Assembly: GCF_013488225.1 (NCBI RefSeq)
Contig: NZ_CP041241.1
Span: forward strand, 62,001-126,000
Source: Sinorhizobium mexicanum
Lineage (GTDB): Bacteria > Pseudomonadota > Alphaproteobacteria > Rhizobiales > Rhizobiaceae
Length of the DNA stretch: 64,000 nucleotides
Reading direction: 5' to 3'
Both the position numbers and the translations under genes were made by a program. A model generated the notes under the pieces. It worked only from the letters and a program-made list of their open reading frames with translations, ran no database searches and was not told where the DNA came from. Shown here piece after piece: positions 1-64,000 of this stretch. Position 1 is the stretch's first letter, and every line of letters begins with the position of its first letter.

Positions 1-1
1 C

Positions 2-1210
2 GACGATGCCGGTCGCGAAATCCGCTTCTGGGTCGCAAGCCGCGGCCATCACGCGGATATCGGCGGCATCTCGCCGGGATCGATGTCGCCGCTTGCGACC
101 AATATCGAGGAGGAAGGCGTCTATATCGACAACTTCAAGCTCATCGACCGCGGCCGCTTCTGCGAGGAGGAGCTGGAGAAGCTCTTGAACGGGGCGCGCT
201 ATCCGGTGCGCAACATCCTCCAGAACGTCAACGACCTGAAGGCGCAGGTCGCGGCCAACGAGAAGGGTGTCGCGGAACTGAAGAAAATGATCGGCCAGTT
301 CGGCGAGGACGTGGTCGAGGCCTATATGGGGCACGTTCAGGACAATGCCGCCGAAAGCGTGCGCCGCGTGCTCGACCAGTTGCGCGACGGCAAATTCTCC
401 TACGAAATGGACCAGGGCTGCCGGATCGTCGTGAAGATCTCCGTCGATCGCGAAAACCGGGAGGCGACGGTGGATTTCACCGGCACGTCGGAGCAGCGCG
501 CCGACAATTTCAACGCGCCGGCGCCGGTGACGCGCGCCGCGGTGCTCTATGTCTTCCGGGTGTTGGTCGAGGCCGATATTCCGATGAATGCCGGCTGCCT
601 GCGGCCGATCCGCATCGTCATCCCGGAAGGCACGATGCTGACGCCGCGCTATCCGGCGGCGGTCGTCGCCGGCAATGTCGAGGTCAGCCAGGCCGTCACC
701 AATTGCCTGTTCGGTGCCGTCGAGGCGCAGGCGGCTGCGCAAGGAACGATGAACAATCTCACCTTCGGCAACGCGAACTACCAGTATTATGAAACGATCT
801 GCTCGGGCGCCCCGGCGGGTCCCGGGTATAACGGTGCCGATGCCGTTCACACCCACATGACCAATTCGCGGCTTACCGATCCCGAAATTCTCGAAACGCG
901 GTTTCCGGTGGTGCTGGAGGATTTCCACATTCGTAAGGATTCCGGCGGCCGCGGAAAATGGACGGCCGGCAACGGCACAAAGCGTACAATCCGCGCTCGC
1001 GAACGGCTGGACTTCGCCATCCTCTCCGGTCACCGCCGTGTCGCGCCCTTCGGGTCGAAGGGCGGAGAGCCGGGCGAGCTCGGTCGCAACAGCGTTCGGC
1101 GCAATGATGGCCGTATCGAGGAACTGCCGGGCTGTGCCCACACGGTTCTGGAAGCCGGCGAGGCCTTCACCGTCGTGACGCCGACCGGCGGCGGATATGA
1201 AAAGGCCTGA
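2..1210 (+). CDS. 5-oxoprolinase / hydantoinase B family protein, C-terminal part (cut by window start)
   Basis: The reading frame is open from base 2, upstream of the first Met codon at 83, and the residues before that Met (ASRGHHADIGGISPGSMSP) are the conserved start of the HyuB/5-oxoprolinase beta-type domain, so the gene enters from the left and the true start is outside the window. About 402 residues are visible, ending with FTVVTPTGGGYEKA and a TGA at 1208-1210. The family hydrolyses 5-oxo-L-proline or hydantoin-like cyclic amides with ATP in the cytoplasm. From the length seen it could be the second half of a fused HyuA-HyuB enzyme or a separate HyuB subunit. The substrate cannot be told from this fragment. 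The LysR gene downstream is convergent. Confidence 0.85.
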   Translation, partial: DDAGREIRFWVASRGHHADIGGISPGSMSPLATNIEEEGVYIDNFKLIDRGRFCEEELEKLLNGARYPVRNILQNVNDLKAQVAANEKGVAELKKMIGQFGEDVVEAYMGHVQDNAAESVRRVLDQLRDGKFSYEMDQGCRIVVKISVDRENREATVDFTGTSEQRADNFNAPAPVTRAAVLYVFRVLVEADIPMNAGCLRPIRIVIPEGTMLTPRYPAAVVAGNVEVSQAVTNCLFGAVEAQAAAQGTMNNLTFGNANYQYYETICSGAPAGPGYNGADAVHTHMTNSRLTDPEILETRFPVVLEDFHIRKDSGGRGKWTAGNGTKRTIRARERLDFAILSGHRRVAPFGSKGGEPGELGRNSVRRNDGRIEELPGCAHTVLEAGEAFTVVTPTGGGYEKA

Positions 1211-1236
1211 GGATCGCTGGCCAGAGGCACGGCTCT

Positions 1237-2142
1237 TCAAGCCTCGGCATTCACTCCGGCACGGCGCCGCAGGCGATCGCCTGCGAAATCCACGAACGCC
1301 CGCACCCGGGCGGAAACCATGCGCCCCTCCGCGTGCACGATGTGAATCGGCACCGGTGCGCGCTCGTAGTCGGCAAGCACCACCTTGAGCCGGCCTGCCT
1401 CTATCTCCGGCGCCACCTGGTACGACTGAAAGCGCGACAGTCCCCAACCGGCGACCGCGGCAGCGATGGCCGCGTCGTTGGTGTCGACGATGAGGCGGGC
1501 GGTGATCGGAACGCGAATGCTGCCGTCACGGCCGAAGAGCCATTCCGAATGGCCGAAAAGGCCCTCCCGGCCGATAATGCGGTGATGCGCAAGATCCTGC
1601 GGTTCCTTCGGCTCGCCGAAGCGAGCGAAATAATCCGGCGAGCCGCAGAGGACCTGCCTGACCGAACCGACGCGGCGAGCAATGAGGCCAGAGGCGGGAA
1701 GCGCTGCGATGCGCACGGCGACATCCAGTCCTTCCTCGACCAGGTTGGTCACCCGGTCGAGGAAGACGGTCTTCACCTGCATGGCGGGGTAGCGATCGAG
1801 AAAATCGAGAACGACAGGGAGCACGTGGATGCGCCCGAAAAGCGCCGGCGCCGTCACCGTGAGCAGCCCAGCCGGGTGCGTGAAGCTCCCCGCCGCATTG
1901 GCCTCCGCCTCGGCAATCTCCGCCAGAATGCGCCGGCAATCGGCCGCGTAGCCTTCGCCCGCCGCAGTCAGCTTCAGCGAACGGGTCGTGCGGACGAGCA
2001 GCCGCGTGCCGATGATCTCCTCCAGCCTGGCAATCGCCCGCGTCACCGATGGCGGGCTCATGTGCAGTATCTTGGCGGCAGGGGCAAACCCGCCGCATTC
2101 GACCACCTGCACGAAGATCCGCATTGCCTGCCAGCGATCCAT
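1237..2142 (-). CDS. LysR family transcriptional regulator
   Basis: This 301-residue protein has the LysR layout. A winged helix-turn-helix lies at about residues 3-62 (FVQVVECGGFAPAAKILHMS, then RAIARLEEIIGTRLLVRTTR). A periplasmic-binding-like effector domain at about 90-295 contains VAVRIAALPASGLIARRVG, typical of the CrgA/DsdC-like LysR branch. The start at 2142 has a GGGAAGG site a few bases upstream. It is divergent from the glutathione S-transferase gene at 2262, with 119 bp between the two starts. LysR proteins commonly control a divergent neighbour, so this GST is the best guess for a target. The effector is unknown. Confidence 0.9.
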   Translation of the reverse strand: MDRWQAMRIFVQVVECGGFAPAAKILHMSPPSVTRAIARLEEIIGTRLLVRTTRSLKLTAAGEGYAADCRRILAEIAEAEANAAGSFTHPAGLLTVTAPALFGRIHVLPVVLDFLDRYPAMQVKTVFLDRVTNLVEEGLDVAVRIAALPASGLIARRVGSVRQVLCGSPDYFARFGEPKEPQDLAHHRIIGREGLFGHSEWLFGRDGSIRVPITARLIVDTNDAAIAAAVAGWGLSRFQSYQVAPEIEAGRLKVVLADYERAPVPIHIVHAEGRMVSARVRAFVDFAGDRLRRRAGVNAEA

Positions 2143-2261
2143 CGCCTTCCCGCTTTGCCCAATTATTGCGCTTAGTGAAATGGTCTAGTGTTTTTCGAGG
2201 TGCTTATCAACGTCACGTTTAACAATCATCTTGGTGCTGTTCTATTCTTCGGGAGGCAGAC

Positions 2262-2873
2262 ATGAAGCTCTATTATCACCCGCTGTCCGGCCATGCGCAT
2301 CGCGCCCGGCTCTTTCTCTCGCTGATCGGCATCGAGCACCAGCTTGTGCTCGTCGATCTCGCCAAGAAGGAGCACAAGGAGCCGCAGTTCCTTGCGCTCA
2401 ACCCCTTTGGCCAGGTTCCGGTGCTTGATGACGGCGGTACGATCATCTCCGATTCCAACGCCATCCTCGTCTATCTCGCGAAGAAGGCGGGACGCACGGA
2501 CTGGCTGCCCGAAGACCCCGAGGGCGCGGCCGCCGTTCAGCGCTGGCTTTCGGTCGCCGCCGGCCAGATCGCGCATGGCCCGGCGCAGGCGCGCCTCATC
2601 AACGTGTTCAAGGCGCCCTATCGGGCGGAAGAGGTCATTCCCCGTGCCCATGCGATCCTGACGCTGATCGAGGCGACGCTTGCGGGCCGGAGCTGGATTG
2701 CCGCGGAGCGGCCGACCATCGCCGATGTCGCGCTTTACAGCTATGTGGCAAGCGCGCCGGAAGGTGACGTCGATCTTTTGCCCTATCCCAACATCCGCGC
2801 CTGGCTCAGCCGCATCGAAGCTTTGCCGGGCTTTGTCGATTTCCAGAAAACGGCTGTCGGTCTGGCAGCCTAG
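2262..2873 (+). CDS. Glutathione S-transferase family protein
   Basis: The 203-residue product has an N-terminal thioredoxin-fold GST domain at about 1-78, with the glutathione-binding segments NPFGQVPVL (cis-Pro) and [14 protein letters not shown] (the E/D-S motif). An all-helical C-terminal domain at about 90-200 contains the N-capping box region [13 protein letters not shown]. Such enzymes conjugate glutathione to electrophiles or act in peroxide or dehalogenation chemistry in the cytoplasm. The ATG at 2262 follows a GGGAGG site. The gene is divergent from the LysR regulator. The stop codon touches the palindromic repeat that follows. Confidence 0.9.
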
Positions 2874-2976
2874 AGCGGGATGAGGAAAACTGTGCGCGGT
2901 TTTCCGCCCGCATCCCGCTCTAACTTATTAGAATCGATCACGCTTATGATTTTGGGTCGATTCGACCCAAAATCAT
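2872..2976. repeat. Mosaic palindromic repeat (families A + B)
   Basis: Two adjacent inverted repeats fill the gap between the GST and the flavin-binding gene. Palindrome A (2872-2921) has arms AGAGCGGGATG / CATCCCGCTCT with inner GGAAAA/TTTTCC. Palindrome B (2946-2976) is a 31-base near-perfect palindrome centred on GGGTCGATTCGACCC. Relatives occur at 11594, 21777 and 43008 (A) and at 34900 and 43066 (B). They resemble the intergenic mosaic elements (RIME type) known in Sinorhizobium; the exact family name is from memory. Confidence 0.75.
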
Positions 2977-2999
2977 CGTGATCTAGGGAGACACAATTC

Positions 3000-3947
3000 A
3001 TGGACCATACGCTCCTCGATCCTTCGCCCTGGCATGCGGGCGAGCTTGCGCTGCAGACGCGGTTCGGTGTGGAAGCGCGCATGGACGAGATCGGCCGTCG
3101 GGTTCTGCGCGACCATCTGATCGACCAGCACCGGGAATTCTATCCTCTCCTGCCGATGGTGGTGCTGGGCGCGGTCGACGGGGACGGCGACGTGTGGGCC
3201 ACGCTCCGGGCGGGGCGCCCCGGCTTCCTCCATGCACCGGACGCTCACCGGCTCACCGTCGAGCTCGCCAGAGAGCCGGTGGATCCGGCCGAGGCGGGCA
3301 TGGAGGATGGCGCCTCGCTCGCCCTCCTCGGCATAGATCTCGCCACGCGGCGCCGCAACCGGTTGAACGGCACCCTCAGCCGACACCCGCGCGGGTTCGA
3401 TCTGAGCGTCGGCCAGAGCTTCGGCAACTGCCCGAAATACATCCAGCTCCGCGAGGTGCAATTCGTCCGCGATCCGTCGGAGCCGCCGGCCGTGCCCCCC
3501 ACTTGGAGCTCAGAGCTCGACGCACCCGCCCGCGCCCTGATCCGGCAAGCGGACACGTTCTTCGTTGCCACCTATGCGGACCTTCCCGCCGGACGGCAGG
3601 TGGACGTTTCCCATCGCGGCGGGCGCGCGGGATTCGTTGATGTCGGCGAAGACGGCTGGCTGACGATCCCGGACTTCGTCGGCAACCGCTTCTTCAACAC
3701 GCTCGGCAATATCGCGCTCAATCCGCGCGCCGGACTCGTTTTTCCGGACTTCTCGACGGGCGGCCTGCTGCAGATGAGCGGCGCGGCCGAACTCATGCTC
3801 GATCACCCCGCTGGCAAGGGCCTCGAAGGGGCAGAGCGCTACTGGCGGTTCCGTCCGCGCCGCATCGTCTGGCGGCCGGAGGCGCTGCCGATCCGCTACG
3901 ATCTTGCCGAATGGTCACCCTTCGCGCTCGCCACCGGCACCTGGTAG
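3000..3947 (+). CDS. Pyridoxamine 5'-phosphate oxidase-like, FMN-binding protein
   Basis: This 315-residue protein resembles the PNPOx-like split-barrel flavoproteins of about 300 residues found next to oxidoreductases. The second half carries the flavin-barrel signature DTFFVATYA...VDVSHRGGRAGFV...LTIPDFVGNRFFNTLGNIALNPRAGLVFPDF (about residues 181-250), where a substrate is read against bound FMN or a similar cofactor. The first half appears to be a second, degenerate barrel (LLPMVVLGAVDGDGDVWATLRAG). The ATG at 3000 follows an AGGGAGA site. It is a single gene, ending 41 bases before the converging selD gene. The physiological substrate is not evident. Confidence 0.8.
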   Translation: MDHTLLDPSPWHAGELALQTRFGVEARMDEIGRRVLRDHLIDQHREFYPLLPMVVLGAVDGDGDVWATLRAGRPGFLHAPDAHRLTVELAREPVDPAEAGMEDGASLALLGIDLATRRRNRLNGTLSRHPRGFDLSVGQSFGNCPKYIQLREVQFVRDPSEPPAVPPTWSSELDAPARALIRQADTFFVATYADLPAGRQVDVSHRGGRAGFVDVGEDGWLTIPDFVGNRFFNTLGNIALNPRAGLVFPDFSTGGLLQMSGAAELMLDHPAGKGLEGAERYWRFRPRRIVWRPEALPIRYDLAEWSPFALATGTW

Positions 3948-3988
3948 CGTGCCGCATGGCTTCGTTTGAACCCGGTCTGATCAGGCGG

Positions 3989-5047
3989 TCAGGCGATGAC
4001 GCGCAAGCCTGGCTCGCCGTCCTCGACTGCGCCGATGATGCGCGCTGCGGGATAACCTGCGGCGACGATCTCTTCGAGCAGCGCGTCCGCCTGAGCCGCG
4101 CGGCATGACACGAGAAGACCGCCGGAGGTTTGAGGGTCCGTCAGGATGTGGCGCCGCCATGCCGGGAGATCGTCCGGCAGCACCACGGCCGTGCCGTAGC
4201 TTGCCCAGTTCCGGTGTGATGCGCCGGTCACGAAGCCCTGCTCTGCAAGTTCTCTGCACCGGGCGAAGAGCGCGATGGCGTCCGCATCGATCGCAATCCG
4301 CCTGTTCGACCCTCGCGCCATCTCGAGTGCGTGGCCGAGAATACCGAAACCGGTGACGTCGGTGACGGCATGGACGTGGGGATGTTTGGCGAGTTCGGCG
4401 CCGACACGGTTCAGCAGCGTCGTCGATTGGATGAGTTCGGCATAGGCGTCTACCGGCAGCGCGCCCTTCTTGAAGGCCGCGGAATAGATGCCGACACCCA
4501 GCGCCTTCGTCAGGATCAGCACGTCGCCGGCGCGCGCGCCGCTGTTGCGGCGAATATTGGCGGTCGAGCCCGTGCCGATCACCGCCAGGCCATAGATCGG
4601 CTCCGGGGAATCGATCGAGTGGCCGCCTGCGACCGGAATGCCGGCCTCGGCGCAGATGGCGCTGCCGCCCTTAAGGATTTCCCGCACCATTTCGGCCGGA
4701 ATCTTGTCGATCGGCATGCCGAGGATGGCGAGCGCCATGATCGGCTTTCCGCCCATGGCATAGACGTCGGAAATGGCGTTGGTCGCGGCGATCCGGCCGA
4801 AATGGAAGGGGTCGTCGACCATCGGCATGAAAAAATCGGTGGTGGCGATCACGCAGGTCTCATCGTCGAGCTGCCAGACGGCGGCATCGTCCCCCGTTTC
4901 GGTGCCGACGATGAGCCGGGAGAACGGGCTGCCCGCAGGCTGATCGGCAAGCAATTGCTGCAGGACCGACGGCGCCAGCTTGCAGCCGCAGCCGCCGCCA
5001 TGGGCAAGTGCCGTCAGGCGGGGCGATGTCGCGCTCGAACTATCCAT
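3989..5047 (-). CDS. selD: Selenide, water dikinase (selenophosphate synthase)
   Basis: SelD makes selenophosphate from selenide and ATP, the selenium donor for SelA. The 352-residue protein shows the catalytic motif [10 protein letters not shown] with Cys20, Cys22 and Lys23, matching E. coli Cys17/Lys20, so it is the cysteine rather than the selenocysteine form. It also has the PurM-like motifs [41 protein letters not shown] and [12 protein letters not shown]. The ATG at 5047 is preferred over an upstream TTG at 5059 because GGAGG lies five bases upstream of the ATG. It lies on the opposite strand about 1.8 kb before fdoG, so the window holds all the genes needed to make and insert selenocysteine. 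Confidence 0.96.
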
Positions 5048-5085
5048 AAGGGCCTCCAAATGTCTTCACAAAGACCAGCACACGG

Positions 5086-6189
5086 TCAGACGAAAATTTC
5101 GCGAGAACGGATCGAATATTTGAACGCATCGGGCTCGAGGCAATCGAGTCTTGCCGACGCGACTTCCGCCTGCGGATACATCAGGAAACCGATATCCGGT
5201 CCGGACGCTCCGGGCAGCGCCACGTCGCGCAGATCGTTGTATGCGATCCAGTTGCCCTCCCAGGCGCCAAACAAGGTTTCGCGTGCCGCCACCACCTTGC
5301 GATCACCGGCGGCGAGCCCTCGCTCTGCTTCCTCGAGCATGACCTTTCTGACGTCGGCGGGATCGACGGGCACCCAGCCGAAACCGGAAAGATAAACTTC
5401 CGCGCGGCAGTGCTGGGCCTTGGTGACGATCTCGTTCTTCGCTCCGAGACTCTTGTAGCCGAATTTCGATGGTGCCACGCGCAGGCCGTAAAGGTCGCGT
5501 GCAGGCAGGCCCGCGGCCCGCGCCAAGCCGACAAAGAGCGGATTGATGTCGGCGCACTTCCCGCCAAGATCGCCGCTCTTCAGCATGGCCACGACATCAC
5601 CGGTGCCGCAGCCGCGGGTCGCGGCCCGGCGGTAGGTGTTGGCAACCACCCAATCGTAGATCAGCCGCGCCTTTTCGACGTCGTCGGTGACCGATCCGAC
5701 AATCCGGTCTGATGTTTCCTTCACGATACCGTCGGTCGGAACCAATGGCGTTCCGGTGAGATATCGGGCGCGCTCGGCGGGAGTAAGTGGCGCGGCTGCC
5801 GTCGGTTTCGTCAGGTCGATGGCCCGATCGCGCGTGGCGGCATGGCTGACGATCTCGACGGCAGGCGCCGAAACGCCGGCATTCCAAACAACGAGAAGCA
5901 TATCGCCCTGGACGGCGTCACTCGAAACGATCCTGGCCTCGGTGGCGTTGCTCGTCCAGGCGCTGGTTCCGGGCCGGTTCCAGCCATTGCCGGCGAGGGC
6001 TGGCAACGGGATCCAGGCCCGCGCGCCGCCTTCGGTGCCGGAAAGCTCGATGCGCGTCGTGATTTCGAAGGTCCGCCATGCGCCGGGTTCGGGCGCGAAG
6101 GCGGAATTTGCGAAGGAGATCCTCGGTAAGGCGGCGGTTGCCGAAAGCGCGGCGCCCAGCTTCAGAATTTCGCGACGGTACATCATCAT
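5086..6189 (-). CDS. Transglutaminase-like superfamily protein, secreted (Tat-type signal)
   Basis: This protein of about 367 residues starts with three tandem ATGs (6189, 6186, 6183) behind GGGAGG. A longer frame from 6237 would begin inside a repeat and is not preferred. The N-terminus YRREILKLGAALSATAALP is a twin-arginine-like signal. The transglutaminase core is at about 160-290: the Cys region LGGKCADINPLFVGLARAAGLPA, the His region AQHCRAEVYLSGFGW, and the Asp in PVDPADV, giving a plausible Cys-His-Asp triad. Members act as proteases or cross-linking enzymes on cell-surface peptides. The gene lies just downstream of selD-strand genes, but no functional link to selenium is evident. Confidence 0.82.
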   Translation of the reverse strand: MMMYRREILKLGAALSATAALPRISFANSAFAPEPGAWRTFEITTRIELSGTEGGARAWIPLPALAGNGWNRPGTSAWTSNATEARIVSSDAVQGDMLLVVWNAGVSAPAVEIVSHAATRDRAIDLTKPTAAAPLTPAERARYLTGTPLVPTDGIVKETSDRIVGSVTDDVEKARLIYDWVVANTYRRAATRGCGTGDVVAMLKSGDLGGKCADINPLFVGLARAAGLPARDLYGLRVAPSKFGYKSLGAKNEIVTKAQHCRAEVYLSGFGWVPVDPADVRKVMLEEAERGLAAGDRKVVAARETLFGAWEGNWIAYNDLRDVALPGASGPDIGFLMYPQAEVASARLDCLEPDAFKYSIRSREIFV

Positions 6190-6230
6190 TTGCCCTCCCG
6201 ATTGACCGAATGGATCCACCAGGCGGCGCT

Positions 6231-6335
6231 GCTGCATGTCTCCTTAAATCGATCTCGATTCAAGGACAAAGACATGCAGCAATTCAAAGTGCTACAGCGA
6301 CCTTTGCGCGTCTGATAAGACGCTCGGCGCTGTAG
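6231..6335. repeat. Mosaic repeat family C, full-length copy
   Basis: A two-part element. The first palindrome (6231-6280) has perfect ten-base termini GCTGCATGTC / GACATGCAGC around a CCTTAAATCG-like core. After the linker AATTCAAAGTG, the second (6292-6335) has arms CTACAGCG / CGCTGTAG around CGCGTCT-ATAAGACG. The same element, inverted, ends the window at 63892-63996. Shorter or degraded copies lie at 20491, 21931, 26477, 33459, 44671 and 50411. Confidence 0.8.
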
Positions 6336-6846
6336 GCGTGCACCGCCCGCGAAAAGGTGTGGTCGTGCGCCGTTTTGCCGGCACACGGCGCGTGCTGAAT
6401 GCTGCGAGAAATAGGTTGGGCGCAGGTCGAAACGGTCCACTCCCCCGGGGACGGCGAAAACGACAGCCAAGTGCGCAATGCCCCGAACCTCGGGAGCGGC
6501 GTGCAAGCCCATAATGTTATTATGGTTGATCCGGGTGAGCGCGTCAATTTGCGGGAAAACAGTCGCCAGCAACGATCAAGTGGGGCTCACGGAGACGTGA
6601 GAGAAAATGCCCGAACATGGATGTGGTCCGATTGTGTTCGCCGCCTTTAATACACGCGCGTGTCAATTTAGATGTAAGTGGAATATCATGTTCGCGATTT
6701 GAGTTCTTATCGATTTGACAATGGGATAGGGAGGATTAAGATTTAAACTTGCAGGGCCGATTTTACGTCTTTCTCGTCAGAGAGGCGGACCCAAGTTTTC
6801 CGGCATGCCCTCGTCGGCAAGGCCGGTTTCAGGGAGGTGTCATGTT
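6336..6846. other. Intergenic region upstream of fdoG
   Basis: About 510 bases with no convincing coding frame. Its proximal part holds the fdoG promoter candidate and a GC-rich palindrome, annotated separately. The distal part (6336-6640) shows nothing I can name; short frames there have no recognisable protein character. Confidence 0.5.
6652..6742 (+). promoter_or_regulatory. Putative fdoG promoter with upstream palindrome
   Basis: TTGACA at 6715-6720 and TAAGAT at 6737-6742 are separated by 16 bases, a good sigma-70-type pair about 105 bases before the fdoG ATG. A perfect 12-base palindrome ACACGCGCGTGT sits at 6652-6663, 51 bases upstream of the -35, where an activator could bind. This is pattern-based only. 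Confidence 0.45.
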
Positions 6847-9800
6847 ATGAACGTGGAACTCTCGCGGCGCCAATTCCTGGGTGCCGTCGGTGCCGGAGCG
6901 GCGGCTACGGCGCTCGGATCTCTGGGCTTCGGTGAGATCGAGGCCGCTCATGCCGCAGCGATCCGCCCCTTCAAGCTCGTGAGCACGACCGAAACCCGCA
7001 ACACCTGTCCGTACTGTTCCGTCGCCTGCGGCGTCATCATGTATTCGAAGGGCGACCGGACGAAGGGCGAGCGGGCTGAGATCATCCATCTAGAGGGTGA
7101 CACCGACCATCCGACCAATCGCGGTACGCTCTGTCCGAAGGGCGCGGCGCTGCTCGGCTTCGTCAATTCCGAAACACGGCTGAAATATCCGATGATCCGG
7201 AAACCCGGCTCGGACAAGTTCGAGCGGGTCAGCTGGGACGAGGCCCTTGACCGGATCGTCCGCCTGATGAAGGACGACCGCGACGCCAATTTCATCGAGA
7301 GGAACGAGGCCGGCGTGCCGGTGAACCGGTGGATAACGACCGGCTTCCTCGCAGCCTCGGCGACAACGAACGAAACCGCATGGGAGACCTACAAGGTCGT
7401 CCGCAGTGCCGGGATGCTGGTCTTCGACAACCAAGCGCGTGTCTGACACGGCCCCACGGTAGCCAGTTTGGCTCCAACATTCGGCCGCGGCGCAATGACC
7501 AACTCCTGGACGGACATCAAGAACACCGACCTGGTGATCATCATGGGCGGCAATGCCGCCGAAGCGCATCCGTGCGGCTTCAAATGGGTGACGGAGGCCA
7601 AGGCCAATCGCGGCGCGAAGCTGATCGTCGTCGATCCGCGCTTCACCCGCTCCGCGTCGGTCGCCGATTTCTATGCGCCGATCCGCCAGGGCACGGATAT
7701 CGCCTTCCTGCTTGGCGTGATCAACCACTGCATCCAGAACGACAAGGTGCAGTGGGACTATGTCAAGGCGTTCACCAATGCCAGCTACATTGTCAAGGAC
7801 GGTTTCGCCTTCAAGGATGGCCTGTTTACGGGTTATGACGAGGCCAAGCGCGATTACGACAAGTCGAGCTGGGACTATGTGATCGGGCCCGACGGCTATG
7901 CGACCGTGGACGACACGCTGGCGAACCCGCGCTGCGTATGGAACCTGCTCAAGGAGCACGTTTCCGTCTACACACCCGAAATGGTCGAGCGCATATGCGG
8001 CACCCCGAAGGACAAGTTCCTGAAGGTGGCCGAAATGATCTCCGAATGCTCGTCGCCGACCAAGGTGATGACCTCGATGTATGCGCTCGGCTGGACGCAG
8101 CATTCCAAGGGCTCGCAGAATATCCGCGCCATGGCGATGCTGCAGTTGATCCTCGGCAATATCGGCATGCGCGGCGGCGGCATGAATGCGCTGCGCGGCC
8201 ATTCGAACATCCAGGGCCTCACCGATGTCGGGCTGATGTCGAACCTGCTGCCGGGTTACATGACACTGCCGACCGATAAGGAGGCCGATCTCGAGAGCTA
8301 TATGTCGACGCGCGGCTTCAAGCCGCTCAGACCCAACCAGATGAGCTACTGGCAGAACTACAGAAAGTTCTTCGTCAGTTTCCAGAAGGCGATGTGGGGC
8401 GCGGCGGCGACGCCGACAAACAATTTCGCCTATGACTGGCTGCCGAAGCTCGACCTGCCTGGCTACGACATGCTGCGCGCCTTCGAGCTCATGAACCAGG
8501 GCAAGATGGCGGGTTACTTCTGCCAGGGGTTCAATCCGCTGCTTGCGGCCCCGAACCGGAAGAAGCTGACGGATTCGCTGTCGAAGCTCAAATTCCTCGT
8601 CACCATGGACCCGCTCGACACCGAGACGTCGCGGTTCTGGGAGAACCATGGCGAGTACAACGACGTCGATCCTTCCCAGATCCAGACGGAGGTCATCCAG
8701 TTGCCCTCCACCTGCTTCGCCGAAGATGAGGGGTCGCTCACCAATTCCAGCCGCTGGCTGCAATGGCACTGGCCGGGCGGCACGCCTCCAGGCGAGGCAA
8801 AGAACGACAACTGGATCATGGCGCAGATCCATATGCGGCTGAAGGAGCTCTATCGCAAGGAAGGCGGAAAGTTCCCGGATCCGATCGTCAATCTCGACTG
8901 GGCCTATGCCGACCCGAACGAGCCGACGGCGGAAGAGCTCGCCAAGGAGCTCAACGGCAAGGCGCTTGCCACCGTTTATGATACCGCCGACCCGACAAAG
9001 GTGCTGGCGGAGGCTGGCAAGCAGTTGCCTGCTTTCGCGGCGCTGCGGGACGACGGCTCGACCTCGTGCGGCTGCTGGATCTTTTCCGGCTGCTTCAACG
9101 AGAACGGCAACAACATGGCGCGTCGGGACACCTCGGACCCGGATGAAACCGGCGCCTATTCCAAATGGGCGTTCTCGTGGCCGGCGAACCGCCGCATCCT
9201 CTACAACAGAGCCTCGGCCGACATCAACGGCAAGCCGTGGGATCCGAGCCGCAAGCTGATCGAATGGGACGGCGCGAAATGGGCAGGCTACGACGTGCCC
9301 GATATCCTGCCGACGGCGAAGCCTGCCGAGGTTGGGCCGTTCATCATGAACCCGGAAGGCGTCTCGCGCCTTTTCACCAGGGGCATGATGCGCGACGGTC
9401 CGTTCCCGACGCATTACGAGCCGTTCGAATCCCCGCTCGGCAATCTTGTTGCGCCGAACATACGCGGCAATCCCGCGGCGCGGGTATTCAAGGGCGATCT
9501 TGAGCAGTTTGCCGAGACCGCCTCGAAAGAGTTCCCCTATGCGGCGACGTCCTACCGCCTGACGGAGCACTTCCACTACTGGACCAAGCACGTCCACGTG
9601 AATGCCGTGCTGCAGCCGGAGTTCTTCGTCGAGATATCGGAGGAACTGGCGGCCGAGAAAGGCATCACCAGGGGCGGCTGGGTGCACGTCTGGTCGAAAC
9701 GCGGTTCGATCGAGGCCAAGGCCCTCGTGACCAAGCGGATCAAGCCTCTGATCTGCGACGGCAAACCGGTCCACGTCATCGGCATACCGTTGCATTGGGG

Positions 9801-9933
9801 CTTTACCGGCGCGGCCAGGAAGGGTTTCGGCCCGAACTCGCTGACGCCGTTCGTCGGGGACGCCAACATCGAGACGCCGGAATACAAGGCGTTCCTGGTC
9901 AATATCGAGCCCATTGCCGGGCCGGTGGCTTGA
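6847..9933 (+). CDS. fdoG: Formate dehydrogenase-O/N type alpha subunit, selenocysteine-containing
   Basis: This is the catalytic molybdopterin subunit that oxidises formate to CO2. It is 1028 residues when the in-frame UGA at 7444-7446 is read as selenocysteine 200 (E. coli FdoG/FdnG use Sec196). A naive call would split it into two frames. The N-terminus [13 protein letters not shown] is a twin-arginine signal for export as a folded complex. Cys54, Cys57, Cys61 and Cys96 ([11 protein letters not shown] ... GTLCPKGA) bind a 4Fe-4S cluster. The segment after Sec, [21 protein letters not shown], is the active-site loop. The start at 6847 has AGGGAGG at 6831-6837; the nearer ATG at 6842 ends at once (ATG TTA TGA). 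It begins the fdoGHI-fdhE-sel operon. Confidence 0.97.
7444..7475 (+). promoter_or_regulatory. Selenocysteine UGA codon and bacterial SECIS hairpin
   Basis: UGA at 7444-7446 is followed 11 bases later by a hairpin. Arms GG (7458-7459) and AGCC (7461-7464) pair with GGCT (7470-7473) and CC (7474-7475). There is a single bulged U at 7460 and a five-base loop AGUUU (7465-7469). The spacing, bulged U and loop size match the E. coli fdhF SECIS bound by SelB. The downstream frame continues for 828 further residues of formate dehydrogenase sequence. Confidence 0.92.
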
Positions 9934-9946
9934 GGAGGCTAGAACC

Positions 9947-10888
9947 ATGTTCCCGCCCGTCCCAAATCCCAGCACCGGACCTCAAAACCCGAAGTTCGGC
10001 GAAAACGACCTGATGCGACGCTCGGCGTCGAACGTGACGCCGCCCGCCGAGCGCCAGACCCAAGTGGCCAAGCTCATCGATGTCTCGAAGTGCATCGGCT
10101 GCAAGGCTTGCCAATCCGCCTGCATCGAGTGGAACGACACCCATCCCGAGATCGAGGAGAACAGGGGCGTGTTTGAAAACCCGCACGACCTGACGCCGGA
10201 CATGTTCACGCTGATGCGGTTCACCGAGTGGGAGAACCCGGAGACGAACAATCTCGAATGGCTGATCCGCAAGGACGGCTGCATGCATTGCGAGGATCCG
10301 GGCTGTCTCAAGGCGTGCCCCGCACCCGGCGCCATCGTGCAATATTCGAACGGCATCGTGGACTTCGTCCACGAGAACTGCATCGGCTGCGGTTATTGCA
10401 TCAAGGGGTGCCCGTTCAACATTCCGCGGATCTCGCAGGTCGATCACACGGCCTACAAATGCACGCTCTGCTCCGACCGCATCGCCGTCGGCCAGGGGCC
10501 GGCCTGCGCCAAGGCATGCCCGACCCAGGCGATCGTCTGGGGCACCAAGGAGGAGATGAAGAAGCATGCCGAAGGGCGCATCACCGACCTGAAGTCCCGC
10601 GGCTTTGCCAATGCCGGCCTATACGATCCGCCGGGCGTCGGCGGCACGCATGTCATGTATGTGCTGCACCATGCCGACAAGCCGGAGATTTACGCCGGTC
10701 TTCCCAACGACCCGAGGATCAGCCCGATCGTCGAGGCCTGGAAGGGGATCACCAAATATGCCGGCCTCGCCGTCATGGGCGTCGCCGCGGCCACCGGCTT
10801 CCTGCACTACATGGTCAACGGCCCGAACCGCGTTACCGAAGAGGACGAGGAGGCCGCTGAGCGGCTCACGGGAGATCGTTCCTCATGA
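9947..10888 (+). CDS. fdoH: Formate dehydrogenase beta subunit, iron-sulfur
   Basis: This 313-residue electron-transfer subunit passes electrons from FdoG to the cytochrome subunit. Four 4Fe-4S motifs are visible: [42 protein letters not shown] and [23 protein letters not shown]-terminal membrane helix ([20 protein letters not shown]) anchors it, as in E. coli FdnH/FdoH. The ATG at 9947 has GAGGAGG at 9932-9938, overlapping the fdoG stop. The stop overlaps the fdoI start as ATGA, implying translational coupling. Confidence 0.95.
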
Positions 10889-11592
10889 GTACCACCACGG
10901 AAAATGACACCGGCAAGAGCAACAGCGTGCATGCCGGCAAGCCTGTCACGGTGGATCGTTACACCGGAGGCGCGCGGATCAATCACTGGATCACCGCCGG
11001 CAGCCTCGTGCTGCTCGCGCTTTCCGGCCTCTCCCTCTTCCACCCGCGGCTTTTCTTCCTCTCGGCGCTGTTCGGCGGGGGCCAACTGGTGCGCGCCATC
11101 CACCCGTGGATCGGCGTCGTGCTGTTCTTCAGCTTCCTCGGCCTGTTCCTGCGTTTCTGGAAGCTCAATCTCTGGAAACGCGAGGACGGCACCTGGCTTG
11201 CACGGGGGCGCGATGTGCTGACCGCGCACGACGAACGCCTGCCCGAGATCGGCAAGTACAATGCCGGGCAGAAGCTCGTCTTCTGGTCCATGTCGATCCT
11301 GATCATCGTTCTGATCGCGTCCGGTGTCGTCATATGGGATGAGTATTTCGCGGCTTTCACCACCATCGAGCAGAAGCGATGGGCCGTCCTCGTCCACTCG
11401 ATCGCCGCCATCCTCGCGATCAGCGTCTGGATCACCCATGTCTATGCAGCGATCTGGGTAAAGGGTACGATACGCGGGATGGTACGCGGCTCCGTGACCG
11501 GCGGCTGGGCTTGGCGGTACCACCGCAAATGGTTGCGCGAACTGGTCGCCAAGCCGCATGCGAAAGACGAAAAGACGACCGCAGCCGAATAG
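10885..11592 (+). CDS. fdoI: Formate dehydrogenase gamma subunit, cytochrome b556
   Basis: This 235-residue membrane protein carries two b hemes and delivers electrons to quinone. Four hydrophobic segments are seen, with His residues expected to ligate heme in [29 protein letters not shown] and [10 protein letters not shown]. It starts inside the fdoH stop (ATGA). It completes the membrane formate dehydrogenase; a palindromic repeat follows before fdhE. Confidence 0.95.
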
Positions 11593-11593
11593 G

Positions 11594-11636
11594 GCGGGAT
11601 GAGGAAAGTGTGGGCGGTTTTCTGCCCGCATCCCGC
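11594..11636. repeat. Mosaic repeat, palindrome A
   Basis: Inverted arms GCGGGATG / CATCCCGC flank the usual GAGGAAA...GGTTTTCTGCC interior. It lies between fdoI and fdhE within the presumed operon, so it would be transcribed and could act as a hairpin protecting or attenuating the message. Confidence 0.7.
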
Positions 11637-11691
11637 TCGAAGCCAAGTTTCAGGGTTATCACGTGGCCCGTCGGGTTCGTGAGGGAGTGTG

Positions 11692-12606
11692 ATGAAACGC
11701 AAAGACGCAGCAGCGCCGGATCCCACCGCCATTGGAGATGTCTCGTCGCCGCCCTTTGCGTGCCTGCCCGATCCCGCTTCGCTTTTTTCCGCCCGATCAC
11801 TGCGTTTTCGTCAACTGGCCGAAGCGAGCGAGCTTGCGCCCTATCTCAACTTCTTAGCGGGCCTTTCGCTGGCTCAACATGATATCCAGGCCGGCCTCCC
11901 GCCTGCCGACGGCCCGGACGCCGCCGCGCTCACACGCGCCCGAGAGTTCGAGATGCCGCCGATCCATCGCCATGGGATGGAGGGCGAAGCGCTCAACACG
12001 ATATTCGACCGCCTGTTCGCAGCCGCTGACGCAATCGAGAAACCGGTGCCGGCCGCCGCCGCGCTGGCACGCGTCGCCGCCGCCGATCGGCAAGAGCGTC
12101 TTGTCATGGCCGATGCCGTTCTCTCCGGCGCGTTGCCCCCGGACGCGATTGCGGAACACATTTTCGTCTGGGCGGGGCTTCAGGTGCATTTCGCCCGCCT
12201 CGCGTCGCTTCTCGACGCCAAGAAACTGACGCCCGTCGCCGACGGCGTTTGCCCGTCATGCGGCGGCAAGCCGGTATCGTCCATGGTCGTCGGCTGGCCG
12301 GGTTCGCACGGCGCGCGGTTCTGCTCCTGCTCGCTGTGCTGCACCTACTGGCACTATGTCCGGATCAAGTGCTTGCTTTGCGGCTCCACCAAAGGAATCT
12401 CCTATCGCGAGATCGAGAACCAGGGCGGGACCGTCAAGGCCGAGACCTGCGATGAATGCCATGGCTGGACGAAGATTTTCTACCAGAACAAGGAGCCGGC
12501 CGCAGAACCGGTTGCCGACGACGTTGCAAGCCTCGGCCTCGATCTCCTGATGCGCGATGGGCCCTACCACCGGGGCGGATTTGCGCCGCTTCTGGCCGGT
12601 TTCTGA
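11692..12606 (+). CDS. fdhE: Formate dehydrogenase accessory protein FdhE
   Basis: FdhE is a cytoplasmic rubredoxin-like chaperone needed for activity of respiratory formate dehydrogenases. The 304-residue protein has the expected C-terminal cysteine pairs for metal binding: [29 protein letters not shown] and CDECHGW. The ATG at 11692 follows GAGGGAG; an in-frame GTG one codon earlier is too close to that site. It sits between fdoI and selA in the same direction. Confidence 0.94.
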
Positions 12607-12625
12607 TGCACCGGGGAGGAATGTA

Positions 12626-14038
12626 ATGGATGCCAATGTCAGGCTGCGTGACATCCCGTCGGTGGACGAGCTCCTGAGATCGGCCATCCTCGTCGAGGCG
12701 GTCGAATGCTTCGGCCGACCGGCCGTTACCGAGGCCCTGCGGAAAGTCCTGGCCACGACCCGGGACGATGTGCGCAAAGGTGGAGAGCTTCCCCCTGCGG
12801 ACGCTATCATCACGAAAGCCGTCGCCGCGCTCGAGGAGAACGATCGATCGACGCTCCGCCCCCTGTTCAACCTGACGGGAACGGTGCTCCACACCAATCT
12901 CGGACGGGCGCTACTGGCCGAGGCGGCGATCGATGCCGCGACGGCGGCGATGCGCGAGGCGGTGGCGCTCGAGTTCGACCTTGCGAGCGGTAAACGCGGC
13001 GAACGAGACGATCACCTGCGGGCGCTCATCTGCGAGCTGACCGGCGCGGAGGATGCGACCATCGTCAACAACAACGCGGCGGCCGTGCTTCTGGTGCTGA
13101 ACAGTCTCGCGGCCGGCAGGGAGGCGATCGTCTCGCGCGGCGAGCTGATCGAGATCGGCGGTGCGTTCCGCATGCCGGACATCATGTTGCGCTCCGGCGT
13201 CCGCCTCGTCGAGGTGGGCACCACGAACCGCACCCACGCGAGGGACTATCGCGACGCCATCGGTCCCGAAACGGGCCTGCTCATGAAGGTCCACACCTCC
13301 AATTATCGCATCGAAGGCTTTACCAAGGAGGTCGGGGCGCGGGAGCTTGCGTGCATTGCGCACGAGCGCGGTCTGCCGCTCGTCAACGACCTTGGTTCGG
13401 GGACGCTTGCCGATCTCGAGCGTTTCGGACTTGCCCATGAACCGACAGTTAGCGAAGCGGTGTCCGACGGCGCCGATATCGTCACCTTCTCTGGCGACAA
13501 GCTGCTTGGCGGACCGCAAGCCGGCTTCATTGTCGGCCGCACAGCCTTCATCGAAAAGATCAACAGCAACCCGATGAAACGCGCGCTGCGGGTGGACAAG
13601 ATCCGCCTGGCGGCGCTGGAAGCGACGCTCAGGCTCTATCGCGACCCGGATCGCCTGAGCGAGCGTCTTCCGACGATGCGACTGCTTTCCCGTCCGAAGA
13701 CGGACATCGGCGATCAGGCGGCGCGGCTGGCATCTGTGGTCGAGCATGCGTTGAAGAGCGCATGCCGCGTTTCCGTCGTAGATTGCGAAAGCCAGATCGG
13801 TTCCGGCGCCCTGCCGCTCTCCACGGTGCCAAGCGCAGGGCTCGCCTTGACGCCGCATTCGGGCAGCGGGCGCACGCTCGCCGACCTGGCCGCGGCCATG
13901 AGGTGTCTGCCGATGCCGGTCATCGGCCGCATCGAGCGCGGGTCGCTCATCCTCGATTTGCGCTGCCTCGAGGACGAGGACGGTTTCGTCGCCAATCTCG
14001 CCCATCTCGATCCGCCGGGAGAAGGACCGTCGTCGTGA
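12626..14038 (+). CDS. selA: L-seryl-tRNA(Sec) selenium transferase
   Basis: SelA converts seryl-tRNA(Sec) to selenocysteyl-tRNA(Sec) with PLP and selenophosphate. The 470-residue protein has the PLP lysine in [12 protein letters not shown] (Lys292; E. coli Lys295) plus [17 protein letters not shown] near the N-terminus and [12 protein letters not shown] before the lysine. The ATG at 12626 has GGGGAGGA at 12613-12620; the ATG at 12621 stops at once. The upstream in-frame extension overlaps fdhE and is not expected to be used. The stop overlaps the next gene's GTG. Confidence 0.96.
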
Positions 14039-14862
14039 GTCTTTTCAGCCGCTTTCTGCGAAGAACGACCGTGAGCGATACCTCCGACGACGCACCGATG
14101 GAGAAGGCGCTCGCCGCTGCCCGTAGCGGCGACTACGAGACTGCACTTGCGATCTGGATGCCCTTGGCGCGGGTGGGAAACCCGCGGGCGCAGAACAATA
14201 TCGGCGCATGTTTTGCCGGCGGACTGGGCGTTGCCCGCGATGCCGAGCTTGCCTATCGCTGGCTCAGTCTCGCCGCCGAGGCCGGCGATCCGGTCGGTGA
14301 GCGCAACCTCGCCTCGCTGCTCTTCAAGGGCGAGGGGTCCGCACCCGATTATCAAAGGGCGGCGGCGCTCTACCGCAAGGCAGCCGAACAGGATGACGCC
14401 GAGGCTCAGGACATGCTGAGCTGGATGCTTCTGGAGGGCGAGTTGGTAGAGCCCGACTTTGCGGAAGCGCACCGCTGGGCGCTCGCTGCCGCGAAGAACG
14501 GTTCCGCAGCGTCGATGACGCGGCTAGGCATGCTCTATCACAATGCCATCGGCGTCGCGCGCGATCCGATCGAGGCGGTCTACTGGTGGGGGCTTGGCGC
14601 GCGCGCCGGCGACGCCGACGGGCAGGCGATGCTTGGCGCGGCCTATCATCTGGGACGCGGCATCACCCGCGATCCCGTCGAAGCCTTCGCCTGGCTCTTG
14701 AGGGCGCGTGAAGCTGGCAGCGCGCTGGCGACGCCATTTTTCGACGTCGTGCGTGACGGGCTCAACGCGGAGGAACTGACGGAGGCCGAACGCCGCGCTG
14801 CGATGCCGCTGTCCGAGACGGCGGATCCATCCCAGCCGGCCAGCGAGAGGAAAGAAACGTGA
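14035..14862 (+). CDS. Sel1/TPR-repeat protein in the selenocysteine operon
   Basis: This 275-residue protein consists largely of about five Sel1-like repeats of 36 residues (for example [59 protein letters not shown]). They form an alpha-solenoid for protein-protein contacts. No signal peptide is evident. The GTG start at 14035 overlaps the selA stop (GTGA), and its own stop overlaps the selB GTG in the same way, so all three are translationally coupled. I know of a similar gene between selA and selB in S. meliloti, but its role is not established. A scaffold or chaperone for the Sec machinery or for formate dehydrogenase assembly is inference. Confidence 0.85.
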
Positions 14863-16943
14863 TCGTCGGCACCGCCGGTCATATCGACCATGGCAAGACG
14901 TCGCTGATCGGCGCGCTGACCGGTGTCGACACCGACCGGCTGAAGGAGGAAAAGGACCGCGGCATTTCGATCGACCTCGGCTTTGCCTACATGCCGGTCG
15001 AGGGCGCGGAGACGCTCGGCTTTGTCGACGTCCCCGGCCACGAGAAATTCATCCACACCATGCTGGCCGGCGCCGGCGGCATCGACTTCGTGCTCCTGGT
15101 GGTCGCAGCCGACGATGGCGTAATGCCGCAGACCCGCGAACATCTGGCGATCGTCGATCTTCTCGGCATCGAACACGGCATCGTCGCCATCACCAAGGCC
15201 GATCTCGTGGCGGAAGAGCGCCTTCAAGAAGTCGAACGGCAGATGCGGGATGCGCTTGCCGGCACGGCGCTTGCCGATATTTCGATGATCCCGGTTTCGG
15301 CGCTGTCGGGCAGGGGCGTGGCGCCGCTTCTTGACGAAATAGTCGGTGCGGCACGTCGCTTCGCGCGACGGCAGGCAACCGGGCGCTTCCGGCTGGCCGT
15401 CGATCGCTCCTTCACCATCCAAGGCGTCGGCACGGTCGTCACCGGAACCGTGCTTTCAGGACAAGTGTCGGTGGAGGACCATGTCACCGTCAGCCCCTCC
15501 GGCCTTAACGCCCGGGTGCGATCGATCCATGCGCAGAACAGGCCAAGCGAAACCGGCCGCGCCGGCGATCGCTGCGCGCTCAATCTAGCCGGTCCTGGCA
15601 TCACGAAAACGGCGGTCGGTCGCGGCGACATGGTCTGCGACCAGCATCTGCACGCGCCGACGAGCCGGATCGACGCGACGCTGCGTGTGCTCGGCTCTGA
15701 ACCGAAGCCGATCGGTCATTGGTTCCCGGTGCGGCTTCATTATGCCTCGGCGGAAGTCGGGGCCCGGATCGTCCTTTTGGCCGAAGAGCCGGTCGCGCCC
15801 GGAGCGTGCACGCTGGTCCAGCTGGTGCTGGAGCGGCCGATCGCGGCCGCGGCCGGCGACCGCTACGTTGTTCGCGACACCTCCGCCCGGCGCACGATCG
15901 GCGGTGGTCGGTTCCTGGATCTGCGCGCGCCGGCACGCAAGCGCCGTACCCCGGAACGGATGGCGCAACTCGAGGGCCACGCCCTGACCGGGCCGAAGCA
16001 GGCGATCGAGGCGCTGCTTGCCGCGCCGCCGTTTTATCTCGACCTCGGCGCCTTCGCCCGCGACCGGGCGATTGCAGCAACGGACCTGCCCGCGCTGACG
16101 CAAGCGCTAGGCGTCGTGCAACTGCCGCTCGAGGCGACGACGCTCGCCATGTCTCAGGCGAGTTGGGATAAATTCCGCAACGATATCCTTGCCCGGCTCA
16201 AGACCTTCCATGCCGACAATCCGGACCTCTTGGGCATGGGTGTCGAGCGGTTGCGCACGCAGGCGGAACTTCGTTTGCCGGTGCCGGCCTTTCGGGCCGC
16301 CCTGCAGGCCCTTGCGCGACCGGGAGAGATCGGGCTCGACGGAGCCTGCGTCCGGCTTGCTGATCATCGGGTGACAATGACCTTGGCCGACGAACGGCTT
16401 TGGCACGATATCGCGCCGCTGCTCGATGGAACCGAGCGGTTCCGCCCGCCACGCGTGCGCGATATCGCCGGATTGCTGGCGGTACCGGAGGCGCAGGTGC
16501 GCCGGCTCATGAAGCTTGGCAGCCGCATGGGCAAGGTGCACGAGGTGGCGCACGATCATTTCTTCCTGCGCGAAGTGGTGGCGGAGATGGTCGCGGTGAT
16601 CGCGGAGATCAGTTCGGCCGCCGACAAGGGCTGGTTTACGGCGATGCAGCTTCGCGATCGCCTCGAAAACGGCCGCAAGGTCGCGATCCAGATCCTCGAC
16701 TTCTTCGACCGTCACAGCGTCACGCTCAGGCGCGGCGACATGCGCCGTCTCAATCGCAACCGACTGGACCTTTTCGGCAATTTGTCGAATGGTGTCAGTG
16801 ACAAGGCGGGTGTTTCAGGAGGAGATTCGTCCCCGGTGGGGCGTCCGGACTTCAAATCCGGGAGGGGTCGAGAGACGGCCTTTGGTGGGTTCGACTCCCA
16901 CTCTCTTCCGCCATCATCCGGCTCGGCGGGAAGCTCCCGCTGA
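14859..16943 (+). CDS. selB: Selenocysteine-specific elongation factor SelB
   Basis: SelB delivers Sec-tRNA(Sec) to UGA codons with a SECIS hairpin. The N-terminal GTPase shows [10 protein letters not shown] (G1), DVPGHEKF (G3) and ITKAD (G4). EF-Tu-like domains 2 and 3 follow to about residue 340, then the C-terminal winged helices that bind SECIS, ending around [11 protein letters not shown] (about residue 645). The start is GTG, overlapping the previous stop. Oddly, the frame stays open to 16943, giving 694 residues (E. coli 614). The last 41 or so residues are encoded by the tRNA-Sec gene and have no SelB-like character. They may be translated or may mark a lost stop codon. Confidence 0.93.
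16818..16913 (+). tRNA. selC: tRNA-Sec (anticodon UCA)
   Basis: A 96-base gene with encoded CCA at 16911-16913. The eight-base-pair acceptor stem GGAGGAGA (16818-16825) / TCTCTTCC (16902-16909) is the hallmark of bacterial tRNA-Sec. The anticodon arm CCGGACTTCAAATCCGG holds UCA, a long variable arm follows, and the T loop is GGTTCGACTCC. It lies wholly inside the open selB frame. Confidence 0.96.
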
Positions 16944-16982
16944 CTACTGCATGATCCTTTAGATGAAACATACAGCAGTCAG
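16926..16982 (+). terminator. Hairpins after tRNA-Sec, possible terminator
   Basis: GCGGGA-AGC-TCCCGC (16926-16940) forms a six-pair hairpin. Directly after it, CTGACT/CTG/ATG pairs with CAT/CAG/AGTCAG (16940-16982) in a longer imperfect hairpin that resembles the first half of repeat family C. There is no T run, so intrinsic termination is uncertain. Confidence 0.35.
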
Positions 16983-17011
16983 ACGACGCTTGGCGTTCGT
17001 TCGACGACCGA

Positions 17012-18199
17012 TCATGTCGGCGGCGCGCCGAGCGCGTGAAGGATGCCGCGCAGTTCCGCAAGACCGCGCAGACGGCCGATCGCCGGATAGCCCGGCGTGA
17101 CGGTCTTCTGCAGATCGTCGAGCATCCGGTGGCCATGGTCCGAGCGGAACACGATGGTGTCTTCCGCTTCCCGGCGCTTGTCTTCGGCAACGAGCTCCTT
17201 CAGGACATCGACCATCGAGACGTCGCCTTCGAGGTGCGCGCTTTCATGGAAGCTGCGGCCGTCGCCTTCGCGGGTGGTGGCGCGAAGATGGGCGAAATGG
17301 ATGCGCGAGGCAAAACGCCGGGCGATCTTCGGCAGGTCGTTGTCGGCCCTGACGCCGAGGCTTCCGGTGCAGTAGCACATGCCGTTCGCTTCCGAGGGCA
17401 CGGCGTCGAACAGCGCGGCGTAATCGGCTTCGGTCGAGGCGATGCGCGGCAGGCCGAAGAGCGGACGGGGCGGATCGTCCGGATGAAGCGTAAGCTTGAC
17501 GCCGCGCGCTTCCGCCGCCGGCGTCACGGCCTCAAGAAATTCGATCAGATGCTGGCGCAGGCGCGCCGCGTCGATCTCCCGGTAGGCTGCAAGCCGCTCG
17601 CGGAAGGCGGGGATCGTCAGCGGTTCGGTGGTTGAGCCGGGGAGCGCGGACGTGATGATGCGGGTGATCTCGGCGATCTCCTCTTCCGGCATCGAGCGGA
17701 AGACCGCCTCTGCCCGCTCGCGGTCCTCCTGCGAGTATTCGCTCTCGGCGCTGGGTCGTTTCAGGACGAAAAGTTCGAAGGCCGCGAAGCGCTCGTGATC
17801 GAAGCGCATCGCGGTCGCGCCCGTCGGCGTGATGAAGTCGAGCTCGGTGCGGGTCCAGTCAACGACCGGCATGAAGTTGTAGCAGATGATCTTGATGCCG
17901 CAGGCGGCGACAGCCTCGAGACTGGCAATCCAGGCCTCGATCTCGGCCTTTGCCTTACCGCCCTTGCGCTTGACCAGATCGGGAATCGGTATGCTCTCGA
18001 CGACTGACCACTTGAGCGGCGTACGGCCGGGAGGCGTGGTCTCGATGAGCGACTGGCGCTCGCGCACCGCCTTTTCGGTCCAGGCCTCGCCGATCGGCAC
18101 CTGATGCAGCGCCGAGACGACATTGGTCGCGCCCGCCTGACGCACATCGTCCAACGTGACCGGCGCATCCGGCCCAAACCATCTCCAGCCTTGCCGCAT
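17012..18199 (-). CDS. uxuA: D-mannonate dehydratase
   Basis: UxuA dehydrates D-mannonate to 2-keto-3-deoxygluconate in glucuronate catabolism. The 395-residue protein has the family length and motifs: WRWFGPDAPVTLDDVRQAG at the start, the metal-binding region KLTLHPDDPPRPLFGLPRI, NGMCYCTGSLG, and RIHFAHLRATTREGDG with SFHESAHLEGD. The ATG at 18199 has AGGAGGA upstream. The GntR gene lies upstream on the same strand. uxaC and uxuB nearby complete the route from glucuronate to 2-keto-3-deoxygluconate. No KdgK or KDG aldolase is next to it. Confidence 0.95.
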   Translation of the reverse strand: MRQGWRWFGPDAPVTLDDVRQAGATNVVSALHQVPIGEAWTEKAVRERQSLIETTPPGRTPLKWSVVESIPIPDLVKRKGGKAKAEIEAWIASLEAVAACGIKIICYNFMPVVDWTRTELDFITPTGATAMRFDHERFAAFELFVLKRPSAESEYSQEDRERAEAVFRSMPEEEIAEITRIITSALPGSTTEPLTIPAFRERLAAYREIDAARLRQHLIEFLEAVTPAAEARGVKLTLHPDDPPRPLFGLPRIASTEADYAALFDAVPSEANGMCYCTGSLGVRADNDLPKIARRFASRIHFAHLRATTREGDGRSFHESAHLEGDVSMVDVLKELVAEDKRREAEDTIVFRSDHGHRMLDDLQKTVTPGYPAIGRLRGLAELRGILHALGAPPT

Positions 18200-18259
18200 A
18201 TTGGTGTTCCTCCTGTCAGTCTTGAATCTTTTGGTGGGGTCGTCCGGGGCAGCCGGTGT

Positions 18260-18997
18260 TCAGCTGAAATAGCCCGGATAGAGAAGCCGCAGTTCGTCAA
18301 TGTCGGGAATGACGGCGCTCAGGTGATGCATCATCGCGCCGCGCGCACGGTCCGTATCGTGGGCCGCGATGGCGTCGCGGATGGTCGTATGCTCCTCGAT
18401 GACACTGTCCATGCGGCCGAGCACTGGCAGCGTCAGACGGCGCGCGCGGTCGATCTGCAGCTTTACCGTCTTCAGGATGTTCCAGATGCCCGGATAGCCG
18501 GCGACTGCCGAGATTGCCTCATGGAAGGCCTCGTCCTGTTCATGGAACTGCGATGGCTCGTTGAGCGTTGCGTGGACGCGCTGGCGGGCGATGATCGCAT
18601 CGAGCCTAGCGATATCGTCGGCGGTGGCGATCTCGGCGGCGTGTTCGACCGTCGTGCGCTCCAGCGATTTGCGGATGACGACGGCTTCGGGAATGGCGGA
18701 GATCGGAATGCGCGACACGAAGGTTCCCGATTGCGGAAAGATTTCGACGAGCCCGGCTTCGGCCAGCCTTAAAAGCGCCTCGCGCACCGGCGTGCGGCTG
18801 ACGCCGAATTCCTCGGAAATGCGCTTCTCCTGCAGCGCGACGCCCGGCTTCATCTGCAGCGAAAGGATCGCGGCATGGAGCTGCTCATAGATCGCCGACG
18901 CCGACGTCACCCGGCGAATCCTGGCGCCGCCTGACACCGCGAAAGTCGGCGAGGACACATCCGGGCGTTGGCGTTTCGACATGGAGGCGAATTCCAT
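18260..18997 (-). CDS. GntR family (FadR/FCD) regulator, probable hexuronate repressor
   Basis: This 245-residue protein has a winged helix at about 30-95 (QEKRISEEFGVSRTPVREALLRLAEAGLVEIFPQSGTFVS) and an all-helical FCD ligand domain at about 110-235 with the metal-binding Asp/His pattern (EQDEAFHEAISAVAGYP, EEHTTIRDAIAAHD, MMHHLSAVI). It lies between uxuA and uxaC, so it is probably the UxuR/ExuR-like repressor that responds to a hexuronate intermediate. No strong ribosome site marks the start; ATG 18982 is a possible alternative. Confidence 0.88.
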   Translation of the reverse strand: MEFASMSKRQRPDVSSPTFAVSGGARIRRVTSASAIYEQLHAAILSLQMKPGVALQEKRISEEFGVSRTPVREALLRLAEAGLVEIFPQSGTFVSRIPISAIPEAVVIRKSLERTTVEHAAEIATADDIARLDAIIARQRVHATLNEPSQFHEQDEAFHEAISAVAGYPGIWNILKTVKLQIDRARRLTLPVLGRMDSVIEEHTTIRDAIAAHDTDRARGAMMHHLSAVIPDIDELRLLYPGYFS

Positions 18998-19000
18998 CTG

Positions 19001-19030
19001 TTGACTCGGTTTTGGATACTAGTATATCAA
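19001..19030 (+). promoter_or_regulatory. uxaC promoter with overlapping palindromic operator
   Basis: TTGACT at 19001-19006 and TATATC at 19023-19028 with a 16-base spacer form a sigma-70-like promoter between the divergent GntR gene and uxaC. A perfect ten-base palindrome ATACTAGTAT (19016-19025), with outer TTG...CAA, covers the -10 element, fitting repression by the adjacent GntR protein. Confidence 0.5.
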
Positions 19031-19075
19031 TTCATTCAGGTTGCCAATATGGATGAGGGAAGGGAGGCCCCGGAA

Positions 19076-20476
19076 ATGGCATTGCATCCCGATCGGTTGT
19101 TTCCGGTGGAGCCGGAGGTGCGGGCCATCGCCCGGCGCCTTTACGACGTTGTCGCTGGCCTGAAGATCATTTCCCCGCACGGCCATACGGAACCGGTCTG
19201 GTATGCCCAGGATCGGGCGTTCCCAGATCCGGCGGCGCTCTTCATCACGCCGGACCATTATGCGACGCGCATGCTCTATTCGCAGGGCGTCAGGCTGGAG
19301 GACCTCGGGGTCAGGAGGCGCGATGGTTCGGGTACCGCTCCCGACGGGCGCTCGATCTGGCGGCTTTTCGCCAAGCATTTCCATCTCTTTGCCGGCACGC
19401 CCACGCGGCTCTGGTTCGAGCATTCGCTGGAAGCCGTCTTCGGCATCACCGAGCGGCTGGGGCCGGCCAATGCCGACGCCCTTTACGATCGCATCGCCGA
19501 GGCGATTGCCACGCCACAACTGCGGCCGCGCGCGCTCTACGACAAATTCGGCATCGAAGTGATCGCGACGACCGACGGCGCGCTCGATGATCTTGCGCAT
19601 CACGATGCGGTTCGCAGTTCGGGATGGCATGGCCGCGTCGTGCCGACCTACCGGCCGGACGCGGTGGTCGATGCCGAGGCGCTGGGCTTTGTCGAGAATG
19701 TCGGGAAGCTCCTTGCGCTGACCGGCGAATCCGCGACCTGGACCGGCTATCTCAACGCGCATCGCGCCCGGCGCGCCTTCTTCAAGGCACGCGGCGCCAC
19801 GGCGACCGATCACGGCCACGCAACAGCCCGGACGGAAAACCTTTCGCCGGGCGATGCTGCAAGCCTGTTCGAGAAGGTCTTGTCCGGCAAGGCGGGACCC
19901 GCGGAGGCCGAAGCCTTCCGCGGCCAGATGCTGACGGAAATGGCGCGCATGAGCCAGGAGGACGGCCTCGTCATGCAGATCCATCCCGGCTCCTACCGCA
20001 ACCACAATCCGTCGCTGTTTGCGAACTTCGGGCCGGACAAGGGCGCCGATATCCCGAAGGCAACCGACTATGTGCGTGCATTGAAGCCGCTGCTCGATGC
20101 GGTCGGGAACGACTCTTCGCTAACCATCATTCTCTTCACGCTCGACGAGACGGCTTATTCGCGCGAGCTGGCGCCGCTCGCCGGCCACTATCCGGCGCTG
20201 CGGCTCGGTCCCGCCTGGTGGTTCTTCGACAGCCCGGAGGGCATGCGCCGCTTCCGCGAGACGACTACGGAGACCTGCGGCTTCTACAACACCGTCGGCT
20301 TCAACGATGATACCCGCGCCTATCTGTCGATTCCGGCGCGACACGATATGGCACGCCGGGTGGATTGCGCCTATCTCGCGCAGCTCGTCGCTGACCACCG
20401 CCTCGATGAGGAGGAGGCGCACGACCTTGCGCGCGAACTTGCTTACGGGCTCGCCAAGCGGGCGTATCGCTTGTGA
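19076..20476 (+). CDS. uxaC: Glucuronate isomerase
   Basis: UxaC isomerises D-glucuronate to D-fructuronate and D-galacturonate to D-tagaturonate. The product is 466 residues from ATG 19076, close to the usual length. GGGAGG at 19062-19067 favours this start over ATG 19049 or 18968. It belongs to the amidohydrolase-fold uronate isomerases: the metal motif ISPHGHTEPVWY near the N-terminus, FEHSLEAVFGI, EVIATTDGALDDL, MQIHPGSYRNHN and WWFFDSPEGMRRFRE. It is divergent from the GntR regulator and upstream of the ABC importer genes. Confidence 0.95.
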   Translation: MALHPDRLFPVEPEVRAIARRLYDVVAGLKIISPHGHTEPVWYAQDRAFPDPAALFITPDHYATRMLYSQGVRLEDLGVRRRDGSGTAPDGRSIWRLFAKHFHLFAGTPTRLWFEHSLEAVFGITERLGPANADALYDRIAEAIATPQLRPRALYDKFGIEVIATTDGALDDLAHHDAVRSSGWHGRVVPTYRPDAVVDAEALGFVENVGKLLALTGESATWTGYLNAHRARRAFFKARGATATDHGHATARTENLSPGDAASLFEKVLSGKAGPAEAEAFRGQMLTEMARMSQEDGLVMQIHPGSYRNHNPSLFANFGPDKGADIPKATDYVRALKPLLDAVGNDSSLTIILFTLDETAYSRELAPLAGHYPALRLGPAWWFFDSPEGMRRFRETTTETCGFYNTVGFNDDTRAYLSIPARHDMARRVDCAYLAQLVADHRLDEEEAHDLARELAYGLAKRAYRL

Positions 20477-20490
20477 GTCAACACAAGGTG

Positions 20491-20534
20491 CTGCAGCGAC
20501 CTTTGCGCGTCCGATGAGACGCGCGGCGTTGCAG
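20491..20534. repeat. Mosaic repeat family C, half copy
   Basis: Arms CTGCAGCG / CGTTGCAG around CTTTGCGCGTC-GAGACGCGCGG match the second palindrome of the family at 6292. It lies between uxaC and the substrate-binding protein gene. Confidence 0.7.
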
Positions 20535-20583
20535 GGGCCGGCCGCTCGGGAGACGTCCGGCATAACGATGGAGGAGAATGAGA

Positions 20584-21759
20584 ATGAAGATCACACGCAG
20601 AAATTTTGTCGGCGGCGTTGCCGGGATGGCGGGGTTGAGCCTGATCCCCACCCGCGGCTTTGCACAGGCCAAGGCGCCGTCGGCTCCGGTCACCATCACC
20701 GTCGTCGACGTTGCCGGTAACCTGGCGCTGACGCAGGGCATGTTCGAGAACTACGCGGCGGCAAAGCCGGAATGGGTGTCGAGCTTCGCCTTCACCAAGG
20801 CGCCCGCCCCCGAGCTGCCGTCGAAGATCAAGGCCCAGCAGGCCGCCGGCAAGGTCGATATCGACCTGGTCCTCACCGGCACCGACGCGCTTTCCGCCGG
20901 ACTCGACCAGGGGCTCTGGGTGGATCTCTCCGCGCACAAGGCGAGCCTGCCGAACCTTGAAAGCATCCTCCTGCCGCAGGCCTTCAAGATGCAGGCTCTC
21001 GCGAAGGACCAGGGCGTCGTCATCACCTATTACCCCTCCGGTCCGCTGATCGAATACATTCCGGAGCGCGTCGCGACGCCGCCGAAGACGGCCGCCGAAC
21101 TGCTCGAATGGACCAAGGCCAATCCGAAGCGCTTCATGTATGCGCGCCCGGCCAACTCCGGTCCCGGTCGCACCTTCCTGATGGGGCTTCCCTATCTCCT
21201 CGGCGACAGCGACCCGCGCGATCCGGTCAACGGCTGGAGCAAGACCTGGGAGTATCTGAAGGCGCTCGGCGAAAACATCGAGTATTACGGCACCGGAACC
21301 ACGCAGGTGATGAAGGAGCTCGGCGAGGGCACCCGCGACATCGTCGTCACCACCACCGGCTGGGATATCAACCCGCGCGTGCTCGGCATCGTTCCGGCCG
21401 AGGCGAAGGTCGGTACCCTCGAAGGCTTCCACTGGGTGACCGATGCGCATTATGCGGTCATTCCGAAGGGCGTGTCCGAGGAAAAGGTTGCCGTCCTTCT
21501 CGATGTCATCAACTTCATTCTGCAGCCGCAGCAGCAGGCGATCGCTTTCGACGAGGGCTATTTCTACCCGGGTCCGGCGGCGAAGGGCGTGACGCTCGAC
21601 ATGGCGCCGCAGGAAAGCCAGGATGCCATCGCCGAGTTCGGGCGGCCGGAATACGAAGACTGGATCGCCAACAACCCGCTCGAGGTTCCGCTCGAGCCGG
21701 CGAAGCTCGTCGATGCGTTCCGCATCTGGGACGAACAGATCGGCGCATCGAAGGGCTGA
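20584..21759 (+). CDS. ABC transporter substrate-binding protein (Tat-type signal), probably for hexuronates
   Basis: This 391-residue extracellular solute-binding protein belongs to the family 1 / PotD-like class. The N-terminus KITRRNFVGGVAGMAGL is a twin-arginine signal, unusual but known for solute-binding proteins. The mature part has the alternating-lobe layout with WVSSFAFTKAPAPELPSKIKAQQAAGKVD and DIVVTTTGWDINPR. ATG 20584 is chosen over 20578 because GGAGGAG sits at a better distance. It heads a transport operon that ends in uxuB, so the ligand is most likely a hexuronate or its oligomer; this is context only. Confidence 0.85.
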   Translation: MKITRRNFVGGVAGMAGLSLIPTRGFAQAKAPSAPVTITVVDVAGNLALTQGMFENYAAAKPEWVSSFAFTKAPAPELPSKIKAQQAAGKVDIDLVLTGTDALSAGLDQGLWVDLSAHKASLPNLESILLPQAFKMQALAKDQGVVITYYPSGPLIEYIPERVATPPKTAAELLEWTKANPKRFMYARPANSGPGRTFLMGLPYLLGDSDPRDPVNGWSKTWEYLKALGENIEYYGTGTTQVMKELGEGTRDIVVTTTGWDINPRVLGIVPAEAKVGTLEGFHWVTDAHYAVIPKGVSEEKVAVLLDVINFILQPQQQAIAFDEGYFYPGPAAKGVTLDMAPQESQDAIAEFGRPEYEDWIANNPLEVPLEPAKLVDAFRIWDEQIGASKG

Positions 21760-21776
21760 TCGATTCTAACAAGTTG

Positions 21777-21824
21777 GAGCGGGATGCGGGCGGAAAACCG
21801 CACACACTTTTCCTCATCCCGCTC
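21777..21824. repeat. Mosaic repeat, palindrome A
   Basis: Arms GAGCGGGATG / CATCCCGCTC, inverted relative to the copy at 2872 in its inner sequence (GCGGGCGGAAAACCGCAC...TTTTCCT). It follows the substrate-binding protein gene and could serve as a 3' stability hairpin that favours higher levels of the binding protein than of the other subunits. Confidence 0.7.
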
Positions 21825-21930
21825 TAATCAACCGGATGCGACGCCGGCGAGCCGTCGGCGCCGCATCCAAACGCTATCGGCCGGGCAGACACCGCCACCA
21901 GAAGAATGGGTGTCGTGACGATCCCGCTGC

Positions 21931-22018
21931 AGCGCCGCCGCATGTCTTTTCAGACGCGCAGAGGCACGCTGCGGCACTTTGAATTGCTGGATGTTTTCGG
22001 CTCCGACTTGGGGAAACG
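21931..22018. repeat. Mosaic repeat family C, degraded inverted copy
   Basis: CTGCAGCGCCGC...CAGACGCGCAGAGG-ACGCTG-GGCACTTTGAATTGCTGGATGTTTTCGGCTCCGACTTGGGGAAAC follows, with many substitutions, the order of the complete inverted copy at 63892-63996. With the palindrome A copy it fills most of the 306-base gap 21760-22065; nothing else is seen there. Confidence 0.55.
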
Positions 22019-22065
22019 TGCAGTGGGTCGGCAACCGGAAAGCGCACCATGAATAGGAGAATACC

Positions 22066-23196
22066 TTGACCCTGCCGGTTCAAAACCCAAGACAGGCTCC
22101 CTCGCAGCAACAAAGCGAGTTGAAAAAGGGCGAGTCAAGACAGGGCGCGCGTCTCGAGCTTGACGGCCTGCGTCGCTCGTTCGGCTCTTACAACGCGCTT
22201 GACGGCATCGATCTTGCGATCGAGCCGGGCGAATTCATCGCGCTTCTCGGACCCTCGGGCTGCGGCAAGTCGACGGCGCTCAACTGCGTTGCGGGCCTTC
22301 TGCCGCTGACGGGCGGCGAAATCCGCCTCGGCGGCCAGCGCATCGACCAGCTCGAACCGGAAAAGCGCGGCTTCGGCATGGTGTTTCAAAGCTACGCGCT
22401 CTTTCCGCACATGACCGTGCGCCGCAATGTCGGTTTCGGCCTTACCATGCAGGGTATCGGCGGTGCCGAGGCGGACAAGCGGATCAACGACGCGCTCAAC
22501 CTCGTCCGTCTCGGCTCGCAGGCCGACAAGCTGCCGGGGCAGCTGTCCGGTGGCCAGCAGCAGCGCGTCGCCATTGCGCGCGCGGTCGTCATCCGGCCTC
22601 CGGTCGTGCTCATGGACGAGCCGCTCTCCAACCTCGATGCCAAGCTTAGGCTCGAGATGCGCGCCGAAATCCGCGGCATTCACGACCAGATCGGTTCGAC
22701 CACCATCTATGTCACGCACGACCAGGACGAGGCGCTTTCGCTCGCCGATCGCATCGTCGTGATGAGCCAGGGCCGCATCATGCAGATCGGCACCCCCGAA
22801 GACCTCTACCAGCGCCCCGTCCATGTCGACGTGGCGGATTTCATGGGCTTCCGCACCCGGCTTCCGGGGCGGGTGCTGTCGGTCTCCGGCAGCGAGGCGG
22901 AAATCGAGGCAGCCGGCGCACGACTCACGGGCACAATGCGCCAGCCGCTGAAACCGGGGGACGCCGCCATCCTTTCCGTGCGCCCGGAAGATCTCGTCGC
23001 CGTCGAGGATGGAGACGGAGTTCAGGTCACGGTGAGCAGCATGGAATATCGCGGCCGCGCCTTCTTCGGCATGGCGCATGGCGCTGACGGCTCGGAACTC
23101 TATTTCCGCGCCGATCATGCGCTGCCGCGCGGCGCCGCCGCAAAGCTGCAGCCGGCCGCCGGCCGGGCGCTTCTCTTCAAGGGGCAGGCGGCATGA
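22066..23196 (+). CDS. ABC transporter ATP-binding protein (PotA/UgpC type)
   Basis: This 376-residue importer ATPase has Walker A GPSGCGKST, signature LSGGQQQRVAIARAVV, Walker B VVLMDEPLSNLD, the switch His in YVTHDQDEA, and a C-terminal TOBE regulatory domain. The start is TTG 22066 with AGGAG at 22055-22059; no in-frame ATG occurs before the Q-loop region, so a start further downstream would remove Walker A. A micro-frame ATG 22049 to TGA 22069 overlaps the start (TTGA). It pairs with the two permeases that follow. Confidence 0.9.
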   Translation: MTLPVQNPRQAPSQQQSELKKGESRQGARLELDGLRRSFGSYNALDGIDLAIEPGEFIALLGPSGCGKSTALNCVAGLLPLTGGEIRLGGQRIDQLEPEKRGFGMVFQSYALFPHMTVRRNVGFGLTMQGIGGAEADKRINDALNLVRLGSQADKLPGQLSGGQQQRVAIARAVVIRPPVVLMDEPLSNLDAKLRLEMRAEIRGIHDQIGSTTIYVTHDQDEALSLADRIVVMSQGRIMQIGTPEDLYQRPVHVDVADFMGFRTRLPGRVLSVSGSEAEIEAAGARLTGTMRQPLKPGDAAILSVRPEDLVAVEDGDGVQVTVSSMEYRGRAFFGMAHGADGSELYFRADHALPRGAAAKLQPAAGRALLFKGQAA

Positions 23197-24071
23197 ACAG
23201 GCCTTCCCTTCGGTTGCGGCTTGCCGCCCGCGGTTTCGACGCGACGACGCTGCTCGTCCTGCCCGGACTTGCGGTGATGCTCGCCCTGTTCGTCTATCCG
23301 TTTGTCTACGGCATCGTCGATTCGCTGATGCCGCGCGAGGGCGTCTGGTATGCGAACTACATCCGCTTCTTCACCGACCGCTTCCAGTTCGCGACGATCG
23401 GCGCGACGCTCTGGCTCGCTCTGCCGGTGACGATCGTCAACATGGCGCTGGCGCTGCCGATTGCCTTTCGTGTGCGGCTGATGAGCCGGCAGCGGCTGTT
23501 GACGACGATCCTGGTACTGCCGATCACGCTCGGTACGGTCTTCGTCGCCGATGGCCTGTTGACCTTTCTCGGTCCGCAGGGCTGGTTCAACCGCACCTTG
23601 ATCCTCGTCGGCCTGCTTGACGCGCCGGTGAAGCTCACCAACAACTACTGGGGCGTCTTCGCGTCGCTGCTGATCACCGGATTCCCGTTCGCATTTCTCC
23701 TGACGCTCTCCTACGTGACCGGCATCGATCCGGCGATCGAACAGGCGGCCGCGACGCTCGGGGCCGGACCGCGGCAGCGCTTCTTCCGGGTCTTCCTGCC
23801 GCTGCTCGTGCCGGGCCTCGCCGTCACCTTCTGCCTCGCCTTCGTCCAGGCCTTCGCGGTGTTTCCATCGGCCGTGCTGCTCGGTGCGCCGGCCGGGCCG
23901 ACGCGGGTGATTTCGATCGCCGCCTACCAGGCCGCGTTCGAGCAGTATGATCACTCGATGGGCTCGGCGATCGCGATCATCATGGGCCTCGTCGAACTCG
24001 TCGTCGTCGTGGCAGTGCTCGGCCTGCGTACGCTCTTTTACCGTGGCCCCGCGGGCGGCACGAAGGGGTAA
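23193..24071 (+). CDS. ABC transporter permease
   Basis: This 292-residue inner-membrane permease has six or so hydrophobic segments and the EAA-type coupling loop IEQAAATLGAGPRQRFFRVFLPLLVPG, which contacts the ATPase. It starts inside the ATPase stop (ATGA). It belongs to the binding-protein-dependent type I importer family; the partner permease begins 57 bases downstream. Confidence 0.92.
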   Translation: MNRPSLRLRLAARGFDATTLLVLPGLAVMLALFVYPFVYGIVDSLMPREGVWYANYIRFFTDRFQFATIGATLWLALPVTIVNMALALPIAFRVRLMSRQRLLTTILVLPITLGTVFVADGLLTFLGPQGWFNRTLILVGLLDAPVKLTNNYWGVFASLLITGFPFAFLLTLSYVTGIDPAIEQAAATLGAGPRQRFFRVFLPLLVPGLAVTFCLAFVQAFAVFPSAVLLGAPAGPTRVISIAAYQAAFEQYDHSMGSAIAIIMGLVELVVVVAVLGLRTLFYRGPAGGTKG

Positions 24072-24128
24072 GGCGATGCACTTCGACGTTTCAACGACAT
24101 TCTTCCTTGAACTAGAAAAGGTGACGCC

Positions 24129-24971
24129 ATGATCCGTGACCAGGGCCTTGCCTCCAAATTGTGGCGCTTCGCCGTGTGGGCGCTCGCCGGCCTATTCGTG
24201 CTGAACCTCATCGGTGTAATTGCCGCCGTGGTGATGAACTCCTTCGCCAGGCGCTGGCTCGGCACCTGGCTGCCGGCGGGCTGGACGACGCGCTGGTACT
24301 TTGACGCCTGGAGCGAGTTCCAGCTTTCGAGCGTAGTTCTCGTCACCTTTCAGGTCGTCTTCGCCGTCGTTCTCATTTCCGGAATGATCGGCGTCATCAC
24401 CGCCTATGCGCTGGCCCGGCGGGACTTTCCCGGCAAGCGTGCGGTCATCCTGCTCTTCCTGCTGCCACTCCTCATCCCGCCGCTCACCTATGGCATTCCG
24501 CTGGCGACGGTGCTTTACCAGATCGGTCTCGGCGGTTCGTTCTGGGGCGTGGTGCTAATCAATCTCGTGCCCTCGCTGCCCTTCGTTATCCTTGTCATGA
24601 TCCCGTTCATCGAGCAGATCGATCCGCGCATCGAAGCCGCCGCGCGCGTCTTCGGCGCGGGCACCGGCAGCCTCTTCCTGCGCATCCTGCTGCCGCTCCT
24701 GCTTCCGGGCATGCTGGCGGCGCTGCTCCTCGTCCTCGTGCGGACCATCGCGATGTTCGAGCTCACCTTCCTGATCGCCGGGCCGACGAGCCAGACGCTG
24801 GTCGTGGCGCTCTATTACGCGGTCTTCGCCTCCGGCGTGCGCGCCAGCCAGTCGATCGACGCGATGGCGGTCGTCTATATGGTGACGACGCTCTTCTGGC
24901 TGGTCCTCGCACTACAATTCGTCAGCCCGACGCAGATCGTCGCGCGCGCAAAACAACAGCAGGCTTCATGA
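24129..24971 (+). CDS. ABC transporter permease
   Basis: This 280-residue second permease of the importer has hydrophobic segments throughout and the EAA loop IEAAARVFGAGTGSLFLRILLPLLLPGM. The short gap before it (24072-24128) holds no gene and has an unusually AT-rich stretch. The stop overlaps the start of uxuB, tying transport to catabolism in one transcript. Confidence 0.92.
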   Translation: MIRDQGLASKLWRFAVWALAGLFVLNLIGVIAAVVMNSFARRWLGTWLPAGWTTRWYFDAWSEFQLSSVVLVTFQVVFAVVLISGMIGVITAYALARRDFPGKRAVILLFLLPLLIPPLTYGIPLATVLYQIGLGGSFWGVVLINLVPSLPFVILVMIPFIEQIDPRIEAAARVFGAGTGSLFLRILLPLLLPGMLAALLLVLVRTIAMFELTFLIAGPTSQTLVVALYYAVFASGVRASQSIDAMAVVYMVTTLFWLVLALQFVSPTQIVARAKQQQAS

Positions 24972-26431
24972 TGCGGCTCTCACGACAGACACTCGACCGG
25001 TTGCCGGCTGCCGTAAAACGGCCGGAATACGACCCGGCCCGGCTTGCCGTCGGTATCGTCCACCTCGGCATCGGCGCGTTTCACCGGGCGCATCAGGCCG
25101 TCTTTACCGATGCGGTGCTCGCAGAGGATCCTTCCTGGGGGATCTGCGGCGTCTCGCTGCGCAGCCCCGAGACGCGCGCCGCGCTCGCGCCGCAGGACGG
25201 GCTCTATACGCTCAAGGTCCAGGATGGCGAGCGCGAGGAACTGCAGGTGGTCGGCAGCGTCGTCGAACTCCTCTGCGCGCCGGAGGATCCGGAAGCGGTG
25301 CTTGCCCGCTTGGCCAATCCGGCGACGCGGATCGTCTCTCTGACGATCACCGAGAAGGGTTATTGCCACAACCCCGCGACCGGCAAGCTGGATGAAGGCC
25401 ATCCCGACGTCATCCATGACCTTCAGAACCCCGCGCGGCCGAGGTCGGCGGTCGGCCTTATCGTCGAAGCGCTCGCGCGCCGGACGAGCGCTGGCGTGCC
25501 CCCGTTCACGCTGCTCTCCTGCGACAATCTTCCGTCCAACGGCCACGTGCTGAAAAGCGTCGTGACGCGCTTCGCGGAACTGCGCGATCCGGCCCTCGCC
25601 AATATTCTGGGGCAGCTTGCCTCGCCGTCGACTATGGTGGACCGGATCGTCCCGGCGACGACGGAAAAGGACCGGTCGGACATTTCCGCGGCGAACGGCG
25701 TTGTCGATGCCTGGCCGATCGTGACCGAACCGTTCCGGCAATGGGTGGTGGAAGGCGACTTTCCACTCGGCCGCCCGGCCTGGGAGAAGGCGGGAGTCGT
25801 TTTCGTCGATGACGTCGCCGTCTTCGAGATGATGAAACTGCGGCTGCTCAACGGCAGCCATTCGACGCTCGCCTATCTCGGTTACCTCGCCGGTGCGGAA
25901 ACGGTCGCCGACGCCATGGCGCTGCCGGGCATGGAGGCGCTGGTCGAAGGATTGATGGTCGACGAGGTGTCGCCGACCCTGCCGGCGCTGCCGGGTTTCG
26001 ATCTTTCCGCCTATCGACAGGCGCTGCTTCAGCGGTTCCGCAATCCGGCGCTGCGCCACCATACATGGCAGATCGCCATGGACGGGTCGCAGAAGCTGCC
26101 GCAGCGACTGCTCGGAACCATCCGGGACCGCATCGCTGCGAAAGCGTCCTATGACCGACTGGCGCTCGGCGTCGCCGCCTGGATGCGGTACGCGCGCGGC
26201 ATAGATGAACAAGCCAACGCCATCGATGTCCGCGACCCGCTTGCCGGCCGGATCGCCGCCGTGGCGCAACCGCTGCAACGGCCCGACGAGATCGTGGCTG
26301 CGCTTCTCCGCATCACGGAGGTGTTTGGCGACGATCTGCCGTCGGATGAAGCGTTCCGCGACACGCTCGTCCGGAACCTCGCCGGGTTGATGTCGGACGG
26401 CGCTGCAGCCGTCGTCAAATCCCACGCATGA
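24968..26431 (+). CDS. uxuB: Mannitol dehydrogenase family, D-fructuronate reductase (D-mannonate oxidoreductase)
   Basis: UxuB reduces D-fructuronate to D-mannonate with NADH. The 487-residue protein fits the long-chain polyol dehydrogenase family. It has the N-terminal Rossmann motif IVHLGIGAFHRAHQA, the signature TITEKGYCHNPATGKLD, SCDNLPSNGHVLKSVV, and the catalytic region VVEGDFPLGRPAWEKAGV followed by KLRLLNGSHSTLAYLGYLAG. Mannitol or other polyol activity cannot be excluded from sequence, but with uxaC and uxuA flanking the importer the fructuronate assignment is strong. The ATG overlaps the permease stop. Confidence 0.9.
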   Translation: MMRLSRQTLDRLPAAVKRPEYDPARLAVGIVHLGIGAFHRAHQAVFTDAVLAEDPSWGICGVSLRSPETRAALAPQDGLYTLKVQDGEREELQVVGSVVELLCAPEDPEAVLARLANPATRIVSLTITEKGYCHNPATGKLDEGHPDVIHDLQNPARPRSAVGLIVEALARRTSAGVPPFTLLSCDNLPSNGHVLKSVVTRFAELRDPALANILGQLASPSTMVDRIVPATTEKDRSDISAANGVVDAWPIVTEPFRQWVVEGDFPLGRPAWEKAGVVFVDDVAVFEMMKLRLLNGSHSTLAYLGYLAGAETVADAMALPGMEALVEGLMVDEVSPTLPALPGFDLSAYRQALLQRFRNPALRHHTWQIAMDGSQKLPQRLLGTIRDRIAAKASYDRLALGVAAWMRYARGIDEQANAIDVRDPLAGRIAAVAQPLQRPDEIVAALLRITEVFGDDLPSDEAFRDTLVRNLAGLMSDGAAAVVKSHA

Positions 26432-26464
26432 AGCCGGCTGCATGGTTCCTCAAATCGGCTACGA

Positions 26465-26520
26465 CAATTCAAAGTGCTACAGCGTCCTTTGCGCGTCTAA
26501 TTAGACGCGCGGCGCTGTAG
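26465..26520. repeat. Mosaic repeat family C, near-complete second palindrome
   Basis: The linker AATTCAAAGTG plus arms CTACAGCG / CGCTGTAG around CGCGTCTAATTAGACGCG lies in the 294-base gap after uxuB. A remnant of the first palindrome (TCAAATCGGCTACGA, about 26451-26465) precedes it. The rest of the gap (26521-26725) shows no gene. Confidence 0.75.
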
Positions 26521-26725
26521 GCAAACATGCGGCAGCAAGGCTCACACAAGATCGCACCGGAATAAGTGTTCTCATCGGTTCTCTGCTTGCGAAGGCTGCG
26601 TAGGCTTTCGGAGAGCGGCCTCTCGATGGCGGGCAAGCGCCATCGACATGATTTAACTCTTTGAAACCACGCAATTCCGGACGGATACACACTTTTCTTG
26701 GAATTGCCCTAGCAGGAACACTTGG

Positions 26726-27973
26726 GTGGACCTCGTCAAGCTCAGCATCTGCATCCCGACCTATAACCGAGCGCGGTTTCTGGAGAATGCGCTCGGCCGC
26801 TTCGTCGAAAGCTACCAGATCCCGTTCAGCTTCGAGATCGTCATCTCCGACAACGCTTCCACGGACAACACGCGGGAAGTCGTCGAGGCGTTCGCCGGCA
26901 AGGGATTGCCGATCCGCTATTTCCGCCAGCTGGAAAATCGCGGCGTCGACCCCAATCTCTGCAGCGCCTTCCGCCACGCGGCCGGCGACTATGCGATCTA
27001 TCTCGCCGACGACGACATGCTGGCGGTAGATGGTCTTGTCGAGGCCATCGCCTACCTCGACAGGAACCCGGAACTCTCCGCCTGTTTTGCGCCGTGGCAT
27101 ATTCATAACGAGGTCGAGGGTCGGGACACCGAACTTTTCTACAAGATCGATGCCGACAGCAAATTCGACAAGGACGACTTCGAGCGGCTTTTCGCTTTCA
27201 TCGTCGAGCGGCACATCTTTCCCGAGATTGGAATCTATCGGACCGCGGCGCTGCGGACATCATGGCTGCCGCGCCATTTCGCCTATTGGGCGTTCTCCAA
27301 TCTCGCGCATTTTCTCGAGCGCGGCGGCGTCGCGTTTCTGAAGAAACCCTTCTACCGGCAGGTCGTCCAATCGAAGCTGGGACGGGATCGCCCCCAGGCC
27401 GGCCACGACGAACTGCTGACCTCTTGGGACCGTTACCGGGGCGGCCTGGAGTATTTTCTCCACGTCGGAGCCAAGCGTGGAGCGCTACGCATGACACCCG
27501 ACCGGCGCACGGCACGGGACGCGCAGATCAGGCAGTTCACGTCCGTCCGGATGGCGGTGGCGATGCGCATGTGGGCGGCCAAGAAAGAATACGTTAAGGC
27601 CTACGAAATCTATACACGCATGGCGCTTGCCGGATTCGAGCACCACCCGACGGCACGGCAACTGAAGGATTCCTTGCCGCTGATGGTGGCTGTGCAGACG
27701 CTTGCCTGGCAGGTCAATGCGGCTGCGGAGGTCAACCGCGTGGTCCTGCATGGCGTCGACAGTCCGTCGTCGCTCGAAGGCCTGCTGCGCGAACTGGGCT
27801 TGCGCCAGGACATCGCCGTCCTGGCCACGGCGCCAGAGCTCGAGGCAGACGAGATCGCGCGCACGGCCGTTTTCGTCGTCGCTGAAAACGATCGCCAGCA
27901 GTTCCTCGCGCAAGGTTATTCGCCGAACCTCGTTCTCTGCGAAAGCGACATCGTCGGCAACGTCGTGGTCTAG
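26726..27973 (+). CDS. Glycosyltransferase family 2 protein
   Basis: The first 220 or so of 415 residues are a GT-A fold glycosyltransferase: LSICIPTYNRARFLENAL, EIVISDNASTDNTREVV, and the metal/nucleotide motif YLADDDM. The C-terminal half (AKKEYVKAYEIYTRMALAGFEHHPT...) has no clear family and may mediate partner binding. It starts with GTG behind AGGA. Such enzymes add sugars to surface polysaccharide or glycoprotein acceptors. It stands alone between repeat DNA and a sugar importer, so its acceptor is unknown. Confidence 0.85.
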   Translation: MDLVKLSICIPTYNRARFLENALGRFVESYQIPFSFEIVISDNASTDNTREVVEAFAGKGLPIRYFRQLENRGVDPNLCSAFRHAAGDYAIYLADDDMLAVDGLVEAIAYLDRNPELSACFAPWHIHNEVEGRDTELFYKIDADSKFDKDDFERLFAFIVERHIFPEIGIYRTAALRTSWLPRHFAYWAFSNLAHFLERGGVAFLKKPFYRQVVQSKLGRDRPQAGHDELLTSWDRYRGGLEYFLHVGAKRGALRMTPDRRTARDAQIRQFTSVRMAVAMRMWAAKKEYVKAYEIYTRMALAGFEHHPTARQLKDSLPLMVAVQTLAWQVNAAAEVNRVVLHGVDSPSSLEGLLRELGLRQDIAVLATAPELEADEIARTAVFVVAENDRQQFLAQGYSPNLVLCESDIVGNVVV

Positions 27974-28081
27974 GCTGGGGCCACCGAGACCGGCGCCACC
28001 GCCAAGCGCGGCTGCCAGAACCTCATTGAAATAGATTATACTTTCTGGCTTCATGTCCTCCTTAAGATTTGGGAGGATCTT

Positions 28082-29107
28082 ATGAAAACGCTTATCGCAG
28101 TAGCGCTTGGCGCAGTTGCGTCCATTGTCATCTCGGCATCGGCAGTCAGTGCGGAGACCTTCAAGATCGGTCTCTCGAATGGTTGGGTCGGCAGCGAGTG
28201 GCGCACCCAGATGATAGACGAGGCCAAGGCCGCCGCGGCCGTGTGGAAGGACAAGGGCGTCGACGTCGAAGTCTCGGTCCAGAGTGCGAATGTCGACGTT
28301 CCCGGGCAGATCGCCCATATCCGCAACTTCATCGCCGAAGGCGTGGACGCCATCATCGTCAACCCGAACAGCCCGACCGCCTTCGACCCGATCTTCGCCC
28401 AGGCGAAGGAAGCCGGCATCCTGGTGATCGCGACGGACGCGGAAGTCTCGTCTCCGGATGCCCTCTATGTCGGCATCGACCAGACCGCCTGGGGTGCCGC
28501 CGGTGCGAAATGGCTTGCCGAAACGCTGGGCGGCAAGGGTAAGGTCGTCGCGATAAACGGCGTTGCCGGCCACCCGGCCAACGAGATGCGCGTGTCAGGC
28601 TACAAGCAGGTCTTCAAGGACTATCCGGACATCCAGATCGTCAACGAAGTCAACGCCAACTGGGATCAGGCGCAGGGCCAGCAGGCGATGCAGAACATCC
28701 TTGCCACCTATCCCGACGTGAACGGCGTCGTCGTGCAGGACGGCATGGCCGCCGGCGCCTGGAAATCGATCATGGACGCCGGCAAGACCGGCCAGATCGC
28801 CGCAACTGGCGAGATTCGCAAGGACTTCATCGACCTCTGGATCAAGGACAAGCTGAACTCCGGCGCGACCGTCAACCCGCCGGGCGTCATGGCGAGCGCG
28901 TTGAACGTCGCCGTGCTGATGCTGCAGGGCAAGGAGTTGAAGGAGCCCGCCAAGGCCGGCCAGTACGGCAACGCCCTCTACCTGCCGATCCCGTTCATCG
29001 ACAGCAAGAACGTCGGCGATGCCGCAAAGCAGCTCGAAGGCAAGCCCGGCTACTATTCCTACACCAGCTCGCTTTCGATCGAAGACGCGGAAGCCCTCTT
29101 CAAGTGA
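28082..29107 (+). CDS. Sugar ABC transporter substrate-binding protein (RbsB type)
   Basis: This 341-residue periplasmic protein has a Sec signal peptide (MKTLIAVALGAVASIVISASAVSA) and a periplasmic-binding fold of the ribose/galactose type: FKIGLSNGWVGSEWRTQM, IIVNPNSPTAF, ATDAEVSSPDALYVGIDQ, VVVQDGMAAG. It starts an operon of importer genes (ATPase, two permeases). The RBS GGGAGGA can pair with TCCTCC about ten bases upstream. The ligand is probably a pentose, cyclitol or related sugar. Confidence 0.92.
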   Translation: MKTLIAVALGAVASIVISASAVSAETFKIGLSNGWVGSEWRTQMIDEAKAAAAVWKDKGVDVEVSVQSANVDVPGQIAHIRNFIAEGVDAIIVNPNSPTAFDPIFAQAKEAGILVIATDAEVSSPDALYVGIDQTAWGAAGAKWLAETLGGKGKVVAINGVAGHPANEMRVSGYKQVFKDYPDIQIVNEVNANWDQAQGQQAMQNILATYPDVNGVVVQDGMAAGAWKSIMDAGKTGQIAATGEIRKDFIDLWIKDKLNSGATVNPPGVMASALNVAVLMLQGKELKEPAKAGQYGNALYLPIPFIDSKNVGDAAKQLEGKPGYYSYTSSLSIEDAEALFK

Positions 29108-29177
29108 GTGTTTCCAATGGTAGCGCGGGCCGAGTTTCGGCCCGTGCTTCCCTTCGCACTGTAACGGACGAAGTTCC

Positions 29178-30683
29178 ATGACGAAGTTGAGACTGAGCGG
29201 CGTAAGCAAGGCTTACGGCGCCACATTGGCGCTGCGTCGCGGCGATCTGGAAGTCATGGCCGGCGAAGTTCATGTGCTCATGGGCTCGAACGGATCGGGC
29301 AAGAGCACGCTTTGCAAGATCATCGCCGGCAGTGTCAGGCCGGATGCCGGGAAAATTCTGATCGACAACAGGCCGGCCACGATCACCGGACCGCACTCGG
29401 CGCAAGCGGAGGGGATCGGTATTTTCTATCAGGAGCTCAGTCTGGCGGCACACCGCTCGGTCGAGGAAAACATCTGTCTTGCCGCGTTGCCGATCAAGGC
29501 CCACCTGTTCGTCGACCGGGCTCTGCTCAAGCAGCGTGCAGCGCGCTATATCAGACTCTTCGAGGAGGTAGCCGGCGAAGGATTTTCCGCCGGCGCTCTC
29601 GTCGGCAACCTGCGTCCCGACCAGCGACAGCTCGTGGAGATCATGAAGGCGCTCGCGAGCGAGGCGCCGATCATGATCTTCGACGAACCGACCTCGGCAC
29701 TCGACCGGGCGCAGGTCGATCGCTTCTTCGAGATCCTGCGCGATCTGAAGCGGCAGGATCGGGGCGTCATCTTCATTTCCCACCGCATGGACGAGATCAA
29801 GGCGATCGGTGACCGGGTGACGATCATTCGCGACGGCGAGACGATCACGACGCTCAATCTCGCCGAGACGGATGCTGCCTCGGTTATCCGGCTGATGGTC
29901 GGCGGCTCCGGCGACATGCCGGCTTCGCAGTCGTCGGCCCCCGCCGTGGTCAACGGCAAGGACGGCGCGGCGATGACCGTCCGCAATCTCTCCGGTCGCG
30001 GCTTCCGCAATGTCAGTTTCGAAGTCGCCAAGGGCGAAATTCTCGGCTTCGGCGGGCTTCACGGTCAGGGCCAGTCGGCGCTGCTCCGGGCGATCTTCGG
30101 TGCCGGCTCGATTAGCTCGGGCGAAGTGCTGATCGGCGACGGCCGCTTTGACGTCTCGAGCCCGCGCGACGCCATTCGGCGCGGCTGCGCCTATGTTTCC
30201 GGCGATCGCGGCCGCGATGGCGTCATCAGCGGCAGGCCGATCATCGAGAACGTCACGCCGATCCATTATCTGCGCGATCGCCTGCTGATCGCGCGGCCCT
30301 CCAAGCTGCGCGACAAGGTGGTGCCGGCACTTCAGAGCATGCACACCAAGTTTGAGAGCCTGTTCCGCCCGATCAATTCGCTTTCCGGCGGCAACCAGCA
30401 GAAGGTGATCATCGCCCGCTGGCTGATCGACCGGCCCCATGTGCTGCTGCTCGACGACCCGACGAAGGGCATCGACCTTTCGGCGAAGGCCGACCTCTTC
30501 GCGCTGATCCGCCAGCTGGCCGCCGAGGGCCTCGGCATCCTGCTCTATTCATCCGAGGACGCCGAATTGCTCGGGAACGCCAACCGCATCCTCGTCTTCA
30601 ACGGCGGATCGGTCAGCCGCGAACTGACGGGTGCCGACCGCACACGCTACAATCTTTGTCAAGCCGCTTATGAGGCTGCGTGA
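29178..30683 (+). CDS. Sugar ABC transporter ATP-binding protein, duplicated (RbsA/MglA type)
   Basis: This 501-residue protein is made of two fused ATPase domains. The first has Walker A GSNGSGKST, Walker B IMIFDEPTSALD and HRMDEIKAI. The second has a degenerate Walker A (GFGGLHGQGQSALLR) but a clear signature LSGGNQQKVIIARWL and VLLLDDPTKGID. This asymmetry is normal for the carbohydrate uptake CUT2 class. It drives import through the two downstream permeases. Its stop overlaps the next start (TGATG). Confidence 0.94.
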   Translation: MTKLRLSGVSKAYGATLALRRGDLEVMAGEVHVLMGSNGSGKSTLCKIIAGSVRPDAGKILIDNRPATITGPHSAQAEGIGIFYQELSLAAHRSVEENICLAALPIKAHLFVDRALLKQRAARYIRLFEEVAGEGFSAGALVGNLRPDQRQLVEIMKALASEAPIMIFDEPTSALDRAQVDRFFEILRDLKRQDRGVIFISHRMDEIKAIGDRVTIIRDGETITTLNLAETDAASVIRLMVGGSGDMPASQSSAPAVVNGKDGAAMTVRNLSGRGFRNVSFEVAKGEILGFGGLHGQGQSALLRAIFGAGSISSGEVLIGDGRFDVSSPRDAIRRGCAYVSGDRGRDGVISGRPIIENVTPIHYLRDRLLIARPSKLRDKVVPALQSMHTKFESLFRPINSLSGGNQQKVIIARWLIDRPHVLLLDDPTKGIDLSAKADLFALIRQLAAEGLGILLYSSEDAELLGNANRILVFNGGSVSRELTGADRTRYNLCQAAYEAA

Positions 30684-31672
30684 TGGCAGAGATCACGATC
30701 ACTCCGAGGGCGCGCACGGGCGGCATCCGCAAGCTTCTGGAGCGTTATCCCTTTCTGCCGGCGCTCTTGATCGTCGTGGGCCTCCTGTTGCTCAACGGCG
30801 TCTTTTCGCAGAACAGCCTCAGCTACCGGTCGCTGACGGGGCTGCTCAGTACCTACATGGCGCTGATCCTGCTCGCGATCGCCCAGACCTATGTCGTCTA
30901 TGCCGGTGATATCGATCTTTCCGCGGGCTCGATCCTGTCGCTCGTCAATGTCGCGATCGTCGTCTTGATGGAGCGATGGGGTGGCGGCGCCGGCGCCGTG
31001 TTGCTCGCCCTTGCGCTCGGCCTTCTGCTGGGGCTCGCCTGCGGGCTGCTGAACGGCATCGTCGTCGCCGCATTGCGGCTGCAGGCGATCGTCGCGACCT
31101 TCGCGACGAGCATATTTTTTACCGGCTTCGCCCTCTACATCCTTCCCGTCGCCGGCACGCCGGCGCCGGCGCTGTTCTGGCGGACCTATGGCGGCCGGCT
31201 GCTCGGCGTGCCCTTCGTGTTCTACATCCTGGCGGTGCTCGCCGCCGTGCTCCTGGTGCTGAGCCGCACGCGCCTCGTCACGCAGTTGCTTGCGGTCGGC
31301 GACGACCAGCAGGCGGCCTACCAGACCGGGCTGCCGGTCGTGCCCATACGGATCAGGGGCTACCTTCTCTGCGGGTTGTTCTCCGCACTCGCCGCCTTCT
31401 GCATCACCGGCGATACGGCGAGCGGCGACCCCTTGGTCGGCGGCAAGATGACGCTCTACAGCGTCGCCGCCGTGGTGCTCGGCGGCAGCGCGCTTTCCGG
31501 CGGCTGGGGAACGGTGGTCGGCTCGGCTCTTGGCGCACTGACGATCGGTCTCATCAACTCGGTCGTCTTCTTCATGGGCACGCCCTCGGAATGGCAGAAT
31601 TTCGTTCAAGGCTTCGCTATTCTCGTCGTGCTGATGGCCGGCGTGCTGGCAGGCAGGAGGGCGCGCGCGTGA
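30683..31672 (+). CDS. Sugar ABC transporter permease (RbsC type), first
   Basis: This 329-residue membrane protein has the BPD_transp_2 layout of the ribose-type permeases: about eight to ten hydrophobic segments, AQTYVVYAGDIDLSAGSILSLVNV, LGLACGLLNGIVVAALRLQAIVATFAT and VLGGSALSGGWGTVVGSALGALTIGLI. ATG 30683 overlaps the ATPase stop; an in-frame GTG at 30680 is possible. Two different permease genes imply a heterodimeric channel. Confidence 0.92.
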   Translation: MAEITITPRARTGGIRKLLERYPFLPALLIVVGLLLLNGVFSQNSLSYRSLTGLLSTYMALILLAIAQTYVVYAGDIDLSAGSILSLVNVAIVVLMERWGGGAGAVLLALALGLLLGLACGLLNGIVVAALRLQAIVATFATSIFFTGFALYILPVAGTPAPALFWRTYGGRLLGVPFVFYILAVLAAVLLVLSRTRLVTQLLAVGDDQQAAYQTGLPVVPIRIRGYLLCGLFSALAAFCITGDTASGDPLVGGKMTLYSVAAVVLGGSALSGGWGTVVGSALGALTIGLINSVVFFMGTPSEWQNFVQGFAILVVLMAGVLAGRRARA

Positions 31673-32625
31673 GCCGGATCCTCACTGTCATTCGCCAGCC
31701 GCTCGTTGTCGCGCTCGTGCTGATCGCGGCTCTCCTATACCTCGGCCAAACGCTGTCGCCGGGCTTCGCCTCCGGCGGACAGGTCCTGAGGCTCTTGATC
31801 GTCGCCTCGCTCCTCGGCATCGTCGCGGCGGGCCAGAACGTCGTCATTCTCGGTGGGCGCGAGGGGATCGACCTTTCGGTCGGCGGCGTCGTTTCGCTTT
31901 CGGCGATCATCGCCGGCAACGTCATGAACGGGGCAGACAGCGGCATTGTCCCGGCAATCCTCGCCTGCCTCGCCGCCGGCGCCTTCTTCGGCCTGCTCAA
32001 CGGATTGGGCGTGACGCTCCTGCGCATCCCACCGCTCGTCATGACACTCGGCATGCTCGGCGTCCTCCAGGGGCTGCTCGTCGTCATCCGCATGGGCATC
32101 CCTTCCGGCCGCGCCGCGCCGGGCCTTTCAAGCTTCGTCACGCAGCCGCTCGTCGGCGGCATTCCCGGCATCATCTGGCTGTGGATCGCCATCGGCCTCA
32201 TCATGGCCTTCATGCTCCACCGCACGGTTTTCGGCCATCGCATCTATGCCATCGGCTCGAACGAGCATGCGGCCTACATGGCCGGCGTCCCCGTTCGGGT
32301 CATGCGCATCGCGCTCTTCATCATTTCCGGCATGTTCGCCGCGGTCGCCGGCCTCTGTTTGCTCGGCTATTCCGGCTCGTCCTTCGCCAATGTCGGCGAG
32401 CAGTACACGCTTCCGTCGATCATCGCCGTCGTCTTCGGCGGCACGTCGCTTGCCGGCGGCAGGGGCGGCTATACCGGCACCATGGCCGGCGCGATCCTGC
32501 TCGTCATCCTTCAGAGCATCCTAACCACGGTGAATATCGACGAATCCGGGCGGCAGATGGTGTTCGGGGCGACGCTGCTCCTGCTCATGATGTTCTATGG
32601 TAGGGGCCGGGCGATGCGCGCATGA
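31669..32625 (+). CDS. Sugar ABC transporter permease (RbsC type), second
   Basis: This 318-residue partner permease starts from GTG 31669, which overlaps the previous stop (GTGA). The same frame is open much further upstream, but that part is antisense or out-of-frame coding of the first permease. Family segments include AGQNVVILGGREGIDLSVGGVVSLSAI, GLLNGLGVTLLRIPPLVMTLGMLGVLQGL and VVFGGTSLAGGRGGYTGTMAGAILLVIL. The stop overlaps the start of a broken LacI gene. Confidence 0.92.
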   Translation: MSRILTVIRQPLVVALVLIAALLYLGQTLSPGFASGGQVLRLLIVASLLGIVAAGQNVVILGGREGIDLSVGGVVSLSAIIAGNVMNGADSGIVPAILACLAAGAFFGLLNGLGVTLLRIPPLVMTLGMLGVLQGLLVVIRMGIPSGRAAPGLSSFVTQPLVGGIPGIIWLWIAIGLIMAFMLHRTVFGHRIYAIGSNEHAAYMAGVPVRVMRIALFIISGMFAAVAGLCLLGYSGSSFANVGEQYTLPSIIAVVFGGTSLAGGRGGYTGTMAGAILLVILQSILTTVNIDESGRQMVFGATLLLLMMFYGRGRAMRA

Positions 32626-32756
32626 GAGAGCGGCCGAAGATCAAGGATATCGCCGAGCGGGCGGGCGTGTCGGTTGCGACGGTGTCGCGTGCGCTGAGCG
32701 ATTCGGCGCTGGTAACCGCCGAGACAAACAGGGCGGCGGGGTGCTCTCCGACATGA
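32622..32756 (+). pseudogene. LacI family regulator remnant (N-terminal 44 residues only)
   Basis: From ATG 32622, overlapping the permease stop, the frame encodes a typical LacI DNA-binding head (IKDIAERAGVSVATVSRALS, then DSALVTAETN). It then leaves the family (RAAGCSPT) and stops at TGA 32754-32756. A full LacI repressor is about 340 residues. The ligand domain is absent and the following DNA belongs to another gene, so a deletion has removed most of it. Confidence 0.85.
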
Positions 32757-33400
32757 TGTGCCCACAGCGTCGAGGTGGCGCGTCATCTGCTGACGGCGCC
32801 GGGTGCCCCGCGCAACTGAAGGTGACGGCGGTCAACGGCACGGTTGCAAACCTCAAATGGACCGGGCCGGCCTATGCCGATGAGCTCAGCGGGCGCTTCG
32901 GAAAGGCGGTCGACTACCGCAGGCGTCCCGCGGAGGATTTTGCCCGAGCGGCCGTCACGCTCGAGGACGAGGACGGCAACGAGCTGATGATCGAGGCGAC
33001 CACCTCCTAGGCCTATGTCAGCGCCGGCTTACGCATACAGCTTCAACTTCTAGGCCCGGAATATGCGCTGGAATACAATTCGCTCGAAACCGGCTTGCAG
33101 ATCTTCCTGTCGCGCGAGGTCAAGGGGTCCGAGGGCGAGGATCTCGTCGAAAAGCAGAATGCCGAGCAGGGGCTGATGCCGGCGCCGGAGGACGAGGCCG
33201 GCGTCTATGGCTACACGGATGAAAACCGGCCCATGGTCGAGTGTTTCCGCAAGGGCGTGAAGCCGCTCGAAGCCTTCGAGGACGGCCTCGCCGTGGTCGA
33301 GATCCTGATGGGTCTCTATCGGTCGGCCGAGATCGGCGCGACGCTCATGTTTCCGGCGCCGGAACTGGAAGACTACGTTCGGTCGTCGCGCGCACGGGCG
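32757..33400 (+). pseudogene. Gfo/Idh/MocA family oxidoreductase remnant (C-terminal part, nonsense codon)
   Basis: The DNA after the LacI stub encodes the C-terminal half of a sugar or inositol dehydrogenase of the Gfo/Idh/MocA family: LKVTAVNGTVANLKWTGPAY, then LLGPEYALEYNSLETGLQIF, SEGEDLVEKQNAEQGLMP, DEAGVYGYTDENRPMVECF and GLAVVEILMGLYRSAEIG. The NAD-binding N-terminal domain is missing. An in-frame TAG at 33008-33010 interrupts TTS-(stop)-AYVSAGLRIQ where I expect Trp, so TGG to TAG is likely. The frame then runs on past the natural end into unrelated sequence. It was probably the catabolic partner of the importer upstream. Confidence 0.8.
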
Positions 33401-33458
33401 CGTGACCGATCCAGCGCCCTTTTGGTGTCGCCTCCGACGGCACGTCTGGTTATAGTCC

Positions 33459-33497
33459 GCACAACGCCGCGTCTAATTGGACGGGCGAATGCAAGGC
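33459..33497. repeat. Possible degraded repeat of family C
   Basis: CACAACGCCGCGTCTAATTGG...CGAATGCAAGG follows the core order of the second family C palindrome (GCCGCG-GTCTAATTAGAC-GCAAAGG) with several changes. It lies just after the pseudogene, perhaps at one edge of the rearranged stretch. Confidence 0.35.
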
Positions 33498-33599
33498 AGG
33501 CAGTCGGAATCGCCGTGCAGGACATGCGTGATCCGAGAGGCGGACGGGAGGAAATATGATGCAGAGGAACACGGCCAACCGGGTTGGGGGAGCGCGGCC

Positions 33600-34367
33600 A
33601 TGCTGATCCGGGACAAGGTCTTTCTGGTGACCGGCGCCGGGTCGGGGCTCGGAGCCGCCGTCGCACGCGCCCTTGTGGCCGATGGCGCCTCTGTCGTTAT
33701 CGCCGATGTCAATGCCGACACGGGTTCGGCGATGGCCGCCGAGCTCGGCGCGAAATCGCGCTTCGTGCCGACCGACGTGACGAGCGAGGCGGAGGGCGAG
33801 GCGGCGGTTGCGGTCGCGCTTGAGAGCTTCGGCCATCTCCATGGGCTGGTGAACTGCGCCGGCATTGCGCCCGGCGAAAAAGTGCTTGGGCGCGACGGGC
33901 CGCATCGCCTCGAGAGCTTCACGCGGGCGATCGGCATCAATCTTGTCGGCACCTTTAACATGATCCGCCTTGCCGCGGCGGCAATCGCGAAGGAAGAGCC
34001 GGATGACGGCGGCACCCGCGGCGTCATCATCAACACGGCCTCGGTTGCCGCATTCGACGGGCAGATCGGCCAGGCGGCCTATTCGGCCTCGAAGGGCGGC
34101 GTCGTGGCGATGACGCTGCCGATTGCGCGCGAGCTCGCGCGCTTCGGCATCCGCGTCGTCTCGATCGCACCGGGCATCTTCGAAACGCCGATGATGGCCG
34201 GCATGCCGCAGGAGGTGCAGGATTCGCTCGGCAAGAGCGTGCCCTTCCCGCCGCGCCTCGGCCGCCCGGCAGAATATGCCGCGCTTGTCCGGCATATCTG
34301 CGAGAATGACATGCTGAACGGCGAGGTCATCCGCCTCGACGGCGCGTTGCGGATGGGGGCGCGATAG
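33600..34367 (+). CDS. SDR, 3-hydroxyacyl-CoA dehydrogenase type
   Basis: This 255-residue short-chain dehydrogenase closely follows the type II 3-hydroxyacyl-CoA dehydrogenase (HSD17B10-like) pattern. It has the NAD motif [26 protein letters not shown], catalytic Ser in [23 protein letters not shown] with Tyr-x3-Lys, and [19 protein letters not shown]. It would oxidise 3-hydroxyacyl-CoA in fatty or branched-chain acid breakdown. ATG 33600 follows GGGGGAG; the longer upstream frame from 33477 runs through repeat-like DNA. No other beta-oxidation gene is adjacent. Confidence 0.85.
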
Positions 34368-34584
34368 GCGGACCCACGCGAGGGCCAAACGGTGTGGTTC
34401 GCCGGCGCTGCGTGCGCCGCACGGGTCCCGCGTTCGTCTCGCTGCAACAAATGACCACGCGCAGAGCGCGTTGCGATTGCGAGCGTGCAGCATTCTGCCT
34501 AAACTCTGCTTTCGATGCGGCATCATCGGACTTACCGCCGCCCACCGGTCATTTTTCCACCTCAACTGATAAGGAGCGTTTGCC

Positions 34585-34875
34585 ATGAAGACGGACGGCG
34601 AAGAACTGATCAGGAAGCGAGCCTATGAACTGTGGGAGAGAGCGGGGCGGCCGGAGGGTGACGGCCTTAAGCACTGGTTAGAGGCCGCGGAAGAGATTCA
34701 GGCAAGGATCGATCGGCGCGGCGAGCCGGAGAAAGCTACGCTTTCCGGTGATCCTATTGTATCTGCAGACCCTTCTGAAGGCAAAAAACCGAGGAAATCC
34801 GCAGCAAGGAAGCTGCAAGACGATGCGAAGCCGAAAAAGAACCCTGCTTCCAAAGCTCGCAGCAAGAAAGACTAG
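34585..34875 (+). CDS. DUF2934 small protein
   Basis: This 96-residue protein has the DUF2934 core (EELIRKRAYELWERAGRPEGDGLKHWLEAAEEI) followed by a basic, low-complexity tail rich in Lys, Ala and Ser (KKPRKSAARKLQDDAKPKKN). The ATG follows AAGGAG at a good distance. Such small proteins are common and often multi-copy in rhizobia; function unknown. The Lys-rich tail suggests nucleic acid contact, which is only a guess. Confidence 0.85.
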   Translation: MKTDGEELIRKRAYELWERAGRPEGDGLKHWLEAAEEIQARIDRRGEPEKATLSGDPIVSADPSEGKKPRKSAARKLQDDAKPKKNPASKARSKKD

Positions 34876-34899
34876 CGGACCGAGAGCCGCTGGATCACG

Positions 34900-34980
34900 A
34901 TGATCTTAGGTCGAGTCGACCTAAGATCATGAACGTCATCGATTTCAGCGAATTGAGGCGTGGGATGCGGGCGGAAAACG
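34900..34980. repeat. Mosaic repeat, palindrome B with a half A
   Basis: A 31-base near-perfect palindrome (34900-34930) centred on TAGGTCGAGTCGACCTA matches family B. It is followed by GTGGGATGCGGGCGGAAAACG (34960-34980), one arm of palindrome A. Confidence 0.65.
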
Positions 34981-35104
34981 GGGGCTCGCGCCTGCGTCAA
35001 CGACGGTCCAACGACTGCTGCATCGCTTTCGGCAGCAGGTGCCTGGAGCGTTGAGCGGTGCGGCTGTTTCTGCGGAAACGAAGGGCCGCAACGGTCGTCG
35101 GAAT

Positions 35105-35785
35105 TCAATACACCCCTCGATAACGATCCGCGCCCGATTCGGTCACCACGACGTCCATTCGGATGTCATGCCCCTGCGGGTAAATGGTCGTTATTCTTGA
35201 CTGCGCGAAACCGACGCCCAGCACGCGGCGCTTCGCCGCCATTCTGGCCAAGGTCCGGTCGTAATACCCTCCGCCATAACCCAGCCGATAGCACGATGGA
35301 TCAAAGCCCACGACAGGGGCAATAACTACATCGGGAGTGCAGGAAACATGTTCGGCCGGAACGGGTATGTTCCAGATGCCGCGGACGAGTTTGTCGCCCG
35401 GTCGCCAGGGATGAAACTCCAGGGGTTGTCCCTTTTCGACCACTACCGGAAGCGCACATTGGCCGCCGTCATCGGTTATTTGTCGCATCAGCGGTCGGAG
35501 ATCGGGCTCACCGCGAAACGGCCAGTAGACGCTGACGACGAGGCCGCGCACGTCCCCGATTTCGGCAAGCACGCGGCTCATGATTTGCGCTTCGCACGCT
35601 GCCCGAACGTCGGGAGACATCGCCAAACGTTGCGCGATGAGGCGGGCCCGTTCACTTGTCCGCCACCGCTTCACATCGATACACATCCCCGGATCGGACG
35701 GAAGGCCCGCATAGGCCGGGTCGATTTCGTGCATGAAGCAAGGCGGCGAGGCAAAACTCGGCGGGATATCGTCGTCGATGTCCAT
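35105..35785 (-). CDS. 5-formyltetrahydrofolate cyclo-ligase family protein
   Basis: This 226-residue protein has the 5-FTHF cyclo-ligase fold, with ATP/folate motifs VYWPFRGEPDLRPL, LVRGIWNIPVP and the signature VVGFDPSCYRLGYGGGYYDRTLA. These enzymes recycle 5-formyl-THF to methenyl-THF. It is a little longer than the core family because of an N-terminal extension with PPSFASPPCFMHEIDPAY, seen in a subgroup, so it may be a paralogue with another role. It starts behind a near-perfect AAGGAGGT and lies 28 bases after the metB-like gene. Confidence 0.88.
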   Translation of the reverse strand: MDIDDDIPPSFASPPCFMHEIDPAYAGLPSDPGMCIDVKRWRTSERARLIAQRLAMSPDVRAACEAQIMSRVLAEIGDVRGLVVSVYWPFRGEPDLRPLMRQITDDGGQCALPVVVEKGQPLEFHPWRPGDKLVRGIWNIPVPAEHVSCTPDVVIAPVVGFDPSCYRLGYGGGYYDRTLARMAAKRRVLGVGFAQSRITTIYPQGHDIRMDVVVTESGADRYRGVY

Positions 35786-35813
35786 TCCCGTTACCTCCTT
35801 GATCGGCCTTCGC

Positions 35814-36980
35814 TCAACAGGCGTTCAATCCGGTTTCGAGCCCTTCCAGAAGATCGTCGATGTGTTCCAGCCCGACCGAAAGTCTCAGAAGGTCGTCGCG
35901 AATGCCCGCCCGCGCCCTTGCTTCAGCACCCATATCGACATGGGTCATGGTGGCCGGATGCGCCACAAGACTTTCGATCCCTCCGAGCGACTCGGCCAAC
36001 GTGATGCAGTTGACGTGGGCGAGGAACTGCCGAACGGCCGAGACGCCGCCTTCTAGTTCAAAACTCATCATGGCGCCGAAGCCGCGCTGCTGCCGCTTTG
36101 CGACTTCGTGGTCAGCATGACCCGGAAGTCCAGGGTAGTGGACGCGGCGGACGGCAGGGTGCGCGTCGAGATACCCGGCGATGTTCATGGCGTTGCGTTC
36201 TTGCATGGACATTCGCGCAAACAAGGTTCTGAGCCCGCGTAACGTCAGCCAGGCATCAAAAGGTGCCGCAATTGCTCCGGTGACATTGGACCAGCGCTTG
36301 AGATCATGAGCTTCGCGTGGATCGGCAGCGATCACCGCCCCGGCGATAACATCCGAATGTCCGTTCAGGAATTTGGTCGCCGAGTGAATGACATAATCGG
36401 CTCCGAGAGAGAGCGGCTGCTGGAGGGCGGGAGAGAGAAACGTGTTGTCGACAGCGACGGCAGCGCCGGCCGCCTTGGCGAGATCGGACAGGCGGGCAAT
36501 GTCAACGACGCGCATCAAAGGATTGCTGGGGCTCTCGATCAGGACGAGCGCCGGAACATCCGACAGTGCGGCCTGAAATCCCCCCAGATCCGTCTGATCG
36601 GTCAGGCGGAGCGTGAGGTGCCCCAGGTCTGCACGCGCCTTCAACAGGCGCAGCGTGCCGCCATAGCAATCGTGCGGCGCCAGCACGAGATCGTTTCGCC
36701 TCAGACGGCCCAGCAAGAGATCGAGCGCGGCCATGCCGCTCGGCGTGACAACCGCGCCGGCGCCTCCCTCAAGCTTCGCAAGCGCTTCCGCCAGCAGATC
36801 ACGTGTAGGATTTCCACAACGGCCATAGTCATAGGCGCGCGGCGCGTCGAAGCCGGCAAACTCGTAGGTGCTGGACAGGTATATGGGTGGCACCACGGAG
36901 CCGAATGCCGCGTCGGTCGCAACCCCGTAGGCTGCGGCCGTTGTCTCCGCTTTAGCAGATCTGGATTTTCGCTCGAGCAT
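35814..36980 (-). CDS. metB: Trans-sulfuration PLP enzyme, cystathionine gamma-synthase-like
   Basis: This 388-residue member of the Cys/Met metabolism PLP family has the PLP lysine in HSATKFLNGHSDVIAG, the N-terminal PPIYLSSTYEF, YDYGRCGNPTRDLLAEALAKLEGG, and the C-terminal SLGGIESLVAHPATMTH. It could join O-succinyl- or O-acetylhomoserine with cysteine (MetB), use sulfide (MetZ), or act as a lyase; the family does not separate these by eye. The 5-FTHF ligase family gene follows on the same strand. The symbol is tentative. Confidence 0.8.
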   Translation of the reverse strand: MLERKSRSAKAETTAAAYGVATDAAFGSVVPPIYLSSTYEFAGFDAPRAYDYGRCGNPTRDLLAEALAKLEGGAGAVVTPSGMAALDLLLGRLRRNDLVLAPHDCYGGTLRLLKARADLGHLTLRLTDQTDLGGFQAALSDVPALVLIESPSNPLMRVVDIARLSDLAKAAGAAVAVDNTFLSPALQQPLSLGADYVIHSATKFLNGHSDVIAGAVIAADPREAHDLKRWSNVTGAIAAPFDAWLTLRGLRTLFARMSMQERNAMNIAGYLDAHPAVRRVHYPGLPGHADHEVAKRQQRGFGAMMSFELEGGVSAVRQFLAHVNCITLAESLGGIESLVAHPATMTHVDMGAEARARAGIRDDLLRLSVGLEHIDDLLEGLETGLNAC

Positions 36981-37033
36981 CAGCGGTAGCGCCTTTCATT
37001 CAGATGGCATCAAAGTTGAGTGGCTGGTCAGGG

Positions 37034-37663
37034 CTAATCGAGGGACGTCAGTCTCAGATACGGCTTCAACTTCCGGAAACCCTGAGGAAACAGGCGAGCC
37101 GCCTCCTCATCGGAAAGCTTGGGAGAGATCACGACCTCGTCACCCGAGTTCCAGTTTACCGGCGTCGAAACGCCACGGCTTGCCGTCAATTGCAGGCTGT
37201 CGATCGCGCGGAGGATTTCCTGGAAGTTTCGGCCGGTGCTCGGAGGATAGGTCAGTATGAGCCGAATCTTTCGTGCGGGGTCGATGACGAACACGGCTCT
37301 TACAGTGAGATTAGGGTCGCTTTCCGGATGTATCATGCCGTAGAGGCCCGCCACATTTGCTTCGGGATCCGCGATCATCGGGAAATCCGGCGAATGGCCT
37401 TGCGTTTCGGCGATATCCTCTTCCCATTTGCGGTGAGATTCGACCGGATCGACCGAAAGCCCGATGACCTTCACATTCCGCTTGTCCCACTCCGGACGCA
37501 GCCGCGCGACCTCACCCAGCTCCGTGGTGCAGACCGGCGTGAAGTTGCGGGGATGACTGAACAATACGCCCCAACTTTCTCCCAGCCATTCGTGGAAGCG
37601 AATGTTGCCGTGGGTGCTTTCCTGTTCGAAATCCGGTGCGGTTTGGCCGATCTGAAGAGACAT
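37034..37663 (-). CDS. 1-Cys peroxiredoxin (Prx6 family)
   Basis: The 209-residue product reduces peroxides through Cys45 in the motif HPRNFTPVCTTELG. The long C-terminal extension (VNWNSGDEVVISPKLSDEEAARLFPQGF) is typical of Prx6. ATG 37663 has GAGGAA upstream; the frame upstream to 37699 has no such site. It faces a divergent LysR gene across 156 bases with a near-palindromic TTGCGGT...ACCGCAA box, so peroxide or sulfur-responsive control is plausible. Confidence 0.92.
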   Translation of the reverse strand: MSLQIGQTAPDFEQESTHGNIRFHEWLGESWGVLFSHPRNFTPVCTTELGEVARLRPEWDKRNVKVIGLSVDPVESHRKWEEDIAETQGHSPDFPMIADPEANVAGLYGMIHPESDPNLTVRAVFVIDPARKIRLILTYPPSTGRNFQEILRAIDSLQLTASRGVSTPVNWNSGDEVVISPKLSDEEAARLFPQGFRKLKPYLRLTSLD

Positions 37664-37728
37664 GGGAATTCCTCGCGTTGCTCGACAGCAAAATGGCAAC
37701 GTCGGTTTCCGCTGACAAACGAATTGAA

Positions 37729-37745
37729 TTGCGGTTTAACCGCAA
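37729..37745. promoter_or_regulatory. Putative LysR operator between peroxiredoxin and LysR gene
   Basis: A 17-base inverted repeat TTGCGGTTTAACCGCAA with the T-N11-A form expected for LysR proteins lies in the divergent promoter region, 66 bases from the peroxiredoxin start and 75 from the LysR start. Confidence 0.55.
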
Positions 37746-37819
37746 ATATTCTGCGCTTATTCCGATGGGCTGCTGGTAGCAAGCCGTCAAAGGGCTGACG
37801 CTGTTTAAGTGGGGCGGAG

Positions 37820-38671
37820 ATGGATATCAGCATTGCGCGTACGTTCCTCGAAGTGGTCAAGACAGGCAGCTTCGTGAATGCTGCCACCAATCTGAACATT
37901 TCCCAGACTGCGGTCAGCGCGCGCATTCGCGTGCTCGAAGAACAACTCGATCGCCCCATGTTCATTCGGAACAAGGCCGGTGCCAGGCTGACACCCGCCG
38001 GGGAGCAGTTTTTCCGTTTTGCGACGAGCCTCGTACAAGTCTGGGAGGCGGCGCGGACCTCGGTGGCGCTGCCGCCGGGGCGCGAGGCGATGGTGACGAT
38101 CGGTGCGGAGCTCAGCCTCTGGAATCCCCTGTTGAAGCATTGGCTTTTGTGGATGCGCCGCGAAGCCGCCAGTGTGGCCATCCGAACGACGATCGACAGA
38201 TCGGAACGCCTCATGGAGCTCGTGCAGGACGGTTCGCTTGACGCGGCAGTCCTATACGGGGCGCCGAGCCGTCCAGGCACGCTGGCGGAGCTGCTGTTTG
38301 AGGAAAAGCTCGTCCTCGTTCGCACGACGCCCTTGTCCCAGCCGCTCGGCCCGGAAGATCTCGTTGGCATCGATTGGGGAGAGGATTTTTCGGGGGGCTA
38401 TCGCGCGGCCTTTCCCGGCCGTCCGAATCCGGTGGTGTCGATCAGCTATGGTCCGCTTGCTCTCGATTACATCCTGGCAGTTGGCGGGTCGGGATATTTT
38501 CGGCGGGGCTTTATTCAGCCTTATCTCGAAGAGGGCCGCCTTGAGATCGTTCCCAACAGTCCGGAATTTGCCTACCCCGCCTATCTTGTTTCGTCGGCAA
38601 AGGCAGATCAGTCGATGTTGGATCGCATCCGGGCAGGACTGAGGGCTGCCGCGTCTGTTGCCGGCCACTGA
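37820..38671 (+). CDS. LysR family transcriptional regulator
   Basis: This 283-residue protein has the N-terminal winged helix ARTFLEVVKTGSFVNAATNLNISQTAVSARIRVLEEQLDRPMF and an effector domain that includes SLDAAVLYGAPSRPGTLAELL. It is divergent from the 1-Cys peroxiredoxin and most likely controls it through the palindrome between them. The effector is unknown. Confidence 0.9.
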   Translation: MDISIARTFLEVVKTGSFVNAATNLNISQTAVSARIRVLEEQLDRPMFIRNKAGARLTPAGEQFFRFATSLVQVWEAARTSVALPPGREAMVTIGAELSLWNPLLKHWLLWMRREAASVAIRTTIDRSERLMELVQDGSLDAAVLYGAPSRPGTLAELLFEEKLVLVRTTPLSQPLGPEDLVGIDWGEDFSGGYRAAFPGRPNPVVSISYGPLALDYILAVGGSGYFRRGFIQPYLEEGRLEIVPNSPEFAYPAYLVSSAKADQSMLDRIRAGLRAAASVAGH

Positions 38672-38727
38672 GGCAGATCGCTACGTTTTCCACTCGGCAG
38701 TACTGAGAGCGAAATTCGTCCTGGCAT

Positions 38728-39030
38728 TCATGACTGGGAGTCGTCGAGCTCCGTCCCGCTGCCTTCGCGCGCACGCAGCAAGACAGCGATCACGAGTTCG
38801 CGACCCTGCCTGCTTATGCCGATTCCGTGTGGTCGTTCCACCGCCAGTCCCAGCGCGATCAACCGCTCGCCGACCGACTGGGAGATGACGTGGTCGGGGC
38901 CGCGGTTTATCCGCTTCAGCGCGGTTTTTTCCTCGCTCGAGAGATCGTCCCAGCCTATCGGGGTGCCAAGCGGCGCGGGCGCTCCCTCGCTCCCCATTGG
39001 CACACGGTCAACTTTCGATCTCCGCCTCAT
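38728..39030 (-). CDS. Hypothetical small protein
   Basis: About 100 residues from ATG 39030 (or 90 from ATG 38997): a compact region DDLSSEEKTALKRINRGPDHVISQSVGERLIALGLAVERPHGIGISRQGRELV with the look of a small winged-helix fold (two helices, then a beta-hairpin-like IGISRQG). The frame is open further upstream to 39381, but that part is basic and cysteine-rich without protein character. No family is recognised. It is convergent with the LysR gene. Confidence 0.5.
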   Translation of the reverse strand: MRRRSKVDRVPMGSEGAPAPLGTPIGWDDLSSEEKTALKRINRGPDHVISQSVGERLIALGLAVERPHGIGISRQGRELVIAVLLRAREGSGTELDDSQS

Positions 39031-39436
39031 GCTCCATCGCCGCCGTGTCCGGCGCCTCCGTCGTGCTTTTAGCGTAAAGTTGCGGCCGGTTGCCCGCAAG
39101 CTGAGTTTCCGCGGCGTCTTACAGCACGGACATGACGGCGGGAAGTGTGGCGTTTTGCGCGCTACCGTCGCATGGAGGAAAGGAGCTTGCGCGCGCGGCG
39201 GCACTTTTTTGGCGCAAAGTTCGATTTGCCCAAATCGTGATTTCGGGAACAAATTTGTTGGACGCGATTGTCCGCTAGAAACATCATCTAAAATCTCGTT
39301 TCCAGCAGTTTCATTGTGTTTATCCCACAATATCCTTCGTTTGTCAGGTCTGGAACCGCGTGGCAAACATCCGCGCAGCAACCGACCATCAGGTTCTTCG
39401 CATCTGGGAATGGCTTCTTAAGCTGGAGGCGTGCAC
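39031..39436. other. Intergenic region upstream of cysJ
   Basis: About 400 bases, more AT-rich after 39200 than the flanking genes. It is expected to carry the cysJI promoter; I see no unequivocal -35/-10 pair. No RNA gene or repeat is recognised. Confidence 0.4.
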
Positions 39437-41275
39437 ATGACCGCATTGGAGTTTCCCGGCCCGGGGCTGACAGCCGACCAATGGAGCCAGATCTCGGCGC
39501 TGGCGACGTCACTCCGACCTGGCCAGGCCCTTTGGATCAGCGGATATTTCGCCGGGCTCGATCATGGCGCGCGCGCCCTTCACGGCGCGACCCCTCTGGC
39601 GCCGCATCTCGCCAAAGCGGAGCCAGCTGATGTTCTCGCCAGCAAAACCCGTTCCCTCACCATCCTCTTCGGCAGCGAAACCGGCAACAGCGCGGCTCTC
39701 GCGAAGAGGCTCGCCGACGCGGCTCGCGGGAAAGGGGCTGAGCCGAGCCTGGTCGACATGGCGGACTACAAGCCGCGCAAGCTGAAGGATGAACAGGATC
39801 TCCTGATCATCACGTCCACGCATGGGGAGGGGGAGCCGCCCCTTTCGGCGGTCGGGTTCTTCGAATTCCTGGAGAGCCGCAAGGCGCCACAGCTCGAGAA
39901 CCTGCGCTACGCCGTCCTGGCGCTGGGCGACACCACCTATGAATTCTTCTGCGGCGCAGGCAAGCGGCTCGATGCGCGGTTCGCCGAACTGGGCGCCAAG
40001 CGGCTCCGCGAGCGGGTCGATTGCGATGTCGACTACGAGGATCTCGCCACCGACTGGATCGAAAAATCCGTCGCCGCACTCACGCCTTCCTTGGGGCCTC
40101 CCGGCGAAGCAGCGATCTTGCCATCGGCCGCGCCGGCCGCGACTCCGATCGCGGCAACTCATGACAAGAGCAATCCCTTTTCCGCCCTCGTCATCGACAA
40201 TCTGGTGCTGACCGGACGCGGATCGAGCAAGGAGACGCGCCATATCGAACTGTCGCTTGACGGATCTGGCCTTGCCTTCGAGCCTGGCGACGCCCTTGGC
40301 GTCGCGCCCCGAAATGACCCGGCCGTCGTAGAGGCTCTGCTCTCGGCACTTCACCTCTCGGGGGAGGAGCCTCTCCGCATCAAGGAGCATGAGACCACGC
40401 TCGGCGAGGCGCTCGCCGGAACGCTTGAAGCCACGGCCGCCACGCCGCGCTTCCTCGACCACTGGGCCGAGATCACCGGCTCGAAGGCACTCCAGGCATT
40501 ACGAGGGGAAGAAAACACCGATGCGCGCGCCACCTTTTTGCGGGCGAACCACGTCGTCGACATCGTACGGCAATTTCCGGCCACGGGCATTGATGCGCAG
40601 AGCTTCGCCGCCGGTTTAAGACCGCTGCAGCCGCGGCTCTATTCCATCGCATCCTCCGCATCGGCAATTCCCGACGAGGTTCATCTGACGGTCGCCACCG
40701 TTTGCTATCAGCTCAATGGCGAAGAACGCTACGGCGTCGCCTCCGGTCATTTCTCGCAGCGCGCCGAGCCCGACACGGCCGTTCCGGTCTACGTTCAACC
40801 CAATCCGCGTTTTCGGCTCGCCGGCGATGACGCACCCATCATCATGATCGGAGCGGGTACCGGCGTTGCGCCATACCGGGCCTTCCTGCAGGAGAGGGAG
40901 GCGCGAGGCGCCGGGGGACGGGCGTGGCTGTTCTTCGGCGAGCGCAATTTCGATAGCGATTTCCTCTATCAGACGGAGTGGCAGGGTTTTCTGAAGGACG
41001 GCGTCCTGACGCGCATGAGCGTTGCCTTTTCGCGCGACGGCGACACGAAGACCTATGTGCAGCACCGGTTGATGGAACAAGCGCGCGACGTCTACGCCTG
41101 GTTGGAAGAAGGCGCCCACGTCTATGTCTGCGGCGACGGCGCGAAGCTTGCTCCCGACGTTCACGCGACATTGCTCGCTGTCGTCCAACAACAGGGCGGG
41201 CTCAGCCACTCGGCGTCGAAGGAATATATCGGCGCCATGCAGGCGGCCCGTCGTTACCAGATCGATGTCTATTGA
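39437..41275 (+). CDS. cysJ: NADPH-sulfite reductase flavoprotein subunit
   Basis: CysJ transfers electrons from NADPH through FAD and FMN to CysI. The 612-residue protein starts with the CysJ N-terminus ([15 protein letters not shown]). It then has an FMN flavodoxin domain at about 70-215 ([28 protein letters not shown]), the FAD motif RLYSIASS, and the NADPH domain with [30 protein letters not shown] and the C-terminal RYQIDVY. ATG 39437 is preferred to GTG 39431 for spacing from GGAGG. The partner cysI starts seven bases after the stop. Many alphaproteobacteria instead rely on a ferredoxin-type enzyme. Confidence 0.95.
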
Positions 41276-41281
41276 GGTTCG

Positions 41282-43006
41282 ATGATGCCACTGGATCGCC
41301 GCCATGATCTTTCGCAGCCGCTGGACCGGCTCGGCCCCGACGAAACGCTTAAAGACCGCAGCGACCAGCTGCGCGGCACGATCGCTGCCGGCCTGGAGGA
41401 GGAGCTGACGGCGGCCGTACCCGGCGACGATGTGAAGCTGATGAAGTTCCACGGGCTTTACCAGCAGGATGACCGCGACATCCGGGATGAGCGCCGCCGC
41501 CAGAAGCTGGAACCGGCCTACCGCTTCATGGCGCGCGTCCGCCTGCCGGGCGGGGTGCTGTCGCCCGGGCAATGGCTGAAGCTCGACGAGCTCGCCCGCG
41601 CCCATGCGGGTGAAACACTGAGGCTGACGACGCGGCAGACCTTTCAGTTTCATCGCGTCCACAAGCGCAATCTCCGCGCCGTTATCCAGGGCCTGCGCGA
41701 CGTGGTGCTCGACACCAAGGCTGCGTGTGGCGACGATTCGCGCGGGGTGATGGCCTCGATAAACCCTGAGCTCTCGGCGCTGCATGCGGAAGTGTACGCG
41801 CTCGCCAAACAGGCCAGCGATCACGCGATCCCGAAGACGGGCGCCTATCGCGAGATCTGGTACGGCGAGGAACGGACGGGGCCGTCCGCCGGACCGGAGG
41901 AGCCGTTTTACGGCCGCACTTACATGCCGCGCAAGTTCAAGATCGGCTTCGTCATTCCGCCGATCAACGACATCGATGTCTATGCCCAGGATCTGGGTTT
42001 CATCGCCATCGCGACGAAAGGTCGGCTCGAGGGCTTCAACGTCGCGATCGGCGGCGGGATGGGCCGGACGGACCAGGCTCCCGACACCTACCCCAGGCTC
42101 GCCAGTGTCATAGGCTTCATACCCAAGGACAAGGTCCTGGAGGCCTGCGACGCGGTGATGTCGGTCCAGCGGGATTATGGCGACAGGGTCGACCGCAGCC
42201 ATGCCCGCTTCAAGTACACGATCGACAACAAGGGGCTCGACTGGACAAAGGCCGCGATCGAGGACCGGCTCTCCTTTCCCCTGGAGCCGGCACGGCCCTA
42301 TCGCTTCGTCTCGAACGGCGACAAGATCGGTTGGGCGCGCGGCGAGAACGGTCGCGAGCATTTCACCTTGCGCGTGGAGAACGGCCGGGTCAGCAACTTC
42401 GAGCATGTCGCTTTGCTCGACGGCTTGCGCGCCATCGCAAGGGCGCACAGCGGGATGTTCCGGGTGACCCCCAACCAGAACCTCATCATCGCCGATATCG
42501 AGCCGCAGGACCGGCCGATGATCGAAAGCCTGCTGAAGGAGTACCGGCTAACCGGCCTCAACGAGGGAAGCGGACTTCGTCGCAATGCGATGGCCTGCGT
42601 GGCGCTGCCAACCTGCGGTCTGGCGATGGCCGAGAGCGAACGCTATTTGCCGACGCTCGTCGGAAAAATCGAGGCGATCCTTGCCGTGCACGGACTTTCG
42701 GGAGAGCCTATCACGATCCGGATGACCGGTTGTCCCAATGGATGTGCGCGCCCCTACATAGCCGAGATCGGACTGACCGGCCGCGCGCCCGGAAAATATA
42801 ATCTCTATCTCGGTGGCGGGTTCCATGGCCAGCGCCTGAACAAGATGGTGCTCGAAAATGCCGGCGAGCAGGCTATTCTCGGTTTACTCGGCAAGGTCAT
42901 CGCCGATTTCGCGCGCGACCGCTTTCCGGACGAGCGGTTCGGCGATTTCGCGATCCGCGCGCGCTACGCCGCCGAGGTGAAGGAAGGACGGCACTTCAAC
43001 GACTAG
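41282..43006 (+). CDS. cysI: NADPH-sulfite reductase hemoprotein subunit
   Basis: CysI reduces sulfite to sulfide with six electrons at a siroheme-4Fe4S centre. The 574-residue protein has the cluster ligands CVALPTCGLAMAES and TGCPNGCARPYIAEI, plus TTRQTFQFHRVHKRNLRAVI and RKFKIGFVIPPINDIDVYAQDLGF. It has the E. coli-like arrangement in an operon with cysJ. A sulfonate pathway that should release sulfite starts about 2 kb further on. The stop lies beside a palindromic repeat. Confidence 0.95.
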   Translation: MMPLDRRHDLSQPLDRLGPDETLKDRSDQLRGTIAAGLEEELTAAVPGDDVKLMKFHGLYQQDDRDIRDERRRQKLEPAYRFMARVRLPGGVLSPGQWLKLDELARAHAGETLRLTTRQTFQFHRVHKRNLRAVIQGLRDVVLDTKAACGDDSRGVMASINPELSALHAEVYALAKQASDHAIPKTGAYREIWYGEERTGPSAGPEEPFYGRTYMPRKFKIGFVIPPINDIDVYAQDLGFIAIATKGRLEGFNVAIGGGMGRTDQAPDTYPRLASVIGFIPKDKVLEACDAVMSVQRDYGDRVDRSHARFKYTIDNKGLDWTKAAIEDRLSFPLEPARPYRFVSNGDKIGWARGENGREHFTLRVENGRVSNFEHVALLDGLRAIARAHSGMFRVTPNQNLIIADIEPQDRPMIESLLKEYRLTGLNEGSGLRRNAMACVALPTCGLAMAESERYLPTLVGKIEAILAVHGLSGEPITIRMTGCPNGCARPYIAEIGLTGRAPGKYNLYLGGGFHGQRLNKMVLENAGEQAILGLLGKVIADFARDRFPDERFGDFAIRARYAAEVKEGRHFND

Positions 43007-43007
43007 A

Positions 43008-43094
43008 ACGGGATGAGGAAGAATGCGCGCGTTTTTCCGCCCGCATTCCGCCCTGACTCACGTTTATGGTTTAGGTCGATTCGACCTAAATCAT
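43008..43094. repeat. Mosaic repeat (families A + B)
   Basis: Palindrome A (43008-43051, ACGGGATGAGGAA...TTTTTCCGCCCGCATTCCG) and palindrome B (43066-43094, centred on TAGGTCGATTCGACCTA) repeat the pair found at 2872-2976. They lie after cysI, between convergent genes. Confidence 0.75.
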
Positions 43095-43197
43095 CGTGAT
43101 CTGAGAACCTGTACATCTTCGCCCGCCCTTGTCGGGCAGGCGGTTCCGTCCACGTATCCTGGGCGTGCCGATATGTAGACGGTGTCCCCGGCCTCGA

Positions 43198-44343
43198 TCA
43201 GATGCCCTGCCCGTTGCCATGCATGATTTCGGACGGACCATTTTGCGACAGGCTCTTGGCCAATGTCGCGAGCAGGTCGGTTTGGGAAATGATGCCCACG
43301 ACCTTGGCGTCGTCGTCAAGGAGGACAACGGCGTGTGTTTTGCCATCCGTCAGGCGGGGGAGCAGGCCAATCGCGGGGTCGGATGGCTTGGCGGTGGCTG
43401 CGACGGTTATCGGCAGTTTGCCGTCGAGTTCCTTGTCAGCCAGCTCTCGCAGGCCGACTGTGCCCTGCAGCTTCTCATTCTCGTCAAGCACTGGAAGCGT
43501 GCGAACGTCGTGCTTCAACAACAGGTATCGTGCATGGTCGGGCGTTGTGTCGCTTGGCACGGTCACCACGTCGCGGGACATGATGTCGGCGCAAGTCAAT
43601 TCTCCCCTCTGTCTGATAAGGGCCTGCAGTTCGACTTCCCTCAGCAGGGCGTCGATATCCTCGCGGCTGACATCGAGTGTTTCATTCAGGCGTGCGATTG
43701 CCTCATCTATATCCTCGGAATTGAAGCCGACACGAAGCGCAGGCGGGGGATCCGCAGTCTTGTGCGTATTCACCGGCGCAGCTGCCGGTCGATGGGGATA
43801 TTGGCGGCGAGCCAAGCGATGAAACACCACGCCCAACGCGACGAGGATCAACGAGTTGATAGCCACCGGTATGAACGGGAACCAAAAGCCTGCGCGCGCG
43901 ACCGCGGCTCCACCGATTACCGCCGTCAGCGCGGAGGCGCCCCCTGGCGGATGAAGCGATCGCGTGAGCGACATGGCAAGGATCGCCAGAGAGACGGCGA
44001 GGCCGATCGCAAGCATCTGGTCCTTCACCAGATAGGCCACGGTGACGCCGATTAGGGCGGAAATGGTGTTTCCGCCAACAATCGACCAAGGTTGCGCGAG
44101 CGGACTGGCCGGAACGGCAAAGAGCAAAACCGCAGAGGCGCCGATGGGTGCGACGATCAACGGCAGTTGGGGATCGTCGCCGAAAATAAATCCGCAGACC
44201 AGGCCGGTGAGGCAGATCCCGATCAACGCCCCGAGGCAGCCGATCAAGCGCTCTTTTAGCGTTGCACCCGCCAGGATCGGCGAGAACAGCTTAAACTTGG
44301 GCAAATAGCCTGATTTTTGGGGAGGCGGAGGTGGGACAATCAT
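43198..44343 (-). CDS. HPP family membrane protein with CBS domains
   Basis: Of 381 residues, the N-terminal 180 or so form the HPP domain with four to five membrane segments, including the naming motif SLHPPGGASALTAVIGG. A linker leads to a tandem CBS pair at about 250-365 (CADIMSRDVVTVPSDTTPDHARYLLLKHDVRTLPVLDE; VVLLDDDAKVVGIISQTDLLATLA), which senses adenosine nucleotides. HPP proteins are implicated in nitrite transport in cyanobacteria and chloroplasts. Near cysJI, transport of another small oxyanion such as sulfite is conceivable but unproven. Confidence 0.88.
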   Translation of the reverse strand: MIVPPPPPQKSGYLPKFKLFSPILAGATLKERLIGCLGALIGICLTGLVCGFIFGDDPQLPLIVAPIGASAVLLFAVPASPLAQPWSIVGGNTISALIGVTVAYLVKDQMLAIGLAVSLAILAMSLTRSLHPPGGASALTAVIGGAAVARAGFWFPFIPVAINSLILVALGVVFHRLARRQYPHRPAAAPVNTHKTADPPPALRVGFNSEDIDEAIARLNETLDVSREDIDALLREVELQALIRQRGELTCADIMSRDVVTVPSDTTPDHARYLLLKHDVRTLPVLDENEKLQGTVGLRELADKELDGKLPITVAATAKPSDPAIGLLPRLTDGKTHAVVLLDDDAKVVGIISQTDLLATLAKSLSQNGPSEIMHGNGQGI

Positions 44344-44776
44344 TCCGGGGCGTCAGATGCAGTTGCTTATTTTTCGAGGCTTATGTGCCTATAAAACGGG
44401 CGAGGCAATAGCGCGGACGGAATTCTTGTGGGTCCGATCGCTTTTTCGGAAATTTGGCCGGTTACGGCAGGGTGCGATGACGTGGATCGGGCAGAAGCCC
44501 GATGATTCCGGGTCTATTCCGCGTCCATCCAAGCTGTGAAAAATCTTGTGGTGATCTCAACCGCGACGGCCTTTTTCCGGGTTCGCTCGGCTACGCCATC
44601 CATTTCGGCTAGAGCATCCCGCTTTCAAGTGGCATCACTGACGGCGGATAAGATGCTCTAGAATCAAAGTCCTAGAGCGTCCTTTGTGCGTTCATTTGAA
44701 CGCACGGCGCTCTAGGGGTAGAAGTTGGCACGCAAATTGCTGCGCATCAAACGACTACAATCGGGATGGGTGCAGC
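44344..44776. other. Intergenic region with repeats
   Basis: About 430 bases between the HPP gene and a small membrane protein. It holds two palindromic elements (44610-44660 and 44671-44716, annotated separately). The remaining part carries only short frames without protein character. Confidence 0.5.
44610..44716. repeat. Two palindromic repeats, one of family C type
   Basis: The first (44610-44660) has arms TAGAGCAT / ATGCTCTA. The second (44671-44716) has arms CCTAGAGCG / CGCTCTAGG around TTTGTGCGTTC-GAACGCACGG. That is the family C second palindrome with compensating changes in both arms, which argues that pairing is kept. Confidence 0.7.
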
Positions 44777-45070
44777 TTGGGCTTCGTCGACTTCTCCTCC
44801 GCCTTGATTTGGCTTGCTCTGGGACTGAGCGGCCCCGCGTTTCTCACGGCTTTTGGCGATAGGCCCGATAACTGGAAAACCGCTGCCGAAACGACTGTCG
44901 GAACCACGGTTTTTGTCGGCGCGTTGGGCCTGTATATCTCTGCCGGAGCCATTCTTGCTGCCACGATTGCTTGTCTCGCCGCACTCGCAGTCGCCGCCAG
45001 GTTTCGAGGAAAGAGGCAGCAGTTGCCGATGTTAGCCGCCTCGATCCTCTGCCTGGGCTTCTATGTGTAG
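44777..45070 (+). CDS. Small membrane protein, hypothetical
   Basis: About 97 residues from TTG 44777, with three hydrophobic stretches (SSALIWLALGLSGPAFLTAFG, TTVFVGALGLYISAGAILAATIACLAALAVAARF, LPMLAASILCLGFYV). No family recognised. The frame is open upstream to 44684, but that part overlaps the repeat and looks non-coding; the TTG has GGGATGGG upstream. It ends 32 bases before the converging comC gene. Confidence 0.45.
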   Translation: MGFVDFSSALIWLALGLSGPAFLTAFGDRPDNWKTAAETTVGTTVFVGALGLYISAGAILAATIACLAALAVAARFRGKRQQLPMLAASILCLGFYV

Positions 45071-45102
45071 AGGGTTCTTCCTCACCATATGCGGTGGCGC
45101 AG

Positions 45103-46104
45103 TTACCGGCCGATTGCTTCTATCTCCACGATCAAGGACTGCTCGACAGGAATTCCTTCCTTGAGGAGGGATTGCCTGAGCGCCTGGCGACGACGGCCGG
45201 GAAGCCGCGCGCCTGGTGCATCCGAGACCATGTCGGCCATGGCCGCGAAGCGTTCGAGGGTGCCGCTGCCGAACGCCGTGGGATCGATGCAGACAATCAA
45301 CTGGCCGACCCCGGGAGGCGCACCCTTGTCGTCGAAGAACGACGTTGCTTCGTAGGCGTAGTTGGCGCCGGTCAGACCAGCGGCAAGCAACTCGACCATC
45401 AACGCCAGCGCCGTGCCCTTGGCATCTCCGACCGGCGCCATGGTGCCCGCAAGTGCCGCTTTCGGGTCGGTGGTTGGCCGGCCATCCGCGTCGAAAGCCC
45501 AGCCTGGTGGAATAGCCTCGTCCTTCTGGTTGGCGGCCATGATCTTGCCGCGCGCCACCTTCGACAGCGAGATGTCGACGACGAGCGGATCCGCCCCGGC
45601 GATCGGTGCGGCGAAAGCGACAGGATTGGTGCCGAACAACGGGCGGTTGGAGCCCCAGGGCGCCATCGCGCCCGGCGCGTTGGCGAACATCAGGGCGACG
45701 AGCCCGTTCCTGGCGTAACGCTCGACGACTACGCCGGCGACGCCGCAATGGTGCGACCTGCGGAAACCGGCGAGCGCGACGCCTTGCGAGCGGGCGCACT
45801 CGCTGAGCGGTTCAACCGCGAGATCGAGCGCCGGGAAGGCAAAGCCGTTGGCGGCGTCCACGGCAAGGAGGGCAGGACGAGGCTTTTCAACGACCGGCGT
45901 CGCGAAGCCGTCGACCTTTCCGGCCTTGGCCTGTGCGGCATAGGCAGCGACACGGCGCAGGCCGTGACCGCCCTGGCCCGCCAGTTCTGCCTCGACCAGT
46001 GCGTCGGCGACCGACGCCGCGCTCTTCTCCGAAGTGCGCGAGCGTACAAGCGCACCCACAATGAGCGTATGGACCTCGCGAACATCAAGCGTAACGGAGC
46101 TCAT
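45103..46104 (-). CDS. comC: (R)-3-sulfolactate dehydrogenase, malate/L-lactate dehydrogenase family
   Basis: This 333-residue member of the LDH2/MDH2 family has RSHHCGVAGVVVERYARNGLVALMFANAP, the NAD(P)-binding GTNPVAFAAPI and DISLSKVARGKI, and GANYAYEATSFFDDKGAPPGVGQ. In known sulfolactate degraders ComC with SlcC interconverts (S)- and (R)-sulfolactate through sulfopyruvate, giving the isomer that SuyAB cleaves. ATG 46104 overlaps the slcC stop (ATGA) and has GGAGAGAA upstream; a longer frame to 46494 is antisense or out-of-frame DNA within slcC. Alone it could be a malate or ureidoglycolate dehydrogenase, but the operon context decides. Confidence 0.88.
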   Translation of the reverse strand: MSSVTLDVREVHTLIVGALVRSRTSEKSAASVADALVEAELAGQGGHGLRRVAAYAAQAKAGKVDGFATPVVEKPRPALLAVDAANGFAFPALDLAVEPLSECARSQGVALAGFRRSHHCGVAGVVVERYARNGLVALMFANAPGAMAPWGSNRPLFGTNPVAFAAPIAGADPLVVDISLSKVARGKIMAANQKDEAIPPGWAFDADGRPTTDPKAALAGTMAPVGDAKGTALALMVELLAAGLTGANYAYEATSFFDDKGAPPGVGQLIVCIDPTAFGSGTLERFAAMADMVSDAPGARLPGRRRQALRQSLLKEGIPVEQSLIVEIEAIGR

Positions 46105-47033
46105 CGTGTTCTCTCCAGTTCGGCCAGCACCTTCTCGGCGATGACGCTGCTGACACGGACGTTCGATTCGTCGGTAACGCCAGCGATATGCGGCGTCAGG
46201 AGGAGATTGGGAATTCCGACGAACTTTGCACCGGCTTCGGCCGTGAGGGGCTCGACCTCGAATACGTCGAGGGCGGCCCCGCCGAGCTTGCCGGCCCTGA
46301 GGGCGTCGGCAAGTGCCTGCTCGTCTACGACTCCCCCGCGTGCCGCGTTGATGAGGACGGCGCCGGTCTTCATTCCGGCGATCTGCGCCGCGCCGATCAT
46401 CTTCGCCGTGGCGGGCGTCAGGGGAACATGGAGGCTCACCACGTCGGCGACTTCCAACAGTCCGTCCAGCGACATGTTGCGCGCCGACTGCCATGCGGGA
46501 TTGTCCGCTGGCAGATGCGGATCATGGGCGACGATCTGCATGCCCATCGCCTGCGCCCGCCAGGCGACCTCGCGGGCAATTGCGCCGAAGCCGACAAGCC
46601 CCATGGTGCGGCCGGCGAGTTCGCGGCCGATAAGTGCCTGGCGCGGCCAGGAGCCGGAGGCAACGGCTGCGGTCGAGAGCCATGCGCCACGCAGGAGCAT
46701 GAGGGCGCCCGTCATTACGTATTCGGCCACCGACAGATCGTTGGCTCCGGTCGCCGGATGGACGACGATGTTGCGGCGTCGGCACTCGTCGAGGTCGATA
46801 TTGTCCAGCCCGACGCCCAGCCTGCCGACGCAGCGCAGATGCGGCCCGTGGTCGAGCAGGCTTGCGTTCACGCGGGTGCGGTTGCGCACGATGAGTGCGA
46901 CGGCGTCGGCAAGTTCGACCTGCAGACGGTCGGGGTTATCAACCAGCGACGGATCGTAAGTCACGGAATATCGCTGCCTGAGGTTATCAAGCGCCGCTTC
47001 GTCCATGAATTCGGATATGACGATTTCTGCCAA
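46101..47033 (-). CDS. slcC: (S)-sulfolactate dehydrogenase, D-isomer 2-hydroxyacid dehydrogenase family
   Basis: This 310-residue protein has the NAD motif LVGFGAIAREVAWRAQAMG, RVGRLGVGLDNIDL-type and INAARGGVVDEQALADAL signatures, and the catalytic His region LLTPHIAGVTDES. The start VISEFMDEAAL is what I recall of SlcC. It oxidises (S)-sulfolactate to sulfopyruvate with NAD. It starts with TTG 47033 (GAGGA upstream, inside the end of the exporter gene) and is coupled to comC. The same operon carries suyAB. Confidence 0.88.
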   Translation of the reverse strand: MAEIVISEFMDEAALDNLRQRYSVTYDPSLVDNPDRLQVELADAVALIVRNRTRVNASLLDHGPHLRCVGRLGVGLDNIDLDECRRRNIVVHPATGANDLSVAEYVMTGALMLLRGAWLSTAAVASGSWPRQALIGRELAGRTMGLVGFGAIAREVAWRAQAMGMQIVAHDPHLPADNPAWQSARNMSLDGLLEVADVVSLHVPLTPATAKMIGAAQIAGMKTGAVLINAARGGVVDEQALADALRAGKLGGAALDVFEVEPLTAEAGAKFVGIPNLLLTPHIAGVTDESNVRVSSVIAEKVLAELERTR

Positions 47034-47036
47034 GGT

Positions 47037-48059
47037 CTAGTTCCTCATGATGAGTTCAAAGCTGATGACAAGGGTCATCAGGAGAATGGTCGCACCGATC
47101 GGAACCGCCAAGGCGGCCCAGCCCATCCTCAGTGTACCGGAAATGGAGGTGCGGATGCCGATCGCGGCTACGGCCGTGGCGAGACACCAGTTTGAGAGCG
47201 CGATCGAGACGTCGCGCAGTGCGGTCGGCACGAAGCCGGACGAATTGACCACTACCAGCACGGCAAAGGCGACCGCGAAAGGGGGCAGAAGCCACGGCAG
47301 CCGTCCTTCCGTACTCGCGCGCGATCGCATCGTGAGCGCTATGCCGAGGACTGTCGGCAGAAGAAGGGCCACGCGAAAGAGCTTCACGATCGTCGCGGTG
47401 TCGCCGGCCTCCTCGGATACCGCGTAGCCGGCGCCGACGACCTGGGCGACGTCGTGGATCGTCGCGCCGAGGAATATCCCGGTCTGGCGATCATCGAGAC
47501 CGAGGAAGTGTGCAATGACCGGGTAGGCGAGCATCGCGACGGTCGAGAGCGTCGTGACCGTCACGATGACGAAGGCCGTTTCCCGGTCCTTGTTCGGTGA
47601 GGCGGGCAGTGTCGACGAGATGGCCAGTGCGGCGGAAGCGCCGCAAATGCCTGTCGCGCCGCCTGCGAGTAAACCCAAGGTGGACGGCAGCCCGAAAAGC
47701 CTCGCAAGTGCGAGGCCGCTCGCGATCGAGACTGCCGTGCCACTGGCCACGAGCAGCAAGGTATCGGAGCCGAGGCTCGCAACCTGCATGACCGAGATCT
47801 TCAGTCCGAGAAGAGCGATACCGACCTGCAGCAGAGGCCGCGAGGCGAAGGCGAGCCCCGCGCGCAACTGCTCATCGCCGGAAGCCCCATTGAGCGCGAT
47901 GCCGATCAGCAATGCAAAAGGCATGACCGGCGCGCCGACGGCCTGGGCCACGAAGGTGGCCGCCGCCGCGACGGTCAGCGCGAGAAACAACCCCGGCGCG
48001 GGCGTGGACAGCGCCTTCAGCCATCCACGCCCCGCCATCGGCCGAGTTTCGACGTTCAT
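47037..48059 (-). CDS. suyZ: UPF0324 (YeiH) family membrane protein, putative sulfate/sulfite exporter
   Basis: This 340-residue integral membrane protein has about ten hydrophobic segments and the family motifs LLQVGIALLGLKISV, LAGGATGICGASAALAISS and HDVAQVVGAGYAVSEEAG. The family (putative sulfate exporter, TC 2.A.98) includes SuyZ of sulfonate degraders, thought to remove sulfate or sulfite formed after desulfonation. Its place between suyB and slcC supports that role here. The symbol rests on context. Confidence 0.82.
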   Translation of the reverse strand: MNVETRPMAGRGWLKALSTPAPGLFLALTVAAAATFVAQAVGAPVMPFALLIGIALNGASGDEQLRAGLAFASRPLLQVGIALLGLKISVMQVASLGSDTLLLVASGTAVSIASGLALARLFGLPSTLGLLAGGATGICGASAALAISSTLPASPNKDRETAFVIVTVTTLSTVAMLAYPVIAHFLGLDDRQTGIFLGATIHDVAQVVGAGYAVSEEAGDTATIVKLFRVALLLPTVLGIALTMRSRASTEGRLPWLLPPFAVAFAVLVVVNSSGFVPTALRDVSIALSNWCLATAVAAIGIRTSISGTLRMGWAALAVPIGATILLMTLVISFELIMRN

Positions 48060-48091
48060 GATAAAAGGCCTCGGTCGATTGGCTTCGGTTA

Positions 48092-49273
48092 TCAGGCGCT
48101 CCGGTAGAGTTTGGTCATCACAAATTCCCGGTGGCCGAGCGCCTCGGCAGCGGTGTGCCTGCCGTTGGCGGTGCGCAGGATGTTCTCGATCAGCGCGTCG
48201 CCCGCCTGATCGATCGTCATCTCGCGGCGCAGGATGCCGGACACGTCGACGTCGACGTGCTCGCCCATGGTGCGCACCGTGCGCGGGTTAGCGGTGATCT
48301 TGATGACCGGCACGATCGGGTTGCCGATGACGTTCCCCTGTCCGGTCGGGAAGGTGTGGATCACGTAGCCGCCCGCAGCCATAAGCGTGACGCATTCCGC
48401 AGCAGCGGAAGACGAATCCATGAAATAGAGGCCTTTGCCGGACCTTGGCGCCTCTGCCGGTTCGAGAATGTCGATATAGCGGGAGGTGCGGCCGATCTTC
48501 TCCAGATTGCCGAGCGCCTTTTCCTCGATCGTGCTGAGGCCGCCCTCGATATTGCCTTTGGTCGGCTGGCTTTCGGAGAGGTCGCTGTCCTTGTGGGCCT
48601 CGATCACGTCTTCCTGGTAAGCCTTCCACATCTTGTACCAGCGCTCGCCGACCTCGGCATTGATGGCACGCTCCTTGCAGATGTGTTCGGCGCCGGTGAT
48701 TTCGGAGGTCTCGCCGAAGCAGCCGTAGATGCCTTCCGGCAACAGCTTGTCATACATGTTGCCGACGGTCGGGCAGGAGCCGAGACCCGTCGTGGTGTCG
48801 CTCTCGCCGCACTTGGTCGAGACCCACAGCTCCGAGACCGAGCACTCCTCGCGCTGCAACTCGGTGGCGTAGTGGACGAACTCCTTGGCCTTCCGGCTTG
48901 CGTCCATGATGGTCTTGAGGTCGCCATTCTGCTCGATCGAGAAACCGGCGACCGGTTTGCCGGTTTCCGCGATGCCGTCGACGATCCGCTTCGTCCAGCC
49001 GGGTTCGATGCCGATGACGATGACTGCCGCCACGTTGGGGTTCGCGCCGGTTCCGATCATGGTGCGGAAATGCAAATCGAGATCGGCGCCGAACTGCAGA
49101 CGACCGTAGGCATGCGGCAAGGCCAGCGTGCCCTTGATGTTGTTGGCCACGGCCTCGCAGGCGGCGTTGGAGATGTCATCAACCGGCAGGATCACGACAT
49201 GGTTGCGCACGCCGACGCGGCCGTTGTCGCGGCGATAGCCCTTGAAGGTGAGGTTGGAGTAGTTTGAAGCCAT
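48092..49273 (-). CDS. suyB: (R)-3-sulfolactate sulfo-lyase beta subunit
   Basis: SuyB with SuyA splits (R)-3-sulfolactate into pyruvate and sulfite. The 393-residue protein is of the UxaA (altronate dehydratase) C-terminal family: [56 protein letters not shown] (iron-binding cysteines) and [32 protein letters not shown] split altronate dehydratase is the alternative, but separate SuyA and SuyB with slcC, comC and the exporter point to sulfolactate. It lies eight bases after suyA. Confidence 0.92.
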
Positions 49274-49281
49274 GATCGGAC

Positions 49282-49569
49282 CTACCAGCGCTTGGTCTTG
49301 AGATTGTGGACATGAACGTGTCCGCCCTTGGCGACGTCGGCGATGATTCGGCCGATGTCCTCGCCGTACTTGATCGCCGTATCGCCGGCCTTGAGATCGG
49401 TCAGTGCCACCTTGTGGCCGATCGGCACGTCTTCGTTGACCTTCAGGTTAAAGCTCGAATTGTCGGCCGTTACGACGCAGGTCATTTCCGTGCCGGCTTT
49501 CAGGCCCTCGATGACGACGACACCGACGTTGTCGTGTGTCTCGTGCACCAGCAGTTGCGGTACGCTCAC
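49282..49569 (-). CDS. suyA: (R)-3-sulfolactate sulfo-lyase alpha subunit
   Basis: This 95-residue SAF-domain protein (small subunit) reads [21 protein letters not shown] through [23 protein letters not shown] and ends with [12 protein letters not shown], which matches the SuyA sequences I remember. It starts with GTG 49569 behind a strong AAGGAGGAAA. It heads the suyA-suyB-suyZ-slcC-comC operon, with a motif-bearing promoter just upstream. Confidence 0.93.
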
Positions 49570-49590
49570 GCTTTCCTCCTTGGTTCAGAA

Positions 49591-49632
49591 TTCTTATATA
49601 AGACATAAGATACGAAACTCTGGCGTTGTCAA
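49591..49632 (-). promoter_or_regulatory. suyA promoter and putative GntR operator (site A)
   Basis: On the minus strand TTGACA (49632-49627) is followed after 16-17 bases by TCTTAT as a possible -10. The -10 lies inside a 22-base element (49591-49612) containing CTTATGTCTTATATAAG. The same 22 bases occur exactly at 52246-52267. The 12-base palindrome TCTTATATAAGA lies within it. The element sits between suyA and the divergent GntR gene, so it may control both. Confidence 0.7.
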
Positions 49633-49677
49633 TCAAACTTCGCTATAAGGGTGCAGGAAAATTGGAGGCGAAGATCA

Positions 49678-50409
49678 ATGGACGTGAGCGCGGAAACCAG
49701 CTTGGGCTTTCGTCCACTCTATCTGCAGGTACGGGAGGAGATTACCCGGCAGCTTGCGAGCGGGCGCTGGCAACCCGGCACGATGCTGCCAAGCGAGCAG
49801 GAGCTTGCGCGTGAACTCGGCGTCAGCCAGGGCACGGTCCGCAAGGCACTCGATGCGATGACCGCCGAACGCATTCTCGTTCGCCGGCAGGGCAGGGGAA
49901 CGTTCGTCGCCGAATATGAGGAGAGCCGGATTCTTTTCCAGTTCTTCCGGCTCTATCCCGATTCGGGCGAGCGGCTGTTTCCCATATCGAAGGTGCTGAA
50001 CCTGTCGTCCGCAACGCCGAACCCGCGTGAGCGCGAGGCGCTCGGCCTCGATGACAAGGCCACGGTCTGGCGTATATCTCGCTTGCGCTATCACGGCTCG
50101 GAACTGATGCTGCGCGAAACCCTGTCGCTGCCGGGCCAGATTTTTCAGGGCCTGTCGGAGACGGAGGAGATCCCCAACAACGTCTATCGGCTCTATTCGC
50201 AACGCTGGGGCATCACCGTCACCCGCATATCAGAGAAGCTGAAGGCCGTTTCGGCCGACGAAGTCGACCGTGCCGCACTGAACTGCGCCGTTGGCGCGCC
50301 CCTGCTGGAAATCAGGCGCATCGCCTTCGACCTGCACAAGCGGCCGGTCGAATATCGCGAATCTCGCTGTCAGACCGAAACCATGCACTACGCGTCCGAT
50401 CTGAGCTGA
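49678..50409 (+). CDS. GntR family (HutC/UTRA) regulator, probable sulfonate-pathway regulator
   Basis: This 243-residue protein has a winged helix at about 10-75 (LYLQVREEITRQLASGRWQPGTMLPSEQELARELGVSQGTVRKALDAM, RRQGRGTFVAE) and a UTRA ligand domain at about 90-235 (ATVWRISRLRYHGSELMLRETLSLP, NCAVGAPLLEIRRIAFDLHKRPVEYRESRC). ATG 49678 follows GGAGG at 49664-49668. It is divergent from suyA across a promoter that carries the repeated operator, and is the best candidate to bind the three sites. The ligand is likely a sulfosugar or sulfolactate intermediate. Confidence 0.88.
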   Translation: MDVSAETSLGFRPLYLQVREEITRQLASGRWQPGTMLPSEQELARELGVSQGTVRKALDAMTAERILVRRQGRGTFVAEYEESRILFQFFRLYPDSGERLFPISKVLNLSSATPNPREREALGLDDKATVWRISRLRYHGSELMLRETLSLPGQIFQGLSETEEIPNNVYRLYSQRWGITVTRISEKLKAVSADEVDRAALNCAVGAPLLEIRRIAFDLHKRPVEYRESRCQTETMHYASDLS

Positions 50410-50410
50410 A

Positions 50411-50450
50411 CTATAGCGCCGCAGGTCTTATAAGACGCGCGGCGCTGTAG
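50411..50450. repeat. Mosaic repeat family C, second palindrome
   Basis: Arms CTATAGCGCC / GGCGCTGTAG around GTCTTATAAGAC lie between the converging GntR and lactonase genes and might act as a bidirectional terminator. Confidence 0.7.
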
Positions 50451-50477
50451 CGAATCCCTGCATGTCTTGTGTCCCAA

Positions 50478-51389
50478 TTACGCGCCGGTCCTGAAGGGTG
50501 TCGCCGGCAACCCTTCGATGCCGAGGTCGAGCGCGAGCAGCGCCCCCGCGAGAGGCTCCGCAGCGTGGGCTTCGGGCGCCAGTCCCTCGCTGATCGAGGT
50601 GACGAAGAGGGTCTTCAGGTCCGATCCGCCGAAAGCGACTTTCGAGGGACGTGCGACGGGCAACGGCACGGCAAGATCGAGCTTGCCTTCCGGCGTAAAG
50701 CGCAGCAGTTGCGATCCGCGGACGGCGGCCACCCAATAGCAGCCCGCGGCATCGACGGCGGCACCATCGGGACGTCCGCCATCCTCTGGGAAGATGACGA
50801 ATGTCTCCTTTCCTTCCGTCCTGCCGGTGTCCGGATCGTAGCGCGCCCGCCAGACCTGGTGCGGCGTCAGGGTCGTGTCGGCCCAGTAGACGGTGCGTCC
50901 ATCCGGGCTGAATGCGATGCCGTTCGGGACGGTAAGGCCGCGCTCGATCGTGGCGGTGCCGCCGTCGCTCCCCACCAGATGGATGTTGCCGACAGGACTG
51001 AGGCCGGTCTGCGGCAGCGGCATGGTTCCCACCCACAGCCGTCCCTGGCGATCGCACGCGGCGTCGTTGGTCCGGTTGCCCGAGCCGGCGGGCTCGAGCT
51101 CAGTGAAAACGCTGGCCGTTCCGTTCGCCGGATCGAATTTCAGGACGCTGTCGTGCTGGCCGACGAGCCACGTCCCGTCGTCGGCAGGCTGGACGAAGCC
51201 GGTCATTTCCGGAAAATCCCAGCTTTCCGTCTCTCCGCTTTCCGGCCGTGTCAGCAGCACCTTGCAGCCGGCGATATCGACCCACAGCAACGCCCCTTCC
51301 TGCTCGTCCCAGATCGCGCTTTCCCCGATCCGCGCGGTATAGGAGCCGAGCCGCTCGATCCTTGGCCTCAGCACGCGCATGTCAGCCAC
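50478..51389 (-). CDS. SMP-30/gluconolactonase family lactonase
   Basis: This 303-residue six-bladed propeller has the metal-site segments RIGESAIWDEQEGALLWVDI (Glu), GNRTNDAACDRQGRLWVGTM (Asn) and GRPDGAAVDAAGCYWVAA (Asp). It hydrolyses sugar lactones. In P. putida sulfo-ED the 6-deoxy-6-sulfogluconolactonase is of this family, and here it shares an operon with an HpcH/HpaI aldolase. It starts with GTG 51389 (overlapping the aldolase end); ATG 51380 is possible. Gluconate-type lactones remain an alternative substrate. Confidence 0.9.
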   Translation of the reverse strand: MADMRVLRPRIERLGSYTARIGESAIWDEQEGALLWVDIAGCKVLLTRPESGETESWDFPEMTGFVQPADDGTWLVGQHDSVLKFDPANGTASVFTELEPAGSGNRTNDAACDRQGRLWVGTMPLPQTGLSPVGNIHLVGSDGGTATIERGLTVPNGIAFSPDGRTVYWADTTLTPHQVWRARYDPDTGRTEGKETFVIFPEDGGRPDGAAVDAAGCYWVAAVRGSQLLRFTPEGKLDLAVPLPVARPSKVAFGGSDLKTLFVTSISEGLAPEAHAAEPLAGALLALDLGIEGLPATPFRTGA

Positions 51390-52152
51390 CGCTCCTCAGG
51401 TTCTTGAGCTCGCTTCGGGCGTTCGACATCATCAGACCGAGATCCGATCCGGAAGCGACCCAACTGAAGCCGTATCCGAGATAGTCGCGCGCTTGCGCCG
51501 AGCCACCGGCCAGGATGCCGCTCGGCATGCCGAGCTTCGAGCAGCGCGCGGCAGCATAGGCAAGCACCGTCTGCACTTCAGGGTGACCAGGCTGGCCGAT
51601 GAAACCCATGTCCGCGGAGAGATCTCCCGGGCCGATGAAGATGCAATCGACCCCCGGGATGGCGGCGATCTCCTCAAGATTCGCGACCGCCTTCTTCGTC
51701 TCCAACTGGAGAATGACGCAGATCTCGTTCGCTGCGTTGCGATGATAGTCGGCGATGGCGCCGTAGCGCGTGGCGCGGCTCATCCCCGCGAAGCCGCGAA
51801 CGCCCTCCGGAGGGTAGCGCGTGGCGGCAACCGCGCGGCGCGCCTCGTCGGCGTTCTGTATATAGGGGAACATCAGCGTCTGGGCGCCGAAATCGAGGAG
51901 CTGCTTCACCGTTACAGTGTCGTTCCACTGAAGCCGCACGACCGGGCTCGCTGGCGACCCGGCCGCTGCCTGAAGCAGGCCGAAGACGCGCGGCGCGTCG
52001 TTGGGGGCGTGTTCCATGTCAAGGACGACGAAGTCGTAGCCCGCAAAGCCCAGCGCCTCGGCCGCCATGGCGCTTCCGCTCATGGACCACACGCCGATCA
52101 TCGGCGGTGTGCGCTTGAGATTCCTTTTGAATGCATTGAGCGGCATCTCCAC
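51382..52152 (-). CDS. HpcH/HpaI family aldolase
   Basis: This 256-residue class II aldolase has the family motifs VVLDMEHAP (metal/base), VRLQWNDTVTVKQLLDFGAQTLMFPYIQNADEARRAV and CIFIGPGDLSADMGFIGQPGHPEV. These enzymes cleave 2-keto-3-deoxy acids to pyruvate plus an aldehyde. In the sulfo-ED pathway the KDSG aldolase, which gives pyruvate and 3-sulfolactaldehyde, is of this family. It starts with GTG 52152 behind AGGAG and is divergent from the ABC operon over a shared promoter region with the operator. 2-Keto-3-deoxy-rhamnonate or -glucarate are other possible substrates. Confidence 0.88.
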   Translation of the reverse strand: MEMPLNAFKRNLKRTPPMIGVWSMSGSAMAAEALGFAGYDFVVLDMEHAPNDAPRVFGLLQAAAGSPASPVVRLQWNDTVTVKQLLDFGAQTLMFPYIQNADEARRAVAATRYPPEGVRGFAGMSRATRYGAIADYHRNAANEICVILQLETKKAVANLEEIAAIPGVDCIFIGPGDLSADMGFIGQPGHPEVQTVLAYAAARCSKLGMPSGILAGGSAQARDYLGYGFSWVASGSDLGLMMSNARSELKNLRSGG

Positions 52153-52233
52153 GTTCTACACTCCTCTCCGCTTGAATCGAGATCGCGCGCGCCCGGCGCG
52201 TCAGATTTCTCTCTAGCGGAGTTCATCACGCAT

Positions 52234-52267
52234 TGCCAGAAATTATATCTTATGTCTTATATAAGAA
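52234..52267 (+). promoter_or_regulatory. ABC operon promoter and putative GntR operator (site B)
   Basis: TTGCCA (52234-52239) and TTATAT (52257-52262), 17 bases apart, are overlapped by the 22-base element at 52246-52267. It is identical to site A and in the same orientation relative to the gene it precedes. It lies between the aldolase-lactonase pair (minus) and the substrate-binding protein gene (plus). Confidence 0.7.
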
Positions 52268-52315
52268 CGCGAGTTCACGGGAGGTGAGAGTTCGCGGATG
52301 AAAGGGAGGGTTTTG

Positions 52316-53590
52316 ATGATACGATTCGACAGACGTGGGCTGCGGCTCGCCACCATATCCATTGCAGCACTGGTCGCCGGCATGGCAGGCGCCGCCTCGG
52401 CCCAGGACAAGATCACGCTGACCTTCGCCAACTGGGCCGCGGCAGAGGGTACCACACGGCCGGGCATCGAGAAGGTGATAGCAGATTTCGAGGCTGCCAA
52501 TCCCGAGATCGATGTCGTGAGCGAGGCGATCTCGTTTTCCGAGATCGCGCGCCAGCTGGTGCTGAGGGCGCGTTCGGGCAATCCGCCGGACGTCGCGCAG
52601 ATCGCCGGCAACGATACGACGCTGCTTGCGTTTACCGGTGCTTTGGAGCCGCTCGACGGCTATGTGAAAGAAAACCTCGCAGCCAACCTCAAGCAAGGCG
52701 CAGATGCCGGTCTTCGCGATGACGGCGGACTTTTCGCATTTCCGTGGAACCAGTCGCCAGCCGGCTTCTGGTACAACAAGGAGATCATGCAGAAGGCGGG
52801 CCTCGATCCGAACAAGCCGCCCCGCACGATCGACGAGCTGACCGCCGCACTCGCGGCCATCAAATCGAGCCAGCCGGACGTCATCCCGCTGGCGATCGAC
52901 ACGACCAATCGCGCCTTCGCGCTCAGCTCGAACTGGCCGTGGATGAAGAGCTTTGGAGCAGTGCCGGTCGGTGAGGGCGCAACCGGGGCCGAGTCCGCCG
53001 AGATGAAGGCGTATCTCAGCTGGATGCGCAAGATCGCACAAGCCGGCTACATCGATCCGGGCCGGCGAATCGGCGAGTTCAGGCCGCTCGCGGCTCAGGG
53101 CCACGTTGCCTTCATCTGGGACCAGGTACTCCTCAAGGGTGTCATGCAGGGTGCCAGCAAAATGTCGGACGATGATTTCTACAAGACCTGGGGCGTGACG
53201 ACACTTCCGGCGGGTGCCGGCAAGCCGACGACCTTCGAAGGCGGGCACCAGCTCGTCATGTTCGCCTCCGGCAAACAAAAGGAAGCGGCCTGGAAGTTCA
53301 TCGAGTATCTTGCGACCTCGCCCGACGCGATTGCCAACTATACGATGAGCGTCAATTCCTCGCTGCCCTCGATCAAGGCAACGGGTAAGGCGGACCTTGA
53401 CGCCGCGCTCGGCACGCCTGTGTTCAAGGCTTTCTCGGACGAGATCATCCCGACACTCGCGCCGCAGCCTTACGGCCCGGATTTCGCGGCCGCCGCCACC
53501 GCGATCATGGCCGGCGTCCAGGAGGCTGTCACAGGATCACAGCCGATCGACGACATCGCCGCGTCGATCCAGCTGGGGCTGCCGCAATAA
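52316..53590 (+). CDS. ABC transporter substrate-binding protein (family 1), candidate sulfosugar-binding
   Basis: This 424-residue periplasmic protein has a signal peptide (LATISIAALVAGMAGAASA) and the family 1 solute-binding fold (ITLTFANWAAAEGTTRPGIEKVIADFEAANPEIDV, FAFPWNQSPAGFWYNKEIMQKAGL, EAAWKFIEYLATS). ATG 52316 follows GGGAGG at six bases; ATG 52298 is an alternative. It heads an operon of two permeases, an SDR, an ATPase and then a dehydratase and epimerase. Such proteins bind sugars, polyols or glycerophosphate; a sulfoquinovose-type ligand is inferred from neighbours. Confidence 0.9.
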   Translation: MIRFDRRGLRLATISIAALVAGMAGAASAQDKITLTFANWAAAEGTTRPGIEKVIADFEAANPEIDVVSEAISFSEIARQLVLRARSGNPPDVAQIAGNDTTLLAFTGALEPLDGYVKENLAANLKQGADAGLRDDGGLFAFPWNQSPAGFWYNKEIMQKAGLDPNKPPRTIDELTAALAAIKSSQPDVIPLAIDTTNRAFALSSNWPWMKSFGAVPVGEGATGAESAEMKAYLSWMRKIAQAGYIDPGRRIGEFRPLAAQGHVAFIWDQVLLKGVMQGASKMSDDDFYKTWGVTTLPAGAGKPTTFEGGHQLVMFASGKQKEAAWKFIEYLATSPDAIANYTMSVNSSLPSIKATGKADLDAALGTPVFKAFSDEIIPTLAPQPYGPDFAAAATAIMAGVQEAVTGSQPIDDIAASIQLGLPQ

Positions 53591-54507
53591 TGGCGGCTGA
53601 AACAACAACGACCGAAGTTCGTGTCAGGTCTCGTGCGCGCCACGAGCCCTGGCTCGACCGGATGGTGCTGCCGACGCTGGTCGTCATGGCCGTCGTCGTC
53701 GGCTATCCGATCGTCTATACCATCGCGCTGTCGGTGCAGAACTACAACCTGCTCGACTTCAGGCCGGCCGCTTACGTCGGCGCGGCCAACTATACCAAGC
53801 TGGCCGGCGATCCCATCTTTTGGGGTTCGCTCACCAACACGGCGGTCTACACATTCGGCAGCGTCGGCGTTTCTGCGCTGTTGGGGCTTGCACTTGCCCT
53901 GTTGATGGAAAACCTGGGCGGCGCGCGGTTCCGCGCGATACGTGCCCTGCTGCTGACACCCTGGGCCGTGCCATTCGTCGTGGTGGCATTCCTGTTCCGC
54001 TACATGTACCTGCAAAACGGCGGCGTCATCAACGCGGTGCTGTTATCGACCGGTATCATCGATGCGCCGATACCATGGCTCAATTCGTCAACGCTCGCCC
54101 TGCCGGCCGTCATGGTGGCTAATATCTGGGCCATGGCGCCGTTTTTCTTCCTGCTGCTCAGCGCCGCGCTGTCTGCGATTCCCAACGAGGTCATCGAATC
54201 GGCGCGTGTCGACCGCGCGGGTACCTGGGGCATGATCTGGCACATCAAGCTGCCGTTTCTGCGCAACCCGCTGTTGATCAGCAGTCTTCTGATGGTGATC
54301 TCCAACTTCAACGATTTTGCCAAGATCTGGGCGATGACTCAGGGCGGACCCGGATATTCGACCAGTACGCTCGTCGTCTACGTCTACCGCCTTGCCTTCG
54401 AACGCTTCGAGTTCGGCTACGCCTCGGCGGTCGGCGTGATCTGGCTGATCATGCTGATGGTGCTTGCCTGGATCTATATGCGCGTGCTGCGAATGGAAAG
54501 CCGATGA
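53590..54507 (+). CDS. ABC transporter permease (UgpA/MalF type)
   Basis: This 305-residue inner-membrane permease has six hydrophobic segments and the EAA loop IESARVDRAGTWGMIWHIKLPFLRNPLL. It starts on the last base of the upstream stop (TAATG) and overlaps the next permease (ATGA). It belongs to the CUT1 importer class that uses a separate single-domain ATPase, here encoded at 56211. Confidence 0.93.
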   Translation: MAAETTTTEVRVRSRARHEPWLDRMVLPTLVVMAVVVGYPIVYTIALSVQNYNLLDFRPAAYVGAANYTKLAGDPIFWGSLTNTAVYTFGSVGVSALLGLALALLMENLGGARFRAIRALLLTPWAVPFVVVAFLFRYMYLQNGGVINAVLLSTGIIDAPIPWLNSSTLALPAVMVANIWAMAPFFFLLLSAALSAIPNEVIESARVDRAGTWGMIWHIKLPFLRNPLLISSLLMVISNFNDFAKIWAMTQGGPGYSTSTLVVYVYRLAFERFEFGYASAVGVIWLIMLMVLAWIYMRVLRMESR

Positions 54508-55370
54508 AACCCAACGTTCAATCTTCCAGGGCCGGATGGCTGTCACCCGGTAATATCGCCCGCTGGGTCGCGATCGGTTTCGCGCTCCTGTGGAGTCTCG
54601 CACCGATCTACTGGATGCTCTCGACCTCCTTCAAGACGGAGCTGGAGGCGGCGCGCCTCGACCCGACCCTGTGGCCGGAAGCGCCGACGATCGCCAACTA
54701 CAGCGGCCTCATGGGCACGTCGCTTCCCTTCGTGTCGTTCTTCGTCAACACCGTCATGAGCTGCCTGCTGACGGCGATCGTCTGCGTCGTCATCGCGACG
54801 CCGGCCGCCTACGCCCTCTCGCGGGCGCGCTTCAGGCTGGCGGGGACGGTGGGCTACGCCATACTCTCCTTCCGAATGCTGCCGATGGTGGTCGTGCTTG
54901 CGCCGCTCTATCTGCTGCTCCTCAATGCCAAGCTGCTCGACAGCGGCACGGGCCTCGTCGTCGGTTTCACGACCTTCGGCCTGCCTTTCGCGGTCTGGAT
55001 GCTGAAGAGCTTCGTCGATGCCGTGCCGATCGAGGTCGAAGAGGCCGCCCGCGTCGACGGCTATCCACGCTGGCAGATCCTGCTGAAGGTGGTCGTGCCG
55101 CTGATCATGCCGGGTATCCTGACGACCGGGACCTTCGTGTTCATGGAAGCATGGAACAACCTCATCTATCCGCTGACCTTCATCACCACGATTGAGAAGC
55201 AGACGCTGCCGGCAGCCCTCGTGCTCACGTTCACGGGCCAGTTCAAGACGGACTGGGGCGGCATGATGGCTGCCGCGACGATCACCACCTTGCCGCTGAT
55301 GATCGCCTTCTTCGCCGTGCAGCGATCGATGGTGCGCGGCCTTACATCGGGAGCGGTCGCCGGTGCCTGA
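54504..55370 (+). CDS. ABC transporter permease (UgpE/MalG type)
   Basis: This 288-residue partner permease has the EAA loop VEEAARVDGYPRWQILLKVVVPLIMPG and hydrophobic segments throughout; the N-terminal region IYWMLSTSFKTELEAARL is typical of the MalG branch. The stop overlaps the GTG of the SDR gene. Confidence 0.93.
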   Translation: MKPNVQSSRAGWLSPGNIARWVAIGFALLWSLAPIYWMLSTSFKTELEAARLDPTLWPEAPTIANYSGLMGTSLPFVSFFVNTVMSCLLTAIVCVVIATPAAYALSRARFRLAGTVGYAILSFRMLPMVVVLAPLYLLLLNAKLLDSGTGLVVGFTTFGLPFAVWMLKSFVDAVPIEVEEAARVDGYPRWQILLKVVVPLIMPGILTTGTFVFMEAWNNLIYPLTFITTIEKQTLPAALVLTFTGQFKTDWGGMMAAATITTLPLMIAFFAVQRSMVRGLTSGAVAGA

Positions 55371-56214
55371 TATCAATCGAAACAAGCTCAACCACGAGCG
55401 GCTCAGCGGCCTGGTCGCGCTCGTCACGGGAGCGGCGGGCGGCATCGGTCTCGCCGTCTGCCGGCGCCTTGCAGCCGAGGGTGCCCGCGTTCTGATGACG
55501 GATCTCGACGGAGCGCGGCTGGCCGCGGCCGCCGATGACCTTCGAGCGAATGGGGCCGAGGTCGATACCTTGGTCGCCGACCTCGCGAAGAAAGGCGAAC
55601 GGGACCGGCTGGTTCCCGTAGCACTCGAGCGCTGGGGGCGGTTCGACATCCTCGTCAACAATGCCGCCTTTCATGGCGAGCGGCGGACTTTCCTGGACGC
55701 CTCCGAAGAGGAGTTCGAGCAGATTTTCGCTGTAAACGTCACCGCGACAGCCGCACTCTGCCGAGCGGCGGCCAGAGCGATGCAGGCGCAAGGCGCGGGC
55801 GCGATCGTCAATATCGGCTCGATCCAGGCCGGCCTGCCGGTGGCGACCTATGCGGCCTATGTGGCGAGCAAGGGCGCCATCGCGGCACTGACCCGCGCAC
55901 TGGCAGTCGAGCTTGCCCCGGCCGGCATTCGGGTCAACGCGGTCCTGCCAGGGGTGATCGCGACCGAAGCTTTCAAGCAGGCACTCGCCGATGGAGCGGA
56001 TGCCAAACGGCAGATGCCGATGACGGCGGCACTGCTCGAGCGTCAGGGCGAAGCTGCGGAAGTGGCTGCGGCCGTCACCTTCCTCGCTTCCTCTGACGCA
56101 TCCTTCATCACCGGCGCCGCGCTACCCGTTGACGGCGGCCGCAGCATCAGCCGCAAGGCTGACCCATTTGAACAGTCCTTCGGTGACAGAACTGAATCAG
56201 GAATTCCGGAATGA
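55363..56214 (+). CDS. SDR family oxidoreductase, candidate sulfoquinovose (sugar) dehydrogenase
   Basis: This 283-residue classical short-chain dehydrogenase has the cofactor motif VTGAAGGIGLAVCRRL, NNAAFHGERR, catalytic Ser in NIGSIQAG with Tyr-x3-Lys in YAAYVASKG, and FITGAALPVDGGRS at the C-terminus. It starts with GTG and overlaps both neighbours. It lies within a transport operon that also contains a dehydratase and an aldose epimerase, so it should oxidise the imported sugar to its lactone. The sulfoquinovose dehydrogenase of P. putida is also an SDR. Galactose- or fucose-type dehydrogenases are the alternatives. Confidence 0.85.
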   Translation: MPDINRNKLNHERLSGLVALVTGAAGGIGLAVCRRLAAEGARVLMTDLDGARLAAAADDLRANGAEVDTLVADLAKKGERDRLVPVALERWGRFDILVNNAAFHGERRTFLDASEEEFEQIFAVNVTATAALCRAAARAMQAQGAGAIVNIGSIQAGLPVATYAAYVASKGAIAALTRALAVELAPAGIRVNAVLPGVIATEAFKQALADGADAKRQMPMTAALLERQGEAAEVAAAVTFLASSDASFITGAALPVDGGRSISRKADPFEQSFGDRTESGIPE

Positions 56215-57305
56215 CCAAAATCGTGCTGCGCAATGTCGAGAAGCACTACGGCGCCGTGTCCGTTCTTCGCGACTGCAATCTGGAAATCAACGAAGGCGAA
56301 TTCATCGTCCTCGTCGGTCCTTCGGGATCGGGCAAGACTACGCTGCTGCGCATCATAGCGGGGCTGGAGCATATCACCGCGGGGGACCTCTATTTCGGTG
56401 AGCGCCGCGTCAATGATGTCGACGTCGGCGACCGTGACATAGCGATGGTGTTCCAGAACTATGGCCTCTACCCGCACATGTCGGTCTACGACAACATGGC
56501 GTTCGGCCTGAAGCGTCGGAAAATGCCGACCGACGAGATCGACCGGCGCGTGCGCAAGTCGGCCGAGATGCTCAATATCGCACCCTACCTCGAGCGCCGG
56601 CCGCGGCAGCTTTCGGGCGGGCAGCGTCAGCGCGTCGCGCTCGGGCGCGCCATCGTCCGCGATCCAAAGGTCTTCCTGCTCGACGAGCCGCTCTCCAATC
56701 TCGACGCCCATCTGCGCGTCCAGATGCGTACGGAAATCATGAAGGTGCATCGAGCGGTATCGGCGACGGCAGTTTATGTCACGCACGACCAGGTCGAGGC
56801 CCTGACGATGGGTGATCGCATCGTCGTGATGGCGGAGGGGCGCATCCACCAGGTCGGGACCCCCGACGAGCTCTATGACAGCCCGGACAACAAGTTCGTC
56901 GCTTCTTTCATTGGGACGCCTGCGATGGGCTTCTTTGATTGCCCTGCGGCGCAGATGAACGGTAAGGGCAAGGCGGCCCTTGCACCGCGCGTTCGCCTGA
57001 CCGATGCACAGCACGGGCTCCTGTCGCGGAACGGAAACGCGAAGGTGACGGTCGGCATCCGCCCCGAAAGGCTCTCTCTCACGCAAGAGGCAGACGAGAC
57101 GGCAGATATCCTGCTTCCCGGCCGGGTCGACGCCGTCGAGATGCTCGGCTCGGAGCAGTATGTGCACTTCTTCGTGGAGGGCGGTGAGCTGACCGCGCGC
57201 GTGCCACGCGAGCAGCAGGTCAGAGCCGGCGATGCCGTTACATTCCGTGCTGACGCAAAGCACCTATACCTCTTCGATCCGGAAAGCGGCGTGGCGCTGC
57301 GGTAG
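56211..57305 (+). CDS. ABC transporter ATP-binding protein (UgpC/MsmK type)
   Basis: This 364-residue importer ATPase has Walker A GPSGSGKTT, signature LSGGQRQRVALGRAIV, Walker B VFLLDEPLSNLD, VYVTHDQVEALTM, and a C-terminal TOBE/OB domain (VTVGIRPERLSL). The start overlaps the SDR stop (ATGA). It energises the two permeases at 53590 and 54504. A 135-base gap without features follows before the dehydratase. Confidence 0.94.
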   Translation: MTKIVLRNVEKHYGAVSVLRDCNLEINEGEFIVLVGPSGSGKTTLLRIIAGLEHITAGDLYFGERRVNDVDVGDRDIAMVFQNYGLYPHMSVYDNMAFGLKRRKMPTDEIDRRVRKSAEMLNIAPYLERRPRQLSGGQRQRVALGRAIVRDPKVFLLDEPLSNLDAHLRVQMRTEIMKVHRAVSATAVYVTHDQVEALTMGDRIVVMAEGRIHQVGTPDELYDSPDNKFVASFIGTPAMGFFDCPAAQMNGKGKAALAPRVRLTDAQHGLLSRNGNAKVTVGIRPERLSLTQEADETADILLPGRVDAVEMLGSEQYVHFFVEGGELTARVPREQQVRAGDAVTFRADAKHLYLFDPESGVALR

Positions 57306-57440
57306 CGCGCGCCTCGCGCTTCTTCCGCGATCGGTACGGTCGCCAAACGACGCCCGCGCCCGGCCTGCGAAAAACCCGGGCGCGTCTGGTGATGCAGTTG
57401 CGGACCTTGCCGGTCCTCTCATGAAATCAGGAGCATAGTT

Positions 57441-58607
57441 ATGTCTCGCATAGCCAGCATTGAAACATTCCGCGTTCCCCCGCGGTGGATCTTCGTCCGG
57501 GTGACGACGGATGACGGTCTCACCGGTTGGGGCGAAGCCATCATTCCGAAGCGCGCCCGCGCCGTGGTTGCGGCGATCGAGGACATGGCCGCCAATCTCA
57601 AGGGCGTCGATGTTTCGCGGATCGAGGACATAGCGCAGCGCCTCCGCCGCGGGGCCTTTTTCCGCCACGGGCCGATCTTGGCAACGGCGGCGGCCGGCAT
57701 CGAACAGGCATTGTGGGACATCAAGGGCCAGCGGGCCGGCATGCCCGTCTACGAGTTCCTCGGCGGCGCCGTGCGCGATCACGTCCGTGCCTATGCCTGG
57801 ATCGGCGGCGACAGTCCGAATGATATCGTCGAGCATGCGCGCAAGCGGATGGAAGAGGGCTTCACCGCAGTCAAGATGAACGCCACACCGGCGTTGGGGC
57901 ATATCGGCCAGCGGAACCTCATCGACGCCGCCGCCGCGCGCATGGGCGCGTTGCGCGATGCCTTCGGCAACAAGCTCGATATCGCGCTCGATCTCCATGG
58001 GCGCGTGCACCGCGCCGCCCTGAAGCCGCTGCTGGCGGAGCTCGAGCAGTTCCACCCGATGTGGATCGAGGAGGCGACGACCCCGGAGAACGAGGAAACG
58101 CTGAAGATGCTGGCGAGCGCCGCGCGCTCCATTCCGGTCGCGACCGGCGAGCGGCTCAGTTCGCGCTGGGAGTTCAAGCGGGTGCTCGATACCGGTGCGA
58201 TCGACATCATCCAGCCGGACGTGTCGATCACCGGACTGTTCGAGCTCGAGAAGATTGCCCGCATGGCCGAGGTCTACGACGTGGCGGTCGCTCCGCACTG
58301 CCCGAACGGGCCGATATCGCTTGCGGCGTCGCTGCAAGTGGGCTTCTGCTGCCCGAACATCGTCATCCAGGAACAGAGCCTCGGGCTGCACTATCACGCC
58401 GGGTTTGCCGGACTGCCCAAAGCCGACCTGCTCGATTATCTGAAGGACACCAAGCCGCTGACCACGGCTGACGGCGTCTTTGCCATCAACGATGCCGCCG
58501 GCCTCGGCATCGTGCTGGACGAGGAAGGAATTGTTGCGAAGCAGCAGGACTGGCGCCTGCCCGATGCCGACTGGACCCATCCCGACGGCACCTATGCGGA
58601 ATGGTGA
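57441..58607 (+). CDS. Enolase-superfamily sugar-acid dehydratase (D-galactonate dehydratase-like)
   Basis: This 388-residue mandelate-racemase-group protein aligns by eye with E. coli DgoD: PPRWIFVRVTTDDGLTGWGEA, IEQALWDIKGQRAGMPVYEFLGG, and metal ligands Asp in DLHGRVH, Glu in WIEEATT and Glu in ATGERLSSR. The catalytic His is in APHCPNGP and the end is GTYAEW. It dehydrates aldonates to 2-keto-3-deoxy acids. In a sulfo-ED reading it would act on 6-deoxy-6-sulfogluconate, in place of the IlvD/Edd-type enzyme known from P. putida; galactonate is the family-based default. Confidence 0.88.
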   Translation: MSRIASIETFRVPPRWIFVRVTTDDGLTGWGEAIIPKRARAVVAAIEDMAANLKGVDVSRIEDIAQRLRRGAFFRHGPILATAAAGIEQALWDIKGQRAGMPVYEFLGGAVRDHVRAYAWIGGDSPNDIVEHARKRMEEGFTAVKMNATPALGHIGQRNLIDAAAARMGALRDAFGNKLDIALDLHGRVHRAALKPLLAELEQFHPMWIEEATTPENEETLKMLASAARSIPVATGERLSSRWEFKRVLDTGAIDIIQPDVSITGLFELEKIARMAEVYDVAVAPHCPNGPISLAASLQVGFCCPNIVIQEQSLGLHYHAGFAGLPKADLLDYLKDTKPLTTADGVFAINDAAGLGIVLDEEGIVAKQQDWRLPDADWTHPDGTYAEW

Positions 58608-59496
58608 CGCACTTGTAAGGCTCTCGGCGGGGGACCTGGTTCTTACTCTCTCGCCGCATATCGGCGGTTCGGTCGCGGGCTTCGCGAAATCCGGGGCCGA
58701 CCTGATGCGTCGGACCCCGCCTGAGGCACTGGAGAAGGGCGTTGTGCGTCAAACGAGCGCCTTCCCGCTCGTGCCTTACTCCAATCGCATCGCGCATGGG
58801 CGCTTTTCTTTTGGGGGCGAGCACCACCTCGCCCGCAATGCCGGCGAGGAGCACGCCCTGCACGGCAATGGCTGGCAGCTTCCATGGTCCGTCGCCGACG
58901 CCTCGACTTCGTCGTGCAGGCTTGTCCTCGAGCACAGTCCCTTCGGCTGCGGGCCGGGAGGTTCGGACGGCTGGCCATTTGCCTTTCGCGCTACGCAGAG
59001 CTTTACGCTCGAACCGCGAAGCCTGCGCGTGGCGCTTTCGCTCGAAAACGTGGATACGCGGCCGATGCCAGCCGGGCTCGGCTGGCATCCGTTTTTCCCT
59101 CTGCGGCCCGATACGGTCCTTGCCTTCAGCGCATCCGGCATGTGGATGACCGGACCGGACCATCTGCCGACGGAGCACGTTGCAGTGACTTCCGACCGTG
59201 CCTTCGATGGAGGACGTCGGGTCGAATGCGCGACGCTGAACAATTGCTTCACCGGCTGGAGGCGGCGCGCCAGGATAGAACTTGGCGGCGGATTGCCCAC
59301 TTTGCGCTTTGCGGCGGACGAGCTGTTTTCAATGGCGATCGTCTATACGCCTGCGGGGCAGTCCTTTTTCGCTTTCGAACCGGTCAGCCATATGCCGGAT
59401 GCCGTCAAGCGCATGGACTCTACGGTGGATCACGGCCTCCGCATTCTGGCGCCTGGAGAGACGATCGCAGGGCATATCCTGCTGGCCGTGGGCTGA
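58594..59496 (+). CDS. Aldose 1-epimerase family protein (mutarotase)
   Basis: This 300-residue beta-sandwich protein has the substrate residues in PLVPYSNRIAHGRFSFGG, EHALHGNGWQLPW (His), LGWHPFFPL (His) and the C-terminal FAFEPVSHMPDAV (Glu). It interconverts sugar anomers for the dehydrogenase. ATG 58594 overlaps the dehydratase end by 14 bases. The known sulfo-ED gene cluster also includes a mutarotase-like protein. Confidence 0.9.
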   Translation: MRNGDALVRLSAGDLVLTLSPHIGGSVAGFAKSGADLMRRTPPEALEKGVVRQTSAFPLVPYSNRIAHGRFSFGGEHHLARNAGEEHALHGNGWQLPWSVADASTSSCRLVLEHSPFGCGPGGSDGWPFAFRATQSFTLEPRSLRVALSLENVDTRPMPAGLGWHPFFPLRPDTVLAFSASGMWMTGPDHLPTEHVAVTSDRAFDGGRRVECATLNNCFTGWRRRARIELGGGLPTLRFAADELFSMAIVYTPAGQSFFAFEPVSHMPDAVKRMDSTVDHGLRILAPGETIAGHILLAVG

Positions 59497-59633
59497 CCCC
59501 GTGTTCGCCACTGCTTCGTCGCCCGCGCGGTGAAGTCTTCCTTCCATGACAACTTCTCTCCCCTTCCGACCGGCCTCTTGCGATTTCGGCGGCAGCGAGG
59601 TCGTGCAGGATGCCGTTTTACCGTTAATCCCTG

Positions 59634-59665
59634 TTGACTCCTCTAACTTATAACTTATAGAAGAC
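59634..59665 (+). promoter_or_regulatory. Promoter and putative GntR operator (site C)
   Basis: TTGACT (59634-59639) and TATAGA (59656-59661), 16 bases apart, are overlapped by 59644-59665, which matches sites A and B at 17 of 22 positions without gaps (core ACTTATAACTTATAGAAGA). It precedes the sulfonate-type importer operon. Confidence 0.6.
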
Positions 59666-59742
59666 TATCGATGCTAAATTCTATCGCCAGGCTGCGAGGG
59701 AGGGACTCTGTCGGCCGGCGGTCACTGGGAGGGAGAGAAAAC

Positions 59743-60753
59743 ATGCATCGACGTGATTTTCTGGCGGGCGCCGCAGCCTTGTGCGGCGCAGGTCTGGTTC
59801 GCCCGGCGCGAGCCGAAACGGGTTCCGTTTCCGTTGCGCGTGGTTTTGCCATCCCGCACCTGCCGGTGATGGTGATGGAACACCAGTCGCTGTTCCGGAA
59901 GCATCTTGATGCGGCTGGGCTCGCAAGCGTGGCCACAGAATGGGTGACGCTTGGCTCCGGCTCGGTGATGAACGATGCCCTGATTTCCGGCAATCTGTCT
60001 TTCGCCACCGGCGGACCGCCGCCCATGCTTACCCTGTGGTCGCGCACGAAAGGAACGCCGATGGAGGTGCGCGGCGTCTGCAATCAGGCGATCATGCCGA
60101 TGTATCTCAACACCAAGAATCCCGGCGTCCGCTCGATCGAGGATTTCACCGAGAAGGACCGCATCGCGGTCTCGGCGATCAAGGTCTCCATCCAGGCGAT
60201 CATCGTCCAGATGGCTGCCGCGCAGAAGTTCGGCATGGACGCTTATGACCGCCTCGACGAGCTGACGGTCGGAATGAACGCGGTAGACGCGACGACAGCC
60301 CTGCGGTCGGATCAGAGCCCCGTCACCGCCAATGTCAGCCTGCCGCCCTTCCAGTATCAGGAGCTGAAGCTGCCGAACATCCACAAGGTGCTGAGCTCTT
60401 ACGACGTGGTCGGCGAGCCGCATACCTTTTCAATGGTCTGGACCACCCGGCAATTCCAACAGCAGAACCCGGGTATCTACAAGGCCTTCCTCGCGGCGAT
60501 CACCGAGGCGACCGATCTGATCCGCAGCGATAAACCCAAGGCGGCGCAAATCTATCTCGACGTCACGGGCGCGAAGGATTCGCTTGAAGAGACCCTGGCG
60601 CTCCTCAACAACCCCGAAATCGAGTTCACCACGGTGCCGAAGGGAACGTTCCGGCTGGCGGAGTTCATGCATTCGATCGGAACGCTCGAAGCCGATGCGG
60701 AATCCTGGAAAGACTACTTCTTCGAGGATATCCATTCGCTTCCGGGAAGCTGA
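59743..60753 (+). CDS. ABC transporter substrate-binding protein (SsuA/NMT1 type)
   Basis: This 336-residue protein belongs to the nitrate/sulfonate/taurine-binding class. HRRDFLAGAAALCGAGLVRPARA is a twin-arginine-like signal. Family segments are VARGFAIPHLPVMVMEHQSLFRKHLDAAG, LGSGSVMNDALISGNLSFATGGPPPML and VWTTRQFQQQNPGIYKAFLAAI. ATG 59743 follows GGAGGGAG; the frame from 59671 is less likely. With the downstream ATPase and permease it forms a complete importer under site C, so a sulfonate such as sulfolactate or a related C3 acid is a reasonable ligand. Confidence 0.88.
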   Translation: MHRRDFLAGAAALCGAGLVRPARAETGSVSVARGFAIPHLPVMVMEHQSLFRKHLDAAGLASVATEWVTLGSGSVMNDALISGNLSFATGGPPPMLTLWSRTKGTPMEVRGVCNQAIMPMYLNTKNPGVRSIEDFTEKDRIAVSAIKVSIQAIIVQMAAAQKFGMDAYDRLDELTVGMNAVDATTALRSDQSPVTANVSLPPFQYQELKLPNIHKVLSSYDVVGEPHTFSMVWTTRQFQQQNPGIYKAFLAAITEATDLIRSDKPKAAQIYLDVTGAKDSLEETLALLNNPEIEFTTVPKGTFRLAEFMHSIGTLEADAESWKDYFFEDIHSLPGS

Positions 60754-60765
60754 GGGGGTGTTGGG

Positions 60766-61539
60766 ATGACTGCACCTCTCCTCGACGTCAAGGGCGTCAC
60801 GCTCCAGTACAGGACTCAGGAACACGTCGTCACCGCGACCTATCGGGTCGATTTCGACGTGTCCCGGTCCGACCGCTTCATCCTGCTTGGTCCGTCGGGA
60901 TGCGGCAAGTCGACCCTTCTCAAGGCCGTGGGCGGCTACCTCAAGCCGACCGAAGGCAAGATCAGCCTGAACGGACGGCAGATCGTGGCACCGGGGCCAG
61001 ACCGGATGATGGTCTTTCAGGAGTTCGATCAGCTGCTCCCGTGGAAGACGGTCAAAGAAAATGTCGTCTTCGCGTTGGAGGCCTCGCGCAAGCTGCGCGG
61101 CGCGGCGGCGCGGGAGAAAGCCGCCGATGCCATCGCCAAGGTCGGACTCGCACGGTTCGCCGACAGCTATCCGCATACGCTCTCGGGCGGCATGAAGCAG
61201 CGGGTGGCAATCGCCCGCGGGATGGCGATGGAACCCGATATTCTGCTGATGGACGAGCCTTTCGCCGCGCTCGACGCGCTTACCCGGCGCAAGATGCAAG
61301 ATGAACTGTTGGCCCTGTGGGAGGGGACGAAGTTCACGGTCCTCTTCGTAACGCACTCGATTGCCGAGGCGATCAAGGTCGGCAACAGGATCCTGCTGCT
61401 TTCACCTCACCCCGGCCGCGTGAAAGCCCGTATCGACGATATTCCCTACGGCATGGCGCCATCCGCCGCTGCCGCGCTCGAAAAAGAGATCCATAACATG
61501 CTCTTCGCCGAAGAGATCGAGGAGGTCGAGCATGTCTGA
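60766..61539 (+). CDS. ABC transporter ATP-binding protein (SsuB/TauB type)
   Basis: This 257-residue single-domain ATPase has Walker A GPSGCGKST, the Q-loop VFQEFDQLLPWKTV, signature LSGGMKQRVAIARGMAM, Walker B ILLMDEPFAALD and VTHSIAEAIKV. These features and the length fit the sulfonate/nitrate branch. Its stop overlaps the permease start. Confidence 0.93.
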   Translation: MTAPLLDVKGVTLQYRTQEHVVTATYRVDFDVSRSDRFILLGPSGCGKSTLLKAVGGYLKPTEGKISLNGRQIVAPGPDRMMVFQEFDQLLPWKTVKENVVFALEASRKLRGAAAREKAADAIAKVGLARFADSYPHTLSGGMKQRVAIARGMAMEPDILLMDEPFAALDALTRRKMQDELLALWEGTKFTVLFVTHSIAEAIKVGNRILLLSPHPGRVKARIDDIPYGMAPSAAAALEKEIHNMLFAEEIEEVEHV

Positions 61540-62398
61540 CATGACCCCAGCTCCTAGTATCGCCGTCGCCCGAATGGAGGGAGACGCGCACGGTGTCGTC
61601 GAGAAGCCGCTCACAGCCTTTGACAAGATCTACAATCTGAATTGGCTGCGAAAGCTGGTCATGCTGATCGTGCTTGCAGTCATCTGGGAAGTCTATGCGC
61701 GGTGGCTGAACAACGCCCTGCTGTTCCCGACATTTGCCGAGACCGTTGAGGCTCTTGTCGAAGGCGCCGCCAGCGGCATCCTGGTCATTCGCGCCTGGGC
61801 CTCGATCCAGATGCTGCTCGCGGGCTATGTCATCGGCATCATGCTTGCCGGCGTCCTGACTTTTCTTGCGATCGGTACGCGGATCGGCTCCGACTTTCTC
61901 GAGACGATGACGTCGATCTTCAATCCGTTGCCGGCAATTGCCCTGCTGCCGCTCGCGATGACCTGGTTTGGACTGGGATCGGGCAGTCTCATCTTCGTCC
62001 TCGTCCATTCGGTTCTCTGGACCGTGGCGCTCAACACGCATTCCGGCTTTCGCGCGGTATCGAGCACGCTCCGCATGGTGGGGCAGAACTGCAGTCTCTC
62101 CGGGCCGCGGCTTGTCTGCAAGATCCTGATTCCGGCCGCGCTGCCGAGCATCCTCACCGGGCTCAAGATCGGGTGGGCCTTTGCCTGGCGGACGCTGATC
62201 GCGGCCGAACTCGTGTTCGGCGTCAGCTCCGGCCGAGGAGGGCTCGGCTGGTTCATCTACGAGCGCAAGAACCTGCTCGACATCCCCGATGTCTTCGCGG
62301 GGCTGCTGACTGTGATCATCATCGGTCTCGCCATTGAAAACCTGGTCTTCCGCAAGATCGAGGAGAAGACGGTGCGCCGGTGGGGCATGCAGCAATAG
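61532..62398 (+). CDS. ABC transporter permease (SsuC/TauC type)
   Basis: This 288-residue single permease, expected to form a homodimer, has six or so membrane helices and the sulfonate/nitrate family segment FNPLPAIALLPLAMTWFGLGSGSLIFVLVHSVLWTVALNTHSGF. Its coupling loop is LVCKILIPAALPSILTGLKIGWAFAWRTLIAAEL. It precedes the aldehyde dehydrogenase by 45 bases on the same strand. Confidence 0.93.
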   Translation: MSDMTPAPSIAVARMEGDAHGVVEKPLTAFDKIYNLNWLRKLVMLIVLAVIWEVYARWLNNALLFPTFAETVEALVEGAASGILVIRAWASIQMLLAGYVIGIMLAGVLTFLAIGTRIGSDFLETMTSIFNPLPAIALLPLAMTWFGLGSGSLIFVLVHSVLWTVALNTHSGFRAVSSTLRMVGQNCSLSGPRLVCKILIPAALPSILTGLKIGWAFAWRTLIAAELVFGVSSGRGGLGWFIYERKNLLDIPDVFAGLLTVIIIGLAIENLVFRKIEEKTVRRWGMQQ

Positions 62399-62443
62399 CG
62401 AGGCCCACGGGCCGTTAATCAACATACATTTGAGGAGACCGCG

Positions 62444-63910
62444 ATGCTTCAAAAGAGCAGCCATTTCATGCGCGAGGCCAACCTGATCGATGGCAAGTGG
62501 GTTCAGGCCGATGCCGGCGCGACTATCGACGTAATCAATCCTGCGACAGGGCAGAAGATCGGCGTTGTGCCGAAGTCCGGGAGGGTGGAGACCAGGCGCG
62601 CGATAGAGGCGGCGGATAAGGCTTTTCAGACCTTCAGCAAGACGACGGCACTCGAGCGCTCGAAGCTGCTGCGCAAGCTGCATGACGCGCTCATGGAAAA
62701 TCAGGAAGCGCTGGCCTATCTGCTGACCCTCGAGCAGGGGAAATCACTCGCCGAGGCCCGGGGCGAGATCGGCGCTTCGGCCGCCTACGTTCTCTGGTTT
62801 GCCGAAGAGGCGCGGCGCACCTACGGCGACACCGTGCCGAGCCCCTGGGCCGACCGCCGTATCCTCGTGACGAAGGAACCGGTGGGCGTGATTGCGGCGA
62901 TCACGCCGTGGAATTTCCCATCGTCCATGCTGGCGCGCAAGATCGGCCCGGCAATCGCCGCCGGCTGCACCGCCGTGGTCAAGCCCGCCTCTCAGACGCC
63001 CTATTCGGGTCTTGCCTGGGGCGTTCTCTGCGAGGAAGTCGGCATCCCGCCCGGCGTCGTCAATATAGTGACGGGCTCGGCGTCGGAGATCGGCGACGAG
63101 CTCTGCGAGAACCCCGCGGTCAAGAAGATCACCTTCACCGGCTCGACCGAGGTCGGCAAGCTCCTCCTCACAAAGGCGGCGTCGACCGTGAAGAAGGTTT
63201 CGATGGAGCTTGGCGGCAACGCGCCGTTCCTCGTCTTCGACGATGCCGACCTGGACCGTGCCGTCGAGGGCGCGATGGTCGCGAAATATCGCAACTCCGG
63301 GCAGACCTGCGTATGCACCAACCGCTTCTTCGTGCAGAGCGGCGTCTACGACCGCTTCGTCGAGAAGCTCGCTGAGGCCTGCGACAAGCTGAAGGTCGGA
63401 TCGGGGATCGAGGAAGGCGTGCAGCAAGGCCCGCTGATCGACGGGAACGCGGTGGAAAAGGTCGAGGAATTGATCGCGGATGCCACCTCGAAGGGCGGAA
63501 AGGTCATCACCGGCGGCACGCGGCACGAGCTCGGCGGCACATTTTTCCGGCCGACTGTGATCTCGGAAGCGACGACGGACATGCGCTTCATGAAGGAGGA
63601 GATCTTCGGCCCCGTCGCCCCTGTCTTCCGCTTCGAAAAGGAGGAAGAGGCCGTCGCGCTCGCCAACGACACCGAATATGGGCTCGCCTGCTATTTCTAC
63701 ACCAGCGACCTCGCTCGGGCGTTCCGGGTTTCAGAGGGCCTGAAATACGGCATGGTGGGCGTCAACGAGGGGCTCATCACCACACCGGAAGCTCCCTTCG
63801 GCGGCGTCAAGGAGTCCGGCCTCGGTCGCGAAGGCGGGCACCAGGGCATCGAAGATTATCTCGACACAAAATATGTTTGCATCGGCGGTCTTACAGCGCC
63901 GCGCGTCTGA
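62444..63910 (+). CDS. Aldehyde dehydrogenase (succinate-semialdehyde type), candidate 3-sulfolactaldehyde dehydrogenase
   Basis: This 488-residue NAD(P)-dependent ALDH has ITPWNFPSSMLARKIGPAIAAGC, the Glu motif SMELGGNAPFLVF and catalytic Cys in NSGQTCVCTNRFFV, with GabD-type TFFRPTV and APFGGVKESGLGREGG. Sulfolactaldehyde dehydrogenase of the sulfo-ED pathway in P. putida is a GabD-like enzyme, and the adjacent genes fit. GAGGAG lies six bases before ATG 62444. The last residues (TAPRV) and the stop are encoded by the family C repeat that ends the window. Succinate semialdehyde is the default alternative substrate. Confidence 0.9.
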   Translation: MLQKSSHFMREANLIDGKWVQADAGATIDVINPATGQKIGVVPKSGRVETRRAIEAADKAFQTFSKTTALERSKLLRKLHDALMENQEALAYLLTLEQGKSLAEARGEIGASAAYVLWFAEEARRTYGDTVPSPWADRRILVTKEPVGVIAAITPWNFPSSMLARKIGPAIAAGCTAVVKPASQTPYSGLAWGVLCEEVGIPPGVVNIVTGSASEIGDELCENPAVKKITFTGSTEVGKLLLTKAASTVKKVSMELGGNAPFLVFDDADLDRAVEGAMVAKYRNSGQTCVCTNRFFVQSGVYDRFVEKLAEACDKLKVGSGIEEGVQQGPLIDGNAVEKVEELIADATSKGGKVITGGTRHELGGTFFRPTVISEATTDMRFMKEEIFGPVAPVFRFEKEEEAVALANDTEYGLACYFYTSDLARAFRVSEGLKYGMVGVNEGLITTPEAPFGGVKESGLGREGGHQGIEDYLDTKYVCIGGLTAPRV

Positions 63911-63996
63911 CAGGGCGCGCAAAGGACGCTGTAGCACTTTGAATTGCTGCATGTTTTTGTCCTTAAATCGGCTACGATTTAAGGAAACATGCAGTA
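63892..63996. repeat. Mosaic repeat family C, full-length inverted copy
   Basis: Complete element in inverted order: second palindrome ACAGCGCCGCGCGTC...GGACGCTGTAG (63892-63934), linker CACTTTGAATT, then the first palindrome from GCTGCATG to CATGCAGTAGC with the CCTTAAATCG...CGATTTAAGG stem. It matches 6231-6335 in reverse and overlaps the stop of the aldehyde dehydrogenase gene. Confidence 0.8.
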
Positions 63997-64000
63997 GCTG

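What the first reader, a model, noticed from the sequence alone, without database searches (positions are those of the whole stretch)
45103..63910. One locus encodes a candidate sulfo-Entner-Doudoroff pathway joined to full sulfolactate mineralisation
Seen: suyA-suyB-UPF0324-slcC-comC; GntR/HutC; SMP-30 lactonase; HpcH/HpaI aldolase; ABC importer; SDR; enolase-type dehydratase; aldose epimerase; sulfonate-type importer; GabD-like ALDH. Known: sulfo-ED (P. putida SQ1, also reported in a Rhizobium leguminosarum strain) uses a mutarotase, SDR, SMP-30-type lactonase, dehydratase, HpcH/HpaI-type aldolase and GabD-like SLA dehydrogenase and ends with excreted (S)-sulfolactate. SlcC, ComC and SuyAB turn sulfolactate into pyruvate and sulfite. 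Inferred: this strain could take sulfoquinovose to two pyruvates plus sulfite alone. No sulfoquinovosidase is in the window, so free SQ or its glycosides would need an enzyme encoded elsewhere.
Basis: partly seen in the sequence, partly recalled or inferred. Interest (0 to 1): 0.92.

Follow-up and report, generated by a model that had tools for sequence, protein, structure and literature searches.

The report
Sulfofucose-to-sulfite degradation gene cluster
A soil bacterium carries one gene cluster, apparently under one switch, that should break a rare sulfur-containing sugar down to two pyruvates plus sulfite; this kind of pathway was published in 2025, and this copy supplies a likely candidate for the one enzyme that study could not find.

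Summary
The locus matches the tandem sulfofucolytic Entner-Doudoroff plus sulfolactate-sulfolyase pathway shown in Paracoccus wurundjeri (PMC12421959), which also predicts it in Sinorhizobium mexicanum: SDR, SMP-30 lactonase, galactonate-type dehydratase, HpcH aldolase, SlcC, ComC, SuyAB. The locus has no ILVD/EDD dehydratase and the genome no GH31. The dehydratase is a rare type (8 of 394 family genomes), apart from the genome's own DgoD; all 8 hosts have SuyB (75 of 386 others do).

Two things are not in that paper's main text. First, an identical 22-nt site lies in both divergent regions (suyA|gntR and aldolase|importer), with a weaker copy before the second importer-ALDH operon; an approximate genome search finds only these three. 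One GntR/UTRA regulon probably joins both halves. Second, the GabD-like ALDH is a candidate for the missing sulfolactaldehyde dehydrogenase: orthologs directly follow comC in gntR|suyA-suyB-slcC-comC-ALDH operons of 13 other genomes in 8 genera. A full tandem cluster, with a different aldolase family, also occurs in the actinomycete Haloactinopolyspora. All substrates here are inferred.

The parts
45103..46098 (-). comC-like sulfolactate dehydrogenase, Ldh_2 family
   Evidence: PF02615 324 bits; NF040650 L-sulfolactate dehydrogenase 183 bits, below its cut-off of 500; next to slcC/suyAB in relatives
46101..47033 (-). slcC-like sulfolactate dehydrogenase, D-2-hydroxyacid dehydrogenase family
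   Evidence: PF02826/PF00389; synteny
47037..48059 (-). UPF0324/YeiH-type (PF03601) putative sulfite/sulfate exporter
   Evidence: PF03601 219 bits, cut-off 24.5; TIGR00698 123 bits, below its cut-off of 232.6
48092..49273 (-). suyB, large subunit of (R)-sulfolactate sulfo-lyase
   Evidence: PF20629 and PF04295; 69% to the hpsN/hpsO-linked UxaA-family protein of Cupriavidus pinatubonensis; conserved beside suyA
49282..49569 (-). suyA, small subunit of sulfolactate sulfo-lyase (GTG start, 95 aa)
   Evidence: conserved next to suyB
49591..49612 (.). predicted GntR operator 1 (core TCTTATATAAGA 49592-49603) between divergent suyA and gntR
   Evidence: core in the same gap in 18 of 18 relatives scanned, 17 exact and 1 with one mismatch
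49678..50409 (+). GntR/UTRA (HutC-type) regulator
   Evidence: PF00392 and PF07702; ATG at 49678 read from the sequence
50478..51389 (-). SfcD-like SMP-30 sulfogalactonolactonase
   Evidence: PF08450 247 bits; overlaps the aldolase gene by 8 bases
51382..52152 (-). SfcE-like HpcH/HpaI aldolase (2-keto-3-deoxy-6-sulfogalactonate cleavage)
   Evidence: PF03328 155 bits
52246..52267 (.). predicted GntR operator 2, the exact 22-nt copy of operator 1 on the other strand, between divergent aldolase and importer operons
   Evidence: core also in L009, L129, L131; absent within 2 mismatches from L133, L135, L137, L140
52298..53590 (+). sugar ABC importer, substrate-binding protein (putative sulfofucose binder)
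   Evidence: PF01547 126 bits; syntenic in the sfc clusters read
53590..54507 (+). sugar ABC importer, permease 1
   Evidence: PF00528 46.5 bits; synteny
54504..55370 (+). sugar ABC importer, permease 2
   Evidence: PF00528 65.5 bits; synteny
55363..56214 (+). SfcH-like SDR, sulfofucose 1-dehydrogenase
   Evidence: PF13561 207 bits; synteny
56211..57305 (+). sugar ABC importer, ATPase
   Evidence: PF00005, PF08402, PF17912
57441..58607 (+). SfcF-like enolase-superfamily dehydratase (6-deoxy-6-sulfogalactonate dehydratase)
   Evidence: PF13378/PF02746; NF010624 over cut-off; type apart from DgoD
58594..59496 (+). aldose 1-epimerase, putative sulfofucose mutarotase
   Evidence: PF01263 113 bits; ATG at 58594 read
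59647..59664 (+). weak predicted operator 3 (3 mismatches of 18; 2 of the 12-nt core), upstream of the second importer-ALDH operon
   Evidence: also in L009 with 2 mismatches to the core
59743..60753 (+). SsuA/TauA-like substrate-binding protein (putative sulfonate importer); ORF could also start at 59671
   Evidence: PF13379 28.3 bits, cut-off 24.7; TIGR01728 55 bits, below its cut-off of 163.5
60766..61539 (+). ABC ATPase, nitrate/taurine type
   Evidence: PF00005, no cut-off reached
61532..62398 (+). ABC permease, SsuC/TauC type
   Evidence: PF00528, no cut-off reached
62444..63910 (+). GabD-like aldehyde dehydrogenase, candidate sulfolactaldehyde dehydrogenase
   Evidence: PF00171 576 bits; clade apart from canonical GabD; orthologs directly follow comC in sulfolactate operons of 13 other genomes
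39431..43006 (+). cysJ-cysI, NADPH sulfite reductase beside the cluster (adjoining; possible fate of part of the sulfite; no operator seen)
   Evidence: TIGR01931 710 bits, cut-off 668; NF010029 762 bits, cut-off 457

Best explanation
The locus is a tandem sulfofucolytic Entner-Doudoroff plus sulfolactate-sulfolyase cluster under one GntR/UTRA regulator. Proposed order: the sugar ABC importer takes up sulfofucose (6-deoxy-6-sulfo-D-galactose); the epimerase interconverts its anomers; the SDR oxidises it to the lactone; the SMP-30 enzyme opens the lactone; the galactonate-type dehydratase makes 2-keto-3-deoxy-6-sulfogalactonate; the HpcH aldolase cleaves it to pyruvate and sulfolactaldehyde; the GabD-like ALDH oxidises sulfolactaldehyde to (S)-sulfolactate; SlcC/ComC epimerise it via sulfopyruvate; SuyAB releases sulfite and a second pyruvate; the UPF0324 protein exports sulfite. 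The four sugar steps were shown for P. wurundjeri enzymes (published). For this locus every substrate is inferred from family, synteny and shared operator sites. The ALDH step is my assignment, at about 0.7 on its own.
For: Same four families plus SuyAB/SlcC/ComC as the reconstituted pathway, and no PF00920 gene in the locus. SfcF-type dehydratase at 63% or more in 8 of 394 family genomes (own included); the other matches listed are at 50% or less; the own genome has a separate DgoD-like gene at 47%. Residues nearly fixed in SfcF-type and replaced in DgoD-type, including N289 for L, W208 for F, P36 for E, and a three-residue insert. SuyB (1e-120) in 8 of 8 SfcF-type and 75 of 386 other family genomes, Fisher p 3e-6. 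Identical 22-nt sites at suyA|gntR and aldolase|importer; an 18-nt search with up to 3 mismatches over 7.14 Mb gives these two plus the weak third, all inside the locus. The core is at gntR|suyA in 18 of 18 relatives scanned (17 exact, 1 with one mismatch) although GntR identity to the window falls to 55%. ALDH orthologs at 72-87% directly follow comC in gntR|suyA-suyB-slcC-comC-ALDH order in 13 other genomes of 8 genera; ALDHs of another type follow suyB in Haloactinopolyspora and Rhodococcus.
Against: No biochemical or expression data for this strain. Sequences of the characterised P. wurundjeri enzymes could not be reached, so identity to them is unmeasured (name no Paracoccus among 120 listed each). 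The ALDH's orthologs are common, in 156 of 394 family genomes; having one is not associated with having SuyB (37 of 83 against 119 of 311, p 0.31); of 36 genomes where both were placed, 22 have them on different contigs or over 15 kb apart, among them the sfc hosts Chelativorans (G227), G033 and G196; sfc hosts G241 and G252 show none at 1e-150. In three of four other orthologs checked the gene lies between an AEC-type transporter and an aldose epimerase. The ALDH does not group with the proven R. leguminosarum enzyme, and the proposed sulfonate-binding arginines are present in E. coli GabD too. G027, an sfc host, has the sulfolactate operon without this ALDH. The third operator site is weak: a reversed-pattern control gave 2 matches genome-wide. 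The co-occurrence tests ignore relatedness.
Confidence: 0.79

Rival explanations
1. Sulfoquinovose sulfo-ED pathway joined to sulfolactate mineralisation.
For: Three of four ED enzyme families and the GabD-like ALDH are shared with sulfo-ED (PMC12421959). Seven PF00920 proteins are encoded elsewhere in the genome.
Against: No PF00920 dehydratase in the locus; the dehydratase is galactonate-type; no GH31 in the genome; the ALDH does not group with R. leguminosarum GabD; strain Merri with the same families did not grow on SQ (PMC12421959). Other sulfoquinovosidase families (such as GH188) were not searched.
Confidence: 0.08
2. The ED part is an ordinary D-galactose, D-fucose or other galacto-configured sugar pathway that merely lies beside a sulfolactate operon.
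For: The dehydratase passes the galactonate dehydratase cut-off; De Ley-Doudoroff-like order of steps; D-fucose would also give an aldehyde for a lactaldehyde-type ALDH (recalled).
Against: Exact shared operator with suyAB found nowhere else in the genome; SfcF-type hosts all have SuyB; a separate DgoD-like gene exists; no kinase among the locus genes; published activity of the same set of families on sulfofucose.
Confidence: 0.12
3. The ALDH and the SsuA-like importer are a separate module (for example succinate-semialdehyde or another sulfonate) and SLA is oxidised by a different enzyme, such as a chromosomal GabD paralog.
For: ALDH orthologs are widespread and presence alone is not associated with SuyB; other contexts exist; paralogs at 59, 57, 54 and 51% exist in the genome; the third operator is weak; here the ALDH is 13 kb from suyB.
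Against: The same ALDH type directly follows comC in sulfolactate operons of 13 other genomes; ALDHs of another type occupy a like place in actinomycetes; this ALDH is absent at 1e-225 from the 7 other same-genus genomes sampled, which fits arrival with the locus.
Confidence: 0.27

Closest known systems
Tandem sulfofucolytic-sulfolactate sulfolyase pathway of Paracoccus wurundjeri Merri (PMC12421959)
   Same: SDR, SMP-30, PF13378/PF02746 dehydratase, HpcH aldolase, sugar ABC importer, SlcC, ComC, SuyA, SuyB; no PF00920 dehydratase. The paper lists Sinorhizobium mexicanum ITTG R7 (SfcF A0A859QZ22) as a predicted host.
   Different: This locus adds a GabD-like ALDH, a SsuA-like importer, an aldose epimerase (the last also noted in some of their clusters) and a shared operator. 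The paper reports no GabD/SlaB in Merri; the words GntR and regulator do not occur in its main text. Its supplements were not available.
Sulfoglycolytic Entner-Doudoroff pathway (P. putida SQ1, R. leguminosarum SRDI565)
   Same: Order of chemical steps, and families of the dehydrogenase, lactonase, aldolase and ALDH
   Different: Dehydratase family, epimeric sugar at C4, no GH31 SQase, and sulfolactate is mineralised here, not excreted
SlcC/ComC-SuyAB sulfolactate degradation (Chromohalobacter, Paracoccus pantotrophus; named in PMC12421959)
   Same: suyAB, slcC, comC, and a putative exporter
   Different: Here under the same operator as a sugar-cleaving operon
De Ley-Doudoroff galactose catabolism
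   Same: Dehydrogenase, lactonase, galactonate-type dehydratase
   Different: No 2-keto-3-deoxygalactonate kinase in the locus; HpcH aldolase; dehydratase of a different type from the genome's own DgoD-like protein

Membership tests
Sulfofucolytic ED (sfc) pathway | SDR dehydrogenase (PF13561), SfcH | tested here: met
   window 55363-56214
Sulfofucolytic ED (sfc) pathway | SMP-30 lactonase (PF08450), SfcD | tested here: met
   window 50478-51389
Sulfofucolytic ED (sfc) pathway | PF13378/PF02746 dehydratase, SfcF, the signature of the pathway | tested here: met
   hosts of close relatives match names in the paper's Fig. 6 legend: Chelativorans petroleitrophicus, Hyphomicrobiales SCN18, Rhizobiales 65-79, Rhizobiaceae FW021_bin.52
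Sulfofucolytic ED (sfc) pathway | HpcH/HpaI aldolase (PF03328), SfcE | tested here: met
   window 51382-52152
Sulfofucolytic ED (sfc) pathway | Sequence identity to the characterised P. wurundjeri proteins | not tested
   Their sequences were not named among the 120 hits listed by each
Sulfofucolytic ED (sfc) pathway | Growth on and enzyme activity with sulfofucose | not testable with these tools
   -
SlcC/ComC-SuyAB mineralisation | suyA, suyB, slcC, comC together | tested here: met
   no NCBIfam cut-off reached
Sulfo-ED (sulfoquinovose) | PF00920 sulfogluconate dehydratase in the cluster | tested here: not met
   7 PF00920 places in the genome, none in the locus
Sulfo-ED (sulfoquinovose) | GH31 sulfoquinovosidase | tested here: not met
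   No match in the whole genome; the same search rings in 6 of 14 control genomes. GH188 not searched
SLA dehydrogenase (GabD/SlaB) | Catalytic Cys/Glu, oxyanion Asn and two Arg of R. leguminosarum GabD | tested here: inconclusive
   All present, but also in E. coli GabD, so they do not discriminate
De Ley-Doudoroff pathway | KDGal kinase in the cluster | tested here: not met
   None among the locus genes scanned

The most novel reading that the evidence does not exclude
A single GntR/UTRA regulator reading TCTTATATAAGA, originally the switch of the suyAB-slcC-comC(-ALDH) sulfolactate operon in this family, has captured a sulfofucose ED operon in the Sinorhizobium/Chelativorans branch. The GabD-like ALDH of that regulon is the sulfolactaldehyde dehydrogenase that the published sulfofucose pathway lacks. 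The same tandem pathway evolved in or travelled to Actinomycetota, with a DHDPS-family aldolase in place of HpcH.
Probability: 0.55. Interest if true: 0.63.

Novelty: new member of a known kind. Interest (0 to 1): 0.55.

Why it matters
It corrects the substrate from an abundant sulfosugar to a rare one, links sugar cleavage and C-S bond cleavage in one cell through a shared operator, and gives one testable gene for the acknowledged missing step of sulfofucose breakdown. The operator and the dehydratase residues offer handles for finding further clusters, including outside Proteobacteria.

Tried and rejected
Sulfoquinovose reading: not supported, on dehydratase family and absence of GH31. Active-site arginines as proof of an SLA dehydrogenase: rejected because canonical GabD has them. 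ALDH as a gene specific to sfc or SuyB genomes: rejected, 156 of 394 genomes have it and presence is not associated with SuyB; only position is informative. Horizontal arrival by base composition: no signal, 63.3% GC in the locus against 63.4% in window 1-45102. Operator 3 as proof on its own: not claimed, given 2 reversed-pattern control matches. Finding the Paracoccus SfcF by protein search: two searches, none named among 120 listed each, of 503 and 376 hits. Class-wide search: only the own genome of 385 reached 1e-118. PDB search for the SDR: no entry named sulfoquinovose dehydrogenase among the 60 listed of 400.

Limits of counts. A first co-occurrence test over hosts found gave SuyB in 12 of 14 at 55% identity or more and 4 of 36 below (p 1e-6); I drew that line after seeing the list, gave 50 of the 80 loci (L052 and L060-L088 left out), and the low group is mostly Paenibacillus and other Bacillota, so phylum confounds it. 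The within-family test replaced it. In one search, sequences at 55-59.5% identity were left out and the groups contain copies of the same proteins from different sources. In one search one ALDH row (L184) was dropped for an in-frame stop. In one search many flanking frames picked were antisense, so only the Pfam check of nine frames is used from it. For one search the ALDH place of G164 was not listed, so 36 of 37 genomes with both genes were placed. The 18 operator regions were chosen because they carry sfc genes or the ALDH: 17 of the 82 other SuyB-bearing family genomes plus Sinorhizobium sp. 6-70.

Full report
1. Observation. From strand and overlaps I infer these units: gntR, divergent from suyA-suyB-UPF0324-slcC-comC; lactonase-aldolase, divergent from SBP-permease-permease-SDR-ATPase-dehydratase-epimerase; and SBP-ATPase-permease-ALDH. 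The window lies at G000:C4:62001-126000 of a 7.14-Mb, 4-contig genome. The nearest named relative at the locus is Sinorhizobium sp. 6-70, colinear from metB-cysJI to the ALDH at 95-99.7% protein identity, so the strain is very probably a Sinorhizobium. That it is S. mexicanum ITTG R7, which the published survey lists, is a guess I did not test.

2. What is published. PMC12421959 (parts 1-4 of 9 read: abstract, introduction, results, discussion and the start of methods; passages; supplements not available) reports growth of Paracoccus wurundjeri on sulfofucose with release of sulfite, and stepwise in-vitro conversion by SfcH (SDR), SfcD (SMP-30), SfcF (PF13378/PF02746) and SfcE (HpcH), with SlcC/ComC and SuyAB proposed to follow. 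It states that the SLA dehydrogenase is unknown, that no GabD/SlaB homolog was found in Merri, and that Sinorhizobium mexicanum is among predicted hosts with SlcC, ComC, SuyA and SuyB. Searches for 'sulfofucose' (5 papers) and 'sulfofucolytic' (1 paper) listed no other paper on its breakdown, judged by titles and abstracts. The library holds only open-licence PMC papers. Other papers were seen as passages only: PMC10599462, PMC12133307, PMC12890257.

3. Why sulfofucose. The dehydratase is the discriminating family. It scores over the galactonate dehydratase cut-off yet is not the genome's DgoD-like protein, which lies at C4:575490 with 47% identity. Over 394 genomes of the family, 8 (own included) have a homolog at 63-100%, and the other matches listed at E 1e-100 or better are at 50% or less. 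In an alignment of SfcF-type sequences (63 at 70% or more, 71 at 59.5-70%) and 77 DgoD-type sequences, positions such as N289, S293, W208, T264, P36 and a G-L-P insert at 324-326 are nearly fixed in the first and replaced in the second. N289 follows an H-C-P motif that I recall as holding the catalytic histidine of this subgroup. SuyB (1e-120) is in all 8 SfcF-type genomes and in 75 of the 386 others (Fisher p 3e-6, relatedness ignored). The locus has no PF00920 enzyme and the genome no GH31.

4. One regulon. The two divergent intergenic regions share an identical 22-nt stretch, TATCTTATGTCTTATATAAGAA, with a perfect palindromic core. In the window the core has three matches at up to 2 mismatches, two of them exact, against a mean of 0.19 in shuffles, none of 100 reaching three. 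A search of the whole genome with the 18-nt form and up to 3 mismatches returns three places, all in this locus; the reversed-pattern control returns two. The third place lies about 80 bases upstream of the likely start of the SsuA-like gene and is kept in Sinorhizobium sp. 6-70, a near-identical relative; it is weak evidence alone. In relatives, the core sits between gntR and suyA in 18 of 18 regions scanned, 17 exact and one with one mismatch, where GntR identity to the window falls to 55%. Upstream of the ED operon the core is present in L009, L129 and L131 and absent within 2 mismatches from L133, L135, L137 and L140. The simplest reading is that this is the regulator of the sulfolactate operon and that the ED operon came under it in one branch. 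Binding is inferred.

5. The ALDH. Orthologs at 1e-225 are in 156 of 394 family genomes, nearly always one copy, and in none of the 7 other same-genus genomes sampled. They form a clade apart from canonical GabD and from the proven R. leguminosarum SLA dehydrogenase, with a loop NEGxITTxEAPFGG where E. coli GabD has NTGIISNEVAPFGG. The residues proposed for SLA binding (PMC10599462, passages) are conserved but not diagnostic. Presence alone is not associated with SuyB: 37 of 83 SuyB genomes have it, 119 of 311 others do (p 0.31). Position is: of 36 genomes in which both were placed, 14 (own included, at 13 kb) have them within 15 kb, the 13 others within 6.5 kb. All 13 were read: gntR|suyA-suyB-slcC-comC-ALDH, with small insertions, in G031, G032, G049, G062, G066, G068, G105, G131, G152, G177, G214, G235 and G288, eight genera by the tool's labels. 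In Rhodococcus koreensis and Haloactinopolyspora a different ALDH type (67% identical between them) directly follows suyB. Against this, 22 of the 36 have the two genes apart, and three of four other orthologs checked lie between an AEC-type transporter and an aldose epimerase. I put the SLA dehydrogenase assignment near 0.7.

6. Beyond Proteobacteria. Haloactinopolyspora alba carries suyA-suyB-ALDH-slcC-comC, a GntR/FCD regulator, SBP-permease-permease-SDR-ATPase-dehydratase (65%), a DHDPS-family protein and an SMP-30 protein in one run. The cited paper describes its hosts as Proteobacteria, and no word beginning 'actino' occurs in its main text. Five further non-alphaproteobacterial hosts of dehydratases at 56-61% identity (G785, G788-G791) have SuyB, but I saw it on the same contig as that dehydratase only in G790, 28 kb away; two others at 55-58% (G786, G787) have none. 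These more distant cases are not claimed as sfc clusters.

7. Sulfite. The UPF0324 protein is a likely exporter. A complete cysJI pair lies 2 kb beyond comC; it is the only close CysI in the genome, the next match being a distant one at 31% on C1. The window has no operator copy near it, so its link to the pathway is only positional.

8. Verdict. The kind is known since 2025. The added value is the candidate for the missing dehydrogenase, the shared operator, and the actinomycete cluster.

Noticed in passing
window 39431-43006 (+): cysJ-cysI, NADPH-dependent sulfite reductase over curated cut-offs, next to the sulfite-producing cluster on the same replicon; conserved in Sinorhizobium sp. 6-70.
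   Followed up: partly
L216:539-9129 (G000:C4:126038-134628), just past the window end, convergent with the ALDH: AraC and LacI regulators, sugar ABC importer and a GH2 enzyme strongly similar to beta-D-galactosidase 5euv over residues 305-1039 of a 1056-aa ORF whose first 300 residues resemble an ABC permease (26%): an odd permease-GH2 fused frame. A galactosidase-type enzyme beside a sulfo-galactose cluster is a remote candidate for a sulfofucosidase; more likely an ordinary beta-galactosidase module.
   Followed up: partly
L190 and L236 (G027:C15): G027, which has a 63% SfcF cluster, also encodes the closest relative in the tree of the R. leguminosarum SLA dehydrogenase, beside a sugar importer and an SDR: possible separate sulfo-ED cluster. 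Its sulfolactate operon lacks the window-type ALDH.
   Followed up: partly
L107 (Cereibacter sphaeroides plasmid): Sister of the window ALDH clade in an operon of sugar importer, zinc alcohol dehydrogenase, tartrate dehydrogenase, aldolase and sugar kinase; resembles the family list given for the EMP-like genes of P. wurundjeri cluster 2.
   Followed up: no
L191 (Methylobacterium radiotolerans plasmid): An ABC binding-protein gene about 45% identical to the window's SsuA-like protein lies about 10 kb from suyAB; a second binding-protein gene lies closer.
   Followed up: no
L223 (G000:C1:8000-20000): A GabD paralog (59%), an HpcH aldolase (43%) and a SuyA/SuyB-like UxaA pair (SuyB 32%) lie together: probably a sugar-acid locus, but an in-house rival context for such enzymes.
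   Followed up: no
window 16818-16913 (+): ARAGORN calls a selenocysteine tRNA.
   Followed up: no
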